Shown here: positions 1 to 64,000 of the stretch, in pieces
How positions within the stretch are numbered: the stretch's first letter is position 1
Layout of the letters: every line of letters begins with the position of its first letter
Program-made: the position numbers and the translations under genes
Notes under the pieces: model-generated
What the model was told of the DNA's origin: nothing
The model's database searches: none
What the model saw: the letters and a program-made list of their open reading frames with translations, nothing else
From: Rahnella victoriana
GTDB lineage: Bacteria > Pseudomonadota > Gammaproteobacteria > Enterobacterales > Enterobacteriaceae
Length of the DNA: 64,000 bases
Assembly: GCF_004330295.1 (NCBI RefSeq)
Contig: NZ_SJOJ01000007.1
Coordinates: 1-64,000 of the forward strand
Reading direction: 5' to 3'

Positions 1-38
1 CAGCGTTCAATCTGAGCCATGATCAAACTCTTCAATTA
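1..38 (-). rRNA. rrs: 16S ribosomal RNA, 5' end only
   Basis: The reverse complement of the first 38 bases is the universally conserved 5' end of bacterial 16S rRNA (TTGAAGAGTTTGATC, then ATGGCTCAGATTGAACGC). The rest of the gene lies beyond the left edge. Its position downstream of clpB matches the rrnG locus of Escherichia. The mature end is placed by alignment to the known E. coli end and could be off by a base or two. Confidence 0.97.
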
Positions 39-221
39 AAAGTTCGATTTGCTTCAACAAGTGAAGCGGTGCTCAAAAATTAACTTTCGTAGTACTCTTA
101 TAGTTGAACAAGTCAACTAAATGAATTACTGCTTGGTCACTCTTTAAGACTTGATATTTTTTGCCACCGAGGTGGCTGATATCGTCTTGTGAGTGCCCAC
201 ACAGATTGTCTGATAAATTGT

Positions 222-230
222 TAAAGAGCA
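222..230 (-). promoter_or_regulatory. rrn leader boxA antitermination element
   Basis: On the minus strand this reads TGCTCTTTA followed by ACAATTTATC, the standard boxA and flank of enterobacterial rRNA leaders. It is where NusB/NusE and the antitermination complex load on nascent rRNA. It lies between the P2 promoter and the 16S start, as expected. The remaining leader (39-221) holds the usual processing stem and no gene. Confidence 0.85.
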
Positions 231-269
231 GTGAGTTACTCGCTTTCGCTTGCTAACTCGAGGTGGCGT

Positions 270-297
270 ATATTACGCTTTCCTCATTCAGTGTCAA
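270..297 (-). promoter_or_regulatory. rrn P2 promoter
   Basis: Minus-strand -35 TTGACA (292-297), a 16-bp spacer and -10 TAATAT (270-275), followed by a GC-rich discriminator (ACGCCACC). This is the layout of the proximal rRNA promoter P2. It is assigned from sequence pattern and position upstream of boxA. Confidence 0.8.
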
Positions 298-389
298 CCG
301 TTTATTTCATCCGGTCATCACTGTTTTTAATCTTTCCGACCCGGTCACTTCGTGATGTTGTTCACGTTGCTCCCTGTCGATGGAGCGGC

Positions 390-417
390 ATTATAGGGAG
401 TTCTCAGCAGGCCGCAA
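390..417 (-). promoter_or_regulatory. rrn P1 promoter
   Basis: Minus-strand -35 TTGCGG (412-417), a 16-bp spacer and a perfect -10 TATAAT (390-395), followed by GCCGCTCC. The weak -35, short spacer and GC-rich discriminator are typical of the growth-rate-regulated, ppGpp/DksA-sensitive P1 of rRNA operons. The AT-rich stretch 430-490 further upstream is a plausible UP element/Fis region; individual Fis sites cannot be called by eye. Confidence 0.78.
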
Positions 418-491
418 GGGCTAATTTCACTTTTCTTACCAAGCGTTCATAAATTCATCAAATGAATTAATAACGAACAAGTAATGCATAA

Positions 492-525
492 AAAACGGGC
501 TCCGGATGACGCCGGAGCCCGTTTT
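492..525 (-). terminator. clpB terminator
   Basis: A perfect 14-bp inverted repeat (AAAACGGGCTCCGG and its complement) with a 6-nt loop and T/A tracts on both sides. It lies just downstream of clpB and is intrinsically bidirectional, insulating clpB from the rrn promoters. Confidence 0.9.
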
Positions 526-543
526 AGCTTCCTGATGACCTCA

Positions 544-3117
544 TTACTGCCTTGCGATGATGTGGTCATTTTCCACATCGACAGTAATCGGCTTACCTGG
601 AATCAGCTTACCTGACAAGATTTGCTGCGCCAGCGGGTTCTCAATCTCCTGCTGGATGGCACGTTTCAACGGACGCGCACCATAAACCGGGTCAAATCCG
701 GTATTCCCCAGCAATTCCAGAGCCGCATCGGTCAGGGTGGCTGTGTAGCCATGTTCTTCCAGACGTTTGTACAAACGTTCCAGCTGGATCTTGGCGATAT
801 TTTTAATATGCGCATGACCCAATGGATGGAACACGACCACTTCATCTATACGGTTGATGAATTCCGGACGGAAGCTGTGTGTGACCACTTCCATTACCGA
901 TTCTTTCATCTGCGCATAGCTGGCCTCACCAAAGTGCTGCTGGATAATGTCAGAGCCCAGGTTAGAGGTCATGATGACAACCGTGTTACGGAAGTCGACC
1001 GTTCTGCCCTGCCCGTCAGTTAAGCGGCCGTCATCCAACACCTGCAATAAGATGTTGAAGACATCCGGATGCGCTTTCTCAACTTCATCTAACAAGATGA
1101 CAGAGTAAGGACGACGGCGGACAGCTTCTGTCAGATAACCGCCTTCCTCATAACCGACATAACCCGGAGGCGCGCCGACCAGACGCGAAACGGAGTGTTT
1201 CTCCATAAACTCGGACATATCGATGCGGACCATTGCGTCATCACTGTTAAACAGGAATGTCGCCAGCGCCTTACACAGCTCTGTTTTACCCACACCGGTC
1301 GGACCGAGGAACAGGAATGACCCGATCGGACGGTTTGGATCTGACAACCCTGCGCGACTACGACGGATCGCATTTGATACCGCTTCCACCGCTTCATTCT
1401 GGCCTATCACACGGTTATGCAGCTCTTCTTCCATACGCAACAGTTTTTCACGCTCGCTTTCCAGCATCCGGGCAACCGGAATACCGGTCCAGCGCGCCAG
1501 CACGTCGGCAATTTCCACATCTGTGACGCGGTTGCGTAACAGCTTCATGGTTTTGCCTTCAGCCTGCGTCGCCGCTGCCAATTGTTTTTCCAGTTCAGGG
1601 ATTTTCCCGTACTGTAATTCTGACATGCGCCCCAGATCGCCCACACGGCGCGCCTGTTCAAGCGTGATCTTAGCCTGTTCCAGTTCAGCTTTAATATTCT
1701 GCGTGCCGGTGAGGGACGCTTTCTCGGCTTTCCACTCTTCTTCCAGCTCAGAATATTCACGCTCTTTCTGGCTCAGCTCAGTTTCCAGCATCTCCAGACG
1801 TTTCACACTGGCATCATCAGACTCTTTCTTCAGGGCCTGCTGTTCCAGTTTCAGCTGAATAATACGGCGTTCGAGACGATCCAGAGATTCTGGTTTGGAA
1901 TCCATCTGCATACGAATGCTCGATGCCGCTTCATCTATAAGGTCGATCGCTTTATCCGGTAACTGACGATCGGAAATATAGCGATGCGACAATGTGGCCG
2001 CCGCAACGATTGCCGGGTCAGTAATCTGCACATGGTGATGCAGTTCATAGCGTTCTTTCAGACCACGCAAAATAGCGATGGTGTCTTCAACAGAAGGCTC
2101 AGCGACAAACACTTTCTGGAAACGACGTTCTAACGCCGCATCCTTTTCAATAAACTGACGATATTCATTTAATGTCGTCGCGCCCACGCAGTGAAGCTCA
2201 CCCCGCGCCAGCGCAGGTTTCAGCATGTTTCCTGCGTCCATGGCACCATCGGCTTTACCGGCACCCACCATGGTGTGCAATTCATCGATAAACAGAATGA
2301 CGCTGCCTTCCTGTTTAGACAAATCACTGAGAACGCCTTTCAGTCGCTCTTCAAATTCCCCACGGTATTTAGCACCGGCCACCAGTGCGCCCATATCTAA
2401 AGAAAGCACGCGTTTATTTTTCAGACCTTCCGGTACTTCACCATTAATGATGCGCTGTGCCAGACCTTCTGCAATCGCAGTTTTACCGACGCCTGGTTCA
2501 CCGATCAGCACCGGGTTATTTTTGGTACGACGTTGCAGAACCTGAATGGTCCGTCGAATTTCTTCATCACGACCGATGACCGGATCCAGTTTGCCCTGCT
2601 CGGCACGTTCGGTCAGATCGATAGTGAATTTTTTCAATGCCTGACGCTGGTCTTCGGCATTCTGGTCATCCACTTTCTCACCTCCACGCATTTGATCGAT
2701 AGCCGCTGTGATTTTCTCGGCCGTTGCACCGCAGGCTTTTAACACATCAGTTAAAGAACCACGGTCTTTCATCACGGCCAGAACAAACAGTTCGGAAGAA
2801 ATAAAAGTATCAGCACGTTGCTGTGCCAATTTGTCACAAAGATTTAAAACACGTACCAGTTCATGGGATGGTTGAACATCACCGCCGGTACCTTCAACTT
2901 GCGGCAAACGCCCCAAAGCCTGATCAACGTCCGTGCGCAGTTTCTGGGTATCAACCCCAGCAGCGGTTAATAACGGGCGCACGGTGCCGCCTTCCTGAGT
3001 GAGTAATGCACTCATCAGGTGAACAGGTTCGATAAATTGATTGTCGCGCCCGAGCGCGAGTGACTGGGCATCCGCGAGGGCAAGCTGGAATTTGCTGGTA
3101 AGACGATCCAGACGCAT
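544..3117 (-). CDS. clpB: ATP-dependent disaggregase ClpB (Hsp104 family)
   Basis: ClpB threads aggregated proteins through its hexameric ring and works with DnaK/DnaJ/GrpE in the cytoplasm. The protein is 857 aa, exactly the E. coli length, when started at [11 protein letters not shown], which has GGAGGTG just upstream; a longer in-frame start seven codons earlier is rejected. In order: Clp_N repeats (about 1-145), AAA1 with Walker [10 protein letters not shown] (about 205) and Walker B ILFIDELH, the coiled-coil middle domain (about 400-520, rich in E/K/L), AAA2 with GPTGVGKTE (about 605), and the pore loop GYVGYEEGG. It is monocistronic, with a sigma-32 promoter upstream and a strong terminator. 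Nothing unusual is seen. Confidence 0.99.
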
Positions 3118-3155
3118 AACACCTCCAATACTGAACAAAATTGCTACTGGAGATT

Positions 3156-3183
3156 AGATGAGGTCAACCCTCACGTTTTCAAG
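3156..3183 (-). promoter_or_regulatory. Sigma-32 (heat shock) promoter of clpB
   Basis: On the minus strand, CTTGAAA (3177-3183) is followed after a short spacer by CCTCATCT (3156-3163). These resemble the sigma-32 consensus elements CTTGAAA and CCCCATnT and lie at the position of the E. coli clpB heat-shock promoter. Confidence 0.75.
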
Positions 3184-3247
3184 GTTATCTTGGCAGTATA
3201 TTCGGAGGACTGCTGCTATGCGTAATGGATCGTCTTGATTCGATAGG

Positions 3248-3985
3248 TTATATCAGCCAAATTAAACTTGCCAGCCGTCCGGTAATTCCGTCGCGCCGGT
3301 AAGAGTAAAATTGGGTGCGGTCGGTCACAGTGCAATACTCGCCGCCATAAATAGCGGTGAGACCGGCGGACTGTAAACGCAATCTGGCTAACAGGTAAAT
3401 GTCCGCCATAAATTTGGTGCCCGCAGGGGTAAAAGCAACGGATGCATTACTGTTCTCAGCCATAAAAGCGTCACGCACTTCTCCGCCGACTTCAAAATGC
3501 GCAGGGCCGATTGCCGGTCCCATCCACGCCATGATGTCTGCGGGAGCAGCCTCAAAACAGGCAACCGTATTTTCCAATATTCCCGCACACAAGCCACGCC
3601 AGCCCGCATGGGCCGCCGCCACTTCATCGCCGTTTTTACTGCAGAACAACACCGGTAAGCAATCTGCCGTCATTGCCGCACAGACAACGCCGCGCTCGCG
3701 GGTATACGCCGCATCGGCAATCAGTAATGAGACAGGGGGCGTTTCGGTCGTTAAACGAATAACATCGGTGCCATGAACTTGCTCCAGCCAGTGTGGCGCA
3801 GCAGGCAGACCGCCAAGTTCGATTAAACGCTGGCGGTTCGCAGCGACATCTTCAGGAGAATCCCCGACATGGCTGCCGAGGTTGAGCGACCCGTAAGGAG
3901 GCAAACTGACGCCTCCTTCACGGGTTGTTGCACATGACCGCACCGATGCCGGTTGCGGCCACTGAGGCTGGATAAGGGCGCTCAT
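3248..3985 (-). CDS. pgeF: Peptidoglycan editing factor / multicopper polyphenol oxidase family protein PgeF (YfiH)
   Basis: PgeF family proteins keep L-Ser from replacing L-Ala in the peptidoglycan stem peptide; homologues also show purine nucleoside phosphorylase or laccase activity. The protein is 245 aa (E. coli 243). Family motifs are present: the early H of WLEQVHGTDV, AMTADCLPVLFCS and AAAHAGWRGLCAG, which carry the Cys/His metal ligands, and the C-terminal FYSYRRDGITGR. Its start overlaps the rluD stop by one base (TAATG), so the two are translationally coupled, as in E. coli. Confidence 0.95.
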   Translation of the reverse strand: MSALIQPQWPQPASVRSCATTREGGVSLPPYGSLNLGSHVGDSPEDVAANRQRLIELGGLPAAPHWLEQVHGTDVIRLTTETPPVSLLIADAAYTRERGVVCAAMTADCLPVLFCSKNGDEVAAAHAGWRGLCAGILENTVACFEAAPADIMAWMGPAIGPAHFEVGGEVRDAFMAENSNASVAFTPAGTKFMADIYLLARLRLQSAGLTAIYGGEYCTVTDRTQFYSYRRDGITGRLASLIWLI

Positions 3986-4962
3986 TACCAGTTCATCTGA
4001 TCCTTGAACTCTTCAGTATCTGCTTTGAGCGCATTAATCAGGTCAACCATATCCTGAGGAATTGGCGCATGCCATTCCATCTGAATCCCGGTGACCGGAT
4101 GGTAAAGACGCAGCATAGTCGCATGAAGAGCCTGACGATCGAATCCGCGCAACATGTTAATGAACGATTCGGACGCGCCTTTTGGCAGACGCGGACGGCC
4201 GCCATACAGCTGATCGCCTAACAGCGGATGGTTAATGTGCGCCATATGCACACGGATCTGGTGCGTACGACCGGATTCCAGACGCAGACGCAGACGGGTA
4301 TGGGCACGGAAATGCTCCATAATGCGATAGTGCGTGGTCGCCGGTTTACCCGTCGGGTGAACCGCCATGTGCGTACGCTTGGTGGAATGGCGCGCAATCG
4401 GCTCATTCACTGTGCCGCCTGCCGTCATTGTACCAATTGCCACCGCTTCATATTCGCGGGTAATTTCGCGGGCCTGAAGTGCGGTCACCAGATGGGTTTG
4501 AGCGGGCACCGACTTGGCGACCACCATCAGACCGGTGGTGTCTTTATCCAGACGGTGCACGATGCCGCAACGCGGAACATCAATGATTGCCGGATAATAA
4601 TGCAGCAACGCATTCAGTACCGTACCGTCGGGATTCCCTGCGCCCGGATGAACAACCAGATCGCGGGGTTTATTGATGACCAAAATATCAGTATCTTCAT
4701 ACACGATATCTAAAGCGATATCTTGTGGCAGCCAACGCGCTTCTTCTTCAATTTGCGCATCGATTGCGATAGCCTCGCCACCCAACACTTTTTCTTTTGG
4801 TTTGGTCACTTTTTTGCCATTGACCGTCACCCTGTCTTCAAGGATCCAATCTTTTATGCGAGATCTTGAATAATCAGGGAACAATTCGGCCAAAGCCTGA
4901 TCTAACCGTTGACCGAGTTGAGATTCGGCCACCGTTGCGGTGAGTTGTACTTGTTGTGCCAT
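3985..4962 (-). CDS. rluD: 23S rRNA pseudouridine(1911/1915/1917) synthase RluD
   Basis: RluD makes the three pseudouridines of helix 69 of 23S rRNA. At 325 aa it has an N-terminal S4-like RNA-binding segment (LDQALAELFPDYSRSRIKDWI, given here as 20 or so residues from about 18) and the RluA-family catalytic motif HRLDKDTTGL with the nucleophilic Asp near residue 139. It is divergent from bamD, with about 130 bp between the two starts, and heads a two-gene unit with pgeF. Confidence 0.97.
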   Translation of the reverse strand: MAQQVQLTATVAESQLGQRLDQALAELFPDYSRSRIKDWILEDRVTVNGKKVTKPKEKVLGGEAIAIDAQIEEEARWLPQDIALDIVYEDTDILVINKPRDLVVHPGAGNPDGTVLNALLHYYPAIIDVPRCGIVHRLDKDTTGLMVVAKSVPAQTHLVTALQAREITREYEAVAIGTMTAGGTVNEPIARHSTKRTHMAVHPTGKPATTHYRIMEHFRAHTRLRLRLESGRTHQIRVHMAHINHPLLGDQLYGGRPRLPKGASESFINMLRGFDRQALHATMLRLYHPVTGIQMEWHAPIPQDMVDLINALKADTEEFKDQMNW

Positions 4963-5092
4963 ATGCAGCTTCTTGGTTAACGTTGGGTTTTCACGGCGAT
5001 GCCGTTTAAAATAATGTGCTATTGTAGCTGGTCTTTGTCGGGAGCTTAACGGACAGTCTCCCAGAATAACACCTGAGGATAATCAAAACGTC

Positions 5093-5827
5093 ATGACGCG
5101 TGTGAAATATCTGGTGGCAGCAGCCACGTTGAGCCTGGCGCTGGTCGGTTGCTCCAGTTCCAAAGAAACGGTTCCCGATAACCCGCCTAACGTCCTTTAT
5201 GCCACTGCCCAGCAAAAGCTGCAGGACGGTAACTTTAAAGGCGCTATTGCGCAATTAGAAGCGCTGGATAACCGCTATCCGTTTGGGCCTTACTCGCAGC
5301 AAGTTCAGTTAGATCTGATTTATGCCTATTACAAGTCTGCTGACTTGCCTATGGCTCAGGCTTCTATTGATCGCTTTATGCGTCTGAACCCAACCCATCC
5401 GAATATCGACTACGTCATGTATATGCGTGGTTTAACCGATATGGCGTTGGACGACAGCGCATTGCAAGGATTCTTCGGTGTTGATCGTTCTGACCGTGAT
5501 CCACAGCATGCCCGTGCGGCATTCCGTGATTTCAGCCAGCTGATCCACACGTATCCAAACAGCCAGTACGCCACTGATGCGACTAAACGTTTGGTATTCC
5601 TGAAAGATCGTTTAGCGAAATACGAGCTGTCAGTGGTGCAATACTACACTAAACGCGGTGCTTACGTCGCTGTCGTTAACCGTGTTGAGCAAATGCTGAA
5701 AGATTATCCGGATACGAAGGCCACGCATGACGCGCTGCCGTTGATGGAAAATGCCTACCGCGAACTGCAGCTGAATACTCAGGCTGATAAAGTCGCAAAA
5801 ATTATTGCTGCCAACAGCGCTGCGTAA
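5093..5827 (+). CDS. bamD: Outer membrane assembly lipoprotein BamD (YfiO)
   Basis: BamD is the essential lipoprotein partner of BamA in the beta-barrel assembly machine. The protein is 244 aa (E. coli 245), with a signal peptide ending in the lipobox LALVGC (lipidated Cys about residue 20) and S-S-S following, which lacks the Asp+2 inner-membrane retention signal. The remainder is five TPR-like repeats, including [19 protein letters not shown]. It is monocistronic, divergent from rluD, and closed by a hairpin terminator. Confidence 0.98.
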
Positions 5828-5845
5828 TTTTACATGTCCGTACAC

Positions 5846-5874
5846 AAACGGTAGCTCAGGCTGCCGTTTTTTTT
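5846..5874 (+). terminator. bamD terminator
   Basis: The 10-bp stem AAACGGTAGC / GCTGCCGTTT contains one G-T wobble, has a TCAG loop and is followed by a run of eight T. It lies 18 bases after the bamD stop. From here to raiA (5875-6108) I see no gene; the stretch should carry the raiA promoter, which I cannot place confidently. Confidence 0.88.
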
Positions 5875-6108
5875 GGGCTTTTGCTGGGGGAAAACGCAGA
5901 AACAGAGGAATGAATCACGTACTGATCCCATCAATCATGCCTGCTCGCAGCGTAACTCTCAAGGCCTTTCCGGCCAGAAATTACCCTGAGTCACAGAAAC
6001 TTCAACGTTGACAAAAAGTGACAAAAAACCACGCGCTTCAGCACGCTTTTCATAAAAAAGGCTGGTATGTTGGATTCATCGGAGACGGAAAGAAGAGAGG
6101 TAAGTTAT

Positions 6109-6450
6109 ATGACAGTCAACATTACCAGTAAACAAATGGACATCACTGCTGCTATTCGTGAACACATCGAAGGCCGTCTGAAAAAACTGGATAAATGGCA
6201 AACTCAGCTCATTAACCCACACATCATCCTGTCGAAAGAACCTCAGGGTTTTGTTGCCGATGCGACCATCAGTACCCCGAACGGAAAATTGGTTGCCAGT
6301 GCCACACACGATGACATGTACGCTGCGATTAACGAAATGACCACCAAGCTTGAGCGTCAGCTCAACAAAGCGCAGCACAAGGGTGAAGCGCGCCGTGCAG
6401 AATCCGGCGTTAAAGAACTCAATCTGGAACCGGTGCAGGAAGAGGAATAA
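6109..6450 (+). CDS. raiA: Ribosome-associated inhibitor RaiA (YfiA, short HPF family)
   Basis: RaiA binds the decoding region of the 30S subunit in stationary phase and cold, blocking translation and preventing 100S dimers. Starting at [10 protein letters not shown] the protein is 113 aa, the E. coli length, with an AGAGAGG ribosome-binding site; an upstream ATG 14 codons earlier has no good site. The conserved [21 protein letters not shown] core and basic helix [17 protein letters not shown] are intact, followed by the acidic tail that distinguishes RaiA from HPF. Confidence 0.96.
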
Positions 6451-6476
6451 CCGGGTTATCCGATATGCCATTAACG

Positions 6477-6501
6477 ACGCGCTCTGAGGGGCGCGTTTTT
6501 T
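6477..6501 (+). terminator. raiA terminator
   Basis: A short GC-rich stem ACGCGC / GCGCGT with an 8-nt loop followed by six T. It sits between raiA and the pheLA promoter. Confidence 0.8.
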
Positions 6502-6520
6502 GTGCCTGAAGGAAATGTTA

Positions 6521-6549
6521 TTGACACAGGGAAAACCCAGCGGTTACTT
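6521..6549 (+). promoter_or_regulatory. pheLA promoter
   Basis: A perfect -35 TTGACA (6521-6526), a 17-bp spacer and -10 TACTTT (6544-6549). It lies about 35 bp ahead of the leader peptide start and matches the position of the E. coli pheLA promoter. Confidence 0.75.
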
Positions 6550-6585
6550 TAAGACTCAACGTAAACATATGGAAACCACGCACAC

Positions 6586-6633
6586 ATGAACACCCGTCTG
6601 TTTTTCTTCGCATTCTTTTTTACCTTCCCCTGA
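6586..6633 (+). CDS. pheL: pheA operon leader peptide PheL
   Basis: A 15-codon reading frame encodes [15 protein letters not shown], with seven Phe codons. It is the counterpart of E. coli PheL ([15 protein letters not shown]). Ribosome stalling at the Phe codons when charged tRNA-Phe is scarce selects the antiterminator and allows transcription into pheA. The peptide has no other known role. Confidence 0.95.
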   Translation: [15 protein letters not shown]

Positions 6634-6707
6634 TTGGGAGGCGTTTCGTCGCGAAAGAATGAATGCGAAGACGAACAACAAAGCCTCCTGAAAAGGGGGC
6701 TTTTTTT
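6606..6707 (+). promoter_or_regulatory. Phe attenuator: antiterminator pairing and terminator hairpin
   Basis: CTTCGCATTC (6606-6615, inside pheL) is perfectly complementary to GAATGCGAAG (6661-6670), one of the alternative pairings. The terminator itself is the stem AGCCTCC / GGGGGCT (6682-6701, one wobble) followed by seven T ending at 6707. Together they form a classical phenylalanine transcription attenuator between pheL and pheA. Confidence 0.88.
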
Positions 6708-6762
6708 ATGCCTGCGTTTTACACATTTTGCTGAAAGAAAGAACATCTAAAAGGGTAATAAC

Positions 6763-7917
6763 ATGACCGAGAACTCCTTACTGGCACTGCGCGAACGCAT
6801 CAGCGCGTTAGACCTGAAACTACTGGCCCTGCTGGCAGAACGACGCACAATGGCGATTGAAGTCGCGCAATCCAAGATGCACTCTCACCGCCCTATCCGC
6901 GACAAAGAACGCGAAGCAGAACTGATTAATACGCTGATTCAGGAAGGGAAAAAGCAGGGGCTGGACGGCCATTACATTACCCGCGTGTATCAGCTGATCA
7001 TTGAGGATTCTGTCCTCACGCAACAGGCGCTTTTGCAACAACATCTGAATAACACCCCTTCAGACTCCGCCCGCATCGCGTTCCTCGGCCCGAAAGGTTC
7101 CTATTCACATCTCGCCGCCCGTCAGTTTGCCGCCCGCCATTTCGACCAGTTCATTGAATGTGGCTGCCAGAAATTCCAGGATATCTTCTCGCAGGTAGAA
7201 ACGGGTCAGGCCGACTATGCCGTGTTGCCGATTGAAAACACCAGTTCCGGCTCAATCAATGATGTTTATGACCTGCTGCAACACACCAGCCTGTCGATTG
7301 TTGGCGAGCTGACGAACCCTATCAACCATTGCGTGCTGGTGGCGACGGACACTGATTTGTCGCAGATCCAGACGGTCTACAGCCATCCGCAACCTTTCCA
7401 GCAATGCAGCCAGTTCATTAACCGTTTCCCGCACTGGAAAATTGAGTATTGCGAAAGCACGGCCGCAGCGATGGAAAAAGTGGCTGCTGCGAATTCTCCC
7501 CATGTCGCGGCGCTGGGCAGCGAAGCCGGTGGCGCGTTGTATAAACTGCAGGTGCTTGAACATAATCTGGCAAACCAGCAGGAAAACATCACCCGCTTCA
7601 TTATTCTGGCGCGCAAAGCGATTGAAGTGACCGATCAGGTGCCGGCCAAAACCACGCTGATCATGGCCACCGGCCAGCAGGCGGGTGCGCTGGTGAATGC
7701 ACTTCTGGTGCTGCGCGATCAGGGCATCATCATGACTAAGCTGGAATCACGTCCGATTAACGGCAACCCGTGGGAAGAGATGTTTTATATCGATGTGCAG
7801 GCCAATCTGCGGTCAGAAGAGATGAAAAAGGCGCTGAAGGATCTGGCTCCTATTACCCGCTCGCTGAAAGTTCTCGGCTGTTATCCAGGCGAAAACGTCG
7901 TTTCCGTAGACCTGTAA
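6763..7917 (+). CDS. pheA: Bifunctional chorismate mutase / prephenate dehydratase (P-protein)
   Basis: PheA converts chorismate to prephenate and then to phenylpyruvate, the committed route to phenylalanine. At 384 aa (E. coli 386) it carries an AroQ chorismate mutase helix bundle (about 1-90), the dehydratase domain with [12 protein letters not shown] and the catalytic TRF of ENITRFIIL, and a C-terminal ACT domain. The Phe-binding motifs GALV (residues in AGALVNALL) and ESRP are intact, so feedback inhibition by phenylalanine is expected as well as attenuation by the pheL leader. Confidence 0.98.
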
Positions 7918-7927
7918 TTTCAGGCAA

Positions 7928-7963
7928 AAAAAGGGCGCTGCACACAATGGCAGCGCCCTTTTT
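7928..7963. terminator. Bidirectional terminator between pheA and tyrA
   Basis: A perfect 13-bp stem AAAAAGGGCGCTG / CAGCGCCCTTTTT with a 10-nt loop. The A and T tracts allow it to stop transcription of both convergent genes. Confidence 0.92.
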
Positions 7964-7977
7964 CATTACCGGACAAC

Positions 7978-9099
7978 TTACTTACGGTTGTCGTTAGCTT
8001 GTCTCAGTAACGCACCGCTTTCTTTCAGGAAACGCGGCGCATAATCGCCGAACCAGTGCTCAACCTGCCTGAACTTATCGATAAACGCCTGTTTATCACC
8101 GGTTTCCAGCAGAGCAAGGGCATCGCCGAAACGCTGATAGTAACGTTTGATCAGTGCCAGATTACTTTCTGACGACATAATAATGTCCGCGTAAAGCTGC
8201 GGATCCTGTGCAAACAGGCGCCCGACCATCGCCAGTTCGAGGCGATAAATCGGTGAAGAGAGCGCCAGCAACTGCTCGATTTCCACGTTTTCTTCCGACA
8301 AATGCATGCCATACGCAAAGGTCGCGAAATGGCGTAATGCCTGAATGAACGCCATATTCTGATCGTGCTCGACGGCGCTGATTTTATGCAACCGTGCGCC
8401 CCAGACCTGCAACTGCTCCAGCAACCACTGATAAGCCTGTGGTTCCCGGCCATCGCAGTACACCACGACCTGTTTTGCCAGACTGCTGACATCCGGCCCA
8501 AACATCGGATGCAAACCCAGCACCGGCCCTTCATGCACTGCCAGCATCGCCTGTAACGGACGGTTTTTCACCGACGCCAGATCCACCAGAATACAGTCAT
8601 CAGGCAGTTTCGGCAGGCGGGCAATCACGTCTTCTGTCAGGTGGATAGGCACACTGACGATCACCATACCGGCATCCGTCAGCAATGTTTCTGCCTGCGG
8701 CCAGTCTTCCTGCTCCAGCACTTTCACCTGATAACCGGAAAGCTCCAGCAAACGGGTGAACAAACGCCCCATCTGACCGTTCCCGCCAATAATCACTACC
8801 GGACGCAGTGCCGGATGCAGCGTTTTGAAGCCTTTATCGTTTTCGCTTGAGTAAGACTCACGCATCACGCGGCGCAAAACATCTTCAATCAGATCCGGCG
8901 GAACACCGAGGTTCTGCGCTTCCTGACGGCGTGAAGCCAGCATGGCGGCTTCCCGTTCAGGCACATAAATCGGCAAACCATAACGGCTTTTGACTTCCCC
9001 GACTTCTGCAACCAGCGCCAGACGCCGTGATAAGAGATCCAACAACGCTTTATCGACGTCGTCGATCTGATCGCGCAATGCGTTAAGTTCTGCCACCAT
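7978..9099 (-). CDS. tyrA: Bifunctional chorismate mutase / prephenate dehydrogenase (T-protein)
   Basis: TyrA makes prephenate and oxidises it to 4-hydroxyphenylpyruvate for tyrosine synthesis. The 373-aa product has the same length as E. coli TyrA. An AroQ-type mutase helix bundle occupies about 1-90 ([20 protein letters not shown]), followed by an NAD-binding Rossmann motif ([18 protein letters not shown], about 100) and the dehydrogenase core with GLHPMFGP. It lies 6 bp downstream of aroF in the same transcript and is therefore under TyrR control. Confidence 0.98.
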
Positions 9100-9105
9100 A
9101 AAAAC

Positions 9106-10182
9106 TTACTCTCCTGCGATTCGTGCCGCCAGCGCATCGCCCAGTTCCTGATGCATCTTACGCAACAGGTCTTCAGTCGTTTCCCAGTTAATGCAGGCAT
9201 CCGTAACAGACACACCGTATTTCATGTCTGAACGCGGTTGTTCAGAAGACTGGCTGCCTTCGTTCAGATGACTTTCCAGCATCAGCCCGGTGATAGAGCG
9301 GTTACCGGCTTTAATCTGATCGATGACGGACTGAGCCACAACAGGCTGGCGACGATAGTCTTTGTTTGAGTTACCGTGACTGCAATCTATCATCAAGGAA
9401 GGACGGAGTCCCGCGCCGGTCATCTGTTTTTCACAGGCCTGAACATCCTGCTCGCTGTAGTTTGGCGTTTTGCCGCCGCGCAAAATCACATGCCCGTCCG
9501 GGTTGCCCTGAGTCTGTAACAGACACACCTGACCGGCCTGATTGATCCCAACAAAACGGTGCGCCATCTCCGCCGCACGCATGGCGTTGATTGCCGTGCC
9601 CAGGCTGCCGTCAGTGCCGTTCTTAAAGCCCACCGGCATGGAAAGGCCAGACGCCATTTCGCGGTGAGTCTGAGATTCAGTAGTACGCGCACCGATTGCT
9701 GACCAGCTGAACAGATCGCCTAAGTATTGCGGGCTGTTAGGATCCAGTGCTTCTGTCGCCAGCGGTAAGCCCATACCGACCAGTTGCAGCAGCAAATCAC
9801 GAGCAATGTGCAGCCCCGCTTCCACATCAAACGTGCCGTCCATGTGCGGATCGTTAATTAACCCTTTCCAGCCCACAGTCGTCCGCGGTTTTTCAAAGTA
9901 AACCCGCATCACGATGTACAAACGATCGCTCAGTTCGGCGGCCAGCGTTTTCAGGTGACGCGCGTAATCCAGCGCCGCATCAACGTCATGAATGGAACAA
10001 GGACCACACACCACCAGAAGACGAGGATCGCGACCATGTACGATATCGGCGATGGTTTTACGTGCGTCGGAAATGCTGTTTTCGTCGCTGACACTTAAAG
10101 GAAAACGGTTTTTCAGCTCTTCAGGAGTAATCAGGATTTGTTCAGCAGTGATATGAACATTATTCAGGGCGTCTTTTTGCAT
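9106..10182 (-). CDS. aroF: 3-deoxy-7-phosphoheptulonate (DAHP) synthase, tyrosine-sensitive
   Basis: AroF condenses phosphoenolpyruvate and erythrose-4-phosphate in the first step of the shikimate pathway. At 358 aa (E. coli 356) it has the class I DAHP synthase motifs GPCSIHD, the K-containing TVGWKGLINDP, GARTTESQ and LMIDCSHGNSNK. Assignment to the Tyr-regulated isoenzyme rests on linkage to tyrA and on the TyrR boxes upstream rather than on the allosteric residues alone. Confidence 0.97.
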   Translation of the reverse strand: MQKDALNNVHITAEQILITPEELKNRFPLSVSDENSISDARKTIADIVHGRDPRLLVVCGPCSIHDVDAALDYARHLKTLAAELSDRLYIVMRVYFEKPRTTVGWKGLINDPHMDGTFDVEAGLHIARDLLLQLVGMGLPLATEALDPNSPQYLGDLFSWSAIGARTTESQTHREMASGLSMPVGFKNGTDGSLGTAINAMRAAEMAHRFVGINQAGQVCLLQTQGNPDGHVILRGGKTPNYSEQDVQACEKQMTGAGLRPSLMIDCSHGNSNKDYRRQPVVAQSVIDQIKAGNRSITGLMLESHLNEGSQSSEQPRSDMKYGVSVTDACINWETTEDLLRKMHQELGDALAARIAGE

Positions 10183-10270
10183 GGTCGTGTTCCGCTATAA
10201 GGAAAATGGGCTGCCACGGAGGCATCTGCGGACAACATTAACACAGCACGTAAACTTAGCAAGCCTTAGT

Positions 10271-10373
10271 TGTAAACTTAACATTACCAATTTAACCTTT
10301 AAACCCAATAACTGGAAAATTAACTTTACACTAAGACACTTTAAGTCAAAAGGTATGTACCGTAAATATTACA
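10271..10373 (-). promoter_or_regulatory. Three TyrR boxes upstream of aroF
   Basis: Three 18-bp sites fit the TyrR pattern TGTAAA-N6-TTTACA with the essential G at position 2 and C at position 17: 10271-10288 (TGTAAACTTAACATTACC), 10313-10330 (on the minus strand TGTAAAGTTAATTTTCCA) and 10356-10373 (TGTACCGTAAATATTACA). E. coli aroF also has three boxes. Tyrosine-bound TyrR should repress aroF-tyrA here. No coding gene is credible in 10183-10471. Confidence 0.7.
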
Positions 10374-10471
10374 TACGGTTTATCAGCATCGAAAAGGGAG
10401 TTTCAGGACAGGGCGGAGGGGCACAACGTCAGAAATGCCCTCAGCAACAGGACGCTGCTGAGGAAACGAAA

Positions 10472-11062
10472 TTAAAGGTTACGATCGAGGGTAATAAACA
10501 CCTGTCCTGACGCTGTCACTTCATCGACACCACATTCGAAATGACTTTCCTGACGCGTCACGCTCAGGCGGTTGCCGGGAATACGGGCCACATCGTAAAC
10601 ATCCAGATCACCGTCGATATCCAGCAGCCAGCGGCCATTGCCCGGATGCGTGCTGCCCAGATCGACAATCCATGAATGATTGCCTTTCACGACATACGCA
10701 GGCAGGGTCAGCGAGTCATCCAGCAGTGAAGAGTCGACCGCCCAGACGCCTTCTTCTTCCAGTGCTCCGCCGCGCAATCTCAATTTTTTAAGCTGGCGGA
10801 CATCTCCTGGCACGGCGGACGCAGAAGGGTTCGCATCCTGCATTGAGCCTTTGCCTGTTGCCAGCCAGCGCAAGGAAACGCCGGTATCCAGCGCACAGGC
10901 CACCACTACGTCACCGGGAAAATAATTTCTTCTTACCCAGGTACTTATCGTGCCAGATGACAACCCGTACAGATCCCCCAGTTCTTTCTGCATGCTAAAG
11001 CCGTAAGCCTGAAGCATACGCGTCAGGACGGCTTTTCCACCTTCAAGTTCATCTAATTGCAT
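10472..11062 (-). CDS. cI: Phage repressor, 186 CI type (helix-turn-helix)
   Basis: A 196-aa DNA-binding repressor starting at MQLDELEGGK, with AGGGG 11 bp upstream. An in-frame start 33 codons earlier would run through the operator and is rejected. The N-terminal 70 residues carry a helix-turn-helix of the bacteriophage CI type (QKELGDLYGLSSGTISTWVR and WLATGKGS); the C-terminal part is a probable oligomerisation domain. Length and layout match the CI of coliphage 186 (192 aa). It is transcribed opposite to the early genes and should keep the tailocin silent. No RecA-cleavage (LexA/lambda-CI) peptidase signature is evident, so release probably needs a separate antirepressor. Confidence 0.85.
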   Translation of the reverse strand: MQLDELEGGKAVLTRMLQAYGFSMQKELGDLYGLSSGTISTWVRRNYFPGDVVVACALDTGVSLRWLATGKGSMQDANPSASAVPGDVRQLKKLRLRGGALEEEGVWAVDSSLLDDSLTLPAYVVKGNHSWIVDLGSTHPGNGRWLLDIDGDLDVYDVARIPGNRLSVTRQESHFECGVDEVTASGQVFITLDRNL

Positions 11063-11095
11063 CTGGCGAAAACCCCTGGATCTGTAAATATCATC

Positions 11096-11124
11096 TTGAC
11101 AACTTGCAAATGCAAGTTTAGATT
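11096..11124 (+). promoter_or_regulatory. Early promoter with embedded repressor operator
   Basis: A perfect -35 TTGACA (11096-11101), a 17-bp spacer and -10 TAGATT (11119-11124) read toward the early genes. The spacer is filled by the 18-bp inverted repeat AACTTGCAAATGCAAGTT (11101-11118; 8-bp perfect arms, 2-bp centre), the obvious binding site for the neighbouring repressor. A weaker leftward promoter for cI probably overlaps the same palindrome. Confidence 0.72.
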
Positions 11125-11194
11125 GATTATGTAATGTACCGTCAGATGACCATGATACCAAATTTACGGTGCCGTGGAGAAATAAGGAGACGCG

Positions 11195-11470
11195 ATGTTT
11201 TTAGGAACAGAGCAACAGCGCCAGACGGGGCTGCGTCAGATAGCCCATCTGAAAGAAATCTATTTCACTGAGCATAAAAATCCGGCTGAGCTTATTTTCG
11301 ATCAGGCCACTGAAAAATGGAAATTCACGTTATGTTTTCATGCTGGCCTTAAACGCCGTCATACCCTGTTGCCTTATTCCCGGTTAACACCTGAGGAGCA
11401 ATTAAAAATTGTTCAGGCACTTTTATCCCTGCGCCATTTCACGGCGTTTTTTAAAGGAAAATTTTACTGA
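11195..11470 (+). CDS. Small early-region protein of unknown function
   Basis: A 91-aa protein with a good AAGGAG ribosome-binding site, first gene of the rightward early transcript. It is rich in basic and aromatic residues (WKFTLCFHAGLKRRH, LRHFTAFFKGKFY), with no signal peptide or membrane segment. I do not recognise the family. By position it replaces the cox/B/orf80-type small genes of P2-like phages. Its stop overlaps the next start (TGATG). Confidence 0.7.
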   Translation: MFLGTEQQRQTGLRQIAHLKEIYFTEHKNPAELIFDQATEKWKFTLCFHAGLKRRHTLLPYSRLTPEEQLKIVQALLSLRHFTAFFKGKFY

Positions 11471-11691
11471 TGGCAGACTGGATAGATGAATCACAGGAAT
11501 ATCAGTTAAAGATACTTGAGGCGCAGATTTTACGGGCAACCCGCGCACAGCCTGTTGCCTCCGCCTTTTACTGTACGGATTGCGATGCCGCGATCCCTGA
11601 GCAACGCCGGAAAATCATTCCCGGCGTACAACGGTGTATTGAATGTCAGGAAATAGATGAGATAAAAAGAAAGAATTATCGCCCGGTATAA
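11470..11691 (+). CDS. TraR/DksA-type zinc finger protein (P2 early gene relative)
   Basis: A 73-aa protein with a C4 zinc finger of the DksA/TraR type: FYCTDCDAAIP ... VQRCIECQE (C-x2-C-x17-C-x2-C), preceded by an N-terminal helix. Similar small TraR/DksA proteins are common early genes of P2-like phages, where they may act on RNA polymerase through the secondary channel. It is translationally coupled to the upstream 91-aa gene. The function here is inferred. Confidence 0.82.
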   Translation: MADWIDESQEYQLKILEAQILRATRAQPVASAFYCTDCDAAIPEQRRKIIPGVQRCIECQEIDEIKRKNYRPV

Positions 11692-11761
11692 CACTTTCTC
11701 ATTTTAATCAATAAAGTCGCCTTTTTACTGGAAATAACGTTATTTCCGGAAGGTATTCTCT

Positions 11762-13732
11762 TTGTCGGAAATAACCTTAATGCCAGATAATAACAGAGGC
11801 AGGATTGCCCCTTCGCCGCCCCCGCCTTTTAACCGTACAGGCCGGAAACCTTTTGATGGCGTCTGGTGGTGGAACGCCCCCCTTCCGGCGCTCAGTTCCC
11901 CGCTGGACAAGCCGCTGACCCGCGATATCTGCCAGCGTCAGCAAACCGCCCTTTCTCAGCTGGCGACACTGCCCCGCTGTCTGCGTACTCCTTTGCATCA
12001 GCGCTATACCTGGCTGCTGGACACGCAGGGTGTCCGCGCGGCGGTGCATTTTCTGATGACGGTTTTTACACAGCGTTTATGGCCACGTATTCAGCAGGTG
12101 AATGCGCGTCACAGAGTCAATCGTCAGATCTCGCAAAAGCTACTCACCGAAGAAGACCTGTTTAACCGCCTGCCCGACCTTAATGACGATGCCCTGAAAC
12201 GTCTGGCAAACAGGCTGGCGGTAAACATGCTGGATGCTTACGAATATCACTGCGAACGTTGGCTGGAAAACCGCCCTGACCAATCCGATATTTTGCTGCA
12301 GGACGCGACACAACATGAGATTTACGGGCATGTTGCGACGATGGCCCGCGCCTGCGGCATCCAGCCTCTCTTCTGGCGCGCCTGGCAAAAAGGCCGGATG
12401 TGTGCAGAGTCTGCGGTCGCAGCGGTGTCACGTCTGGTCAGCGGTGACTGGTGGGAGAAACAACTGCGTACAAAACAGCGGCTCTGGCGGGAAGCGCTGA
12501 TGATCGCCTGCGGCTATGTGAGCCGCGCAACGTCGCCGTATGCCAGCAAAAATGCCATTCGCGATGTGGTATCGCGCCGCTTATCCGCCATCAATTACCT
12601 GAAGCAATGCCAGCTGGAAAATGTTGAATCCGGGGAAACGCTGAGTTTGCTGGACACCGTATTGGCCAGCGTCTCCAACCCCAAACTTCGCCGCATGGAA
12701 CTGATGACGCTGATTGCCGGGGTGGAAGATGTGGCGGATCAGCAGCGGGACTGCGGGCTGTTTATCACCCTGACCACCCCCTCAAAATATCACCCGCTGA
12801 AAATGAACTGCGGGGGTTCAGCGCCCCTGTTTAACCGGAAATGGGATCAGCACGCCTTTACGCCCAAGGATGCACAACGTTATCTGGTGGCCGTCTGGGC
12901 CAAAATCCGCACCACCTTTAAAGACCGCAACCTGAAAGTGTATGGCGTACGTGTCGTCGAACCGCATCACGACGGCACGCCGCACTGGCATATGATGTTG
13001 TTCACACCGCCCGAGCAGCAACAAAAAGTGGCAGAAGTCATGCGCCGTTACGCGCTGGAAGACGATCCGGATGAACCCGGCGCGGCGGAGTCACGTTTCA
13101 ATTGCAAGCCGCTGAACCGGGGCGGCGCGGCGGGATATATCGCCAAATACGTGGCCAAGAATATTGATGGTTACGCGCTCGATGGCGAAACCGATTTTGA
13201 CTCCGGACGCCTGCTGACCGATGTAGCCACCGCCGTCACCGCCTGGGCATCGACATGGCGCATCCCGCAGTTTCACGCCATTGGCATTCCTTCCGTCGGC
13301 GCATGGCGCGAATGCCGCCGCATCAGGCACCAGAGTCTGAGCAGCCGGTTTGACAGCCGGGTGGAAGACGTCCGCGCGGCCGCCGATCAGGGTGATTTTG
13401 CGGGTTATATTCAGGCGCAGGGCGGGATCCATATTCCCCGAAAGGAACAAACCGTTCGCGTCGCCCGCCAGCTCAGCGAAGAAAAAAATGCCTATGACGA
13501 GCGGCGTCACAAAGTTGTCGGCATTTACGCCCCGCATCTGGGAGCCTCACTCATTTTCCTCACCCATACCGAACAATGGCGGATTATCCGTCATCGCCCC
13601 GCTTTGGCGAAAAACCCGCAGATCCGCTCGCCTTGGAGTTCTGTCAATAACTGTGGATCGCCGCCGATATCGGAAAAAGAGATAAACCCTACAAAATCAA
13701 AGAGAATGAAAATTAACGTATTAATTCAATGA
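11762..13732 (+). CDS. A: P2 GpA-type rolling-circle replication endonuclease
   Basis: A relative of P2 gpA, which nicks the phage origin and starts rolling-circle replication. The HUH metal motif is intact (HHDGTPHWH, with H402, H408 and H410), as is the pair of active-site tyrosines spaced Y-x3-Y (Y459 and Y463 in GYIAKYVAKN), equivalent to Y450/Y454 of P2 A. At 656 aa it is shorter than P2 A (761); the missing part is C-terminal. The TTG start at 11762 is preceded by GGAAGG; an ATG at 11780 is the alternative. A catalytically intact replication gene is unexpected in an element that has lost its head and integrase genes. Confidence 0.88.
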   Translation: MSEITLMPDNNRGRIAPSPPPPFNRTGRKPFDGVWWWNAPLPALSSPLDKPLTRDICQRQQTALSQLATLPRCLRTPLHQRYTWLLDTQGVRAAVHFLMTVFTQRLWPRIQQVNARHRVNRQISQKLLTEEDLFNRLPDLNDDALKRLANRLAVNMLDAYEYHCERWLENRPDQSDILLQDATQHEIYGHVATMARACGIQPLFWRAWQKGRMCAESAVAAVSRLVSGDWWEKQLRTKQRLWREALMIACGYVSRATSPYASKNAIRDVVSRRLSAINYLKQCQLENVESGETLSLLDTVLASVSNPKLRRMELMTLIAGVEDVADQQRDCGLFITLTTPSKYHPLKMNCGGSAPLFNRKWDQHAFTPKDAQRYLVAVWAKIRTTFKDRNLKVYGVRVVEPHHDGTPHWHMMLFTPPEQQQKVAEVMRRYALEDDPDEPGAAESRFNCKPLNRGGAAGYIAKYVAKNIDGYALDGETDFDSGRLLTDVATAVTAWASTWRIPQFHAIGIPSVGAWRECRRIRHQSLSSRFDSRVEDVRAAADQGDFAGYIQAQGGIHIPRKEQTVRVARQLSEEKNAYDERRHKVVGIYAPHLGASLIFLTHTEQWRIIRHRPALAKNPQIRSPWSSVNNCGSPPISEKEINPTKSKRMKINVLIQ

Positions 13733-13784
13733 ATTATCTTATTTAAAAAGCGTTATGTGTTGACGTATTAGCTCAATTAAAGAA

Positions 13785-13804
13785 TACTGTATATAAACAC
13801 AGTA
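13785..13804. promoter_or_regulatory. LexA (SOS) box
   Basis: TACTGTATATAAACACAGTA fits the LexA consensus TACTG(TA)5CAGTA: both five-base ends are perfect and most of the ten-base core is AT-alternating. It overlaps the probable promoter (TTGACG at 13760-13765 and the region just downstream) of the 64-aa gene starting at 13822. This is the only LexA box I find inside the island and it looks as good as the recA box at 42243-42262. Confidence 0.82.
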
Positions 13805-13821
13805 TCTGGCGAGGGGAGAAA

Positions 13822-14016
13822 ATGGAAAACCTGACTAAACAACAGCTAACGTTGTCCAGGATACAACTGATCGCAGACATTTCACAGACAGCGCAATGCA
13901 ATCCCAAAGAGTTTCTGGTGATGATGTCCCTGATCTCAGAACTGGCCGGCCAGGCGCTGACCGATGAATCACAGGACGCATTGTATGGCAACGGGAGTAC
14001 TGACGATCCCCATTGA
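13822..14016 (+). CDS. Small SOS-controlled protein of unknown function (candidate induction switch)
   Basis: A 64-aa, mostly helical, acidic protein (MENLTKQQLTLSRIQLIADI...) with a strong GAGGGGAGAA ribosome-binding site and a near-consensus LexA box just upstream. I do not recognise the family. In phage 186 the LexA-controlled gene is tum, whose product inactivates CI and induces the prophage; this gene has comparable regulation, though Tum is larger (about 146 aa). That it couples DNA damage to tailocin induction is inference from the LexA box and the CI-type repressor. Confidence 0.72.
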   Translation: MENLTKQQLTLSRIQLIADISQTAQCNPKEFLVMMSLISELAGQALTDESQDALYGNGSTDDPH

Positions 14017-14052
14017 TCACCCGATCCTGCGGCGGTAATACTCAACACAACT

Positions 14053-14089
14053 GGCGCTTGCCCGACCGGTTTCCTCCGGACTAAGCGCC
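14053..14089. repeat. Inverted repeat in the region where cos and Q-L head genes would lie
   Basis: GGCGCTT (14053-14059) pairs with AAGCGCC (14083-14089) around a GC-rich loop. It lies between the SOS gene and the first late promoter, exactly where P2-like phages carry cos and the capsid operons. There is no T tract. It may be a weak terminator or a leftover of the deletion. I see no P2-type cos sequence here. Confidence 0.35.
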
Positions 14090-14110
14090 CCGCCAATTCC
14101 CCTTACTGCT

Positions 14111-14131
14111 TGTTGTGCCAGTCGTTTCACA
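14111..14131 (+). promoter_or_regulatory. Ogr-type late promoter site 1 (X-lysis-R operon)
   Basis: TGTTGTGCCA (14111-14120) is followed so that TGT (14114-14116), 12 bases and ACA (14129-14131) form the dyad TGT-N12-ACA known as the Ogr/Delta activator site of P2-family late promoters. It lies 84 bp before the X start, directly behind the deletion point of the head genes. Confidence 0.65.
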
Positions 14132-14214
14132 TCCCTCTCAGATTGCCGCTTCGCGTCCCCTTCCGCAGACTGATCTCACCTCCTGACGATCTCATCCACA
14201 TGCGGAGAAAACCC

Positions 14215-14418
14215 ATGAAAGTCTATGTAGAACAGGGTGATACCCTTGATTCATTGTGCTGGCGTTATTACAACCGCACAGCCGTTGTTGTCGAAAAGGT
14301 CTATGCCGCCAATAAAGGCATTGCTGATTTAGGACCACTGTTACCGCACGGTACGGCGGTCGAGATGCCTGACATTGCAGAACAACCGGTTCAGGAAACC
14401 CTCAAATTATGGGACTGA
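14215..14418 (+). CDS. X: P2 GpX-type tail protein
   Basis: A 67-aa protein, the same size as P2 gpX, from the ATG at 14215 (GGAG upstream). An in-frame upstream start at 14110 would run through the late promoter. The opening MKVYVEQGDTLDSLCWRYYN is a LysM-like fold typical of tail protein X, and the end VEMPDIA is a family hallmark. It belongs to the tail hub/tip region. It is the first gene of the late transcript; in P2 it follows the head gene L, which is missing here. Its end overlaps the holin start. Confidence 0.93.
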   Translation: MKVYVEQGDTLDSLCWRYYNRTAVVVEKVYAANKGIADLGPLLPHGTAVEMPDIAEQPVQETLKLWD

Positions 14419-14630
14419 ATACCGAACGCATCAGCTCAGCTTGCGCTTATTTCATTGCCACGTCGCTGACCTGGCTGGCAGGCCTGACCTCGCAGGATGT
14501 GGCCTTTCTGGTCGGTTCCGCCGTCGGGATCGGCACCTTCCTGATCAACTGGTATTACCGGCGCAAAAGCTATCAGTTGCTGTCCCGCAGCGGCCTGAGC
14601 AAAGAGACCTATGAAAACCTCAACTCTTAA
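14409..14630 (+). CDS. Phage holin (HP1/P2 family, class II)
   Basis: A 73-aa membrane protein with two hydrophobic segments (about 10-28 and 32-52) and a charged tail beginning YYRRKSY. Size, topology and position between X and the lysozyme match P2 gene Y / HP1-type holins. It should depolarise the membrane and free the SAR endolysin. It overlaps X by 10 bp and the endolysin by 20 bp, so translation is coupled. Confidence 0.88.
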   Translation: MGLNTERISSACAYFIATSLTWLAGLTSQDVAFLVGSAVGIGTFLINWYYRRKSYQLLSRSGLSKETYENLNS

Positions 14631-15120
14631 ACGTTGCAGCGCCGCCGTGGTTCTCGGGCTGATGGCCGCCCTGCCCGGCTATCTCTCCCTGCAGGTCTCT
14701 GAAGAGGGGTTAAAACTGATCACCGATTTTGAAGGCTGTCAGCTGCAACCCTATCAGTGCAGCGCCGGAGTATGGACCAGCGGCATTGGTCATACCGCAG
14801 GAGTGAAACCCGCGCAGGCCCTTACCGAACATCAGGCGGCGGAAAACCTGCTGCTGGATATTCAGCGAACAGAACGCCGCATCAAAAAATGTATGCCGGT
14901 CAACATGCCGCAACCGGTTTTCGATGCCGTGGTGTCCTTCGCCTTTAACGTCGGCACCGGTGCTGCCTGTCAGTCCACCCTGGCGTTTTTCATTAACCGG
15001 CAGCAATGGCGCAACGCCTGCGAGCAACTGTCGCGCTGGGTTTTCGTCAACGGCGAACGCAACCGCGGGCTGGAACGCAGACGAAACGCCGAACGCAGCG
15101 TCTGCCTGAAAGGAGCCTGA
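14611..15120 (+). CDS. SAR endolysin (lysozyme, GH24)
   Basis: A 169-aa phage lysozyme with an N-terminal signal-arrest-release segment (about 9-28, weakly hydrophobic with A/G/S) and a GH24 catalytic domain. The catalytic pattern is E41, C50, T56 (E-8-C-5-T); the middle residue, Asp in T4 lysozyme, is Cys here, a variant seen in other SAR endolysins. Later motifs VSFAFNVG and RWVFVNGERNRGLERRR complete the family. It is released from the membrane when the holin fires, and degrades peptidoglycan. Confidence 0.92.
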   Translation: MKTSTLKRCSAAVVLGLMAALPGYLSLQVSEEGLKLITDFEGCQLQPYQCSAGVWTSGIGHTAGVKPAQALTEHQAAENLLLDIQRTERRIKKCMPVNMPQPVFDAVVSFAFNVGTGAACQSTLAFFINRQQWRNACEQLSRWVFVNGERNRGLERRRNAERSVCLKGA

Positions 15121-15546
15121 ATGCGCCTGTTACCGGCAGCGATGACGGCAATGGCCCTGCTGATTGCCGTCCTGTTGCTCTCCAACCGCTCGTTACAGTA
15201 CGACCTCAACAGCGCCCGTCAGCAACAAGACGCCCTGCACAACCAGCTGCAACAACGGCAGCGGCTGATCGCCGAACTGAATCAGCAAATGCGCCTGCGT
15301 GAAGAGGCTGAACGGGCATTGCGCGAAGATCTGAACAGTGCCCGCCAGGTGATGCAATCGCGGGAACAGCAAAGAGAGAGGAGCCTTCACCATGATCCGC
15401 AAACCCGTCTGTGGGCTGACAGCCAGCTGCCTGCTGATATTAGCAGGCTGCACGAGCGACCGGCCTTCGGCTCCGCCAGCGATTATTTACGTTGGTTGTC
15501 CGGCAGTCAGCTCCTGCCCGGTACCGGCCAGTCATCCGGCCACTAA
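15121..15546 (+). CDS. lysB: Inner-membrane spanin subunit (Rz/LysB-like)
   Basis: A 141-aa protein with one N-terminal membrane anchor (about 5-23) and a long coiled coil rich in Q, L, R and E (about 28-95). This is the layout of i-spanins such as P2 LysB. It starts directly after the endolysin stop. With the embedded lipoprotein gene it should bridge and fuse the inner and outer membranes in the last step of lysis. Confidence 0.88.
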   Translation: MRLLPAAMTAMALLIAVLLLSNRSLQYDLNSARQQQDALHNQLQQRQRLIAELNQQMRLREEAERALREDLNSARQVMQSREQQRERSLHHDPQTRLWADSQLPADISRLHERPAFGSASDYLRWLSGSQLLPGTGQSSGH

Positions 15547-15679
15547 CGAAGCGTTGAGTGCCGACATTCTGCAACTGGAGTCGGCGCTGCTGAACTGCGG
15601 TTTACAGATTGAAACCATCAAAAAGTGTCAGGAGGCACAACATGCAAAAACCGATGCAATTGCAACAACGGCTGATTGA
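15392..15679 (+). CDS. lysC: Outer-membrane spanin lipoprotein (Rz1/LysC-like)
   Basis: A 95-aa lipoprotein in the +1 frame relative to Rz, starting inside it and running past its end. The signal peptide ends in the lipobox LILAGC (Cys about 20), followed by a Pro-containing linker (SDRPSAPPA) typical of Rz1 o-spanins. The nested arrangement is diagnostic of the Rz/Rz1 pair in P2-like lysis cassettes. Its 3' end overlaps the R start by 38 bp. Confidence 0.88.
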   Translation: MIRKPVCGLTASCLLILAGCTSDRPSAPPAIIYVGCPAVSSCPVPASHPATNEALSADILQLESALLNCGLQIETIKKCQEAQHAKTDAIATTAD

Positions 15680-16106
15680 ACAGGTGCCGCTGCTGGCGGC
15701 CTCACCCGGGCAACTGGTGATCGCCACAGGCGCGGGACAGGTGGTGGCGACATCCGCCGCTTCGCTTTCTTTTGAATATCGCTACCCGCTGACCCTGACC
15801 GTCAGCGGCGACACGACAGTCAGCGAAGCTCTGGTCGATCAGATGGTGGTCGTCATCCTCGACTGGCTGCAGGTCAATCAGCCGGAAATCCTGGGAAATG
15901 CCAGCCACCGTCTGAGTGATTTCACCTTCACCCAGCAGGAGAAAAACCTGGTGCTGACCCTGCAGCTTACCGAGCGCGTTCAGGTGTCTGATCAGGAAAA
16001 CATACGCACCATCACCCATCTGCCTGAACCGCCCTTACCCGCCAATGTGGCGCTTCCCCGTGAGGTCTACCTCAATGGGGTATTGATCAGCAGCTGGACG
16101 GTATAA
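15642..16106 (+). CDS. R: P2 GpR-type tail completion protein
   Basis: A 154-aa protein (P2 gpR 155) beginning MQKPMQLQQRLIEQ, with AGGAGG seven bases upstream; a longer frame from 15609 lacks this site. It has conserved TVSGDTT, VVVILDWLQVNQPE and PREVYLNGVLISSW segments. In P2, R and S complete the neck end of the tail. Here S, normally next, is absent: only 81 bp separate R from V. R may cap the headless tail. Confidence 0.9.
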   Translation: MQKPMQLQQRLIEQVPLLAASPGQLVIATGAGQVVATSAASLSFEYRYPLTLTVSGDTTVSEALVDQMVVVILDWLQVNQPEILGNASHRLSDFTFTQQEKNLVLTLQLTERVQVSDQENIRTITHLPEPPLPANVALPREVYLNGVLISSWTV

Positions 16107-16118
16107 CCCGCTGACGTT

Positions 16119-16180
16119 TGTTGTGCCATCCGCTGGCGAACGGCCACCGGTTGTCGCCTAACCCTGTGAAACGGCATCCT
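16119..16180 (+). promoter_or_regulatory. Ogr-type late promoter 2 (V-W-J-I-H-G operon)
   Basis: The same TGTTGTGCCA (16119-16128) as at the other two late units, followed about 40 bp later by TGTGAAACGGCATCCT (16165-16180), which recurs at almost the same distance in late promoter 3. The distal ACA half of the dyad is not conserved here. Conservation of both blocks at two sites suggests activator site plus core promoter. Confidence 0.6.
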
Positions 16181-16187
16181 TTATCCC

Positions 16188-16829
16188 ATGAATACGACAC
16201 TTCAACTTAACGACATGATGCGGCTGGTCAACAACCTGGTGCGCATCGGCAAAGTCTCAGAACTGGATCTGGCCAATGCGCGCTGTCGCGTCAGTAGCGG
16301 CGACAATGTGACCGCGTGGCTGCCGTGGATAACCCACCGTGCTGGCCGTACGCGAAGCTGGTGGGCCCCGTCTGTCGGTGAACAGGTTTTGCTGCTCTCG
16401 ATGGGCGGCGAACTGAATACGGCATTCGTTTTACCGGCCGTATTTTCCGATACCTCACCTGCGCCTTCTGCTTCGGCGGATGCCATTCATCTGGCCTTCC
16501 CGGACGGCGCCATTTTTGAATACGAACCGAAGACCAGCGCGCTGAACGTCACCGGCATTAAAACCGCGGTGATCAACGCCTCACAAAAAGTGGACGTGAC
16601 GGCGCCTGAAGTCCGCTGCACGGCCAGCACCCGCATCACGCTGGATACGCCGGAAGTGGTGTGTACCAGCAAGCTCACCACCGGTTCCCTTGAAGTCAAA
16701 CAGGGCGGCACGCTCACCGGGAATATCACCCACAGCGGCGGCAGCCTGATCTCTAACGGCATCATTGTGCATCTCCATCGTCACAGCGGTGTGCAATCTG
16801 GTAACGGTCAGACCGGAGGCCCGCAATGA
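16188..16829 (+). CDS. V: Baseplate assembly protein, tail spike (P2 GpV)
   Basis: A 213-aa protein (P2 gpV 211), the membrane-piercing baseplate spike. It has the N-terminal OB-fold region (SELDLANARCRVSSGDNVTAWLPW, 20 or so residues from about 24) and a C-terminal beta-helix. The end NGIIVHLHRHSGVQSGNGQTGGP carries the HxH motif that binds the apical metal ion. It is the first gene of the baseplate operon and overlaps W by four bases. Confidence 0.95.
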   Translation: MNTTLQLNDMMRLVNNLVRIGKVSELDLANARCRVSSGDNVTAWLPWITHRAGRTRSWWAPSVGEQVLLLSMGGELNTAFVLPAVFSDTSPAPSASADAIHLAFPDGAIFEYEPKTSALNVTGIKTAVINASQKVDVTAPEVRCTASTRITLDTPEVVCTSKLTTGSLEVKQGGTLTGNITHSGGSLISNGIIVHLHRHSGVQSGNGQTGGPQ

Positions 16830-17176
16830 GCAATGCAAAGTACGCAGGCATGGACAGAAACAGCGGGATGGCCATCGAAGATCTCGACCATATCCGCCAG
16901 TCCGTCAGCGACATTCTGAACACGCCGGTCGGCTCCAGAGTGATGCGCCGCGATTACGGTTCATTACTGTCTGAGCTGATCGACCAGCCGCAGAACGGAG
17001 CGCTGCGGCTGCAGATGATGGCTGTCTGCTACACCGCCCTGTTGCAGTGGGAGCCACGCGTCTCACTGACCGCAATCACTTTCAGCACGGATTACACCGG
17101 CAAGATGGTGGTTGAACTGACCGGAAACCGTAGCGATACGGCGACGGATTTTTCCCTGAATATTCCTGTGAGCTGA
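16826..17176 (+). CDS. W: Baseplate wedge protein (P2 GpW, T4 gp25-like)
   Basis: A 116-aa protein (P2 gpW 115) of the gp25 lysozyme-like baseplate family. The family EPR-type motif appears as EPRVSLTAI, and the segment HIRQSVSDILNTPVGSRVMRR is characteristic (about 15-40). It nucleates sheath polymerisation. Its ATGA start overlaps the V stop. Confidence 0.95.
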   Translation: MSNAKYAGMDRNSGMAIEDLDHIRQSVSDILNTPVGSRVMRRDYGSLLSELIDQPQNGALRLQMMAVCYTALLQWEPRVSLTAITFSTDYTGKMVVELTGNRSDTATDFSLNIPVS

Positions 17177-17180
17177 CACT

Positions 17181-18089
17181 ATGGCAACGATCGATTTGAG
17201 CCAGTTACCGGCCCCCGATGTGGTCGAAGAACTGGATTATGAAAGTCTGTTTGAAGAACGTAAGACGACGCTGATTTCCCTCTATCCCGCCGACCAGCGG
17301 GAAGCCATCAGCCGCACACTGACGTTTGAATCCGAACCCCTGGTCAAACTGTTACAGGAGAATGCCTACCGCGAACTGATCCTGCGCCAGCGGGTGAACG
17401 AAGCGGCGCGCGCGGTGATGGTTGCCTATGCCACGGGCAGCGATCTGGATCAGCTGGCGGCGAATTTCAATGTTGAGCGTCTGGTATTGCATGCGGCGGA
17501 CAGCACCACCATCCCGCCAATGGCGGCCGTTCTGGAGTCTGATACGGATCTGCGCATGCGTATTCCGCAGGCGTTCGAAGGCTTGAGCGTCGCGGGTCCG
17601 ACCGGCGCGTATGAATATCATGCGCGTTCAGCTGACGGGCGGCTCGCCGATGTCTCGGTGACCAGCCCTTCACCGGCGAATGTTCTGGTGACGTTGCTTT
17701 CTCACGATAACGACGGGATTGCCAGCGCCGACCTTATCGCCAACATTCTGGCCGCGCTGAATGACGAAGAAGTCCGCCCTGTGGCTGACCGCGTGGTCGT
17801 GCAATCCGCCAGCATTGTCCCCTACGAAATCGACGCGGCCCTGTTCCTTTACCCGGGACCGGAGTCCGAGCCTATCCAGCAGGCGGCAGAAGCGCAGCTG
17901 CAAACCTACATTTCCGATCAGCATCGTCTGGGGCGCGACATTCGTCTCTCCGCGATTTACGCCGCGTTACATGTCGAAGGCGTTCAGCGTGTGGAACTGA
18001 CGAAGCCCGCCGCCGATCTGGTGTTAGATAAAACGCAGGCATCGCTGTGCACGCGTTATTCCATCGTCATCGGAGGTTCTGATGAGTGA
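17181..18089 (+). CDS. J: Baseplate wedge protein (P2 GpJ)
   Basis: A 302-aa protein, the length of P2 gpJ. It opens with IDLSQLPAPDVVEELDYESL, typical of J, and continues with the wedge fold shared with Mu gp47 and T4 gp6. With W and I it builds the hexagonal baseplate. It begins five bases after W and overlaps I by eight bases. Confidence 0.96.
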   Translation: MATIDLSQLPAPDVVEELDYESLFEERKTTLISLYPADQREAISRTLTFESEPLVKLLQENAYRELILRQRVNEAARAVMVAYATGSDLDQLAANFNVERLVLHAADSTTIPPMAAVLESDTDLRMRIPQAFEGLSVAGPTGAYEYHARSADGRLADVSVTSPSPANVLVTLLSHDNDGIASADLIANILAALNDEEVRPVADRVVVQSASIVPYEIDAALFLYPGPESEPIQQAAEAQLQTYISDQHRLGRDIRLSAIYAALHVEGVQRVELTKPAADLVLDKTQASLCTRYSIVIGGSDE

Positions 18090-18609
18090 CCGGCTGCTGC
18101 CTTCAGGCTCGACAGATCTGGAAGTCGCTGCCGCGCAAGCCTGTGCGTTACTTGAGCGCGTCCCGGTTCCGCTGCGCACGTTATGGAATCCCCTTACCTG
18201 CCCGGCCGTTTTTCTGCCCTATCTGGCCTGGGCATTTTCGGTCGACAGCTGGGACAGCGAATGGCCCGTTGCGACGAAAAGAAACGTGATTCAAACCGCC
18301 TGGTTCATCCATCAGCATAAAGGCACCATCAGCGCGATCCGTCGTGTGGTTGAGCCGCTGGGTTACGTCATCAACGTGAACGAGTGGTGGGAAACCGGCG
18401 ATGTGCCCGGCACGTTCCGTCTGGACATCGGCGTGCTGGAGACGGGAATTGACGAGGCGATGTACAACGAAATGGAGCGTTTAATCAACGATGCCAAACC
18501 CGCCAGCCGGCACCTGACCGGGCTGACGATTACCCAGACTATTCCCGGAAGAGTCTTCCTTGGTGCAGCGGCTTATGACGCCGACACCCTCACTATTTAT
18601 CCTGGCTGA
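18082..18609 (+). CDS. I: Baseplate protein (P2 GpI)
   Basis: A 175-aa protein (P2 gpI 176). It has RLLPSGSTDLEVAAAQAC at the N-terminus and the family core PLTCPAVFLPYLAWAFSVD followed by WDSEWP. Gp I completes the baseplate wedge and connects to the fibre. It is in a tight operon with J and H. Confidence 0.96.
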   Translation: MSDRLLPSGSTDLEVAAAQACALLERVPVPLRTLWNPLTCPAVFLPYLAWAFSVDSWDSEWPVATKRNVIQTAWFIHQHKGTISAIRRVVEPLGYVINVNEWWETGDVPGTFRLDIGVLETGIDEAMYNEMERLINDAKPASRHLTGLTITQTIPGRVFLGAAAYDADTLTIYPG

Positions 18610-18620
18610 TAAGGAACACC

Positions 18621-20087
18621 ATGAGCACATTCAAATCTGTCGTCACTGACCTGGGACAGGCGCGCATCGCCGCCGCCATCCAGAGCGGTCAGGACATTAA
18701 CATCACTCAGATGGCCGTCGGTGATGGCGGTGGCAGCGCCACAGTCCCGGTTTCCACCCAGACCAAACTGGTGAAAGAAACCTACCGCATCAAACTGAAC
18801 TCCCTGAAAACGGACAGCAAACACGCGAACTGGATCATCGCCGAGGCGATCATTCCTGCCAGCGTCGGCGGTTTCTGGATGCGTGAAATGGGGCTTTACG
18901 CCGCCGACGGCACGCTGATTGCCGTCAGCAATATGGCCGATACTTATAAACCGACGCTCGAGGAAGGCTCCGGCCGCACCCAGACATTGCGGATGGTGAT
19001 CGTCGTCACCAACACCGATGCCGTCAGCCTGACCATTGATGATTCCCTGATTGTCGCCACCGAAGAGTACGTCAACGACCTGCTGGCCGATCACGAAGCC
19101 TCACGCCGTCACCCGGACGGTACGCTAACCGCCAAAGGTTTTGTGCAACTGAGCAACGCCGTTGACAGCACCAGTGAAGTTCTGGCGGCGACGCCGAAAG
19201 CGGTGAAGGTAGCAAATGATTTGGCAAAATCAGCCAATGATAATGCCAACGGACGCCTGCCTTCTGCCGGCACAGCCGTTGCGGCAACCCGGCTGGCGAC
19301 AGCACGCAAAATTGCGGGTGTGCCGTTTGATGGAACGGCGGATATCAGCATCCCTCCTGCAAATATTGGCGCACTACCAGTAGGCGGTACGGCTGTTGCA
19401 GCGTTGAAATTAGCAACTCCGAGGAAAATATCTGGAGTACTTTTCGACGGTACAACAGATATAAACCTCACTCCGGGAAACATTGGGGCTATTCCTCTTG
19501 CAGGAAGCAACGATATTAAAGGTGTATTGAGGAACTCGGCGGAATTTCAATCCACTTACGCCAATAGTTATCGAATTGTTCAGGGAAATTATGGATCATT
19601 TTGGCGGCAGGATGGCTCTTCGCTGTATCTCATGTTGACTAATGCCGGAAATCAGTATGGAAGTTACAATGATCTGCGCCCAATTCGGATCAATGTTGCT
19701 ACCGGAGATGTGAGTTTTGGTACAGGTATTTCCGTATATTCTGATGGTGTTTTTAGTTGCGCCGGAACTATCACTCCGGGAAACTATTCGAATTTTGATA
19801 ACCGTTATTATACCAAGACACAATCAGATTCCGCATACATGGCAAAAAACAACGCTTATTCCAAAGTCGAAACGGACAGTCGATATATATATGACGTCCA
19901 AAGAGGTAGTCAGGCCCTTGAAAATGGTGCTCATATTACACAAGTTGTTTGGGAGGCCCCGGCCGGTTGTTTTATGACTGGCTTGAATATTCGTGCAGAT
20001 TTGGGTGATTGCCGTGCAATGGGTAAGTATTATCGAGCCCTGATGGTAAGAACTGCGAGTGGCCAATGGCGTCAGGTGGGGAACTAA
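18621..20087 (+). CDS. H: Tail fibre / receptor-binding protein (P2 GpH-like)
   Basis: A 488-aa fibre, shorter than P2 gpH (669). Residues 1-150 are the conserved baseplate-attachment domain (QSGQDINITQMAVGDGGG, GGFWMREMGLYAADG). Residues 217-255 and 256-294 are two 39-residue repeats (GTAVAA...KI.GV.FDGT.DI), then a collar-like stretch with FDNRYYTKTQSD. The C-terminal tip ends in WRQVGN. From about 19400 the DNA becomes markedly AT-richer with different codon choice, marking an exchanged specificity region. It determines which cells the tailocin can kill. Confidence 0.92.
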   Translation: MSTFKSVVTDLGQARIAAAIQSGQDINITQMAVGDGGGSATVPVSTQTKLVKETYRIKLNSLKTDSKHANWIIAEAIIPASVGGFWMREMGLYAADGTLIAVSNMADTYKPTLEEGSGRTQTLRMVIVVTNTDAVSLTIDDSLIVATEEYVNDLLADHEASRRHPDGTLTAKGFVQLSNAVDSTSEVLAATPKAVKVANDLAKSANDNANGRLPSAGTAVAATRLATARKIAGVPFDGTADISIPPANIGALPVGGTAVAALKLATPRKISGVLFDGTTDINLTPGNIGAIPLAGSNDIKGVLRNSAEFQSTYANSYRIVQGNYGSFWRQDGSSLYLMLTNAGNQYGSYNDLRPIRINVATGDVSFGTGISVYSDGVFSCAGTITPGNYSNFDNRYYTKTQSDSAYMAKNNAYSKVETDSRYIYDVQRGSQALENGAHITQVVWEAPAGCFMTGLNIRADLGDCRAMGKYYRALMVRTASGQWRQVGN

Positions 20088-20090
20088 AAA

Positions 20091-20609
20091 ATGATCATAT
20101 TCAAAAACATCAAAATAACAAAACAAGCTTTTGAAGAAGGATTAACATTACCAATTATATATTTTGAAGATCAAGAGGGGAACGACTGGTACGAATTGAG
20201 AGATCGTGAATGGAAAGGTAAAAACCATTTCATAACAGTAGGTAAAGATAAAATCGTGAGGACATGGGCTAAAGACCCTAATTTCCTCACCCTTTCAGAG
20301 GGTGTTACAATTATAGAAATAAATAAGGAAATAATCCCAAAAGATATAATAAATCATCAATATATGTTTGTTAATGGTGAATTCTCAAGTCTTGAACCTT
20401 CTGTAAATGAATTAGCAGAAAAAGAAAGAAATTTACTATTAGCATCTTCATTGACAATTCTTGCCCCTCTTCAAGATGCATGGGATCTAGGAGTTTCTAC
20501 AGAAGAAGAAAAGACTCAACTCAAAGCCTGGAAGACTTACCGTGTCGCCTTAAACCGGTTAGATTTGTCCACGGCGCCTGACATTACCTGGCCCGACATT
20601 CCGGCCTGA
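20091..20609 (+). CDS. G: Tail fibre assembly chaperone (P2 GpG / Tfa family)
   Basis: A 172-aa protein (P2 gpG 175) starting four bases after the fibre stop. The C-terminal part, with KTQLKAWKTYRVALNRLDLS then DITWPDIPA, is the signature of Tfa chaperones that fold the cognate fibre tip. About the first 140 codons are very AT-rich, whereas the last 30 return to the GC-rich composition of the island, so the chaperone was exchanged together with the fibre tip. A hairpin terminator follows directly. Confidence 0.92.
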   Translation: MIIFKNIKITKQAFEEGLTLPIIYFEDQEGNDWYELRDREWKGKNHFITVGKDKIVRTWAKDPNFLTLSEGVTIIEINKEIIPKDIINHQYMFVNGEFSSLEPSVNELAEKERNLLLASSLTILAPLQDAWDLGVSTEEEKTQLKAWKTYRVALNRLDLSTAPDITWPDIPA

Positions 20610-20611
20610 TC

Positions 20612-20635
20612 AAAAGCTCCTTCGGGAGCTTTTTT
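20612..20635 (+). terminator. Terminator after fibre chaperone
   Basis: A perfect 9-bp stem AAAAGCTCC / GGAGCTTTT with a stable TTCG tetraloop and a T-run. It ends the V-to-G transcript two bases after the stop. Confidence 0.92.
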
Positions 20636-20655
20636 ATTATTCTCTTTCCCCCCGC

Positions 20656-20716
20656 TGTTGTGCCAACGCCCCCACGCCCCTGATCGAATGCGCTTACTGC
20701 TGTGAACCGGCATCCT
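20656..20716 (+). promoter_or_regulatory. Ogr-type late promoter 3 (FI-D operon)
   Basis: TGTTGTGCCA (20656-20665) is identical to the elements at 14111 and 16119, and TGTGAACCGGCATCCT (20701-20716) matches 14 of 16 or better the block at 16165. The spacing between the two differs by one base from late promoter 2. It lies between the terminator after G and the sheath gene. Confidence 0.62.
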
Positions 20717-20750
20717 TGCTTCACCACCCACAACAGAGAGAGTCACCCTG

Positions 20751-21920
20751 ATGGCTGATTATCATCACGGCGTACGTGTCGTTGAAATCAACGATGGCAC
20801 CCGCGTTATTTCTACCGTTTCCACCGCTATTGTCGGCATGGTTTGTACTGCAGAAGATGCAGATGCGGCCACGTTCCCCCTTAATACACCGGTTCTGATC
20901 ACCGATGTTCTCGCGGCCAGCGGCAAAGCGGGCACCAGCGGGACTTTACGTGCCGCGCTGCTGGCTATTGCTGATCAGTGCAAACCCGTCACCGTCGTGG
21001 TACGTGTTGCCACCGGCGAAGATGAAGATGCGACTACCAGCAATATTATTGGCGGTTCGGATGCCAATGGCCGCTACACCGGCATGAAAGCGCTGCTGTC
21101 TGCACAGGCGGAGCTGGGGGTTAAGCCACGCATTCTGGGCGTTCCGGGGCTGGATAATCTGGCAGTCGCCACCGCGCTGGCTGGCGTTTGTCAGCAGTTG
21201 CGCGCTTTCGGTTATGTCGGCGTGTATGGCGCAAAAACCATTTCCGATGCGATCGCCTACCGTGAAAACTTCAGCCAGCGCGAACTGATGCTGATCTGGC
21301 CGGACTTTGTGAACTGGAATACCGCCACCAGCCAGTCTGATATCGCTTATGCCACCGCCCGTGCGCTGGGCCTGCGCGCCAAAATCGACCAGGAAACCGG
21401 CTGGCATAAAACACTGTCAAACGTCGGCGTTAACGGCGTCACCGGCCTTTCTGCCAGCGTTTTCTGGGATCTGCAGGCCACCGGCACCGATGCCGATTTG
21501 CTGAATGAAGCCTGCGTGACCACGCTGGTGCGCAAAGACGGTTTCCGTTTCTGGGGTAACCGTACCTGCAGCGATGACACGTTATTCCTGTTTGAGAACT
21601 ACACCCGTACTGCGCAGGTTCTGGCTGACACCATGGCCGAAGCCCACATGTGGGCCGTCGATAAACCAATGACGCCGTCCCTGGTGCGCGACATGATCGA
21701 CGGCATCAAAGCCAAAATGCGTGAAATGAAATCAGCGGGTTACATCATTGATGGCGACTGCTGGTACGACGAAAACGCTAACACGGCGGAAACCCTGAAA
21801 GCCGGTAAGTTGTATATCGATTATGACTATACCCCGGTTCCTCCACTGGAAGATCTGACCCTGCGCCAGCGTATCACCGACTCCTATCTGGTGAACTTTG
21901 CCGCGTCCATTAACAGCTAA
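20751..21920 (+). CDS. FI: Contractile tail sheath protein (P2 GpFI)
   Basis: A 389-aa protein (P2 FI 396) forming the contractile sheath. It opens YHHGVRVVEINDGTRVISTV, typical of P2-family sheaths, and contains GLSASVFWDLQ, KDGFRFWGNRTCSDD and a C-terminal YLVNFAASINS. It contracts to drive the tube through the target envelope. It heads the sheath-tube-tape operon; high expression is expected. Confidence 0.97.
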   Translation: MADYHHGVRVVEINDGTRVISTVSTAIVGMVCTAEDADAATFPLNTPVLITDVLAASGKAGTSGTLRAALLAIADQCKPVTVVVRVATGEDEDATTSNIIGGSDANGRYTGMKALLSAQAELGVKPRILGVPGLDNLAVATALAGVCQQLRAFGYVGVYGAKTISDAIAYRENFSQRELMLIWPDFVNWNTATSQSDIAYATARALGLRAKIDQETGWHKTLSNVGVNGVTGLSASVFWDLQATGTDADLLNEACVTTLVRKDGFRFWGNRTCSDDTLFLFENYTRTAQVLADTMAEAHMWAVDKPMTPSLVRDMIDGIKAKMREMKSAGYIIDGDCWYDENANTAETLKAGKLYIDYDYTPVPPLEDLTLRQRITDSYLVNFAASINS

Positions 21921-21934
21921 GGAGACGAGAACTC

Positions 21935-22444
21935 ATGGCACTTCCTAAGAAATTAAAATATCTGAACCTGTTCAATGACGGGAACAGCTACCTCGGTCTG
22001 GTCTCTTCCCTGACTCTGCCAAAACTGACCCGCAAGCTGGAAAACTATCGCGGCGGTGGCATGAGCGGTTCCGTCGCCGTGGATTTCGGTCTGGATGACG
22101 ACGCGCTGACCCTTGAATGGTCCATCGGCGGCCTGGATGAGCTGGTGTTGCAGCAATGGGGCAGCACATCGGATATTCCGCTGCGCTTTGCCGGTTCCCT
22201 GCAACGTGACGACACCGGTGATGTCTCTGCGGTAGAAGTCATGATGCGCGGCCGTCATAAAGAGTTTGATTTCGGTGAGTACAAACAGGGCGAAGACACA
22301 GAAACCAAAATCACCACCCAATGTACCTATTTCAAACTCACCATCGATGGCAAAGAGCTGATTGAGATCGACACCGTCAATATGGTCGAAGTGGTCAACG
22401 GCGTTGACCGTCTGGCTGAGCATCGTACTGCGCTCGGCCTGTAA
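21935..22444 (+). CDS. FII: Tail tube protein (P2 GpFII)
   Basis: A 169-aa protein (P2 FII 172), the subunit of the rigid inner tube. It begins MALPKKLKYLNLFNDGNSYLG, and GHKEFDFG-like GRHKEFDFGEYKQGEDTET and TYFKLTIDGKELIEIDTVN segments are characteristic. The ribosome-binding site AAGGAGACG is strong. It lies 14 bp after the sheath gene, as in P2. Confidence 0.96.
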   Translation: MALPKKLKYLNLFNDGNSYLGLVSSLTLPKLTRKLENYRGGGMSGSVAVDFGLDDDALTLEWSIGGLDELVLQQWGSTSDIPLRFAGSLQRDDTGDVSAVEVMMRGRHKEFDFGEYKQGEDTETKITTQCTYFKLTIDGKELIEIDTVNMVEVVNGVDRLAEHRTALGL

Positions 22445-22506
22445 TTCCCTTCCCTGAGCCGGCAGTGTTTCTGCCGGCTTCATTTCAGATTTAAGCAGGA
22501 AAACAC

Positions 22507-22791
22507 ATGAGCCAGACTGAAAACAACAACACCGTGATCCTGGATGTGCCGTTAAAACGCGGCGATACGAGCATCGCGGAAATCCTGGTCACCAAACCGA
22601 CCGCAGGCAGCCTGCGGGGTATCGGTCTTGCCGCGCTGGCAAACGCCGATGTCGATGCACTGATCACCATTTTGCCTCGTATCACCACGCCGAACCTGAC
22701 CAAAGAAGAGTGCTCACGTCTGGAACTGCCTGACCTGATTGCGCTGGCAGGCAAGGTGATCGGTTTTTTATCGCCGAAACCGGAGGCGTAA
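22507..22791 (+). CDS. E: Tail assembly protein E (P2 GpE)
   Basis: A 94-aa protein (P2 gpE 91). It is the short product of the overlapping E/E' gene pair that acts as a tape-measure assembly chaperone, analogous to lambda G/GT. It has the P2-E-like PLKRGDTSIAEILVTKPTAG and ends LAGKVIGFLSPKPEA. The slippery heptamer lies at codons 86-88. Confidence 0.93.
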   Translation: MSQTENNNTVILDVPLKRGDTSIAEILVTKPTAGSLRGIGLAALANADVDALITILPRITTPNLTKEECSRLELPDLIALAGKVIGFLSPKPEA

Positions 22792-22946
22792 ACATTGCGC
22801 CCCGCCTCACTGTCGATGATCTGATGGCAGATATCGCGGTGATCTTTCACTGGCCGCCGTCCGAGATGGACGGCATGTCACTTACCGATCTGTTGAACTG
22901 GCGTCATAAGGCACTGCAACGCAGCGGAGTAAAAACAGATGAGTAA
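22507..22946 (+). CDS. E': Tail assembly fusion protein E+E' by programmed -1 frameshift
   Basis: A slip of -1 at T TTT TTA (22764-22770, in GGT TTT TTA) moves ribosomes out of E at Leu88 into an open frame that continues for 58 codons (IAETGGVNIAPRLTVDDLMA ... SGVKTDE) and stops at 22944-22946. The fusion would be 146 aa (P2 E+E' 142). The E' frame has no start of its own, contains the conserved VIFHWPPSEM segment and overlaps the tape measure start by eight bases, as in P2. The frameshift is inferred from sequence. Confidence 0.85.
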
Positions 22947-24561
22947 TCTCGAACAGTTACCCACCACGCTTGAGAAAATGAACCAACAGCTGGGGCCGCT
23001 GCGTAAGGCGACGGCCAATATCTGGCAACAATTTACGACAGTACCCAAAAAGAATGTTTTCACCGGGATGTCGGAAGACATGACTGACGCCTCGTCACGG
23101 CTGCGCGGGTCTCTTTTTACCCCGGCTGAAAAACAGGCTTATGACGAGATGACAGAAACAATCAGGACGTCCTATTCGGAAAGCATTCAGCCATCGCGCC
23201 CGCAGGTTCTGGAACAAAAAGGACGGGAAGCAGGACAACGATACCAGCAGCGTAGAGAGAAAATTGACCGGCTGAAAAATACCAGCTCTTCACTTGTCGC
23301 CTTCGCACAACCGAAATTAGAGCTGGCGAAAAACTTCCTCAAACCGGCGTCTGATCTCGAAGCCGGGCTTTCTGAAGTTCAGGCGACGCTCAGGCTGAAA
23401 AATGATGATCCACAGCTGGCCGCATTGCGCCAGCAAAGCCTATCGATGGCCGCGTCAGGCCATTCTCCCGCCGACGTTGTCGCCAGACAGCAGGCATTGG
23501 CCAATACAGGAATGGATGCCGGTCAGGTGCTGACCCAGACATCTGCGGCACTGAACGGCGCGACACCCGCTGCGCAAATGGCCGTTACCGTCAAAGGCGA
23601 TAATCTGGATGGCGACATCAGCAAACTGTTTGCGACCTGGGACACCCTGCGCATCAATCTGTTTGCCGGGCAAAGTTCCGCCCTGCGCGAACTCACGCAA
23701 ACCGCAACAAGCTGGCTGGGTACGCTGAATACCTGGATCACTGATAATCCGCTGCTGGTGAATACACTGCTCGGTCTGGCATTAGGTATCACCGGCATTA
23801 TCGGCGGGCTGGGCTCTCTCGGCACAGTCATAGTGCCGGTGCTCAGCGGGATCAATATGCTGATGGCTGGCGCCGGTTTGCTGGGCACGCTGTTCACCGG
23901 CACCGGCGGCATGATTGCCGCGGCGTTTACCGCCATAGGGTTGCCGCTTCTGCCGGTCATCGCATTGATTGCCGGGATCGGAGTGGCAGTGGTCAAACTT
24001 TGGGAGCCGATCAGTGCCTTTGTCGGGGGCGTGATCGAAGGATTTACGTCGGTGATGGGGCCGGTCAGTGAGGCGTTTGCCCCGTTCAGCACGGCGCTGG
24101 GCTGGATCACCGACTTATTTGAACCGATTAAATTCAGTCAGGATCAACTGAGCGGTTTCAGCAATATAGGCAAAGAGGTCGGGGAAGCGATCGCAGAGGT
24201 TTTTGTCACGCTCAATAAAGCTGTCTCGCAAATCGGAGAACTCTTTATCTGGGCGAAAAAAGGATGGGACTCCATTTTTGGCAATGACAGTTCTGATGCA
24301 GGCGCGGATATGACGACACCGCCGGTTGACAGCATTTCCCCCACCGGCGGAGCACTGAACCTGTATCAGCCTGCCAAAACCAGCGTGGCCAATAATCTGA
24401 CCGATAACCGTGCAACGACGGTCAATGTCAGCTTTACAGCCACACCCGACACCGATAAGCAGCAGATCCAATCATTGGTCAACGATGTCTTCAATGAACG
24501 TGAATGGAATGCCACCAATAATTCCTACAACCGGTTTGCTAACGGAGGGATCTACTCATGA
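22939..24561 (+). CDS. T: Tail tape measure protein (P2 GpT), short version
   Basis: A 540-aa tape measure that sets tail length; P2 gpT has 815. Residues 1-220 are helical and charged, about 255-360 is a strongly hydrophobic Gly/Ala/Ile/Leu segment likely inserted into the target membrane, and the end NSYNRFANGGIYS is typical. Since length scales with tail length in this family, the particle should be roughly two-thirds as long as P2's tail. The ATGA overlap with U indicates coupled translation. Confidence 0.93.
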   Translation: MSNLEQLPTTLEKMNQQLGPLRKATANIWQQFTTVPKKNVFTGMSEDMTDASSRLRGSLFTPAEKQAYDEMTETIRTSYSESIQPSRPQVLEQKGREAGQRYQQRREKIDRLKNTSSSLVAFAQPKLELAKNFLKPASDLEAGLSEVQATLRLKNDDPQLAALRQQSLSMAASGHSPADVVARQQALANTGMDAGQVLTQTSAALNGATPAAQMAVTVKGDNLDGDISKLFATWDTLRINLFAGQSSALRELTQTATSWLGTLNTWITDNPLLVNTLLGLALGITGIIGGLGSLGTVIVPVLSGINMLMAGAGLLGTLFTGTGGMIAAAFTAIGLPLLPVIALIAGIGVAVVKLWEPISAFVGGVIEGFTSVMGPVSEAFAPFSTALGWITDLFEPIKFSQDQLSGFSNIGKEVGEAIAEVFVTLNKAVSQIGELFIWAKKGWDSIFGNDSSDAGADMTTPPVDSISPTGGALNLYQPAKTSVANNLTDNRATTVNVSFTATPDTDKQQIQSLVNDVFNEREWNATNNSYNRFANGGIYS

Positions 24562-25028
24562 TGATGTCGCTGGGTTTATTCGTTTTTAAATTAAATACCC
24601 TTCCCTATCAGACGCTTGCCAGACAGACGAATTACAGCTGGGGAGATAACCCCCGCTTCGGGCAACGCCCTGTTTCGCAATTTCTCGGGCTGGGAAAAGA
24701 AACCATCACATTGTCAGGACAGTTGCTGCCCGAAGTCACCGGGGGAGTCAGCTATCTTCAGACACTTCAGGGGATGGCGGATTCCGGACGGGCATGGCCG
24801 CTGATTGAAGGCAACGGAACAATCTACGGCATGTATATTATTGAAAGTATGAACAATACCAACACGGAACTTAACTCCATCGGTCAGGCACGCAGTATCA
24901 GTTTTGGCCTGGTGTTAAGACGTGTCGATGAATCTCAGGCGGCGATGTTCGGCGATTTACTCACCCAGGCCGAAGGTTTATATAACAAGGCCAGTTCTGC
25001 AATCAGCAACTTCGTTGCGGGAGTCTGA
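24558..25028 (+). CDS. U: Tail terminator/baseplate-associated protein (P2 GpU)
   Basis: A 156-aa protein (P2 gpU 159). It begins MMMSLGLFVFKLNTLPYQTL, close to the P2 U N-terminus, and contains NPRFGQRPVSQFLGLGKETI. In P2 it is needed for tail completion. It overlaps the tape measure stop by four bases; any of the first three ATG codons could be used. Confidence 0.95.
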   Translation: MMMSLGLFVFKLNTLPYQTLARQTNYSWGDNPRFGQRPVSQFLGLGKETITLSGQLLPEVTGGVSYLQTLQGMADSGRAWPLIEGNGTIYGMYIIESMNNTNTELNSIGQARSISFGLVLRRVDESQAAMFGDLLTQAEGLYNKASSAISNFVAGV

Positions 25029-25030
25029 CT

Positions 25031-26104
25031 ATGCTGACCGATTTGCAAATACCTGCCGGGGCAAGGATTGCGCCGGTATTTACACTGGCGATTAAAAATA
25101 AGGTCCTCGAGGAAAATATCTCCGACCGTATTATTAAATTGTCGGTAACAGATAAAAGCGGTTTTGAGGCGGACATGCTAAGCCTGACATTCGACGACAG
25201 TGATGGTCTGTTGCAGATGCCTGTCAGGGGGGCCATCTTGCACCTGCATCTCGGGTGGTCAAAACAAGCTTTATACGATTGCGGCTATTTTACGGTCGAT
25301 ACAGTCGTCTACTCCGGCTCCCCCGATAAAATTGACGTGACCGCCCGCAGCGCAGATTTTCGTGGCTCTTTTGCTACCAGGCGCAGCCAGTCCTATGACG
25401 ATTACACACTGGGTGCAATTGTGCGGATTATTTCTGGGCGGAATGCCTTATCGTTGCCGGTGATCCCGCAGGAACTCGACAGCATTAAGATACCGCATAT
25501 CGATCAGACGACTGAAACAGATGCCTATTTCCTGAGCCGTCTGGCGCAAAATTACGGCGCTCAGGTCACGGTGAAAAATGGCTCAATCTTATTTTTTAAA
25601 GGGGGAACAGGTCGCACCGCGTCGGGCCAGGCGCTTCCCTGGAAGACCCTGATCCGCAGTGACGGAGATAATTATACCTATAAGCTGACAGATACCCGGG
25701 CCTATAGCGGCGTGAAGGCACAATGGCACGATGTTAAAACGGCGACGAGCAGTAATATTGCGCTTAACCGCACCGCTGATAAGAGTTATACCGCCGGAAC
25801 GGCAGAAAATATCCTGCAGCTCGCCAAAATCTTTCCTGACGAGGAAACGGCAAAACGGGCTGCAGACTCCGTGTTTAGTCAGATACAAACTGATTCGTCG
25901 TCCTTCAGCATCAAACTTGCCATGGGACGCGCCGATCTCAGTGCGCAATCGCCGGTAAACGTCCAGGGTTTTAAAGATGAGATCGACAGTCAACGCTGGG
26001 TGATTGAGTCCGCAGTGCATAATGTTAATGAGAAAGGCTTTACTACCACGTTGAATCTGAAGATTTACATTGCAGATATCACTTACGAATCCTCAATAAC
26101 ATAA
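25031..26104 (+). CDS. D: Baseplate hub protein (P2 GpD, 'late control protein D')
   Basis: A 357-aa protein (P2 gpD 387), the gp27-like hub that joins tube and spike. It has QIPAGARIAPVFTLAIKNK at the start, the family motifs TFDDSDGLLQMPVRGAILHL and DYTLGAIVRII, and the C-terminal WVIESAVHNVNEKGFTTTL. It is the last structural gene, with Ogr 71 bp downstream, as in P2. Confidence 0.95.
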   Translation: MLTDLQIPAGARIAPVFTLAIKNKVLEENISDRIIKLSVTDKSGFEADMLSLTFDDSDGLLQMPVRGAILHLHLGWSKQALYDCGYFTVDTVVYSGSPDKIDVTARSADFRGSFATRRSQSYDDYTLGAIVRIISGRNALSLPVIPQELDSIKIPHIDQTTETDAYFLSRLAQNYGAQVTVKNGSILFFKGGTGRTASGQALPWKTLIRSDGDNYTYKLTDTRAYSGVKAQWHDVKTATSSNIALNRTADKSYTAGTAENILQLAKIFPDEETAKRAADSVFSQIQTDSSSFSIKLAMGRADLSAQSPVNVQGFKDEIDSQRWVIESAVHNVNEKGFTTTLNLKIYIADITYESSIT

Positions 26105-26175
26105 TTTAAACTTGCTTTTGCGAGTTATGAGTTTCATAATCACCTTATCGCTTACTTGTCATGCCGGAGGTTTTT

Positions 26176-26355
26176 ATGATGCATTGTCCGCTTTGTGGAA
26201 AGGTTGCCCATACACGTTCAAGCCGTTACCTGAGTGAATCCACGAAAGAACGCTATCACCAGTGTCAGAACATCGAGTGCAGCTGTACCTTCGCAACACA
26301 CGAATCTGTCGCCCGGGTTATCTCAAAACCGGGTGGCCAGCCTGCCGCTGCGTAG
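26176..26355 (+). CDS. ogr: Late gene transcription activator Ogr/Delta
   Basis: A 59-aa zinc-finger activator (P2 Ogr 72 aa) beginning MMHCPLCGKVAHTRSSRYLS and containing ERYHQCQNIECSCTF, with the four Cys (C-x2-C ... C-x4-C) that bind zinc. GGAGG five bases upstream favours the ATG at 26176 over an in-frame ATG at 26161. It is known to recruit RNA polymerase via the alpha subunit at TGT-N12-ACA sites; the three TGTTGTGCCA elements are its probable targets. It is the last gene of the island. Confidence 0.95.
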   Translation: MMHCPLCGKVAHTRSSRYLSESTKERYHQCQNIECSCTFATHESVARVISKPGGQPAAA

Positions 26356-26382
26356 TCAATATGTGTTCATTGATGCAAAAAA

Positions 26383-26409
26383 AAGGGGTTAGCCGATGGC
26401 TAACCCCTT
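26383..26409. terminator. rplS operon terminator
   Basis: A perfect 12-bp stem AAGGGGTTAGCC / GGCTAACCCCTT with a 3-base loop and an eight-T tract on the minus strand. It ends rplS and also insulates the operon from the tailocin genes, marking the right edge of the island. Confidence 0.93.
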
Positions 26410-26447
26410 GTTCTATATTAACTAGTAGATGTCGCGTTAGCGATACC

Positions 26448-26810
<363 letters not shown>

Positions 26811-26843
26811 CTAGGTAAACTGATATATCGGGACGGCTAAGCG

Positions 26844-27617
26844 TTACGCTTCGGCGTTCCCTTCATAGTTTTGTTGACTGAGCCGATGTTCCTTTTGGAA
26901 CTCTCTCAGCAACACCTCTTGCTCGTCAGTCAGAGCTAGGTTTTCCAGAAGTTCAGGTCTTCTAAGCCAGGTTCGACCCAGCGACTGTTTCAGGCGCCAG
27001 CGACGTATATCAGCGTGGTTTCCCGACAGTAAAACTGACGGTACCTCCATGCCTTCCAACACTTCAGGGCGGGTATAATGGGGACAATCCAACAATCCGT
27101 CAGCAAAAGAATCTTCCTCTGCTGAAGCCTGACGACCCAAAACGCCCGGTATAAAACGGGAGACTGAATCAATCAGAGTCATTGCCGGCAACTCTCCACC
27201 GCTAAGAACATAATCGCCAATTGACCATTCTTCATCAATTTCGGTTTTGATTATGCGCTCATCGATCCCTTCATAACGGCCACAAACCAGAATAATTTTC
27301 TGATGCGCCGCCAGCTCGCAAACACCGGTTTGATCCAGTTTGCGACCCTGAGGTGAAAGATAAATCACTTTCACACCTTCGCCTGCCGCTGCTTTTGCTG
27401 CATGAATCGCTTCCCGTAAAGGTTGCACCATCATCAGCATTCCGGGACCCCCGCCGTAAGGGCGTTCGTCCACGGTACGATGTCGATCGTATGCGAAGTC
27501 ACGAGGACTCCAGCAATTTACGCTCAACAGGCCATTCTTAACTGCCCGGCCAGTTACCCCGTAATCCGTGATTGCGCGGAACATTTCAGGAAACAGGCTA
27601 ATTATACCGATCCACAT
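26844..27617 (-). CDS. trmD: tRNA (guanine-37-N1)-methyltransferase TrmD
   Basis: TrmD methylates G37 next to the anticodon and prevents +1 frameshifting. At 257 aa (E. coli 255) it has the SPOUT knot signature [12 protein letters not shown] and [15 protein letters not shown], which binds S-adenosylmethionine, and the C-terminal helical tRNA-binding domain. It is in the ribosomal operon between rimM and rplS, 76 bp from rimM. Confidence 0.98.
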
Positions 27618-27693
27618 AGCCTACCCCTTCCAAATGTTTGACCGCTCAACCAGACCTTGTTTACATGTTTTATATGAATAAACACTACGGAGG

Positions 27694-28242
27694 TCAAAAA
27701 CCAGGATCCCAATCTACTTCAACAGTGCGAGTAGCGAGATCGACTTTCTTGATAACCTGCCCATCGAGGAACGGAATCAACCGCTCCTTGAGTCCGAAGG
27801 CATCTTTCAGGTTGGCTTTCACTACCATCACATCGTTAGAACCGGTTTCCATCATATCGATGATTTTGCCCAGTTCGTAACCGGAAGTTGTCACTACCTG
27901 GCAACCAAAAAGGTCTTTCCAGTAGTAGTCACCGTCTTCCAGTGGAGGCAGTTGCTTTGAATCGACGACAATTTCGCAATTGGTCAGAAGATTCGCAGCA
28001 TCCCGATCATCAACGCCTTTGACTTTGATAATCAGATCCTGAGTGTGGCGTTTCCAGCCTTCCAGCTCGACAACTTGCCACTTACCGGCACGCTGGATAA
28101 ACCAGGGCTGGTAATCGAAGATGCTTTCAGCGTCTTCGGTGGATGAAAACACTCTGAGCCAACCACGAATGCCGTATGTTGAACCCATTTTGCCGAGTAC
28201 TAACGGCTCAGCGGGTACCACTGGATTGGATTGCTTGCTCAT
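27694..28242 (-). CDS. rimM: Ribosome maturation factor RimM
   Basis: RimM helps mature the 30S head and binds S19. The ATG at 28242 gives 182 aa, the E. coli length ([10 protein letters not shown]...); a GTG three codons upstream is possible but unneeded. The N-terminal RimM domain holds [20 protein letters not shown], and the PRC-barrel begins near [12 protein letters not shown] with the essential YYW. It lies 18 bp after rpsP. Confidence 0.98.
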
Positions 28243-28260
28243 TGCCACCACCGCGACAGA

Positions 28261-28509
28261 TTAAGCTGCTTTCTTAGCGTCTTTGATCAGCGCAGAAACG
28301 CGATCAGAAACGGTAGCACCCAGACCAACCCAATGGGCAACACGGTCCAGATCCATACGCAGTGCTTCAGCCTGGCCAGAAGCCAATGGGTTGAAGAAAC
28401 CTACGCGTTCGATGAAACGACCGTCACGAGCGTTGCGGCTGTCGGTCACTACTACTTGATAAAACGGACGCTTTTTTGCGCCGCCACGTGCTAAACGAAT
28501 TGTTACCAT
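28261..28509 (-). CDS. rpsP: 30S ribosomal protein S16
   Basis: An 82-aa protein starting [20 protein letters not shown], as in E. coli, with AGAGGATG as ribosome-binding site. The upstream in-frame extension reads through the leader hairpin and is rejected. It is the first gene of the rpsP-rimM-trmD-rplS operon. Typical features include [19 protein letters not shown]. Confidence 0.99.
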
Positions 28510-28528
28510 AACATCCTCTTTAGTTAAT

Positions 28529-28566
28529 AAAACAACCAGACCCCATCGGGGAACGGGGTCTGGTTG
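28529..28566 (-). terminator. Hairpin between ffh and rpsP (terminator or leader attenuator)
   Basis: A perfect 12-bp stem CAACCAGACCCC / GGGGTCTGGTTG with a 10-nt loop, followed on the minus strand by TTTT. It lies 20 bp upstream of rpsP and 120 bp after ffh, so it can either end ffh transcription or attenuate the ribosomal protein operon. Confidence 0.75.
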
Positions 28567-28687
28567 CAATATAAAAAGCCCGAAAATTTTACTCATTTTG
28601 GCGCAAAAAGCAATCTAAAGCGTAGAAACCTTAGCCACCATTTTGCATGAGCCGCCTATATGGCTGATATATAGGCAGTGACGTCGA

Positions 28688-30049
28688 TTAACGGCCAGGG
28701 AAACCCGGTGGCATCATACCTTTCATGCCACGCATCATTTTCGCCATGCCGCCACTCTTCATTTTCTTCATCATGCGCTGCATATCATCGAACTGCTTAA
28801 GTAAGCGGTTGACGTCCTGCACCTGCATGCCGGAACCCATCGCGATACGACGCTTACGGGAACCTTTAATAATTTCCGGCTTGGCGCGCTCTTTCAGCGT
28901 CATCGAGTTGATGATCGCTTCCATCCGCACCAGCACTTTATCATCCATCTGGGATTTGACGTTATCCGGCAGCTGACCCACACCCGGCAGTTTGCTCATC
29001 ATACTCGCCATGCCGCCCATATTACGCATCTGCTTGAGCTGCTCGAGGAAGTCGGTCAGGTCAAAGCCGTCGCCTTTCTTGAGTTTGCTCGCCAGCTTTT
29101 CAGCCTGTGCGCGGTCAACTTTGCTCTCAATATCTTCGATAAGCGAGAGAACGTCGCCCATACCCAGAATACGGGAGGCAATACGATCCGGATGGAAGGG
29201 CTCCAGCGCATCGGTTTTTTCACCCATACCCAGGAATTTAATCGGTTTGCCGGTGATATGACGAATCGACAACGCAGCACCGCCACGGGCATCACCGTCG
29301 ACTTTAGTCAGGATCACGCCGGTCAGCGGCAACGCTTCATTAAACGCTTTCGCGGTATTCGCGGCATCCTGACCCGTCATGGCATCGACAACAAACAGGG
29401 TTTCGACCGGATTAATCGCGGCATGAACCTGTTTGATTTCGTCCATCATCGCTTCGTCGACGTGTAAACGGCCGGCGGTATCGACAATCAGAACGTCGTA
29501 GAATTTCAGTTTGGCTTGCTGAAGTGCGCGGCTGACGATATCCACCGGCTTTTCCTGCGCATCGGACGCAAAGAAATCCACTTCAACTTGCTGCGCCAGG
29601 GTTTCCAGCTGTTTGATCGCCGCAGGACGATAAACGTCGGCGGACACCACCAGCACTTTTTTCTTTTTCTTTTCTTTCAGGAATTTCGCCAGTTTACCGA
29701 CGCTGGTCGTTTTACCGGCACCTTGTAAACCTGCCATCAGAACCACAGCCGGAGGCTGCGCCGCTAAGTTAAGCTCGGTGTTAGCCTCGCCCATCGCGGT
29801 TTCCAGCTCTTTCTGGACAATTTTGACGAATTCCTGACCCGGGGTGAGGCTCTTATTGACCTCAACGCCAACAGCGCTTTCTTTCACCCGGTTGATGAAG
29901 TCACGCACGACCGGCAGCGCAACGTCCGCTTCCAGTAACGCCATACGCACTTCACGTAATGTCTCTTTGATATTTTCTTCGGTCAGCCGCCCGCGGCCGC
30001 TGATATTGCGCAGTGTGCGCGACAATCGATCGCTTAAATTCTCAAACAT
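28688..30049 (-). CDS. ffh: Signal recognition particle protein Ffh (SRP54)
   Basis: Ffh binds signal sequences and 4.5S RNA and delivers nascent membrane proteins to FtsY. The 453-aa product matches E. coli. It has an N-terminal helical bundle, a GTPase domain with GLQGAGKTTS (about 105), DTAGRLHVD and TKVDGDARGG, and a Met-rich M domain ending MMRGMKGMMPPGFPGR, with the RNA-binding SGMQVQDVNRLL. It is divergent from ypjD. Confidence 0.99.
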   Translation of the reverse strand: MFENLSDRLSRTLRNISGRGRLTEENIKETLREVRMALLEADVALPVVRDFINRVKESAVGVEVNKSLTPGQEFVKIVQKELETAMGEANTELNLAAQPPAVVLMAGLQGAGKTTSVGKLAKFLKEKKKKKVLVVSADVYRPAAIKQLETLAQQVEVDFFASDAQEKPVDIVSRALQQAKLKFYDVLIVDTAGRLHVDEAMMDEIKQVHAAINPVETLFVVDAMTGQDAANTAKAFNEALPLTGVILTKVDGDARGGAALSIRHITGKPIKFLGMGEKTDALEPFHPDRIASRILGMGDVLSLIEDIESKVDRAQAEKLASKLKKGDGFDLTDFLEQLKQMRNMGGMASMMSKLPGVGQLPDNVKSQMDDKVLVRMEAIINSMTLKERAKPEIIKGSRKRRIAMGSGMQVQDVNRLLKQFDDMQRMMKKMKSGGMAKMMRGMKGMMPPGFPGR

Positions 30050-30213
30050 CGTCTCTTGCTCAACGTAATGACAGGCCGCTTTTGCGACGTAATTGCGGGA
30101 TTATAACACGAAGCGCGGACGATCTCTGCTTTGGCATCTCAGATAGGTTGGAGCGTGACGCGGGTAACGTTATACTGCGGTTCTCATTCACTTTTCGATG
30201 CTACCGAAACGCT

Positions 30214-31005
30214 ATGTCAGTTTTTGCTCTCGTCGCCATGTTGGCCTATCTGCTCAGCCTTGCACTGATTATTCCGAGCATCATCCGGAAGAACAGCGCA
30301 TACCGGCGTTTAGCACTAATTTCCGTGGTGGTGGCCCTGATCTGCCACGCCGTAGCATTGCAACAACGTATTTTCGATGTCAGCACCGGCCAGAACCTCA
30401 GTCTGGTGAACATTGGATCGGTCGTCAGTTTAATCATTGGCACGGTGATGACCATCGTCGCCTCGCGCAATCGTGGCTGGTTTGTCCTGCCGATTGTTTA
30501 CAGTTTCTCGCTGATTAATCTGGCGTTCGTGACCTTTCTTCCGGGCGAGTTCATCACGCATCTTGAAGAAAGCAAAGGCCTGCTGGTTCACATTGGTCTG
30601 GCATTATTCTCGTATGCCACACTGATGATCGCCGCACTTTACGCGCTGCAACTGGCGTGGCTCGATTATCAGCTGAAGAATAAGCGCCTGACGTTTACGG
30701 CTGACATGCCGCCGCTGATGAGCATCGAGCGCAAACTTTTTCACATCACCCAGATTGGTGTCATTTTACTGACGCTGACGCTGTGCACCGGATTACTGTA
30801 TCTGAACAACCTGTTCAGCCCGGAGAATATCGACAAGGCCGTCTTATCGATACTGGCATGGTTCGTTTATATCGTCCTGTTATGGGGCCATTATCACGAA
30901 GGCTGGCGTGGCCGCCGCGTGGTATGGTTCAGCATGGCGGGCGCCATCCTCCTGACTCTTGCCTATTTTGGCAGTCGCCTGATCCAGCAAATCATGGTTC
31001 ATTAA
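30214..31005 (+). CDS. ypjD: Inner membrane protein YpjD (cytochrome c assembly family, CorE)
   Basis: A 263-aa protein with about eight membrane helices, related to CcsA/CcmC-type heme handling proteins. The conserved WGHYHEGWRGRRVVWF (about 225) is the family signature. I chose the ATG at 30214 by alignment with E. coli YpjD; the open frame extends upstream over the divergent ffh start and is not credible. It is named CorE in some enterobacteria because of cobalt/magnesium phenotypes. It lies 16 bp before corB. Confidence 0.9.
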   Translation: MSVFALVAMLAYLLSLALIIPSIIRKNSAYRRLALISVVVALICHAVALQQRIFDVSTGQNLSLVNIGSVVSLIIGTVMTIVASRNRGWFVLPIVYSFSLINLAFVTFLPGEFITHLEESKGLLVHIGLALFSYATLMIAALYALQLAWLDYQLKNKRLTFTADMPPLMSIERKLFHITQIGVILLTLTLCTGLLYLNNLFSPENIDKAVLSILAWFVYIVLLWGHYHEGWRGRRVVWFSMAGAILLTLAYFGSRLIQQIMVH

Positions 31006-31021
31006 TTAAAAGGAATACCCG

Positions 31022-32311
31022 TTGGAGCACGTCTCAACAACAACCCTGATCATCACATTGATCATCATGGTGGTGGTTTCGGCTTATTTTTCAGCCTCCG
31101 AAACCGGTATGATGACACTCAACCGTTACCGGTTACGTCACCTGGCCAAACAGGGTAACCGCGCGGCGCGTCGCGTCGAAAAGCTGTTAAAACGCCCGGA
31201 TCAACTGATCAGTCTGGTGCTTATCGGCAACAACCTGGTCAACATTCTTGCTTCCGCTCTGGCAACGATTGTGGGCATCCGTCTGTATGGCGATGCCGGC
31301 GTGGCGATTGCTACCGGTGTGCTGACCTTTGTTGTGCTGCTGTTTGCAGAAGTCCTGCCAAAAACCTTTGCCGCACTGAATCCTGAGCGCATCGCGTTTC
31401 CGAGCAGCATTTTGTTGCGTCCGCTGCAAAAAATCATGATGCCATTGGTGTGGATCCTGAACAGTCTCTCGCGCCTGCTGATGAGAATGTTCGGCATCAA
31501 GACCACTGCCAGCCTCAGCGATGCCGTCAGCAAAGAAGAACTGCGTACCATCGTGAACGAGTCACGCTCGAATATCTCACGCCGTAATCAGGACATGCTG
31601 CTTTCCGTGCTGGATCTGGAAAAAGTGTCAGTTGATGACATCATGGTGCCGCGCAATGAAATCGTCGGCATTGATATCAATGACGACTGGAAGTCGATCA
31701 TTCGCCAGCTCACCCACTCGCCGCATGGCCGCATTGTGCTTTACCGCGACTCCCTCGATGATGCGATCGGTATGCTGCGCCTGCGTGAAGCTTACCGTCT
31801 GATGACCGAGAAAAAAGAGTTCACCAAAGAAAACCTGCTGCGCGCCGCCGACGAGATTTACTACATTCCGGAAGGTACGCCGCTGAATATTCAGCTGGTA
31901 AAATTCCAGCGGAATAAAAAGAAAGTGGGCATCGTGGTGGATGAATACGGTGATATTCAGGGGCTGGTAACGGTTGAGGATATCCTTGAAGAAATCGTCG
32001 GCGATTTCACGACGTCGATGTCACCGACGCTTGCTGAAGAAGTCACGCCGCAAAGCGACGGGTCCGTGCTGATTGAAGGCAGTGCGAACGTCCGTGAGCT
32101 GAACAAAGCGTTTAACTGGCATCTGCCCGCAGAGGAAGCGAGAACCATCAACGGTATGCTGCTGGAAGTGCTGGAGGATATTCCGACCATCGGCACCAGC
32201 CTGCGTATTGAAGATTATGAAGTGGAAATTCTCGATGTGCAGGACAACATGATCAAACAGGTGCAGGTTCGCCCCTTACAACCGTTGCAAAGCAGCGTAA
32301 ACCAGCGCTGA
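31022..32311 (+). CDS. corB: CNNM/CBS-domain transporter-associated protein CorB (YfjD)
   Basis: A 429-aa membrane protein linked to Mg2+/Co2+ efflux. It has an N-terminal CNNM domain with four hydrophobic segments (about 1-180), two CBS domains (DIMVPRNEIVGIDIND from about 205; VDEYGDIQGLVTVEDILEEI near 305) and a CorC/HlyC C-terminal domain. The start is TTG at 31022 (MEHVSTTTL), preceded by AAGGAA and supported by the E. coli N-terminus. It is the second gene of the ypjD-corB unit, with a strong terminator after it. Confidence 0.95.
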   Translation: MEHVSTTTLIITLIIMVVVSAYFSASETGMMTLNRYRLRHLAKQGNRAARRVEKLLKRPDQLISLVLIGNNLVNILASALATIVGIRLYGDAGVAIATGVLTFVVLLFAEVLPKTFAALNPERIAFPSSILLRPLQKIMMPLVWILNSLSRLLMRMFGIKTTASLSDAVSKEELRTIVNESRSNISRRNQDMLLSVLDLEKVSVDDIMVPRNEIVGIDINDDWKSIIRQLTHSPHGRIVLYRDSLDDAIGMLRLREAYRLMTEKKEFTKENLLRAADEIYYIPEGTPLNIQLVKFQRNKKKVGIVVDEYGDIQGLVTVEDILEEIVGDFTTSMSPTLAEEVTPQSDGSVLIEGSANVRELNKAFNWHLPAEEARTINGMLLEVLEDIPTIGTSLRIEDYEVEILDVQDNMIKQVQVRPLQPLQSSVNQR

Positions 32312-32330
32312 GCCTCTGAATTTCAGACAT

Positions 32331-32359
32331 AAAAAAGACGCGAATTTCGCGTCTTTTTT
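32331..32359. terminator. Bidirectional terminator between corB and luxS
   Basis: A 14-bp perfect inverted repeat, AAAAAAGACGCGAA and its complement, with almost no loop, flanked by A and T tracts. It serves the convergent genes corB and luxS. Confidence 0.92.
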
Positions 32360-32383
32360 GTCTTCAGCACCAACCAAAAACGA

Positions 32384-32899
32384 CTAGATGTGCAGTTCGG
32401 ACAGTTTCTCTTTTGGCAGAGCCAGATCATCGTTACGGTTTACGACAACATCATGATCGATGATGTGTTGCGCGATTTCCTGTGCTTCTTTCAGGGAATG
32501 CATTTCGTAAGTACCGCACTGATATTCATTCAGCTCGGGGATCTGACGCTGTTCTTTCACTTTCAGAACGTCCGCCATCGCGGCTTTCCAGGCATCCGCC
32601 ACGCGTTGCTCTTCCGGCACACCAATCAGGCTCATGTAGAAACCCGTACGGCAGCCCATCGGAGAAATATCGATGATCTCAACACCGCTGCCATTCAGGT
32701 GGTTACGCATGAACCCTGCAAACAGGTGCTCAAGGGTATGAATACCACGTTCAGGCATTACTTCAATGTTCGGGCGGCAGAAGCGCAGATCGAACACGGT
32801 AATGGTGTCACCGTGCGGGGTATGCATGGTTTTTGCGACGCGAACAGCAGGTGCTGCCATACGGGTATGGTCTACGGTAAAGCTATCCAACAGTGGCAT
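32384..32899 (-). CDS. luxS: S-ribosylhomocysteine lyase LuxS (AI-2 synthase)
   Basis: LuxS cleaves S-ribosylhomocysteine to homocysteine and DPD, the precursor of autoinducer-2. The 171-aa protein has the E. coli length. The iron/zinc ligands H54 and H58 (HTLEHLF) and the Cys of [10 protein letters not shown] (about 128) are present, as is the catalytic Cys84-type position in MGCRTGFYM. It is monocistronic, next to micA and gshA as in other enterobacteria. Confidence 0.98.
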
Positions 32900-32942
32900 A
32901 TCGTCACCTCTCCTAAATAAATTAATTTTTTTTACGAACTCA

Positions 32943-32971
32943 GGAAACCTTTTCCCAGCACGCGGGTCTTA
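32943..32971 (+). promoter_or_regulatory. Probable sigma-E promoter of micA
   Basis: GGAAACCTT (32943-32951) and GTCTTA (32966-32971) occupy the -35 and -10 positions of the sigma-E promoter in front of MicA. They resemble the consensus GGAACTT and TCTGA. The transcript would start at or near G32978. Confidence 0.6.
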
Positions 32972-32977
32972 ATTAGT

Positions 32978-33051
32978 GAAAGACGCGCATTTGTTATCAT
33001 CATCCCTGTAAACAGAGATGTTTATTTGGCCACATTAATTGTGGCCTTTTT
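32978..33051 (+). ncRNA. micA: Small regulatory RNA MicA
   Basis: This 74-nt stretch between luxS and gshA matches E. coli MicA in location, strand and sequence. The 5' end GAAAGACGCGCATTTGTTAT with CATCATCCC, which base-pairs with ompA mRNA, is conserved, as is the terminator stem GGCCAC / GTGGCC followed by five T. MicA is an Hfq-dependent, sigma-E-induced repressor of outer membrane protein mRNAs. The middle differs from E. coli: TAAAC and GTTTA can form a stem around AGAGAT. Confidence 0.93.
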
Positions 33052-33056
33052 CTTTT

Positions 33057-34628
33057 CTACTCAACGCTACTGCCTGCATTCGCAGCCAGGTATTCTTCAA
33101 AGCTTAGCTTATCGCCGGCTTCCAGTGCGCGCTGACGCTGCCAGGAACCGTCCTGCTCAGCCATTAAAGCACTCTCATCCAACACTTCCAGCGGTTCACT
33201 CACCAGCATCTGACGGTATTTCTCCGCCAGTTCCAGCCCGAGATTCCCCACGCCTTGCTGTTTCAGATCCCTGAGGATACGGGCCGAATACGTCAGTTCC
33301 GGATCATCAAACGCCGCGACCAGCTCTTTGCAAACATCCTGATACTGATTATCGCCGTTTTGTTTATCCATGACCTGGGCAACACGGCTCAGATCGGCAA
33401 ACAAAGCATTACCGACGCTGGCTAATGGCTGACGTTCATCATGACAGCCGATACCAATCGTCTGCCCCGGTTTACGACCTTCAAGGATCACCCGGTTCCA
33501 GTTTTTGCGCGTACAAAGCAGTTCATCACTGCTCATTTCCGGCGCATCCGCTAATGCACACCATACCAAAAACAGATCCAGGAAACGTGCCTGGGTTGCA
33601 TCAATGCCCACAGGAGAGAACGGATTGACATCCAGCGAGCGGACTTCAATGTATTCGATCCCGCTGCGCATCAGTGCATCAGAAGGCGTTTCACCCGATT
33701 TGGTGACACGTTTAGGACGGATTGGCGCATAAAGTTCGTTCTCAATCTGTAACACATTGGTGTTCAGCTGAAGATATTTCCCGTCCTTTTTCACGCCCAT
33801 TTCCGCATACTCCGCCGATGGTGTGCGGATAGCCTTTTTCACGCCCTTCACATACGTCGTAAGGTCGTTAAAGGTGATGCCCAGATTGCTCTGTGATTTA
33901 TTGGTATACCCCAAATCACTCAGACGCAACGAGGTGGCATAGGGCAGATAACACAATCCACCTTCGGTATATTCGAATGGCAAATCTGTTTCACGCCCTT
34001 TCAGGAATGAAGAACAGATCGCAGGCGACGCCCCGAACAGATACGGGATCACCCAGCCGAAACGGTAATAGTTACGGATGAGTTTGAAATAGCCAGCAGA
34101 GATCGCCTCTTTGCCACTTTCAACATCGGTCACACCTAACCGCTCCTGCCAGAAAGTCAGTGGCAAAGAGAAATTATAGTGGATGCCGGAAATGACCTGC
34201 ATCAGCGCGCCGTAGCGGTTCTTCAGACCTTCGCGGTAAAGCGTTTTGAAACGTCCTGCGTTCGACGAACCATATTGTGCCAGTTCGATATCCTGTCCGG
34301 ATTCGATAAAGCACGGCATGCTGAACGGCCACATACGCTCGTCGCCAAGCTCACGGGCTACGTGACGGTGAATGTCACGCAGAAACGCCATCAGATGCTC
34401 AATATTGTCATCGACGGGCGTAATGAATTCTAATAAGGCTTCAGCAAAATCGGTGGTGATCCAGCGATGCGTCAGTGCCGCACCTAAAGATTCCGGGTGT
34501 CCGGTTGTCGCTAATGAACCATCGGGATTAACCCGCAGTGTTTCACGCTCAATACCGCGACGAATACCTTTTAATGCCTGAGGGTGGGCTTCCAGCCAGG
34601 AAAGCGCCTGAGATACATCCGGGATCAA
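33057..34628 (-). CDS. gshA: Glutamate-cysteine ligase (gamma-glutamylcysteine synthetase)
   Basis: GshA catalyses the first, rate-limiting step of glutathione synthesis. The start is TTG at 34628 ([16 protein letters not shown]), with GGGAGG upstream; E. coli gshA also uses TTG. This gives 523 aa (E. coli 518). Motifs include [36 protein letters not shown]-like GIHYNFSLP and [16 protein letters not shown]. The long upstream extension of the open frame overlaps yqaA and is rejected. The C-terminal tail ends [12 protein letters not shown], differing from E. coli. Confidence 0.97.
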
Positions 34629-34713
34629 ATTGACCTCCCGCTCGGTGAAACCATTAATTTGCAAGCATACTGAGTCTGCATAGATGTGACCATAATTGAT
34701 AGCTGATGCCAAT

Positions 34714-35142
34714 CTAACTGAACCATGAGAGCCCCTCCAGCGTAACAACCGTCAAAAGGACGTAACGCACGGCCTTTCCGATAAACATGAAAAAGACCAC
34801 AGGCCCCCACGGCATTCGCAGCCAACCTGCTAATACGCACAACACATCGCCTATCACCGGCAACCAGCTCAGCAATAACGCCGCAGGTCCAAAGCGCTTC
34901 AGCCAGCCCTGTGCAACGTGTAATCCACGCTGAGGTTTAAGCTGCGGCAGAAAGCGTCCGATGATGACGTTGGTTATGCCACCTAAGGTATTGCCAACAG
35001 ATGCAGACAAAACCAGTGCCGCTGGCATTGCGCTGCCAGCTGACAATAAAGCCACTAATAAGACTTCTGAATTTCCGGGCAATAATGTGGCGCTTAAAAA
35101 ACTGCTGCCAAATAAAGAAGCCAGCGCCACGGCGCTACTCAC
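34714..35142 (-). CDS. yqaA: DedA-like inner membrane protein YqaA
   Basis: A 142-aa protein, same length as E. coli YqaA, of the SNARE-associated/DedA (VTT) family, with about four hydrophobic segments. Family motifs [30 protein letters not shown] and the amphipathic [17 protein letters not shown] are present. The biochemical function is unsettled; relatives act in lipid carrier translocation and envelope homeostasis. It overlaps yqaB by four bases. Confidence 0.93.
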
Positions 35143-35705
35143 AGCGTACGCACGTCCACAAAATCCATATTGGCGCGTTTCGCCGCCTCAATACCGAAAT
35201 CTGCATCTTCAAAGACGAGGCATTTTTCAGGAGGCACGCCGATGAGCTCAGCGCAGCGCAAAAAGGTATCCGGCGCAGGCTTGTGGTTCTGCACGTCATT
35301 CGCGCCCACAATGGCGTCAAAGCAATCACGCAGCCCTAAATGCCGTAACAGGGCATCCGCCATCCAGTGCTCACTGCCCGTCCCGACTGCCATCGGCCGG
35401 CGGCCATGATAGGCTTTGACGACATCCACCAAAGGCAGAGGCCGGACGGTATCGAGCAGCATTTCCTGCACGGCAGCGGTCTTCTCTGCGGCCAGCAGAT
35501 GGGGATCCATATCGACATTATTGCTGTCGATAACAAACTTGGCGATGCGCCAGGTCGGAGAACCATTCAGAGCAACCATGGATTCGACATCAAACTGCAT
35601 GCTGTATTTGGTCAATACCTGATGCCATGCCTTACGGTGCGTAGGTTCGGTATCCAATATGGTGCCATCCATATCAAATATTAGCCCTTCGTATCGATCG
35701 TACAT
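35139..35705 (-). CDS. yqaB: Fructose-1-phosphate phosphatase YqaB (HAD family)
   Basis: A 188-aa HAD-like hydrolase, the E. coli length when started at MYDRYEGLIFD, with GGAG upstream. The nucleophile motif is DMDGTILDT, motif II TGSE and motif IV FEDADFGIEAA. It dephosphorylates sugar phosphates such as fructose-1-phosphate. It is the first gene of the yqaB-yqaA pair. The following 150 bp (35706-35860) hold no gene that I can see. Confidence 0.95.
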   Translation of the reverse strand: MYDRYEGLIFDMDGTILDTEPTHRKAWHQVLTKYSMQFDVESMVALNGSPTWRIAKFVIDSNNVDMDPHLLAAEKTAAVQEMLLDTVRPLPLVDVVKAYHGRRPMAVGTGSEHWMADALLRHLGLRDCFDAIVGANDVQNHKPAPDTFLRCAELIGVPPEKCLVFEDADFGIEAAKRANMDFVDVRTL

Positions 35706-35862
35706 CGAAAGCTCCATGATCACGAAAAAACAGGAAAACTACTTTAGCGCAAAGTCTTTCGAAAGTCGCATTTTGTCCACACCTACAGCACATCCGAACA
35801 CGTAGGAAACATCAGGGAAATGAAAAGGAAGAGGTAAAATCAGGAGGCAAAATGCAGAAAGC

Positions 35863-35887
35863 AAAAAACCCGCCGGAGCGGGTTTTT
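35863..35887 (-). terminator. Terminator of the tRNA-Arg/tRNA-Ser operon
   Basis: The stem AAAAACCCGC / GCGGGTTTTT with a CGGA loop stands downstream (minus strand) of the last RtT-like element. It is a strong symmetrical terminator and also protects yqaB from tRNA readthrough. Confidence 0.9.
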
Positions 35888-35928
35888 CTCATGCTGAACG
35901 ACAAATACATCGTCAACATACACAAATA

Positions 35929-36001
35929 TGTTGCACCCAGGAAGATGACTCGGCGGGACCTCGCCCTGCGGGCCGTTGCTAAAGCAACGTTATCTTCCTT
36001 C
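35929..36001 (-). ncRNA. RtT-like repeat element, diverged copy
   Basis: On the minus strand a closing stem GGAAGATAAC / ATCTTCC encloses the hairpins GTTGCTTTAGCAAC and GCCCGCAGGGC, then a segment ending TTGCACCCAG-like, a decayed tRNA-Arg 3' end. It resembles the RtT elements known from enterobacterial tRNA operons. It is the terminal copy of three and differs by several substitutions and in its flank. Confidence 0.6.
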
Positions 36002-36061
36002 GTGCTACCTTCATGCCGGAGGACCCTATACGAAAGTCGTCGCTCAAACATGTTCAGAATA

Positions 36062-36138
36062 TGGTGCACCCAGGAAGATTCGAACTTCCGACCGCTCGGT
36101 TCGTAGCCGAGTACTCTATCCAGCTGAGCTATGGGTGC
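36062..36138 (-). tRNA. argV: tRNA-Arg (ACG), copy 3
   Basis: A 77-nt tRNA with encoded CCA. It has acceptor stem GCACCCA / TGGGTGC, D-loop AGCTCAGCTGGATAGAG, anticodon loop CTACGAA (ACG, read ICG after deamination) and T-loop TTCGAAT. It decodes CGU, CGC and CGA. It is the distal gene of the operon and identical to the other two copies. The symbol is by analogy with the E. coli argQZYV cluster. Confidence 0.97.
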
Positions 36139-36182
36139 ATTGGGGTCGTGCTGAGTTTTTCGGGAAATACTAAGAGAAAGAA

Positions 36183-36253
36183 TGGTGCACCCAGGAAGAT
36201 TACTCGGCTATCGCCTCGCCCTACGGGCCGTTGCTGAAGCAACGTTATCTTCC
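36183..36253 (-). ncRNA. RtT-like element with 19-bp tRNA-Arg 3' end duplication
   Basis: TGGTGCACCCAGGAAGATT (36183-36201) repeats exactly the 3'-terminal 19 bases of the tRNA-Arg gene, then diverges. On the minus strand the element folds as a stem GGAAGAT / ATCTTCC enclosing GTTGCTTCAGCAAC and GCCCGTAGGGC hairpins. This is the arrangement described for the RtT (tyrT) repeats in E. coli. It lies between two tRNA-Arg genes. Confidence 0.72.
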
Positions 36254-36318
36254 TTCGTGCTATCTGCATATTGAGTGCAATATAAAATCTTTATCATCGC
36301 TTCAACATACACAAAATA

Positions 36319-36395
36319 TGGTGCACCCAGGAAGATTCGAACTTCCGACCGCTCGGTTCGTAGCCGAGTACTCTATCCAGCTGAGCTATGGGTGC
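36319..36395 (-). tRNA. tRNA-Arg (ACG), copy 2
   Basis: Identical in sequence to the copy at 36062-36138, with anticodon ACG and encoded CCA. It begins exactly 257 bp from its neighbour on each side, as part of a tandem duplication. Confidence 0.97.
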
Positions 36396-36439
36396 ATTGG
36401 GGTCGTGCTGAGTTTTTCGGGAAATACTAAGAGAAAGAA

Positions 36440-36510
36440 TGGTGCACCCAGGAAGATTACTCGGCTATCGCCTCGCCCTACGGGCCGTTGCTGAAGCAAC
36501 GTTATCTTCC
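36440..36510 (-). ncRNA. RtT-like element, second identical copy
   Basis: An exact copy, displaced by 257 bp, of the element at 36183-36253, including the 19-bp tRNA 3' end duplication at 36440-36458. Confidence 0.72.
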
Positions 36511-36575
36511 TTCGTGCTATCTGCATATTGAGTGCAATATAAAATCTTTATCATCGCTTCAACATACACAAAATA

Positions 36576-36652
36576 TGGTGCACCCAGGAAGATTCGAACT
36601 TCCGACCGCTCGGTTCGTAGCCGAGTACTCTATCCAGCTGAGCTATGGGTGC
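36576..36652 (-). tRNA. tRNA-Arg (ACG), copy 1
   Basis: The third identical 77-nt tRNA-Arg gene, proximal to the promoter. It follows tRNA-Ser by 8 bp on the minus strand, so the two are cut from the same precursor. Confidence 0.97.
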
Positions 36653-36660
36653 ATTTTAAA

Positions 36661-36753
36661 TGGCGGTGAGGCGGGGATTCGAACCCCGGATGCAGCTTTT
36701 GACCGCATACTCCCTTAGCAGGGGAGCGCCTTCAGCCTCTCGGCCACCTCACC
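36661..36753 (-). tRNA. serV: tRNA-Ser (GCT)
   Basis: A 93-nt class II tRNA with long variable arm, anticodon GCT (loop CTGCTAA) and encoded CCA. It decodes AGU and AGC. As far as I can recall, the sequence is the same as E. coli serV. It is the first gene of the operon with three tRNA-Arg, the same order as in E. coli. Confidence 0.97.
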
Positions 36754-36815
36754 ATACGCCTCTTGCGAGTGTGCTGACTAACTTTGTTCAAGCTCATCGG
36801 CACTGCGTGGCGCAC

Positions 36816-36843
36816 ATATTACTTTCTGGCCCTTATAAGTCAA
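36816..36843 (-). promoter_or_regulatory. Promoter of the tRNA-Ser/Arg operon
   Basis: Minus-strand -35 TTGACT (36838-36843), a 16-bp spacer and -10 TAATAT (36816-36821), followed by the GC-rich discriminator GTGCGCC typical of stringently controlled stable RNA promoters. The rest of 36844-37047 contains no gene that I can support. Confidence 0.78.
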
Positions 36844-37047
36844 ACCCTTTTTTCCTAACAATCACCCGTTTGGACATTTCACGCGCAACCTGCGCAGTTT
36901 GAAGACAAAAACAGGGCGTAAACGCAGAAAAAACGTCTTCATTTTCAGGAATGGCAGATCAGGAACACATCACGGAGGGAAATGAAAAAACGAAAAAAGC
37001 AGGAAAACAGGGAAAGGAAAATCAATAACGCGCACAAAAGAGGATCA

Positions 37048-37070
37048 GCGCCTCGCCATCGACGAGACGC
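37048..37070 (-). terminator. Possible csrA terminator
   Basis: GCGCCTCG (37048-37055) pairs with CGAGACGC (37063-37070) with one mismatch, and the minus strand continues CTGATCCTCTTTT. The stem is imperfect and the T tract displaced, so this is tentative. Confidence 0.4.
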
Positions 37071-37078
37071 CTCGTAAA

Positions 37079-37264
37079 TCAGTAACTCGTCTGCTGAGAC
37101 TTTTCAGCCTGGATACGCTGGTAAATCTCTTCACGGTGAACAGAGACCTCTTTTGGCGCATTCACACCAATGCGCACCTGATTACCTTTAACACCTAAAA
37201 CGGTAACAGTAACCTCATCGCCAATCATGAGGGTTTCACCAACTCGGCGAGTTAGAATAAGCAT
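37079..37264 (-). CDS. csrA: Carbon storage regulator CsrA
   Basis: A 61-aa RNA-binding global regulator, same length as in E. coli. [20 protein letters not shown] and the RNA-contacting [10 protein letters not shown] (Arg44) are intact. CsrA blocks or stabilises mRNAs with GGA motifs, controlling carbon flux, motility and biofilm. Its own ribosome-binding site, AAGGAGC, contains a GGA motif, consistent with autoregulation. It lies between alaS and the tRNA operon. The 197 bp upstream should hold its promoters; I could not place them. Confidence 0.99.
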
Positions 37265-37461
37265 TCTTTGCTCCTTGAATAATTAAAAGAGTCGGGTCTC
37301 TCAGTTTCCCGGCCATTATCGATCATAAGCGGGTAAAACGTAAGCCATGACCCCTACATAAAATGTAAGCAGCCTGCAACTTCAGCCATGAGTACTTTAA
37401 GTTTAGCCGATATCATCATTGTCGCGACTTTAATCGCGAAGCCCACCCTGCCATTAAGACT

Positions 37462-37498
37462 GAAAACGCCATACAGCACAACAGATTATGGCGTTTTC
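37462..37498 (-). terminator. alaS terminator
   Basis: A perfect 12-bp stem GAAAACGCCATA / TATGGCGTTTTC with a 13-nt loop, 20 bp after the alaS stop. Confidence 0.85.
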
Positions 37499-37517
37499 CG
37501 GGTGAGCGATTTATTTC

Positions 37518-40148
37518 TTATGACAGCTTAGATTCAACCCAGGCTTCTACCGTTGCCAGAGCAGCAGGTAATGCCTGCACATCACTACCACCAGCCTGCG
37601 CCATATCAGGACGACCACCGCCTTTGCCGCCCACCTGCTGGGCAACGGAGGCAATCAGCTCGCCTGCTTTAACGCGATCGGTCAGATCTTTCGTGACACC
37701 GGCAATCAGGCTGACTTTGTCATCCGCAATGGTCGCCAGAACAATAATCACTGAACCTAACTGATTTTTCAGATCATCAACCATCGTACGCAGAATCTTA
37801 GGCTCTACGTTATCCAACTGACGAACCAACAGCTTAACGCCTTTCACTTCTTTCGCCTGGCTGGACAGTGATGCACTTTCCTGCGCGGCTTGCTGACCTT
37901 TCACTTGCTGAAGTTCTTTTTCCAGCACACGTGAACGTTCAATCAGGGTACGGATTTTATCGGTAATGCTGTTCACATCGCCTTTCACCAGATGTGCCAC
38001 ATCCTGCAGCAAATCGCTTTGCTGATGCAGGGCATTGATGGCATTTTCACCGGTAATCCCTTCAATGCGGCGAACACCTGCTGCGGTACCGGATTCGCTC
38101 TGAATGCGGAACAGACCGATATCACCGGTACGGCTGGCGTGCGTGCCACCACAGAGTTCGGTAGAGAAATCACCCATGCTCAGCACACGAACGCTGTCTT
38201 CGTATTTCTCACCGAACAGCGCCATGGCGCCTTTCTCTTTCGCTTCTTCCAGATCCATGATGGTGGTCTGAATAGGCAAATTGCGGCGGATCTGGGCATT
38301 CACCAGATCTTCGACCTGGCGGATCTCTTCAGGTTTCATGGCTTCAAAATGCGAGAAGTCGAAACGCAGATAGTTGTCGTTAACCAGAGAACCTTTCTGA
38401 GCCACATGTTTGCCCAGAACCTGACGCAGCGCGGCGTGCAGCAAGTGGGTCGCAGAGTGATTCAGACGAATACTGTCACGGCGCGCGGCGTCAACTTCCG
38501 CCTCGACGCTGTCGCCGATGCTCAGTTTACCGGCGTTCAGGGAACCCTGATGGCCAATCGCTTTGCCGTATTTCTGGGTATCCGAGACGGAGAAAATGCC
38601 TGATGCCGTTTTCAGGATGCCTTTATCGCCCACCTGACCACCGGATTCACCGTAGAACGGCGTGTCATCCAGCACGACAATCGCGTTAACGCCAGCCTCA
38701 ATCTCATTCACTGGCTGACCATCAACAAACAGCGCGATCACTTTGGAATGGCGTTGCAGATGTTCGTAACCGGAGAACTGAGTGACGCCATCCACGCGAA
38801 CCATGCTGTTGTAATCTGCGCTGAAGCCGCTGGACTCACGAGCACGACGACGCTGAACGTCCATCGCTTTCTCGAAACCGGCTTCGTCAACTTTCAGATT
38901 GCGCTCGCGGCAAACATCCGCGGTCAGATCCAGCGGGAAACCAAAGGTGTCGTACAGGCGGAAAGCAATTTCGCCGTCCAGCGTATCGCCTTTCAGAGCG
39001 GACAATTCTTCGTCCAGCAACGCCAGGCCGCGTTCCAGAGTACGGGCAAACTGCTCTTCTTCGGTTTTCAGCAGTTGCTCAACCATCGCCTGCTGTTCTT
39101 TCAGTTCTGTCGCCGCCGGGCCCATCACCTCAATCAGCGGAGCAACCAGTTTGTAGAAGAACGTGTCTTGCGCACCCAGCATGTTGCCGTGACGGATCGC
39201 ACGACGAATGATACGACGCAGCACATAACCACGGTTTTCATTGGATGGGATCACGCCATCGGCAATCAGGAACGCACAGGAACGGATATGGTCAGCGATA
39301 ACGCGCAGGGATTTGCTGGTCAGATCGGTCGCACCGGTAACTTCCGCGACAGCCGCGATCAGTTTCTGGAACAGATCGATGTCGTAGTTTGAGTTCACGT
39401 GCTGCATCACCGCGGTGATGCGCTCAAGCCCCATCCCGGTATCAACGGACGGTTTTGGCAGCGGCAGCATGGTACCGTCAGCCTGACGGTTGAACTGCAT
39501 GAAGACCAGGTTCCAGATCTCGATATAACGGTCGCCATCTTCTTCAGCAGAACCCGGAGGGCCGCCCCAGATGTGATCGCCATGATCGTAGAAAATCTCG
39601 GTACAAGGGCCGCAAGGACCGGTATCGCCCATCTGCCAGAAGTTGTCAGAGGCGAAGGCGCCGCCTTTATTATCGCCGATGCGGATAATACGTTCTTTAG
39701 GAACGCCGACTTCTTTTTCCCAGATTTCAAAAGCTTCGTCATCGGTCTCGTAGACGGTAACCCACAGCTTCTCTTTCGGCAGATTGAACCAGTTTTCGCC
39801 GGTCAGTAATTCCCAGGCGTAGTTGATGGCATCATGCTTGAAGTAATCACCGAAGCTGAAGTTACCCAGCATTTCGAAGAACGTGTGGTGACGTGCGGTA
39901 TAACCGACGTTTTCGAGGTCATTGTGCTTACCGCCTGCGCGGACACAACGCTGAGACGTGGTAGCGCGGTTGTAATCGCGCTTATCCAGACCGAGGAAAA
40001 CGTCTTTAAATTGGTTCATCCCGGCATTGGTAAACAACAGTGTCGGATCGTTTGTCGGGACAAGCGAACTGCTTGAAACAATGTTGTGTCCCTTACTATG
40101 GAAGAAATCGAGAAACGCTTGACGGATCTCAGCGGTGCTCTTGCTCAT
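37518..40148 (-). CDS. alaS: Alanyl-tRNA synthetase
   Basis: An 876-aa enzyme, the E. coli length, starting [16 protein letters not shown]. It charges tRNA-Ala via the G3-U70 pair and also edits mischarged Ser/Gly. Class II catalytic core with [15 protein letters not shown] and [11 protein letters not shown] (about 40-75), tRNA recognition domain, editing domain with [11 protein letters not shown] and the CGGTH motif, and a C-terminal DHH-type C-Ala domain with [12 protein letters not shown]. The longer open frame upstream is not used. Confidence 0.99.
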
Positions 40149-40286
40149 AAATATCCCGGAATCATGCTGGAAGAACGGCTCTTGAGCCGGATAACGCTGC
40201 ATATGGCAGCAATCTGTACAGCTCACGAACGAAAAAGTGCGGATAAGATAAAATTTCTGCGCGGGGAAGTAAAATACCGTATGCGG

Positions 40287-40976
40287 TCAATCGTCAAAAT
40301 CGCGATAAATAGACTGTATTTCTTCCTGAAAGAAGCCCCGATAGAGCAAATAACGCAGAACTTTTGATTTTTCTTTCCAGTCAGTCGGCAAATTTTCACC
40401 AAATTTTCTGACCGCCAGATCCCTCGCCAGAACACACCAGTCGACTTCCGTATTTTCCAGCGCCACCTGGATGGTTTCTTTATCGACACCTTTTTGCAGT
40501 AATTCCGAACGGATGCGCTGCGCCCCGTAACCTTTATGGCTTCGGCCAGAAATATAGCGGCTGGCAAATTTGGCATCATCAAGCCAGTGATGCTGATAAC
40601 AATAATCGATGACGGCCTGCACATGTTCTTCCGGGATCTCTTCCGGCACCGGCCGCGGCGCCGGTTTAGCGCGCACCGTCTCTTCGTCAGCAAACTCATT
40701 GTGTTCCGGTTTTTTACGCGAAGACCAGCTGCTTTTCTTATTTTGAGGTTTGACGAACGGCATTGGCGGAATAAGTAATTTGCGGCGCAATTCGGCTTCG
40801 CCGTGGTCACGCTGAGACAGCAAACGCATGGCGCGGTTAATCAGCGTGTTGATTTTCGCGGCATCGCCGTCCTTTTTCTGCGGCTCAAACAGTGTGGACT
40901 CGCTGTTTTGCGCCACCTCTTCAAGCAGCCTTTTCAGGTCGATGATTTTTTTATCAGGTAAGTTTTCATCGGACAT
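40287..40976 (-). CDS. recX: RecA regulator RecX, extended form
   Basis: RecX caps RecA filaments and limits recombination and SOS. At 229 aa it is clearly longer than E. coli RecX (166). An N-terminal extension of about 45 residues precedes the first RecX repeat (INRAMRLLSQRDHGEAELRRKL), and a 45-residue Pro/Lys/Glu-rich linker (from about IPPMPFVKPQ to PVPEEIPEE) splits the repeats. The remaining repeats (VIDYCYQHHWLDDAKFASRY, GYGAQRIRSELLQKGVD) are normal. It lies 120 bp after recA behind a strong hairpin, so it is expressed by readthrough. Confidence 0.93.
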   Translation of the reverse strand: MSDENLPDKKIIDLKRLLEEVAQNSESTLFEPQKKDGDAAKINTLINRAMRLLSQRDHGEAELRRKLLIPPMPFVKPQNKKSSWSSRKKPEHNEFADEETVRAKPAPRPVPEEIPEEHVQAVIDYCYQHHWLDDAKFASRYISGRSHKGYGAQRIRSELLQKGVDKETIQVALENTEVDWCVLARDLAVRKFGENLPTDWKEKSKVLRYLLYRGFFQEEIQSIYRDFDD

Positions 40977-40996
40977 AAGGTTTTCCCCTTATATGC

Positions 40997-41029
40997 AAAA
41001 TGCCAGTCTGGAAACCAGACTGGCATTTT
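40997..41029 (-). terminator. recA-recX intergenic terminator
   Basis: A perfect 15-bp stem AAAATGCCAGTCTGG / CCAGACTGGCATTTT with a 3-base loop. In E. coli a comparable hairpin between recA and recX lets only a small share of transcripts reach recX. Confidence 0.92.
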
Positions 41030-41096
41030 AGCGACGTTTGAAAGTTACGGACAAAGTCCCCTGCCCTTCAAATGTCTTTGTCAGACAACCGCGAAA

Positions 41097-42161
41097 TTAA
41101 AACTCTTCGCTGGTTTCCATGTTGTCGTCAGCATCTTCAGCCGTGGTCGCAGCACTCAGTTCACCGGTACCGCTCAACAGCATATCACGCAGTTTTTTAT
41201 CCAGCTCGGCAGCCACTTTCGGGTTTTCTTTCAGGTAGTTGCAGGAGTTCGCTTTACCCTGACCAATCTTCTCACCGTTGTAGCTATACCATGCACCGGC
41301 TTTTTCGATCAGCTTGTGCTTCACGCCGAGGTCAATCAGCTCGCCGTTAATGTTGATGCCTTCGCCGTACATGATCTGGAATTCAGCTTGTTTAAATGGC
41401 GCAGCGATTTTGTTCTTCACCACTTTCACACGCGTTTCGCTACCGACAACCACATCGCCTTCTTTGATCGCGCCGATACGGCGGATATCCAGACGCACAG
41501 AAGCGTAGAATTTCAGGGCGTTACCGCCGGTGGTGGTTTCCGGGTTACCGAACATCACACCAATTTTCATACGGATCTGGTTGATGAAGATCAGCAAGGT
41601 GTTGGCGTTTTTCAGGTTACCGGCCAGCTTACGCATCGCCTGGCTCATCATACGTGCCGCGAGGCCCATGTGAGAGTCACCAATTTCGCCTTCGATTTCC
41701 GCTTTCGGTGTCAGTGCGGCGACGGAGTCAACGATGATCACGTCAACAGCGCCTGAACGGGTCAGCGCGTCACAGATTTCCAGAGCCTGTTCGCCAGTAT
41801 CGGGCTGAGAACACAGCAGGTTATCGATATCCACGCCCAGTTTTTTAGCGTAGATCGGGTCCAGGGCGTGTTCTGCATCGATGAACGCACAGGTTTTGCC
41901 TTCACGCTGTGCAGCCGCGATAACTTGCAAGGTCAGCGTTGTTTTACCGGAAGATTCCGGGCCATAGATCTCAACGATACGGCCCATTGGCAAACCGCCG
42001 GCACCTAACGCGATATCCAGAGACAAAGAGCCGGTAGAGATCGTTTCAACGTCCATGGAGCGATCTTCACCCAGACGCATGATGGAGCCTTTACCGAATT
42101 GCTTTTCAATCTGGCCCAGTGCTGCAGCTAACGCTTTTTGCTTGTTCTCATCAATAGCCAT
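41097..42161 (-). CDS. recA: Recombinase RecA
   Basis: A 354-aa protein (E. coli 353). RecA forms filaments on single-stranded DNA, catalyses strand exchange and triggers LexA cleavage. It has Walker A GPESSGKT (about 67), Walker [11 protein letters not shown], loop L1 and L2 ([20 protein letters not shown]) and the acidic tail [12 protein letters not shown]. It starts at [10 protein letters not shown] with GAGG; ten extra upstream codons are rejected. It is controlled by the LexA box at 42243-42262. It would also be the trigger of the tailocin via the LexA box at 13785. Confidence 0.99.
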
Positions 42162-42242
42162 TTTTACTCCTCGTCTGATACAGGGGAACATCCCGCCTGC
42201 ATCACTGAATATAATTTATGTACAGGTAATTGGCAGTAATTA

Positions 42243-42262
42243 TACTGTATGCTCATACAGTA
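42243..42262. promoter_or_regulatory. LexA box of recA
   Basis: TACTGTATGCTCATACAGTA is almost palindromic and differs from the E. coli recA box (TACTGTATGAGCATACAGTA) only in the centre. It lies 81 bp upstream of the recA start. Confidence 0.95.
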
Positions 42263-42268
42263 TCAAGC

Positions 42269-42763
42269 CTAATTTTTAATAAACTCATGCAATGCAGTTT
42301 GTAGCGAAAAAACAGCAGCTTGCAAACGCACTGCTTCGCGATCGCCGGAAAACTGCTGTTTTGCCGTCAGAACCCGGCCGTCTTTTCCGGCAAATCCGAA
42401 CCAGACGATGCCGACAGGTTTTTCTGCTGAACCGCCGTCAGGGCCGGCGATACCGCTGACCGACACCGCAATATCCGCGCCCGCTGCATGCAGGACGCCC
42501 TGCGCCATTTCATGCACCACCTGCTCGCTCACCGCGCCATATTGCTCCAGTGTGCTTTCGGAAACACCCAGCAGTTCATGTTTGGCGGCATTGCTGTAGG
42601 TGACAAATCCGCGATCAAACCACGCAGAACTGCCCGCAATATCGGTAATGGCTTTGGCAATCAGACCGCCGGTACAGGATTCTGCACAGGTGATCCACTC
42701 CCCTTTCGCTTTCAGCGCGGCGCCGATTTCCACACTCAGTTCATGTAAACGTTTTTCGCTCAT
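42269..42763 (-). CDS. pncC: Nicotinamide-nucleotide amidase PncC (CinA C-terminal family)
   Basis: A 164-aa enzyme (E. coli YgaD 165) that deamidates NMN to NaMN in pyridine nucleotide recycling. Family signatures include TCAESCTGGLIAKAITD with the catalytic Ser, VTYSNAAKHELLGV with the Lys, and GIAGPDGGSAEKPVG. It stands alone upstream of recA, only a few bases before the LexA box, in the usual enterobacterial position. Confidence 0.97.
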   Translation of the reverse strand: MSEKRLHELSVEIGAALKAKGEWITCAESCTGGLIAKAITDIAGSSAWFDRGFVTYSNAAKHELLGVSESTLEQYGAVSEQVVHEMAQGVLHAAGADIAVSVSGIAGPDGGSAEKPVGIVWFGFAGKDGRVLTAKQQFSGDREAVRLQAAVFSLQTALHEFIKN

Positions 42764-42868
42764 ATCCCCTCCTGACGGGTCATCTGAACCAGACCCGATG
42801 TTAGCATTTCTCTTCCGGTCTGTGAGTTCCGGCGAAGCGTTTTGCGCGATGTATTCAGAATTGGCATG

Positions 42869-42900
42869 AAAAAAAGAAGGGCCACTCGCTGCGGCCCTTC
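42869..42900 (-). terminator. mltB terminator
   Basis: The stem GAAGGGCC / GGCCCTTC with a 9-nt loop followed on the minus strand by seven T, 21 bp after mltB. Confidence 0.88.
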
Positions 42901-42920
42901 AGACATCAACGCAACCGGGA

Positions 42921-44024
42921 TTAGCGTGCGGCTTTGACTGCCTCGCCCAACTGCCACACGGCCATCGCATAATGCACGCTGTGGTTATAACGGGTGATGG
43001 TGTAGAAGTTCGGCAGCCCGTACCAGTACTGGTAATTAGTGCCCATATCAAGGCGCAGCAGGCTGGCTTCCTGATAATTACCCAGCGAACCGAGCGGGCT
43101 CAGTCCCGCCGCTTTCAGCGTATACAACGGATATTTGGTTTTGAAGCCATTCTCAAGCAGAGGTGCCTGCCCTGCCGCCGGTACCGCGATTGGTGCGCCT
43201 TTCGTCCAGCCGTGCGCCTTAAAATAATTGGCGACGCTGCCGATGGCATCAATCGGATCCCACAGGTTGGCATGACCGTCACCGTTGAAGTCGACGGCAT
43301 AATCTTTATAAGAGGATGGCATAAACTGACCATACCCCATGGCACCCGCAAAGGAACCGCGCAGGCTCAGCGGATCATCGCCTTCACGCCGCGACATCAG
43401 CAGGAAGGTTTCCAGCTCGCCGGAGAAGTACTCCGCCCGGCGCGGATAGGCAAAGGACAGGGTCGCCAGCGCATCGATAATACGGGTTTTGCCCATCACG
43501 CGTCCCCAGCGGGTTTCCACGCCGATAATGCCGACAATGATTTCCGGCGGCACGCCGTAAACCTGCTCGGCGCGCTGCAACGCATCCTGATACTGATTCC
43601 AGAACACCACACCGTTCTGGACGTTATCTGGCGTAATGAACTTGCTGCGATAGCGGTTCCACGCGCCGTTGGGCACCGTCGATGGCGGACCGGAAGGTGC
43701 CTGCTGATCCATCAGTCGTAATACAAATCCCAGACGTTTGGTTTGCGACAACACATCATGCAGCTGCTGACGGTCAAAACCGTGCTCGCGCACCATTTTG
43801 TCGACGAACTGATTCATGGCCGGATCATAGGCGAAATCACCGGTCTGAACCGCGCCGGTATGCTCAGGTTGCAGCAGAAAACCGCCGTCAGGAACCGTAT
43901 TCGCGCTGGCATTTCTTCCATCGGAGAAAGGGTTGCGCGGGCCTTCAGGCTGTGGCGCGGGCTTGTGACTGCTACAGGCAGAAAGTGTAAGAACCAGGGG
44001 AAGAATGATTGCCAGGTGGCGCAT
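42921..44024 (-). CDS. mltB: Membrane-bound lytic murein transglycosylase B
   Basis: A 367-aa outer membrane lipoprotein (E. coli 361) that cleaves peptidoglycan to 1,6-anhydro products. The signal peptide ends in the lipobox LTLSAC (about residue 17) followed by SSHKP. SLT domain motifs are GVETRWGRVMGKTRI, with the catalytic Glu, GAMGYGQFMPSSYK and DGHANLWDPIDAIGSVANYF. I chose MRHLAIILPL as start; a TTG seven codons upstream is the alternative. Confidence 0.95.
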   Translation of the reverse strand: MRHLAIILPLVLTLSACSSHKPAPQPEGPRNPFSDGRNASANTVPDGGFLLQPEHTGAVQTGDFAYDPAMNQFVDKMVREHGFDRQQLHDVLSQTKRLGFVLRLMDQQAPSGPPSTVPNGAWNRYRSKFITPDNVQNGVVFWNQYQDALQRAEQVYGVPPEIIVGIIGVETRWGRVMGKTRIIDALATLSFAYPRRAEYFSGELETFLLMSRREGDDPLSLRGSFAGAMGYGQFMPSSYKDYAVDFNGDGHANLWDPIDAIGSVANYFKAHGWTKGAPIAVPAAGQAPLLENGFKTKYPLYTLKAAGLSPLGSLGNYQEASLLRLDMGTNYQYWYGLPNFYTITRYNHSVHYAMAVWQLGEAVKAAR

Positions 44025-44177
44025 CGGATATCCGTAACCATGCAATAAAAGAGGTACAGATATGGTAGAGCATTATCAGAGCCGAAAAAACTGAAAATCA
44101 CCGTCTTTACAAGGAACAATGATTCCGGGGGGCGGGCCCGCTGTACCGGACCCGCCTGCGGTAAAAACGCCGTCAGA

Positions 44178-46838
44178 TTACTTCGTCACTGGCGACTTAG
44201 CACGCCACTGGCTGCCTGATTTCAGCGCACTGCTTTCCTCAAATTTCACCGGATTATCACGATAGGCTTTCAGTTTGTTGCTCATCCAGCTGCTGGCATC
44301 GCCCACACCGCTGATCACACCGGTCGTCGCACCGCCACCTAAGTGGACATGGAAAATACCGCGTGACGGGAAATCCAGATACTTCGGCGTGGACAGATCC
44401 CATGAATGACGTGAGAACAGTTCACGGGTGTCATTACCCATCATTGATGCATAAGCCGCATCGAATTTCAGCGCCAGCAGGCGTTCATGGATCGCATCCA
44501 CCGAGGTCCCGATTTCAGAATGCCCCATCAGGTAGCTGCCGCCGCTGCCCCAGTTCTGGGTGTTGAAATCGGCATTCACCTCATCAGCAGAAGTCGGCAG
44601 ATGGCTGGCCGGAACCTGCCATGGCAGAACCGGTTGACGCAGGTGACGACTTAATGAAGCGCAGAAATCAAAAGTGCGTTCCCATTCGTATGGAGAATAA
44701 CAATAACCATTGGCATACGAACGGATAGTGAAGTCATCGGCTTCGTAACGGTCTGCCGCCATAAAATCAGCGCCCTTCGCCACATCAGGCGAACCGTCTG
44801 CACGGATATACTCGATGTCATCAAACACGCCGACCAGCAAGGCATATTGCGCCGTCAGTCTGCCCGCAGTGAACGGATCAACCGTCATTTTTTTATGTTG
44901 CAGGTCAGCGGCATCAAACACATCGTCATAGACGAAATCTTTGTAAACCCACTGCGAACCGGCGACGCCCCACAGGTTAACCTGCCAGCCGAGTACAACA
45001 TCTGGCGCAACCACGCGCGTCAGCCAGTTCACCGCACGGATATACCCTTTCAGGGTATTGGTAATGCCCGCAGGAACCTGCACATTGACGTTGTGATGGG
45101 CCAGTGCTTCGGTCAGAGGCTGACGCACCGGAATTTCATACGTCGGCAGGAAACCGTATTTCTGGCATTCGCCAAGATAATCCGGATTGACAATATACCC
45201 GGCGGGCACCGGATGTTCGGCATCCTTCTGGGACTGCGACATTTGCAGCGACTGAATAAAGTTGGCGAAGCTGAATTTATGGCGAACCGGATCGGCAATA
45301 ATATTCGTGACATCGCCCAGTGATAAGTTACAGGTATAAGACACCATCAGCGGCAGCACGGGTTCATTCAGTTTGGCGGAAACGTCCCGCGCCATTTTAA
45401 TAATTTGCAGCGTCGGTTCTTTAGACGGTGACAGATAATCGCCCGCATCGCCCATGCCGTCATCACCGGAATATTTGAAAATTGAAGAGACGCGCGCCGC
45501 GGCAAAATCATCCACGTTAGTCGGTACCATATTGGCGCAGGCACCAAAGGTGAGGAATTCAGGGAAGCCTTTCACATGCAGGTTCGCCCCTTTCACAATC
45601 GCCACATTCAGCTGTGCCGGCGCATTCGCGCTGACCAGTAAAGGCTGAGGGCTGACATCCACGTAATGCACCACGCCATTAAGAATAAAGGTGTCGGCAA
45701 CCACGGTATAAGAACCGGGGGCGACCAGCACCGACTGCACAATGCTGCCATTTTGTGCCGCGATGGCATCGAAACGATACTGGCGGGGTGTGGCGGAATT
45801 ATCCGTCAGACGCAGGGTCAGGGATTTGCTCACAGCACTTTCGGCTTTCACATTGAGGGTCAGCTTCACGGAGGTTGACTGTGAATCGCCACGCTGGCTC
45901 ACCTGTGCCTGCGTGTAGTTAATGCTGTGATACTGACCGTCGAACTGACCGTCGTAATCATCAAACAGATAATGAACATTGTTCAGACGCAAATCGGCGA
46001 GACGGATTTCGAAGCGGCCGGAGACAGGCAACTGCTCCAGACGATATTGCTGACCGGAGCGCACCGGCAGGCTCAATTTATCTTTACCATTTTCGCTGCA
46101 AATCAGCGTCAGTTCTTCATCACGCAAACCAGCAATGCCCGAGAAATTCAGCGCGACATCAATGGTGGTCGTGCGGCTCACTGCGCCGAAAGTGACCGCC
46201 AGCGATGTGGTGCGCCCTTTATCAACGGTCACTTCCGTTTTATCGATGTTCACAGGCACGCGGATTGTGCCGTCTTCAGTGCTTAATTCCGCCGCAAAGA
46301 CCGCGTACGTCCCGGCATTAAGGGAAAATGTTGATGTGTGGCCGAATTCCGGCAGAACGCGCAGGGTGGTATCACCGCGCACCAGACGCAATTCCAGCGT
46401 GGCGTGGCTCAGTCCGGCTGGCAGCGGAGGGCAACTGACTGACAGCTCGCCGGTCACACCCGGCTCTTCGTCTGCAGCCAGCGCAAAGGTTTCACGGAAA
46501 TCGGACCAGGCAGGCGAATCAGCGGAAGAAACGTTCAGCCCCATATGAATTTTTTGAACAGCGTCGCCGACAGGCTGACCATCAGTCGGTTCGACGATCA
46601 CTTTGACATCGAAAATTCCGCCGCCGACATCGGTGGATTCCACCTTAATACCCAGTGGTTTCCACGGGTTGGTTTCGACATTAATATCACCGGCGGTTAT
46701 TTTTCCGGGTGCGGAAAATACGATCACTAACTTTTCTTTAATATCGGCGGCACCGCCAGAAGGGCTTTTAATATCGCTCAAATCAAGAGTGGGATACCAG
46801 GCGTCATTCGTCATGTTTATTTTGAATTGCAATTGCAT
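44178..46838 (-). CDS. Large multidomain protein, possibly a carbohydrate-active enzyme; function unknown
   Basis: An 886-aa protein with a clear GGAG ribosome-binding site. I do not recognise it with certainty. It has no signal peptide or membrane helix. The first 110 residues (MQLQFKINMTNDAWYPTLDL...) look like a beta-sandwich carbohydrate-binding module. Residues about 120-440 are repeated beta-rich, Thr/Ser/Val-rich units. Residues about 440-860 look like a TIM-barrel hydrolase, with FGACANMVP, VVLGWQVNLWG, FMAADRYEADD and LPWQVPASHLP, where acidic and aromatic residues could form an active cleft. It stands alone between mltB and mutS, with an AT-rich upstream region, and is probably an acquired gene. 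Confidence 0.6.
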   Translation of the reverse strand: MQLQFKINMTNDAWYPTLDLSDIKSPSGGAADIKEKLVIVFSAPGKITAGDINVETNPWKPLGIKVESTDVGGGIFDVKVIVEPTDGQPVGDAVQKIHMGLNVSSADSPAWSDFRETFALAADEEPGVTGELSVSCPPLPAGLSHATLELRLVRGDTTLRVLPEFGHTSTFSLNAGTYAVFAAELSTEDGTIRVPVNIDKTEVTVDKGRTTSLAVTFGAVSRTTTIDVALNFSGIAGLRDEELTLICSENGKDKLSLPVRSGQQYRLEQLPVSGRFEIRLADLRLNNVHYLFDDYDGQFDGQYHSINYTQAQVSQRGDSQSTSVKLTLNVKAESAVSKSLTLRLTDNSATPRQYRFDAIAAQNGSIVQSVLVAPGSYTVVADTFILNGVVHYVDVSPQPLLVSANAPAQLNVAIVKGANLHVKGFPEFLTFGACANMVPTNVDDFAAARVSSIFKYSGDDGMGDAGDYLSPSKEPTLQIIKMARDVSAKLNEPVLPLMVSYTCNLSLGDVTNIIADPVRHKFSFANFIQSLQMSQSQKDAEHPVPAGYIVNPDYLGECQKYGFLPTYEIPVRQPLTEALAHHNVNVQVPAGITNTLKGYIRAVNWLTRVVAPDVVLGWQVNLWGVAGSQWVYKDFVYDDVFDAADLQHKKMTVDPFTAGRLTAQYALLVGVFDDIEYIRADGSPDVAKGADFMAADRYEADDFTIRSYANGYCYSPYEWERTFDFCASLSRHLRQPVLPWQVPASHLPTSADEVNADFNTQNWGSGGSYLMGHSEIGTSVDAIHERLLALKFDAAYASMMGNDTRELFSRHSWDLSTPKYLDFPSRGIFHVHLGGGATTGVISGVGDASSWMSNKLKAYRDNPVKFEESSALKSGSQWRAKSPVTK

Positions 46839-47272
46839 AATACGTCTCCGAAAAGATGGATAAATAGAGTGGAAACTCCCGCCGTAATAACGTCATCCGG
46901 GAACAGCCATCACCCTAGCAGACGAATAAACCCGCCATCCTCACACTTAATTCATTTTATGCAGTTGTTATTATTCATATTATCCCGTAATGAAAACATA
47001 AATATCACAGCCCGTTTTCATTATTATCATTCCTCTTATTATTATTCTCACAAACATAAAAACCCTATTATCTCCCCGTTTTCTGTCCGTTCACCTTCCG
47101 CTGGCGTTCAGTGCTGCAAACGGCGGGCGCGTTACATGTTTGGTTTGCGTGATGTTATCCATTTTTAGTTGTGACAGCTTCTTGCCCGCTGGGCTAAGAT
47201 ACGCCACATAAAATACGCAACCGTAAAATCCTTAAACCCATCGCGTTAAAATGGATTAAAAAGATTAAGTCT
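46839..47272. other. AT-rich intergenic region between the 886-aa gene and mutS
   Basis: About 430 bp without a credible gene. 46950-47080 is strikingly AT-rich (runs of TATTATT, ATTATTATTATTCTC), while the ends are of normal composition. It must contain the promoters of both divergent genes; TAAGAT (47196) or TAAAAT (47210) are possible mutS -10 elements, but no confident -35 pairs with them. Confidence 0.5.
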
Positions 47273-49828
47273 ATGACTACAAATGTAAACCTGGATGCCC
47301 ACACCCCGATGATGCAGCAGTATCTGCGTCTGAAAGCGGAGAACCCGGAAGTGCTGTTGTTCTACCGCATGGGTGACTTTTACGAACTGTTTTATGACGA
47401 TGCAAAACGCGCATCGCAGCTGATGGATATCTCCCTGACCAAACGCGGCGCATCTGCCGGTGAGCCGATCCCGATGGCGGGCGTGCCTTATCATGCGGTA
47501 GAAGGCTATCTGGCGAAACTGGTGCAACTCGGTGAATCTGTCGCGATTGCGGAACAGATTGGTGATCCGGCGCTGAGCAAGGGGCCGGTTGAGCGTAAGG
47601 TTGTGCGTATTGTCACGCCGGGGACGGTCAGTGATGAAGCTCTGCTGAGTGAGCGTCATGACAATTTGCTGGCCGCAATCTGGCAAGATGGCCGTGGTTT
47701 TGGTTACGCCACGCTGGATATCAGTTCCGGCCGTTTCCGCGTCGCACAGCCTGACGATCTTGAAACCATGGCAGCGGAATTACAACGCACCAATCCGGCG
47801 GAATTGCTCTATCCGGAAAGCTTTGAAGCCATGCCGCTGATTGCCTCCCGCCGTGGCCTGCGTCGTCGCCCGATGTGGGAATTCGAACTGGAAACCGCGA
47901 AACAGCAGCTGAACCTGCAATTTGGTACCCGCGATTTAAGCGGCTTTGGGGTTGAACAGGCTGCGCAGGCATTACGCGCTGCCGGTTGCCTGCTGCAATA
48001 TGTGAAAGATACGCAACGCACCGCCCTGCCGCATATCCGTGGTGTCACCATTGAGCGCCAGCAGGACGGCATTATTATGGATGCAGCCACGCGCCGGAAT
48101 CTGGAGCTGACGCAAAATCTGGGCGGTGGCGTCGAGAACACACTGGCCGCCGTGCTGGATCAGGCCGTCACCCCGATGGGCAGCCGTATGCTCAAACGCT
48201 GGATCCACATGCCCAGCCGCGACATCAAACTGCTGACCCACCGCCAGCAAGCCATCGGCGCATTGCAGGATATCACCGCCGATTTACAGCCGGTGCTGCG
48301 TCAGGTCGGCGATCTCGAACGTATTCTTGCACGTCTCGCCCTGCGCAGCGCCCGCCCGCGTGACCTGGCCCGTATGCGCCATGCGATGCAGCAACTGCCG
48401 GAAATCCGTGAGATCTTGCAGGGAACCGAAGCCGCACATGTCAAAACGCTGGTTGAGCAAACCGGTGACTTTACCGAACTGGTGGAACTGCTTGAGCGCG
48501 CAGTGATCGAAAGCCCACCGGTGCTGGTGCGTGACGGTGGCGTGATCGCCCCGGGCTACAATGCCGAGCTGGATGAATGGCGTGCGCTGGCAGACGGCGC
48601 GACGGATTATCTCGATCGTCTGGAGATCCGCGAACGTGAAAAGCTGGGGCTGGATACGCTGAAAGTCGGTTTCAACGGCGTTCACGGTTATTACATTCAG
48701 GTCAGCCGGGGTCAGAGCCATCTGGTGCCGATTCATTACGTCCGTCGCCAGACGCTGAAAAATGCCGAGCGCTACATCATTCCTGAGCTGAAAGAATACG
48801 AAGACAAAGTACTGACCTCCAAAGGCAAGGCGCTGTCTCTGGAAAAAGCGCTGTATGAAGAGCTGTTCGACCTGCTGATGCCGCATCTGTCTGCGTTGCA
48901 GCAAAGTGCCAGCGCGCTGGCCGAACTGGATGTGCTGAGCAATCTGGCGGAACGTGCTTACACGCTCAATTACGCTTGCCCGACCATGAGTGAAAAGCCG
49001 GGTATTAATATTACCGGCGGTCGCCATCCGGTGGTTGAGCAGGTGCTGAGCGAACCCTTTATCTCCAACCCGCTGAACATGTCTCCGGCGCGACGCATGC
49101 TGATCATCACCGGTCCGAACATGGGCGGTAAAAGTACCTACATGCGTCAGGCGGCACTGATTGTTCTGATGGCGCATATCGGCAGCTATGTACCGGCAGA
49201 AGCCGCCGTCATCGGCCCGGTCGATCGTATCTTTACCCGCGTCGGGGCGGCAGACGATCTGGCATCCGGACGTTCGACCTTCATGGTGGAAATGACCGAG
49301 ACCGCCAATATTCTGCATAACGCCACTGAAAACAGTCTGGTGCTGATGGATGAGATCGGGCGCGGAACCTCCACCTACGATGGTTTATCGCTGGCATGGG
49401 CCTGCGCGGAAAATCTCGCCAGCCGTATCAAGGCCATGACGCTGTTTGCCACCCATTACTTCGAACTGACCACGCTGCCGGAGAAAATGGAAGGCACGGT
49501 CAACGTGCATCTGGATGCTATCGAACACGGTGACACCATCGCCTTTATGCACAGTGTGCAGGACGGCGCCGCCAGCAAAAGTTACGGTCTGGCCGTGGCC
49601 GCACTGGCCGGTGTGCCGCGCGATGTGATTAAGCGTGCGCGTCAGAAACTGAAAGAGCTGGAAACGTTATCGAATAATGCGGCAGCCAGCAAAGTGGACG
49701 GTCCGCAGCTGGCCCTGCTGACGGAAGAGGTGTCTCCGGCGGTCGAAGCGCTGGAAGCACTGGATGCCGATTCCCTGTCGCCACGTCAGGCGCTGGAATG
49801 GATTTATCGTCTGAAAGACATGGTGTAA
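47273..49828 (+). CDS. mutS: DNA mismatch repair protein MutS
   Basis: An 851-aa ATPase (E. coli 853) that recognises mismatches and recruits MutL. The N-terminal mismatch-binding motif [15 protein letters not shown] has the Phe-x-Glu element (about 36-40). The Walker [15 protein letters not shown] is near 615, followed by [14 protein letters not shown] and a C-terminal tetramerisation region ending [15 protein letters not shown]. It is monocistronic and convergent with rpoS. Confidence 0.99.
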
Positions 49829-49855
49829 GCGTACGCTGGCCTGATCAGCGCGCAT

Positions 49856-49887
49856 AAAAAAACGGTGAGTATTAACTCACCGTTTTT
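49856..49887. terminator. Bidirectional terminator between mutS and rpoS
   Basis: The stem AAAAACGGTGAGT / ACTCACCGTTTTT with a short ATTA loop and A/T tracts on both sides. It ends both convergent genes. Confidence 0.92.
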
Positions 49888-49938
49888 ATTTTCGTTCTTA
49901 CTGATCATGCATGATGCAGCGACTGTTTTACGCGTCAG

Positions 49939-50925
49939 TTACTCGCGGAACAGCGCTTCAATGCTCAGCCCTTGTCCCTGCAGGATTTCACGCAGGCGAC
50001 GCAAACCTTCTACCTGAATCTGACGAACACGTTCACGTGTCAGGCCAATTTCGCGGCCCACATCTTCCAGCGTTGCCGCTTCATAGCCCAGCAGGCCGAA
50101 ACGACGCGCCAGCACTTCACGCTGTTTTGCATTCAACTCGAATAACCACTTCACGATACTCTGTTTCATATCGTCGTCTTGTGTGGTGTCTTCCGGGCCG
50201 TTGTCTTTTTCATCCGCCAGAATATCTAACAACGCTTTCTCTGAGTCACCACCCAACGGGGTATCTACAGAAGTGATGCGTTCATTCAGGCGCAACATAC
50301 GGCTGACGTCATGTACCGGCTTGTCGAGTTGCTCTGCAATCTCTTCCGCGCTCGGTTCATGGTCCAGTTTATGTGCAAGTTCACGTGCGGTACGCAGGTA
50401 AACGTTCAGTTCTTTAACGATGTGAATTGGCAGACGAATAGTACGGGTTTGATTCATGATCGCCCGTTCGATTGTCTGACGGATCCACCATGTTGCATAG
50501 GTAGAGAAACGGAAACCGCGCTCAGGGTCGAATTTTTCAACCGCACGGATCAGACCCAGGTTACCTTCCTCGATCAAATCCAGCAGTGCCAGACCGCGGT
50601 TACTGTAGCGGCGGGCAATCTTAACCACCAAACGCAGGTTACTTTCAATCATACGGCGGCGGGAAGGCACATCTCCCCGCAGCGCGCGTCGTGCGAAATA
50701 AACTTCCTCTTCTGCGGTAAGCAGAGGGGAATAACCGATTTCACCGAGATACAGTTGAGTGGCATCCAGCACTCGTTGGCTTACAGCCTGCGACAACAAT
50801 TCTTCTTCAGCATCGTTGTCGGCAGTCTCTTCGACTATTGCTTTCTCGTCAAAGGCTTCAGCGCTGTTCTCGTCGAAATCTACATCATCATGTAACTCGT
50901 TAACTTTCAGCGTATTCTGACTCAT
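49939..50925 (-). CDS. rpoS: RNA polymerase sigma factor RpoS (sigma-38)
   Basis: A 328-aa master regulator of stationary phase and general stress (E. coli 330). It has region 1.2 ([21 protein letters not shown]), region 2 with [33 protein letters not shown], region 3 and region 4.2 with the helix-turn-helix [20 protein letters not shown]173-type ClpX/RssB recognition region is conserved as far as can be judged. It is 51 bp downstream of nlpD; in relatives the main rpoS promoter lies inside nlpD, which gives a long leader for sRNA control. Confidence 0.99.
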
Positions 50926-50976
50926 AAGCTGCTCCTACCCGTGGTCCCGAGGGCAGAATCAATGCTCTGCCCCGAT

Positions 50977-51996
50977 TTATCGCTGCGGAAGATAACGCAG
51001 CGGGTTTACGGATTTCCCCTTGTAACGAATTTCAAAATGCAATCTTACTGAACTGGTTCCGGTGCTACCCATAGTCGCTATTTTTTGTCCCGCCTGCACT
51101 TCTTGTTGTTCCCGGACCAGCATTGTATCGTTATGTGCATAGGCGCTCAGGTAATCATCATTGTGTTTGATGATGATAAGATTACCGTAACCGCGCAGAG
51201 CATTACCTGCATAAACCACACGCCCCGAGGCAGTGGCTACGACAGATTGTCCACGCGAACCAGCAATATCGATCCCCTTATTTCCCCCTTCAGAAGCTGA
51301 GAAATTATCGATAATTTTCCCGTCAGTCGGCCATTTCCAGGAGGAAACCGGACCGCCATTATTTGTTGAAGTGGCGACGGGAGTGCTGGCTACAGCAACA
51401 GGTGTTGTGGTGGTAACTGCACCTGATGAAGGCAACATCTTGCCTACATTCTGTTTACCAGAAGAGTCAGAATACGTGGTAGTTGGTTGAGATGCAACCA
51501 CAGAACCTGTGAGCATTCCCCCGGTTGGTACTTTCGGAACACCGCCATTTGTCGCATCTGTGACGGCCGTCGTGCTGCTCGTACTGGCCGCCGAAGAGAC
51601 GTTATTTATCTGGACGGTTTGCCCCACTTCCAGGCTGTATGGCGCAGGGATATTATTGCGCGCGGCCAGGTCACGGAAGTCATTGCCGGTGATCCAGGCA
51701 ATATAGAACAGGGTGTCGCCACGCTTCACCTGATAGGTGCTGCCGCTGTAACTTCCCTTAGGAATAGAGTTGTAGCTGCGGTTGTAGACAATGTGTCCAC
51801 CAGGCCCCACGGCAGGTGCCATTTGCGGAGCGGAATTCGGAGTATTCTGACTACTATTGCCGCTGCTACCACCGCCATTGACGCTGCTGATAGGTGCGGA
51901 CGTGGTTGAATTGTTCGTACATCCCGCCATCCAGGCACTGATAAAAGTACACACTGCAATGCGGCTTAGTGTTTTTATTGGGCTTCCCGTGCTCAT
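50977..51996 (-). CDS. nlpD: Murein hydrolase activator NlpD
   Basis: A 339-aa lipoprotein (E. coli 379) that activates the amidase AmiC at the division septum. The lipobox is AWMAGC (Cys about 26). A Ser/Asn/Gly-rich linker follows, then a LysM domain ([20 protein letters not shown], about 88-130), another Thr/Val-rich linker, and a LytM/M23 domain from about 225. The M23 metal site is degenerate (KGIDIAG in place of H-x3-D), as known for NlpD, so it activates rather than cuts. Confidence 0.97.
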
Positions 51997-52226
51997 ATTT
52001 CCCCCGTTACGGCAATCTCAGAATATCTCTTTAACCTCGCACACCGCGCCAGCTGGCGCTTTACGTGTCATCGGACACGGTGCGGGCAGGCAACACGCTC
52101 ACTCAGGTCTTCGCCCGAATGCCGCTGTGCCATAAAAAACTGTAGTGGATGCTATCAACATCGCCAGTACAGCACCATATAACAGTTGTATTTAAATTTT
52201 AAGGGGTTAGTCCTGCGGGCTGCCGT

Positions 52227-52853
52227 TCAGGCCAGTTCGCCTTTGACCAGCGGGACAAAACGAACGGCTTCGATAGTCTCTGCGACAAACTCATCACCAC
52301 GCCGGGTGACCCGTTGCAATGTCTGGTTTTCTTCACCCACGGGCAGGATCAAAACCCCGCCATCATCGAGTTGTTGCAGTAAATCTTGAGGTATTTCAGG
52401 GGGTGCGGCGGTGACAATAATGGCATCAAACGGACCGCGTGAAGGCCAGCCCTGCCAGCCGTCGCCATGACGGGTAGAAACGTTATGCAAATCAAGCTGC
52501 TTGAGACGTCTTTTCGCCTGCCACTGCAAGCCTTTGATGCGTTCAACCGAGAAAACATGCCCGACCAGATGCGCCAGAATGGCGGTCTGATAGCCTGAAC
52601 CGGTGCCAATTTCCAGCACGCGGGAAGAAGGCTCAAGGCGCAGCAGTTCGGTCATTCTCGCCACCGTATAAGGCTGGGAAATCGTCTGGCCGGAGCCAAT
52701 AGGCAACGCGGTGTTTTCGTAAGCTTTGTGCTGAAATGCCTCGTCCACGAAACGCTCACGCGGCACGGATTCAATGGCATGCAACAGTTTTTCATCATGA
52801 ATACCCTGCTGGCGCAGTTGTTCCAGCAGGTTGTACATCGGCTTATTCACCAT
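52227..52853 (-). CDS. pcm: Protein-L-isoaspartate O-methyltransferase
   Basis: A 208-aa repair enzyme, exactly the E. coli length. It methylates isoaspartyl residues of aged proteins using S-adenosylmethionine. Motifs include [20 protein letters not shown], the SAM-binding [16 protein letters not shown] and [13 protein letters not shown]. Its start overlaps the surE end by 11 bases. The 230 bp between pcm and nlpD hold no gene that I can support. Confidence 0.98.
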
Positions 52854-53607
52854 TCGCGCTCACCCCGGCCTTTTCCAACCATGAGACCACGACATCCTGA
52901 GCCGCATAAGCGGTCAAATCCACCTGCAGTGGCGTCACTGACACGTAACCTTGCGCCACGGCAGCAAAATCGGTATCAGGTGCGACATCAAACTTATCGC
53001 CCGGCGGGCCAATCCAGTACAAGTCCTGACCGCGCGGATCCTGCTGACAAAATACCTGCTCGGCCGGATGACGGCTACCACAACGCGTCACTTTGATCCC
53101 TTTAATCTGCGAAAGCGGCAGATCCGGGACGTTAATATTCAGAATTTTGCCAGTACGCAAAGGCTCACGCGCCAGCGCCCTGAGAAGGCGACAAGTGATG
53201 ATCGCCGCCGTGTCGTAATGCTGATGACCGTCCAGCGAAACCGCCAGCGCCGGAAAGCCCAGATGACGGCCTTCCATCGCGGCGGCGACCGTACCGGAGT
53301 AAATCACATCGTCGCCCAGGTTCGGTCCGGCATTAATGCCAGACACCACGATATCCGGCTTCGGGCGCATCAGCGTGTTCACGCCGAGATAGACACAATC
53401 AGTCGGTGTGCCGTTAATCACGGCGGTATCACCGTTGGGATAGGACTGAATACGCAACGGACCGTCCAGCGTCAGCGCATTCGATGCGCCGCTGCGGTTA
53501 CGGTCAGGGGCCACCAGCTTCACGTCGGCAAACTCACGCAGCGCGGACGCCAGCGCCTGTATGCCGGGAGCCAGAACGCCGTCGTCGTTACTCAGTAATA
53601 TCCGCAT
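52843..53607 (-). CDS. surE: 5'/3'-nucleotidase SurE
   Basis: A 254-aa stationary-phase survival phosphatase (E. coli 253) acting on nucleoside monophosphates and short polyphosphate. It starts [16 protein letters not shown], with the metal-binding DD, and has [14 protein letters not shown] and [25 protein letters not shown]. An ATG three codons earlier is possible. It overlaps truD by 20 bases on one side and pcm on the other. Confidence 0.98.
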
Positions 53608-54637
53608 CAGCTTCATCCAGATTCATCAGTTCACGCACCACGCTGGTGGCATAACTGCCGGCCGGTAACCAGAATTTGAGTTCCAGAGTGACGTCATCCC
53701 AGCGCTGCCATTGCATCTGCAAAGGTTGCAGCATGATGGCACGACGTGCCGGTTCGACGCGCTCGCGTTTCAGCAGTGACAGCAAATCCGTCTGGTCGCT
53801 GAGACAGGTTTGCTCGAACGCTTCGGCGTCTTCCAGCGTGCCCAGCGGACCGTCACCGGGTAAAGGTGCCGTCACCAGCAGTTCACCGCTTTCAACGCGC
53901 GGTTGCAGCGATGCAAACTCTTCGGCTTTCGCCACAAACCAGCTGCCGCGCCCGCTCAGTTGCAGGGCATCACCCAGCATTGGCTGACGCACGGTGCCGT
54001 CGGCCAGACGCTGACTGGCGACGATATTGAACATCGCGCTGCGGCTGGCGGAAAGATAGAAACTGCGTTTGGCGCGTTCTTTCGGACGGGCTTCGTTGGT
54101 CGCCCAGCGTTTCGCCTGCACCAGATTGTTGCCACCACGACCAAAGCGCTGTGTGCCGAAATAGTTCGGTACGCCCTGTTGGGTAATTTTTTCCAGACGC
54201 GCTACGACATCCGCAATATCGCTGACCTGACGCAGCACCAGCGTAAACGCATTACCTTTCAGGGTACCGATACGCATTTTTTTGCGATGGCGTGAGGCAC
54301 GCACCACTTCGCAGCCTTCAAGGTCAAACTGACTTAAATCCGGATCAGCCTTGCCCGGCAGATGCAGGCAAAACCATTGTTCGGTGACCGCATGGCGGTC
54401 TTTGAGACCGGCGTAACTGACGTCACGCGGATGCACTTTGGCAAACCGCGCCAGCTGCTCTGCGACAAACTGCGTGTTACAGCCATTCTTGCGGATCCGC
54501 ACCAACAGATGTTCACCTTCGCCGTCCGGCTCAAAACCCAGATCCTCTTCGACAATAAAGTCTTCGGGATTGGCTTTCAGCTGGCCGGTGGCAACAGGCT
54601 CACCCAGTAACCAGGTGAGTCGGGACATATCTATCAT
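53588..54637 (-). CDS. truD: tRNA pseudouridine(13) synthase TruD
   Basis: A 349-aa enzyme, the E. coli length from [14 protein letters not shown]; other in-frame ATG codons lie five codons before and three after. It isomerises U13 of tRNA-Glu. The catalytic Asp is in [13 protein letters not shown] (about 80). The TruD insertion domain and [14 protein letters not shown] are intact. It follows ispF by about 20 bp in the operon. Confidence 0.97.
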
Positions 54638-54656
54638 GCGGTAATCTTCCACAACA

Positions 54657-55130
54657 TTATTCCTTAATCAGCAGGGCAACGGCTTCGCAGGCGATACCTT
54701 CGCCACGGCCGGTAAAACCCAGCTGTTCGGTGGTGGTGGCTTTTACGTTGACGTCATCCATATGGCATTGCAAATCTTCGGCCAGAAACACACGCATCTG
54801 CGGGATGTGCGGCGCCATTTTCGGTGCCTGGGCAATGATCGTGATGTCCAGATTGCCCAGCTTGTAGCCCTTCGCACGGATACGGCGATAAGCTTCGCGC
54901 AGCAGTTCACGGCTGTCAGCGCCTTTGAAGGCCGGATCGGTATCCGGGAAAAGCTTGCCGATATCCCCCAGCGCAGCCGCGCCGAGCAGTGCATCCGTGG
55001 CCGCGTGCAGCGCCACGTCACCGTCAGAATGCGCCAGTAAACCCTGCGGATAAGGGATACGCACACCACCGATCACCAGCGGGCCTTCGCCGCCAAATTT
55101 ATGTACATCAAAACCGTGACCGATACGCAT
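54657..55130 (-). CDS. ispF: 2-C-methyl-D-erythritol 2,4-cyclodiphosphate synthase
   Basis: A 157-aa enzyme (E. coli 159) of the MEP isoprenoid pathway, forming the cyclic diphosphate. The metal ligands are D and H of [12 protein letters not shown] and the His of [28 protein letters not shown] and [18 protein letters not shown] are typical. The start overlaps the ispD stop by one base (TAATG). Confidence 0.98.
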
Positions 55131-55849
55131 TATGCGTTCTCCTCCTGGGATAAGCGGGTTAAATAGAATTCAGCCAGCGCCAGATCTTCTGGTCGGGTGA
55201 CTTTAATATTATCGGCCCGTGCCGGGATCAGCATAGGATGAAAACCGCAATATTCCATTGCCGAGGCTTCATCTGTGATCACCGCACCTTCATTGAGTGC
55301 ACGGCGCAGGCAGGTTTTCAGTAATTCGAGCGGGAAAAATTGCGGTGTCAGCGCATGCCAGAGATCCTGACGGTCAACCGTATGGGCAATCGCTGCAATG
55401 CCCGGTTCGCCCCGCTTCATGGTGTCACGCACCGGCGCGGCGAGGATGCCGCCCACTTTACTGGTGGCCGCAATCGCCAGCAGATTATTGAGATCATCAG
55501 GGTGCAGGCATGGCCGCGCGGCGTCATGCACCAGCACCCAGCCGTGGTCTCCGGCGACGTCCAGTCCGGCCATCACCGACTCAGCGCGTTCCGCACCGCC
55601 TGTCACCACGCGGATACGCGGATCACCGGCAATGGGAAGCTGATGGAAGTGCGTGTCATGCGGGCTTAATGCCACGATAACCTGACTGACTTTGCCGCTT
55701 TGCAGCAAAGCGAGAATGGAATGTTCTATCAGCGTTTTACCGCCGACAGAAAGGTACTGCTTGGGGCATTCTGCCTGCATACGGCTGCCAATACCGGCAG
55801 CCGGTAACACGGCAATGACCTCTGGAAGGGAAACTGCGGTATGACTCAT
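55130..55849 (-). CDS. ispD: 2-C-methyl-D-erythritol 4-phosphate cytidylyltransferase
   Basis: A 239-aa MEP pathway enzyme (E. coli 236) that couples MEP to CTP. The nucleotide-binding loop is [20 protein letters not shown], followed by [13 protein letters not shown] and [13 protein letters not shown]. It lies two bases after ftsB and is coupled to ispF. Confidence 0.98.
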
Positions 55850-55851
55850 GG

Positions 55852-56172
55852 CTATTGATTCAGGTTGTTTTGCGAAACGGTGCTGCCCGGCGCACGTTTG
55901 TTGTCAGGCACCAGACGATAGAAAGTCTCGCCGGGTTTAATCATGCTCAGTTCGTTGCGCGCGCGTTCTTCGATCGCTTCCTGACCACCATTTAAATCGT
56001 CGATTTCTGCGAAAAGTTGATCATTACGTGATTTCAGTTTGCCGTTATTAACTTGTTGCACCTGAACGTCATCATTTACACGTACATAATCGTGAATACC
56101 ATTCTTACCCAGCCACAGCGAATACTGTAGCCAGCCAAGTAAAATCAGTAATAGCAGTGTTAGTTTGCCCAT
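55852..56172 (-). CDS. ftsB: Cell division protein FtsB
   Basis: A 106-aa bitopic protein (E. coli 103). One N-terminal membrane helix (about 4-21, [20 protein letters not shown]) is followed by a periplasmic coiled coil ([20 protein letters not shown]) and the conserved [20 protein letters not shown]. It joins FtsL and FtsQ in the septal complex that activates FtsWI. Confidence 0.97.
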
Positions 56173-56339
56173 CCCCGCCCCCTAAAAAAGCTGGACAATC
56201 ATCCCACAACTTTCCCTCTGACTCCACTATGGCAGGGCAAATGCCGGTGAGAATCAGACTTACGCACGCAATTATGGGTGAGAATGACACAATGGGTTAC
56301 ATCGTGAAGGGAATTTGCAGGGAAAACCGCCAGAAAAAA

Positions 56340-56720
56340 TCACCAGCCAGACAGGAAGGAGAAGACCGTCCAGAACATGCCAATGACGCAGATCGCACTC
56401 GCCACTGCGCTTTTAAACCAGCAACCGCGAAAGAACATGCTGAACGCAATACCTATCAGGACGGAAACCGGCATCAGCGCCAGAAAGAACGGCCAGGTGT
56501 AAAGCAGGAAAAACAGGGTATTGGAACCGTAAACCAGAAAAGGGATCGCAAAGGCCAGCCAGTAGAAGACGAAACCGATAAACCCGCCCTGCATGGAGTA
56601 AGACGGTTCTTCAGTATCCGGATTGTCAGTTGTCTGTGCCAGCACGTGTGTCCGCGGGCTGAGTTCCCCGCGACGATCCACACGGATCCGGCTGACAAGT
56701 CTGCTGAGTAATGCCTGCAT
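56340..56720 (-). CDS. ygbE: Inner membrane protein YgbE (DUF3561)
   Basis: A 126-aa-class membrane protein of unknown function. I start it at MQALLSRLVSR because of AGGGA seven bases upstream; a GTG start 11 codons earlier is possible. It has a hydrophilic N-terminal part and three hydrophobic segments, including the family core LVYGSNTLFFLLYTWPFFLAL. It has the same neighbours (ftsB, cysC) in E. coli. The 167 bp to ftsB contain no recognisable gene. Confidence 0.88.
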   Translation of the reverse strand: MQALLSRLVSRIRVDRRGELSPRTHVLAQTTDNPDTEEPSYSMQGGFIGFVFYWLAFAIPFLVYGSNTLFFLLYTWPFFLALMPVSVLIGIAFSMFFRGCWFKSAVASAICVIGMFWTVFSFLSGW

Positions 56721-56779
56721 AGATGATCCCTGTATTTCAGTGTAAACCGGCACGCTCTGTGGCGTTTGGCCGGCAACAT

Positions 56780-57403
56780 TCAGGGATTGATAATAGCGCG
56801 CTGGCGCATCACTTCTAATAATTGAGGCACCAATTGTGTTACCAATTGTTCACCATCAAGATGCACATCCGGGGTCTCCGGCGGCTGATATTCGGAGTCA
56901 ATACCGGTGAAGTTTTTCAGCTCTCCGGCACGGGCTTTCTTGTATAACCCTTTCGGATCCCGCGCCTCGCAGATCGCCAGCGGCGTATCCACAAACACTT
57001 CAATAAACTGACCGTCTTCCAGCAAATCACGCACCATGTCACGCTCGGCACGGTGTGGCGAAATGAACGCGGTCAGCACCACCTGTCCGGCATCCACCAT
57101 CAGTTTTGCCACTTCCCCCACACGGCGGATGTTTTCACGACGGTCATCGTCAGTGAAGCCCAGATCGCGGCAAAGTCCGTGGCGGACATTGTCACCATCC
57201 AGCAGATAAGTGCTGACACCCTGAGCATGCAATGCCTGCTCCAGTGCACCGGCGACGGTGGATTTCCCCGAGCCAGAAAGCCCGGTGAACCACAACACCG
57301 CGCCGCGATGACCATGTTGCTTTTCGCGATCCGCACGCGTCACCGCGTGCGGATGCCAGACAACGTTCTCATCTTTGCGTAAAGCGCCGTCCGGTGAGGC
57401 CAT
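56780..57403 (-). CDS. cysC: Adenylylsulfate kinase CysC
   Basis: CysC phosphorylates APS to PAPS in sulphate assimilation. From the ATG at 57403, just past the cysN stop, the protein is 207 aa (E. coli 201); a GTG four codons upstream overlaps cysN. The P-loop is [16 protein letters not shown], the Ser of the phospho-intermediate motif follows in [10 protein letters not shown], and [20 protein letters not shown] is conserved. It is the last gene of cysG-cysD-cysN-cysC. Confidence 0.97.
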
Positions 57404-57404
57404 C

Positions 57405-58832
57405 TTATTTGCCACCCAGTAAATCGCGTGCGCCCCAGTGCGGGAAGTGACGGCGTACCAGACTGTTCAGTTCCAGCTCAAATGCGCTGTATTTATCCGA
57501 TTCCTGATAAACCTGTTCAACGGCTTCACGCACCAGACCGGCACCGACCGTCACGTTGGTCAGGCGATCAATAAAGATCATGCCACCGGTCACCGCGTTA
57601 CTCTGGTAGTTATCCAGCACCAGCGGTTCGTCGAAAGTCAGTTCCACCAGGCCGATACCGTTGAGCGGCAGGTTTTCCACCACGCGCTGCGTCAGGGTGT
57701 TGATCTCGACCTGATATTCGATATTTTCCACCCGCGCACGGGCTTTTTTTCCGCCGACTTTGATGTCGTAGCTCTGGCCCACGCTCAGTGGCTGTTCAGC
57801 CATCCACACCACATCGACTTTGGCATTCTGTACCGGTTTGACGGTTTCTTCTGCGTCCACCAGCGTGTCGCCACGGCTGATGTCACGTTCATCGGCCAGC
57901 ACCAGCGTAATCGCTTCGCCTGCCCAGGCTTCCTGCAAATCGCCATCGAAAGTCACAATGCGCGCCACGGTGGATTCCACACCGGACGGCAGCACTTTCA
58001 CTTTCTGACCGACACGCACGGAGCCGGACGCCAGCGTACCGGCATAACCCCGGAAATCGAGGTTCGGACGGTTCACATACTGCACCGGGAAGCGCATCGG
58101 CTGCTGTTCACGGATGTTAATGATGTTGACGGTTTCCAGCACGTCGAGCAGCGTCGGGCCGGTGTACCAGCTCATTTTCCCGCTTGGCGTGGCGACGTTA
58201 TCGCCTTCCAGCGCCGACAGCGGCACAAATTTGATGTCCAGATCGGTCGGCAGTTGTTGAGCGAAATCCAGATAATCCTGTTTAAATTGCTCGTAAACCG
58301 CTTCGCTGTAATCCACCAGATCCATTTTGTTGACGGCCACCACCAGATGGCGGATCCCGAGCAAGGTCGCAATGAAGCTGTGACGGCGGGTTTGATCCAG
58401 CACGCCTTTACGGGCGTCGATCAGTAAGATCGCCAGATCACAGGTCGATGCACCGGTCGCCATGTTGCGGGTGTACTGTTCGTGCCCCGGCGTGTCAGCG
58501 ATGATGAACTTACGTTTCTCGGTAGAGAAATAGCGGTAAGCCACGTCAATGGTGATGCCCTGCTCGCGTTCGGCCTGTAAGCCATCCACCAGCAACGCCA
58601 GATCCAGTTTCTCGCCCTGGGTACCGTGACGTTTGCTGTCGTTATGCAGTGAAGACAACTGATCTTCGTAGATCTGACGAGTGTCATGCAGCAGACGACC
58701 GATCAGGGTACTTTTGCCGTCATCGACGCTGCCGCAGGTCAGGAAGCGCAGCAGGCTTTTGTGTTGCTGAGCGTGCAGGTAAGCTTCGACGCCGCCCTGC
58801 TCCGCGATTTGTTGTGCAATTGCGTTATTCAT
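57405..58832 (-). CDS. cysN: Sulfate adenylyltransferase GTPase subunit CysN
   Basis: A 475-aa elongation-factor-like GTPase, same length as in E. coli. GTP hydrolysis drives CysD to form APS from ATP and sulphate. G1 is [16 protein letters not shown]3 [14 protein letters not shown]4 VNKMDLVD. The EF-Tu-like domains 2 and 3 follow. It is 13 bp after cysD in the operon. Confidence 0.98.
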
Positions 58833-58845
58833 TAGCTGCGGCTCC

Positions 58846-59754
58846 TCAGAAGTACCCTTGACGCTTTTTCAGTTCCATCGAACCGGCCTGATCACGGTCG
58901 ATCGCGCGTCCCTGACGTTCACTGGTGGTCGACACCAGCATTTCTTCGATGATCTCCGGCAGCGTTTGCGCCCCGGATTCAACGGCACCGGTCAGCGGCC
59001 AGCAACCTAATGTGCGGAAACGCACCATTTTCTTCTCGATCACTTCGCCCGGTTGCAGATCAATACGATCGTCATCGACCATCAGCAGCATCCCGTCGCG
59101 CTCCAGAACCGGACGCGGCGCGGCCAGATACAGCGGAACGATCTCGATGTTTTCCAGATAGATGTACTGCCAGATATCCAGCTCAGTCCAGTTGGAGAGC
59201 GGGAACACGCGGATGCTTTCGCCTTTGTTAATCTGGCCGTTGTAGTTGTGCCACAGTTCCGGGCGCTGGTTTTTTGGATCCCAGCGGTGGAAGCGGTCAC
59301 GGAACGAATAAATACGCTCTTTGGCACGGGATTTTTCTTCATCACGGCGTGCGCCACCGAAAGCAGCATCAAAGCCGTATTTATTCAGCGCCTGCTTCAG
59401 ACCTTCGGTTTTCATGATATCGGTGTGTTTGGCACTGCCATGCACGAACGGGTTGATGCCCATTGCCACGCCTTCCGGGTTTTTATGCACCAGCAGTTCA
59501 AAACCGTAGTTCTTCGCCGTGCGGTCGCGGAATTCGTACATTTCGCGGAATTTCCAGCCGGTATCCACATGCAGCAGCGGGAACGGCAAGGTACCCGGGA
59601 AGAAGGCTTTACGTGCCAGATGCAGCATCACCGAGGAATCTTTCCCGATGGAGTACATCATCACCGGGTTGGCGAATTCAGCAGCCACTTCACGGATGAT
59701 ATGGATACTCTCCGCCTCCAGTTGCCGCAAATGAGTCAGTCGTTTTTCGTCCAT
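58846..59754 (-). CDS. cysD: Sulfate adenylyltransferase subunit 2 CysD
   Basis: A 302-aa subunit, same length as in E. coli, that adenylates sulphate. The PP-loop is [18 protein letters not shown] (about 40), with [15 protein letters not shown] and [20 protein letters not shown] downstream. Ten bases separate it from cysG, implying one transcript. Confidence 0.98.
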
Positions 59755-59764
59755 AACAGATCCT

Positions 59765-61189
59765 TTAAGCCAAATTCACAACCGACGGACGTTGAGTGCC
59801 GTCAGTCTCAGGATGATGCCCAAACCAGGCCAGTTGCTGATGAAGTGATACCACTTCACCAATCACCAGTAACGCCGGCGTCGGCGCCTGTTGAGCCAGA
59901 TGTTCAAGATTATCGAGTGTTCCGGTCAGTACCTGCTGATCAGAACGCGTTCCCCGTCCGATAACCGCGACGGGCGTATTTGCTGCGCGACCATGGGCGA
60001 TCAGTTGCTGGCTGATGTCAGCGGCCTTGAGCGTACCCATGTAAATCGCCAATGTTTGCTGGCCTTTCGCGAGGGTTTCCCACTGCACGCCGTTATTTTC
60101 CGGGCGGCAATGGCCGGTCACGAATATCACACTCTGCGCGTAATCACGGTGCGTCAGCGGGATCCCGGCATACGCCGTCGCGCCCGCCGCTGCCGTCACG
60201 CCCGGCACCACCTGGAAAGGAATGCCCGCGGCCTGCACCGCCTGTAATTCTTCGCCGCCTCGACCGAAAATAAACGGGTCACCGCCCTTGAGGCGCACGA
60301 CTTTTTTCCCCTGCTGCGCCAGTTCGACCAGCAGACGGTTGGTTTCTTCCTGCGCGACAGAATGACTGCCCGCGCGTTTACCGACGCAGATTTTGTCCGC
60401 ATCGCGGCGAACCAGATCCAGAACATCTTCGCTGACCAGATGATCGTAAAGCACCACATCTGCCTGCTGCATCACCTGCAACCCGCGTAAGGTGAGCAAT
60501 CCTGCATCACCCGGTCCCGCGCCGACCAGCGTGACATTGCCGTTATGCGAGATGTCTTCCGCACTTTCTAACTGTTGTTGCAGAGCTTGTTCGGCTTCTG
60601 CGAGCTTTCCCGAAGAAGCAAGGCTGGCAAAACGCCCGGCAAACAGCTGTTCCCAGAAACGACGGCGCGCACGCATGGAACTGAACTGCGTTTTGACATT
60701 GTCGCGCCAGCGTCCGGCGATATCGGCCATTTGTCCCAGACTGGTCGGCAGCAAGGTTTCCAGCTTTTCGCGCAGCATTCTGGCGAGTACCGGTGCTTTG
60801 CCGCTGGACGAAATCGCCACCACGATCGGCGAACGGTCGACAATCGAGGGGAAAATGAAAGAGCACTTCGGCTGATCGTCCACGACGTTAGCCAGCAGAT
60901 GACGGCGGTTCGCCTGCTCAAACACTTCTGCATTCAGCGCAGCGTCATCAGTGGCGGCAATCACCAGAAACACATCATCGAGCTGTTCCGGCAGAAAAGC
61001 CTGAGCTGACCAGCTGATTTCAGCGGCCTGTCGGCGTTGTTCCAGTTCGGGAGAAAGTGCCTGTGCGACTATCCGTACTTGCGCACCCGCCCGCAGGAGA
61101 AGATCGATTTTGCGAGCAGCGACTTCGCCACCTCCCACAACCAGCACGGGGCGTTGTTTGAGGTCGGCAAATATTGGTAGATAGTCCAC
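59765..61189 (-). CDS. cysG: Siroheme synthase CysG (trifunctional)
   Basis: A 474-aa enzyme (E. coli 457). The N-terminal part (1-110) is precorrin-2 dehydrogenase/ferrochelatase with [20 protein letters not shown]; the C-terminal part is uroporphyrinogen III methyltransferase with [16 protein letters not shown] (about 220) and [19 protein letters not shown]-like [18 protein letters not shown]. It supplies siroheme to sulfite reductase (cysI at 63539). Linkage to cysDNC rather than to nir genes implies control by sulphur (CysB). A second cysG elsewhere is likely, as in relatives. Confidence 0.97.
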
Positions 61190-61439
61190 AAAAGCCTTAA
61201 TTGATTATCAGGATTAATAAACAAACTATACGTGCAGGCAATATTTGATCTGAAATGACGAAAAGGAATGAATAGTTACTAAATGGAATATAGCCCGGCA
61301 AAAAGAGCGGTTTGGGATAACGGGAAATTGTCTAATGACGCAGACAATCGCATACTGTAGCCCCAGTAAGACCGCCCCACGCGGCCTGTTGTTTGATTGC
61401 CTTCCGGTCGTTTTGACCAGCAAATAAGGATTTTTGGCT
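61190..61439. other. cysG-iap divergent intergenic region
   Basis: 250 bp between divergent genes. On the minus strand TATAGT (about 61225-61230) is a possible -10 for cysGDNC without a good -35, in keeping with an activator-dependent (CysB) promoter. I find no CRISPR repeats here, although in E. coli the iap-cysD gap holds an array. Confidence 0.45.
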
Positions 61440-62477
61440 ATGTTTTCTTTTTCACGCATGACGCGGACACTGCTGGCCCTGAGCCTCAGCTGTGCCGGTT
61501 TAGGTCATGCGCTGGCGGCGTCCGCCCCGCTTCCGGCGATGGGCATGATCGCCAGTCAGCAGATTCGCCATATCGCCACCTACTTTCCCGGTCGCATGGC
61601 CGGCAGTCCCGCAGAACTTATCGCGGCGGATTATCTGAATCAGCAATTCAATAAATTAGGCTATAAGAGCGATTTACGCGGCTTCGATACCCGCTATCTG
61701 TACACCAACAACGCAGGCAAAAAGAACTGGCAGAATATTCACGCCACGTCAGTGATTGCCGCCCGCGCCGGTGAGGTGCCGCAGCAAATCATCGTGATGG
61801 CGCATTTTGATACCTACGTGCCGCAAAGCGATAACGACACCAACCATAATCTCGGCGGCCTGACCTTGCAGGGCGTGGATGATAACGCCTCAGGCGTCGG
61901 TGTGATGCTGGAACTGGCGGAACGGATGCAGGCCATCCCGACGCATTACAGTCTGCGTTTCGTGGCGCTGAGTGCGGAAGAGACCGGCGCAAAAGGGGCG
62001 GAAGATTTTGTGAACCGCATGAGCGCCGAAGAGAAGAAAAACACCCTTCTGGTCATCAACCTGAATTCGCTGATCACCGGCGACCGGTTGTATTTCAACA
62101 GCGGCGTAAACACCTCCGCCGCGGTGGCGAAACTCACCCGCGTGCGGGCACTGGCCATTGCACGCAGTCTGGGGATCCCGGCGGAAAGCCACGAAGGCGC
62201 ACATTGCTGCGACGGCATCAGCGCGCTGGATAACGCCCGTCTGCCCCTGCTGAACGTCACCGCAACCAACTTTGCGCTGGGTAAAAAAGACGGCGAACAG
62301 CAACGTGCCATCACCCGCCATTTCCCGCTGGGCACCACGCGTTATCAAAGCCAGTTCGACAATCTGCAATATCTGGATAAAGCCCTGCCGGGCCGCATTG
62401 AAAAACGCTCACGCGATACGGTGAAAGTGCTTTATCCGCTGCTGAGGGATCTGGCGAAACCGGCGAAACACGCCTGA
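61440..62477 (+). CDS. iap: Alkaline phosphatase isozyme conversion aminopeptidase Iap
   Basis: A 345-aa periplasmic M28 metallopeptidase, the E. coli length from the ATG at 61440 (AAGGA upstream; a TTG two codons earlier is unlikely). The signal peptide ends near GHALAASAP. Zinc ligands are in MAHFDTYVPQ, GVDDNASGVGVMLELA and LSAEETGAKGAEDF. It removes N-terminal Arg from alkaline phosphatase in E. coli. It is convergent with cysH. Confidence 0.96.
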   Translation: MFSFSRMTRTLLALSLSCAGLGHALAASAPLPAMGMIASQQIRHIATYFPGRMAGSPAELIAADYLNQQFNKLGYKSDLRGFDTRYLYTNNAGKKNWQNIHATSVIAARAGEVPQQIIVMAHFDTYVPQSDNDTNHNLGGLTLQGVDDNASGVGVMLELAERMQAIPTHYSLRFVALSAEETGAKGAEDFVNRMSAEEKKNTLLVINLNSLITGDRLYFNSGVNTSAAVAKLTRVRALAIARSLGIPAESHEGAHCCDGISALDNARLPLLNVTATNFALGKKDGEQQRAITRHFPLGTTRYQSQFDNLQYLDKALPGRIEKRSRDTVKVLYPLLRDLAKPAKHA

Positions 62478-62507
62478 TTAAGAGGACAATTTAAGGGATT
62501 CTTATCT

Positions 62508-62763
62508 GGAATCCCCTAAATAATTCGGATTGCAGGAAGGCGGCAAGTAAACGCATCCCCGGGAGCATAGATTACTATGTGACCGGGGTAAGAGCGCGCA
62601 GCCAACGCATCTGCAACCCGAATAGGGGGAGTTGAGACGCTAATAACAGGAATCCCCTAAATAATTCGGGTTGCAGGAAGGCGGCAAGCAAACGCATCCC
62701 CGGGAGCATAGATTACTATGTGACCGGGGTAAGAGCGCGCAGCCAACGCATCTGCAACCCGAA
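62508..62763. repeat. Pair of direct repeats, each a 99-bp imperfect palindrome
   Basis: 62524-62622 and 62665-62763 are nearly identical (two or three differences), and the identity extends 16 bases to the left of each (from 62508 and 62649). Each begins TTCGG(A/G)TTGCAG and ends CTGCAACCCGAA, inverted ends, with an inner stem CCCCGG ... CCGGGG around CATAG ... CTATG. There is no open frame. It looks like a non-coding mobile repeat of the ERIC/MITE type. I recall similar elements in Serratia, Yersinia and relatives but cannot name the family. It may act as terminator or mRNA-stability hairpin for iap and cysH. Confidence 0.85.
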
Positions 62764-62776
62764 GTATGACGGGGAT

Positions 62777-63514
62777 TTATTCGTGCAGCCCGCATTCGCG
62801 TTTAAGCCCAAAAAATCGCGTATCTTCTTCTTTCATGCCTTCTTCCCACTTCTTGGTGGTGTGCGTGTCACCGACGGAAAGGTAGCCCTGATCCCACAGC
62901 GGGTGATAGCTCAGGCCGTTGTCTTGCAGATAGCGGAAGATCTGACGGTTATCCCAGTCGATGATCGGCAGGATTTTAAACACACCACGTTGCACAGCCA
63001 GCACAGGCAGATGCGCACGGCTGCCGGATTGCTCGCGACGCAGACCGGCGAACCAGGTCTGCACGCCGAGCGTCTGAATCGCACGATTCATCGGCTCGAC
63101 TTTGTTGATGTGATTGTACTTCTCAATGCCTTCGACGCCCTGCTCCCACAGTTTGCCGTAGCGCGCTTCCTGCCACGCCGCAGAATGCTCCGCGCGGAAC
63201 ACCTGCAAATTCAGGTTCAGCTGTTCGGTTAACGTATCGATGAACTGATAGGTTTCCGGGAAAAGATAGCCGGTGTCAGTCAGGATCACCGGAATGTCCG
63301 GTTTCTGCTGCGTGACTAAATGCAGACACACCGCCGCCTGAATACCGAAGCTTGAAGACAGCGCGAATTCGCCGGGCATATTTTCCAGCGCCCATTGCAC
63401 ACGCTCCTGCGCGGACAGTTTTTCGAGGCTGACGTTAATTTCCGCCAGCGCCATAGATTGTCCGGACTTCGGCAGTTCATTCAGTTCAGCCAGAGTCAGA
63501 TTCAGCAAACTCAT
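62777..63514 (-). CDS. cysH: Phosphoadenosine phosphosulfate reductase CysH
   Basis: A 245-aa thioredoxin-dependent enzyme (E. coli 244) that reduces PAPS to sulfite. The PAPS-binding core includes [13 protein letters not shown] and [14 protein letters not shown]; the catalytic Cys is in the C-terminal KRECGLHE. It lacks the extra Cys pairs of Fe-S APS reductases. It is the last gene of cysJIH, 24 bp after cysI. Confidence 0.98.
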
Positions 63515-63538
63515 ATTGCCTCCAGTCGGTTAGCGCGC

Positions 63539-64000
63539 TTAATCATAAAAGTCGCGTGCGGGATCCAGCACCGGCCTGATGATCCCGGCGCGGATCACGA
63601 AGTCACCAAAGCCTTCACCGGTTTCGCGCTCTTTTGACCAGCGTCCGACCAGTTCGTCAATGATGCTCAGGATCTCAGCATCAGAAATATTTTCGCGGTA
63701 CATGCGCGGAATACGTGTTCCGGCGCGGTTACCGCCGAGGTGCAGGTTGTAGCGGTTCATCGCTTTACCCACCAGACCAATTTCGGCCAGCAGCGCACGG
63801 CCGCAGCCGTTCGGACAACCGGTCACACGCAGAACGATATGTTCATCGCCCACGCCGTGGCTGTGCATGATGCCTTCCACTTTGGCCACAAACTCAGGCA
63901 GGAAACGTTCCGCTTCCGCCATCGCCAGCGGGCAGGTCGGATAAGACACGCAGGCCATCGAGTTTTTACGCTGCTCGGTGACGCCGTCGTCGATCAGGCC
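63539..64000 (-). CDS. cysI: Sulfite reductase hemoprotein subunit CysI, C-terminal part
   Basis: The window ends inside this gene; the last 154 codons or so are present. The four Cys that hold the 4Fe-4S/siroheme centre are visible in [13 protein letters not shown] and [12 protein letters not shown]. The end [14 protein letters not shown] matches enterobacterial CysI. It reduces sulfite to sulfide with electrons from CysJ. An internal ATG at 63958 is not the true start, since the frame is open to the edge and encodes conserved CysI sequence there. Confidence 0.98.

Follow-up and report, generated by a model that had tools for sequence, protein, structure and literature searches.

A headless P2/186-type tail cluster between aroF and rplS of Rahnella with a retained phage replication module

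The cluster between aroF and rplS

In Rahnella, positions 10472 to 26355 of the analysed window (64,000 nucleotides of Rahnella victoriana contig NZ_SJOJ01000007.1) hold a headless cluster of P2/186-type tail, lysis and regulatory genes between aroF and rplS. It comprises the following genes and sites.

10472..11065, minus: CI repressor of 186 type, helix-turn-helix and C-terminal domain (Pfam PF07022, PF16452)
11101..11118, no strand: CI operator-like palindrome AACTTGCAAATGCAAGTT in the early promoter region (read from the sequence; putative role)
11195..11470, plus: short gpB-like replication protein, 91 aa (phrog_602)
11470..11691, plus: DksA-like zinc-finger protein (PF01258, phrog_54)
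11762..13732, plus: gpA, P2/186-type HUH replication nickase (PF05840, E 3e-92; phrog_91, E 2e-244)
13635..13654, plus: replication origin, 20/20 identical to the 186 origin and 19/20 to that of P2
13785..13804, plus: LexA box TACTGTATATAAACACAGTA (chance expectation 0.00; identical in 12/12 genomes)
13822..14016, plus: 64-aa protein, distantly homologous to the N-terminal domain of Tum, the antirepressor of 186 (hhalign)
14112..14131, plus: Ogr-type site before X (GTTGTGCCA...), at -102 or -103 in 12/12 genomes
14215..14418, plus: X, baseplate hub (PF05489)
14409..14630, plus: holin (PF16080)
14611..15120, plus: endolysin, a lysozyme (PF00959)
15121..15546, plus: Rz-like inner spanin in LysB position (by position and Rz1 overlap; no Pfam match)
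15392..15679, plus: Rz1-like outer spanin, LysC (PF23793)
15642..16106, plus: R, tail terminator/completion (PF06891)
16120..16139, plus: Ogr-type site before V, at -67 (-64 in L040) in 12/12 genomes
16188..16829, plus: V, spike (PF18715, PF04717)
16826..17176, plus: W, baseplate wedge (PF04965)
17181..18089, plus: J, baseplate (PF04865; 71% to P2 J)
18082..18609, plus: I, baseplate (PF09684)
18621..20087, plus: H, tail fibre with variable C-terminus (PF12571, PF03406)
20091..20609, plus: G, fibre chaperone (PF02413)
20657..20676, plus: Ogr-type site before FI, at -93 in 13/13 genomes
20751..21920, plus: FI, sheath (PF04984, PF17482)
21935..22444, plus: FII, tube (PF04985)
22507..22791, plus: E, tail assembly chaperone (PF10109)
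22939..24561, plus: T, tape measure, 540 aa (phrog_28, PHROG only)
24558..25028, plus: U, tail protein (PF06995)
25031..26104, plus: D, baseplate hub (PF05954)
26109..26126, no strand: CI operator-like palindrome AACTTGCTTTTGCGAGTT before ogr, a motif shared with the early promoter region
26161..26355, plus: Ogr, late-gene activator (PF04606)
26383..26409, found on both strands: terminator-like hairpin between ogr and rplS

The initial annotation had placed the cluster and its gene order correctly, as the family assignments by Pfam and PHROG show. For CI, the internal ATG at amino acid 33 of the listed ORF is the more likely start; the 197-aa version is open in all 12 Rahnella genomes, and Pfam reported no self-cleavage domain. 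A reading in the -1 frame gives E', which runs to about 22946 and into the start of T. The structural frames had been called intact, and X, R, V, W, J, I, H, FI, FII, E, T, U and D are indeed open in 12 of 12 Rahnella genomes. They had also been called close to P2 in length, which fails for T (540 aa against 815 in P2), H (488 against 669) and D (357 against 387). The late operon was said to begin 200 bp after the early genes, which are those of the gpB-like protein (11195-11470), the DksA-like protein and the nickase gpA (11762-13732). The distance to X is 198 bp from the 64-aa ORF and 482 bp from gpA, and the latter interval contains the LexA box and the 64-aa ORF. A lax Rfam scan gave a single match, far below its threshold.

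Searches by tblastn (E<0.01) with proteins of P2, 186 and a Yersinia P2-like phage gave no match to head, terminase, portal, int, cox or S genes in 10183-26447, the sole match of this protein set being P2 gpB on the ORF at 11195. A P2/186-type cos, with a pattern equal to the cos ends given for P2 and 186 in their records, was absent from the window at up to three mismatches. The earlier statement that integrase, terminase, portal and capsid are lacking is thereby borne out. No word of 9-20 bases that could represent an att repeat is shared by the left (10183-10480) and right flank (26341-26450), and megablast against phage and plasmid collections revealed no near relative, the best match covering 8% of the query. 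By these searches the island lacks the integrase, capsid, terminase and cos of a functional P2/186 prophage, and, without int and a P2/186-type cos, also the mobility genes and packaging site of a P4-like or cos-type satellite; its DNA seems incapable of entering a phage particle. Two P2-type prophages with capsid genes are located elsewhere in the same genome (C7 and C43). The tail-completion gene S was found by tblastn with two S proteins neither in the island nor in the 25 related headless clusters that were fetched. Most clusters retain R while all seem to lack S, which suggests a place for gpS in the head-tail joint.

Replication module and SOS control sites

The most unusual part of the cluster is the retained phage replication module, which like the SOS switch was absent from the initial annotation. 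As in P2 and 186, it has a gpA with HUH motif and paired tyrosines (HHDGTPHWHM; GYIAKYVAK) and an origin inside the gpA gene; the short gpB-like protein is its third component. The catalytic motifs are invariant across 11 aligned Rahnella sequences, and gpA has a dN/dS of 0.104 in 12 Rahnella genomes. Over the same number of genomes 239 of 240 origin letters are conserved, and the origin is the most synonymously constrained stretch of the Rahnella gpA gene (ranks 1-3 of 615), with zero synonymous change. Frameshifts in gpA occur near the N-terminus in L044 and near the C-terminus in L045, where the frame is shifted ahead of the origin and the origin letters are unchanged; in L146 the ORF stops before the origin. 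Hence, gpA and origin are conserved and selected in Rahnella. Both are predicted to fire, for a purpose proposed below. The 91-aa gpB-like protein matches gp10 of a Yersinia phage, annotated as GpB (41% over 78 aa, E 8e-19), and P2 gpB (35% over 46 aa, E 2e-9).

Downstream of gpA, the 64-aa ORF occupies the same place as tum in 186. Pairwise BLASTP with 186 Tum gave no match, and the link to the Tum N-terminal domain needed profiles (hhalign probability 94.7, E 6e-8). The three Ogr-type sites before X, V and FI resemble annotated B sites of 186. CI operator-like palindromes are located at both control promoters with small changes only (early promoter in 12 genomes, ogr promoter in 13/13), and the 186 record annotates CI binding also at the pB promoter of that phage. 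Thus, LexA box, Tum-N-like antirepressor, CI operators and Ogr sites appear to be retained as an SOS switch, with a regulatory action predicted by analogy.

Conservation in Rahnella and related clusters

Of 14 Rahnella genomes, 12 have the cluster open, one has it spread across contigs and one (G002) has a decayed copy; its chromosomal position is the same in all genomes examined. The comparison of the aroF-rplS interval that had been proposed yielded the same headless cluster in all 12 Rahnella genomes for which the full interval was available, and no island in five relatives fetched (L048, L049, L052, L054, L055; aroF was not reached in L050 and L051). Within this family, the interval appears to be a site at which tailocins recur. 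G002 lacks most tail genes; this copy and a second decayed one, G029, have lost most or all of gpA along with most tail genes and still hold Tum-N, X, lysis genes and ogr. A plain prophage remnant fits these two copies and is ruled out for the 12 intact Rahnella clusters by selection and conservation.

In Rahnella, dN/dS is far below 1 for tail genes (FII 0.011, FI 0.028). At silent sites, FI and FII have diverged as much as aroF and tyrA, in keeping with vertical descent, whereas nine other genes including gpA and J (about 1.0-1.9) lie well above aroF (0.56), so parts of the locus seem to recombine. Maintenance mainly through vertical descent is the best reading for the locus in Rahnella. Fibre and chaperone vary, in the manner of swapped fibre modules, while sheath and tube stay constant: H shows 48-81% over the aligned part within Rahnella, and G is missing in at least five of 12 clusters, which have a shorter fibre. 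The length of T is 539-564 aa across 13 Rahnella genomes.

These data support the initial view of a domesticated, chromosomally fixed R-type tailocin by open tail genes, low dN/dS and the silent divergence of FI and FII. Disrupted tail genes in most relatives had been named as counter-evidence; the decayed copy of G002, one among 14 Rahnella genomes, counts against the tailocin view. The contractile tail set is complete with sheath, tube, baseplate, spike, fibre, tape measure and terminator, S not being found. Head and packaging genes are absent by tblastn and cos search, the cluster has its own lysis genes and, as judged from its sites, probably damage-linked control, and it is maintained by selection at a fixed position. 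The reading of the island as an R-type tailocin that arose by domestication of a P2/186-family prophage is well supported, and the headless tail is probably a weapon against related bacteria. A 2024 review states, in the part cited here, that tailocins lack replication genes (PMC12090994), and the Rahnella island departs from this with gpA, a gpB-like protein and an origin that are present and selected. Since the presumed xenorhabdicin loci of Xenorhabdus depart from it as well, it seems to be the replication-free criterion that is wrong, not the membership of the island.

A survey of other genomes started from the 99 of 295 with a J match at E<=1e-60. Capsid and gpA were searched in 80 of these; the other 19 had weaker J matches or low completeness. 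The 112 J places fell into 65 with capsid and gpA at 10.7 kb or more, six with capsid only, 29 headless ones with gpA at 2.8-5.3 kb and 12 with neither. The headless group consists of 28 places without capsid and G158, whose only capsid match is 27 kb off on the other side; in these 29 clusters, from 18 genera, gpA lies directly ahead of the tail genes. The 12 places with neither gene include contig ends and remnants as well as L172, in which head genes are present. Two others, L169 and L175, seem to be genuine tailocins that lack gpA, and on the evidence of these candidates gpA is not universally needed. The presence of gpA in 25 of 25 fetched clusters is no result, as the class requires gpA by definition; what counts is 29 against two. 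R was not recognised in L144 and L145.

A single clade of headless gpA clusters is rejected in the gpA tree (p = 7e-9). The origin 20-mer carries one or two changes in 9 of 25 non-Rahnella clusters versus 0 of 20 prophages. Six xenorhabdicin-type loci show the same origin constraint as Rahnella (ranks 1-3 of 612), and three Dickeya-type loci alone only a mild one (rank 76-109 of 681). The dN/dS of gpA is 0.06-0.13 in xenorhabdicin-type, Dickeya-type and g49 clusters and higher, 0.11-0.23, among the 186-type and other clusters tested. An integrase gene was seen in five of 25 related clusters fetched outside Rahnella. In L162, placed next to 186 in the gpA tree, int and apl persist along with fragments of P and L.

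Xenorhabdicin (xnp1/xbp1) shares the headless P2-type tail, CI, LexA/Tum region, gpA and exact origin in four named Xenorhabdus loci, which we infer to be the xenorhabdicin locus. It differs in a gpA of another, 186-type clade (36-37% identical to that of Rahnella), in the subtype of the Tum-N-like protein and in its chromosomal position, flanked by araC and ogrK in the description of PMC13280938, which also reports fibre ends varying across the genus Xenorhabdus. After mitomycin C, 'GpA' from the tailocin locus of X. nematophila increases together with GpW, according to the results cited from PMC8855722, a paper that names GpA in Xnp1 and yet introduces xnp1 as lacking replication genes. Dickeyocin P2D1-type clusters of Dickeya and Prodigiosinella share the headless P2-type cluster, CI, gpB, DksA-like protein, gpA, origin, LexA box and Tum-N-like protein; their gpB is full-length, in contrast to the short Rahnella version, their gpA is 46-49% identical, and neither aroF nor rplS adjoins them in the stretches fetched. 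The fetched Dickeya-type loci are presumably the P2D1 locus itself, and the cited portion of the Dickeyocin P2D1 paper names no replication gene (PMC10719855). Pantailocin from Pantoea is also of P2 type; the Pantoea cluster L114 has gpA, the exact origin and a Tum-N protein and, unlike the Rahnella island, an integrase, and published pantailocin is placed between rpoD and sulP (PMC12873547). In the Peduoviridae phages 186 and P2, the control, replication, lysis and tail genes follow one another as in the island and the origin is the same; in 186 a LexA site likewise lies between A and tum. Unlike these phages, the island has no int, cox/apl, cII, head, packaging, S or cos within the reach of the searches. 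R-type pyocins and enterocoliticin are likewise headless contractile tail bacteriocins; R-pyocins have other regulators and are not known to have a replication gene. Enterocoliticin is described as Mu-like (PMC13030884). Literature searches on tailocin replication, rolling circle or copy number returned no paper among the matches listed, though gene maps of xnp1 or pantailocin may show gpA; nothing relevant on a tailocin with aroF or rplS was among the matches listed.

Possible role of the retained nickase

We consider it probable that SOS-induced gpA copies the tailocin locus in place and thus amplifies the tail genes, the explanation that best covers the whole. Upon DNA damage, LexA would leave the box at 13785 and the Tum-N-like protein would disable CI, as in 186. 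The loss of CI at the operator-like sites would open the early promoter, for gpB-like protein, DksA-like protein and gpA, as well as the ogr promoter. Ogr would then switch on three late units at X, V and FI, and holin, endolysin and spanins would lyse the cell and release headless contractile tails. Nicking of the retained origin by gpA would start a rolling circle within the chromosome, with copying that proceeds from 13635 into the tail genes. More tail-gene templates would result, and late transcription would perhaps be licensed. Replication has a role in late transcription of P2.

The selection on gpA and origin, and the SOS switch directly downstream of gpA, would also fit a gpA kept to commit the cell, in which nicking of the chromosome yields single-stranded DNA and more SOS and so locks the LexA/Tum/CI switch on. 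We regard this as rather unlikely, since the annotated role of gpA in 186 and P2 is replication, and P2-type clusters keep a gpB or gpB-like gene along with gpA, which is better explained by replication than by simple nicking. It is more doubtful still that gpA reflects inertia, a leftover of a decaying prophage that is yet to be lost. Some clusters look recent, such as L162 with its phage genes, and the decayed copies G029 and G002 lack all or most of gpA; the decay of G002 leaves the odds unaffected, as gpA and tail were lost together. Low dN/dS of gpA in Rahnella and in the other clusters, the silent constancy of the Rahnella origin and the persistence of gpA while int, cox and head genes went all speak against inertia.

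The capsid-bearing P2-type prophages of the same genome could serve as helpers for a mobile satellite replicated by gpA, and int does occur in some related clusters. Such a satellite is very improbable given the absence of cos, int and cox in the searches above, the one position in Rahnella, the agreement of FI/FII dS with aroF and the marginal match to phage and plasmid collections. The same prophages could use the island as a spare tail set rather than a weapon, the least probable case: the cluster brings lysis and control genes of its own, it is open in 12 of the 14 Rahnella genomes, and spare tails would differ in length and joining, as S was not found and T has only 540 aa.

Beyond in-place amplification in Rahnella, there is about an even chance that P2/186-derived tailocins are self-amplifying weapons, in which the genome-copying machine of a phage was reused, several times independently, as a gene-dosage booster. 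Head, packaging and excision would have been discarded, and replication initiator and origin kept for an SOS-induced rolling circle into the tail operon. Should many tailocins of P2 type have kept nickase and origin under selection, the output of the weapon may depend on amplifying DNA in place, which bears on how one chromosomal copy yields many tails. If this is true, induction would copy adjacent chromosomal genes as well, rplS and trmD in this case, and would commit producers to death in a new way.

The tail cluster between aroF and rplS in Rahnella

The 16-kb cluster fills the space between aroF and rplS and encodes CI, a gpB-like protein, a DksA-like protein, gpA, a 64-aa protein, X, the lysis genes, R, V, W, J, I, H (fibre), G (chaperone), FI (sheath), FII (tube), E/E', T, U, D and the late-gene activator Ogr. 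The following features of the window are discussed:

10472-26355, the headless P2/186-like cluster
11101 and 26109, one palindrome in two copies, before the early genes and before ogr
11762-13732, + strand, gpA, the P2/186 HUH replication nickase
13635-13654, replication origin, inside the gpA gene
13785-13804, LexA box
13822-14016, ORF of 64 aa
41097-42191, minus strand, ORF that reads as recA by sequence
42243-42262, second, palindromic LexA-box match

Protein queries from P2, 186 and Yersinia phage found no head, packaging, integrase, Cox or S genes in the cluster, and no P2/186-type cos was seen in the window. Together with the gene content, these searches bear out the initial annotation, which had placed a headless P2/186-like cluster at this site. 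Its description needs correction in two respects: the tail set, regarded as complete, lacks S, and T, H and D, stated to be close to P2 in length, fall clearly short of their P2 counterparts. With T, the tape measure, at 540 aa, the tails are predicted to be shorter than P2 tails. ARAGORN called a tRNA-Gln at 9977-10053, inside aroF, which is probably a false call because it is absent from the Rfam results. Elsewhere in the same genome there are two P2-type prophages with capsid genes (contigs C7 and C43), and contig C50 carries a P2-like cos (1 mismatch) beside another gpA.

A comparison of the aroF-rplS interval, as proposed in the initial annotation, revealed the same cluster in every one of the 12 Rahnella genomes for which the interval is complete, namely the window's own genome and 11 of 13 relatives. 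The tail genes are intact across these relatives, with X, R, V, W, J, I, H, FI, FII, E, T, U and D open in 12/12 complete clusters. In genome G013 the cluster is divided among contigs: FI to ogr adjoins rplS, and J and gpA are on a different contig. The copy in genome G002 (L223, G002:C66:1-4500) is decayed: R to most of D are gone, and what remains is a gpA piece, the 64-aa gene, X, the lysis genes, the end of D and ogr. Here, the assembly consists of about 650 contigs and the decayed copy may reflect a misjoin.

Among the 12 complete clusters the tube has a dN/dS of 0.011 and the sheath one of 0.028; the remaining structural genes lie at 0.06-0.28, many fibre pairs being saturated, and Rz1, which overlaps Rz, reaches 0.36. 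The median dS of sheath (0.63) and tube (0.58) equals that of tyrA (0.57) and aroF (0.56), as expected under vertical descent. For nine further genes (the DksA-like gene, gpA, lysozyme, R, J, I, T, U and D) dS is 1.0-1.9, so that parts of the locus have probably been exchanged. The Rahnella cluster is an old resident kept by selection.

Variation is found in the fibre module. The window and four Rahnella relatives have a long H and the chaperone G. In five other Rahnella clusters (L036, L039, L043, L045 and L046) H is short (320-343 aa), I has 204 aa and no chaperone frame of at least 90 aa was found before FI. In the Rahnella cluster L041 (G007, about 12400-13500) the place of the chaperone between H and FI is taken by a glycosyltransferase gene on the opposite strand, encoding 253 aa of family 25 (LPS synthesis; PF01755, E 1e-27). 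This enzyme might alter the LPS of the producer and shield it from its own tailocin. In the case of Rahnella cluster L040 (G006), the J-I-H-G block lies behind ogr (locus 650-3800) and not between W and FI, the cluster being otherwise open; judging by this arrangement, the fibre module seems to move as one unit.

Retention of gpA and its origin

The gpA protein is a full P2/186 initiator (PF05840, E 3e-92). When 11 Rahnella sequences are aligned, neither its HUH motif nor its double-tyrosine motif varies, and 10 of the 12 Rahnella genomes carry the gene collinear and open; the exceptions are a frameshift near the start in L044 and a frame change shortly before the end in L045. The product of the ORF that precedes the DksA-like gene is similar to gpB, which is the second replication protein of P2. 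Within gpA, the origin GGAGTTCTGTCAATAACTGT is identical to that of 186 in 20/20 letters and to that of P2 in 19/20. Over the 12 genomes 239/240 origin letters are kept, and conservation drops to 0.55-0.75 in adjoining stretches. In 11 genomes (L045 left out) there is no synonymous change at the origin, where windows rank 1-3 of 615 in gpA, and in L045 the letters are unchanged though the reading frame shifts ahead of them. Therefore, the DNA itself and not the protein alone is under selection.

Headless clusters in other genera

A gpA scan of named genomes, from which the best 79 of 247 matching loci were taken, detected gpA just before X in headless clusters of Prodigiosinella, Dickeya, Pantoea (one metagenome-assembled genome) and four Xenorhabdus loci, besides Rahnella. 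All seven combine an exact origin with intact gpA motifs. Because this search used gpA itself, a second survey of 295 family genomes was keyed on the baseplate gene J, and capsid and gpA were mapped in 80 of the 99 genomes with a J match. In 29 headless clusters from 18 genera (by group code) gpA lies 2.8-5.3 kb upstream of J; at 65 places with a capsid gene it lies at least 10.7 kb upstream, and no distance falls in between. Two candidate tailocins, L169 and L175, are without gpA. L175 (G268) is headless with a LexA box and X; its sheath, tube and tape-measure genes are on the opposite strand.

For 25 non-Rahnella headless clusters (L144-L168) and 20 complete prophages (L183-L202) the loci were fetched. 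The gpA motifs are intact in 25/25 clusters, with the frame of L146 stopping before the origin, and a LexA box is present in 24/25. Of the 25 clusters, 16 have the exact origin, 6 differ from it by one letter and 3 by two; it is exact in all 20 prophages (T or C accepted at the sixth letter). S is present in every one of the prophages and was found in none of the 25 clusters, a pattern which suggests that gpS works at the head-tail joint.

A quick gpA tree was built from 58 sequences, of which 34 come from headless clusters and one (L167) sits on a long branch. Grouping the headless sequences in a single clade is rejected (p-AU 6.8e-9), and the well-supported branches require at least five changes between headless cluster and phage. 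A quick J tree (62 sequences) requires at least four. Thus, gpA persisted in lineages which either lost their heads independently or underwent recombination with phages. The dN/dS of gpA is 0.06-0.11 in the xenorhabdicin-type loci (four from Xenorhabdus and two from g13 grouped with them by the trees), 0.11-0.13 in three Dickeya-type loci, 0.11-0.23 among five 186-type clusters, and 0.08, 0.18 and 0.15 in g49, g146 and g81. The gpA windows at the origin take ranks 1-3 of 612 for the six xenorhabdicin-type loci and 4-7 of 578 for ten 186-type clusters, but no higher than 76-109 of 681 for the three Dickeya-type loci.

The aroF-rplS site itself is recurrent. Headless clusters with rplS, aroF or both seen beside them occur in seven more surveyed genera (g49, g65, g96, g98, g108, g127 and g176), and both gpA clades are represented at this site. 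In G139 (L159, 1715-3352) such a cluster still has an integrase between aroF and cI, which points to a prophage ancestor at aroF-rplS; L159 is perhaps an early stage of domestication. A decayed remnant of this tailocin, also located at aroF-rplS, was seen in G029, from another genus (L053, 15100-18700); it keeps cI, a Tum-N-like gene, X, the genes for lysis, fragments of R and W, and ogr, with gpA and most tail genes gone.

Putative SOS control and a proposed induction scheme

The LexA box, for which no chance match is expected, is identical in 12/12 Rahnella genomes and lies about 36 bases ahead of the 64-aa gene. With up to three mismatches allowed, the window has a single further match. It is just upstream of recA, as the SOS regulon predicts, and is a good internal control for the box search. 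According to its record annotation, phage 186 carries tum, the gene of its antirepressor, together with a LexA site at this position behind A. In a profile comparison the 64-aa protein matches the Tum N-terminal domain (probability 94.7, E 6e-8); BLASTP against 186 Tum gave no match. Tum-like proteins of other such clusters are mostly short too and without the DinI domain. The two palindrome copies correspond to the places where 186 CI acts, the early genes and ogr (186 record annotation), and Ogr-type sites precede X, V and FI in all 12 Rahnella genomes.

What the sequences show is the sites, the genes and the selection on them; each action in the following probable scheme of induction and amplification is our inference. 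Upon DNA damage LexA would leave the Tum-N gene, the product of which would disable CI; the early genes and ogr would then be switched on, Ogr would fire the late units, and late expression would lyse the cell and set the tails free. At the same time, gpA would nick the origin. With the nick position taken from the P2 record, and with strand and polarity as in P2, which put the nick on the displayed strand, new synthesis would run rightward into X to D and raise tail-gene dosage. In P2, late transcription depends on replication. If the same holds here, copying would also license tail-gene expression. In agreement with this mechanism, PMC8855722 reports that GpA and GpW of the X. nematophila tailocin locus are both up after mitomycin C.

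P2-type tailocins are known from Xenorhabdus (PMC13280938), Dickeya (PMC10719855) and Pantoea (PMC12873547). In the literature searched, mostly judged from listings, no report on a Rahnella tailocin or the aroF-rplS locus was found. A review describes tailocins and related structures as marked by the absence of nucleic acid replication genes (PMC12090994). For the P2/186 type this is contradicted by the clusters with gpA. Tailocins as such are already known; those of the P2/186 type that keep replication genes are a departure from the description in the review.
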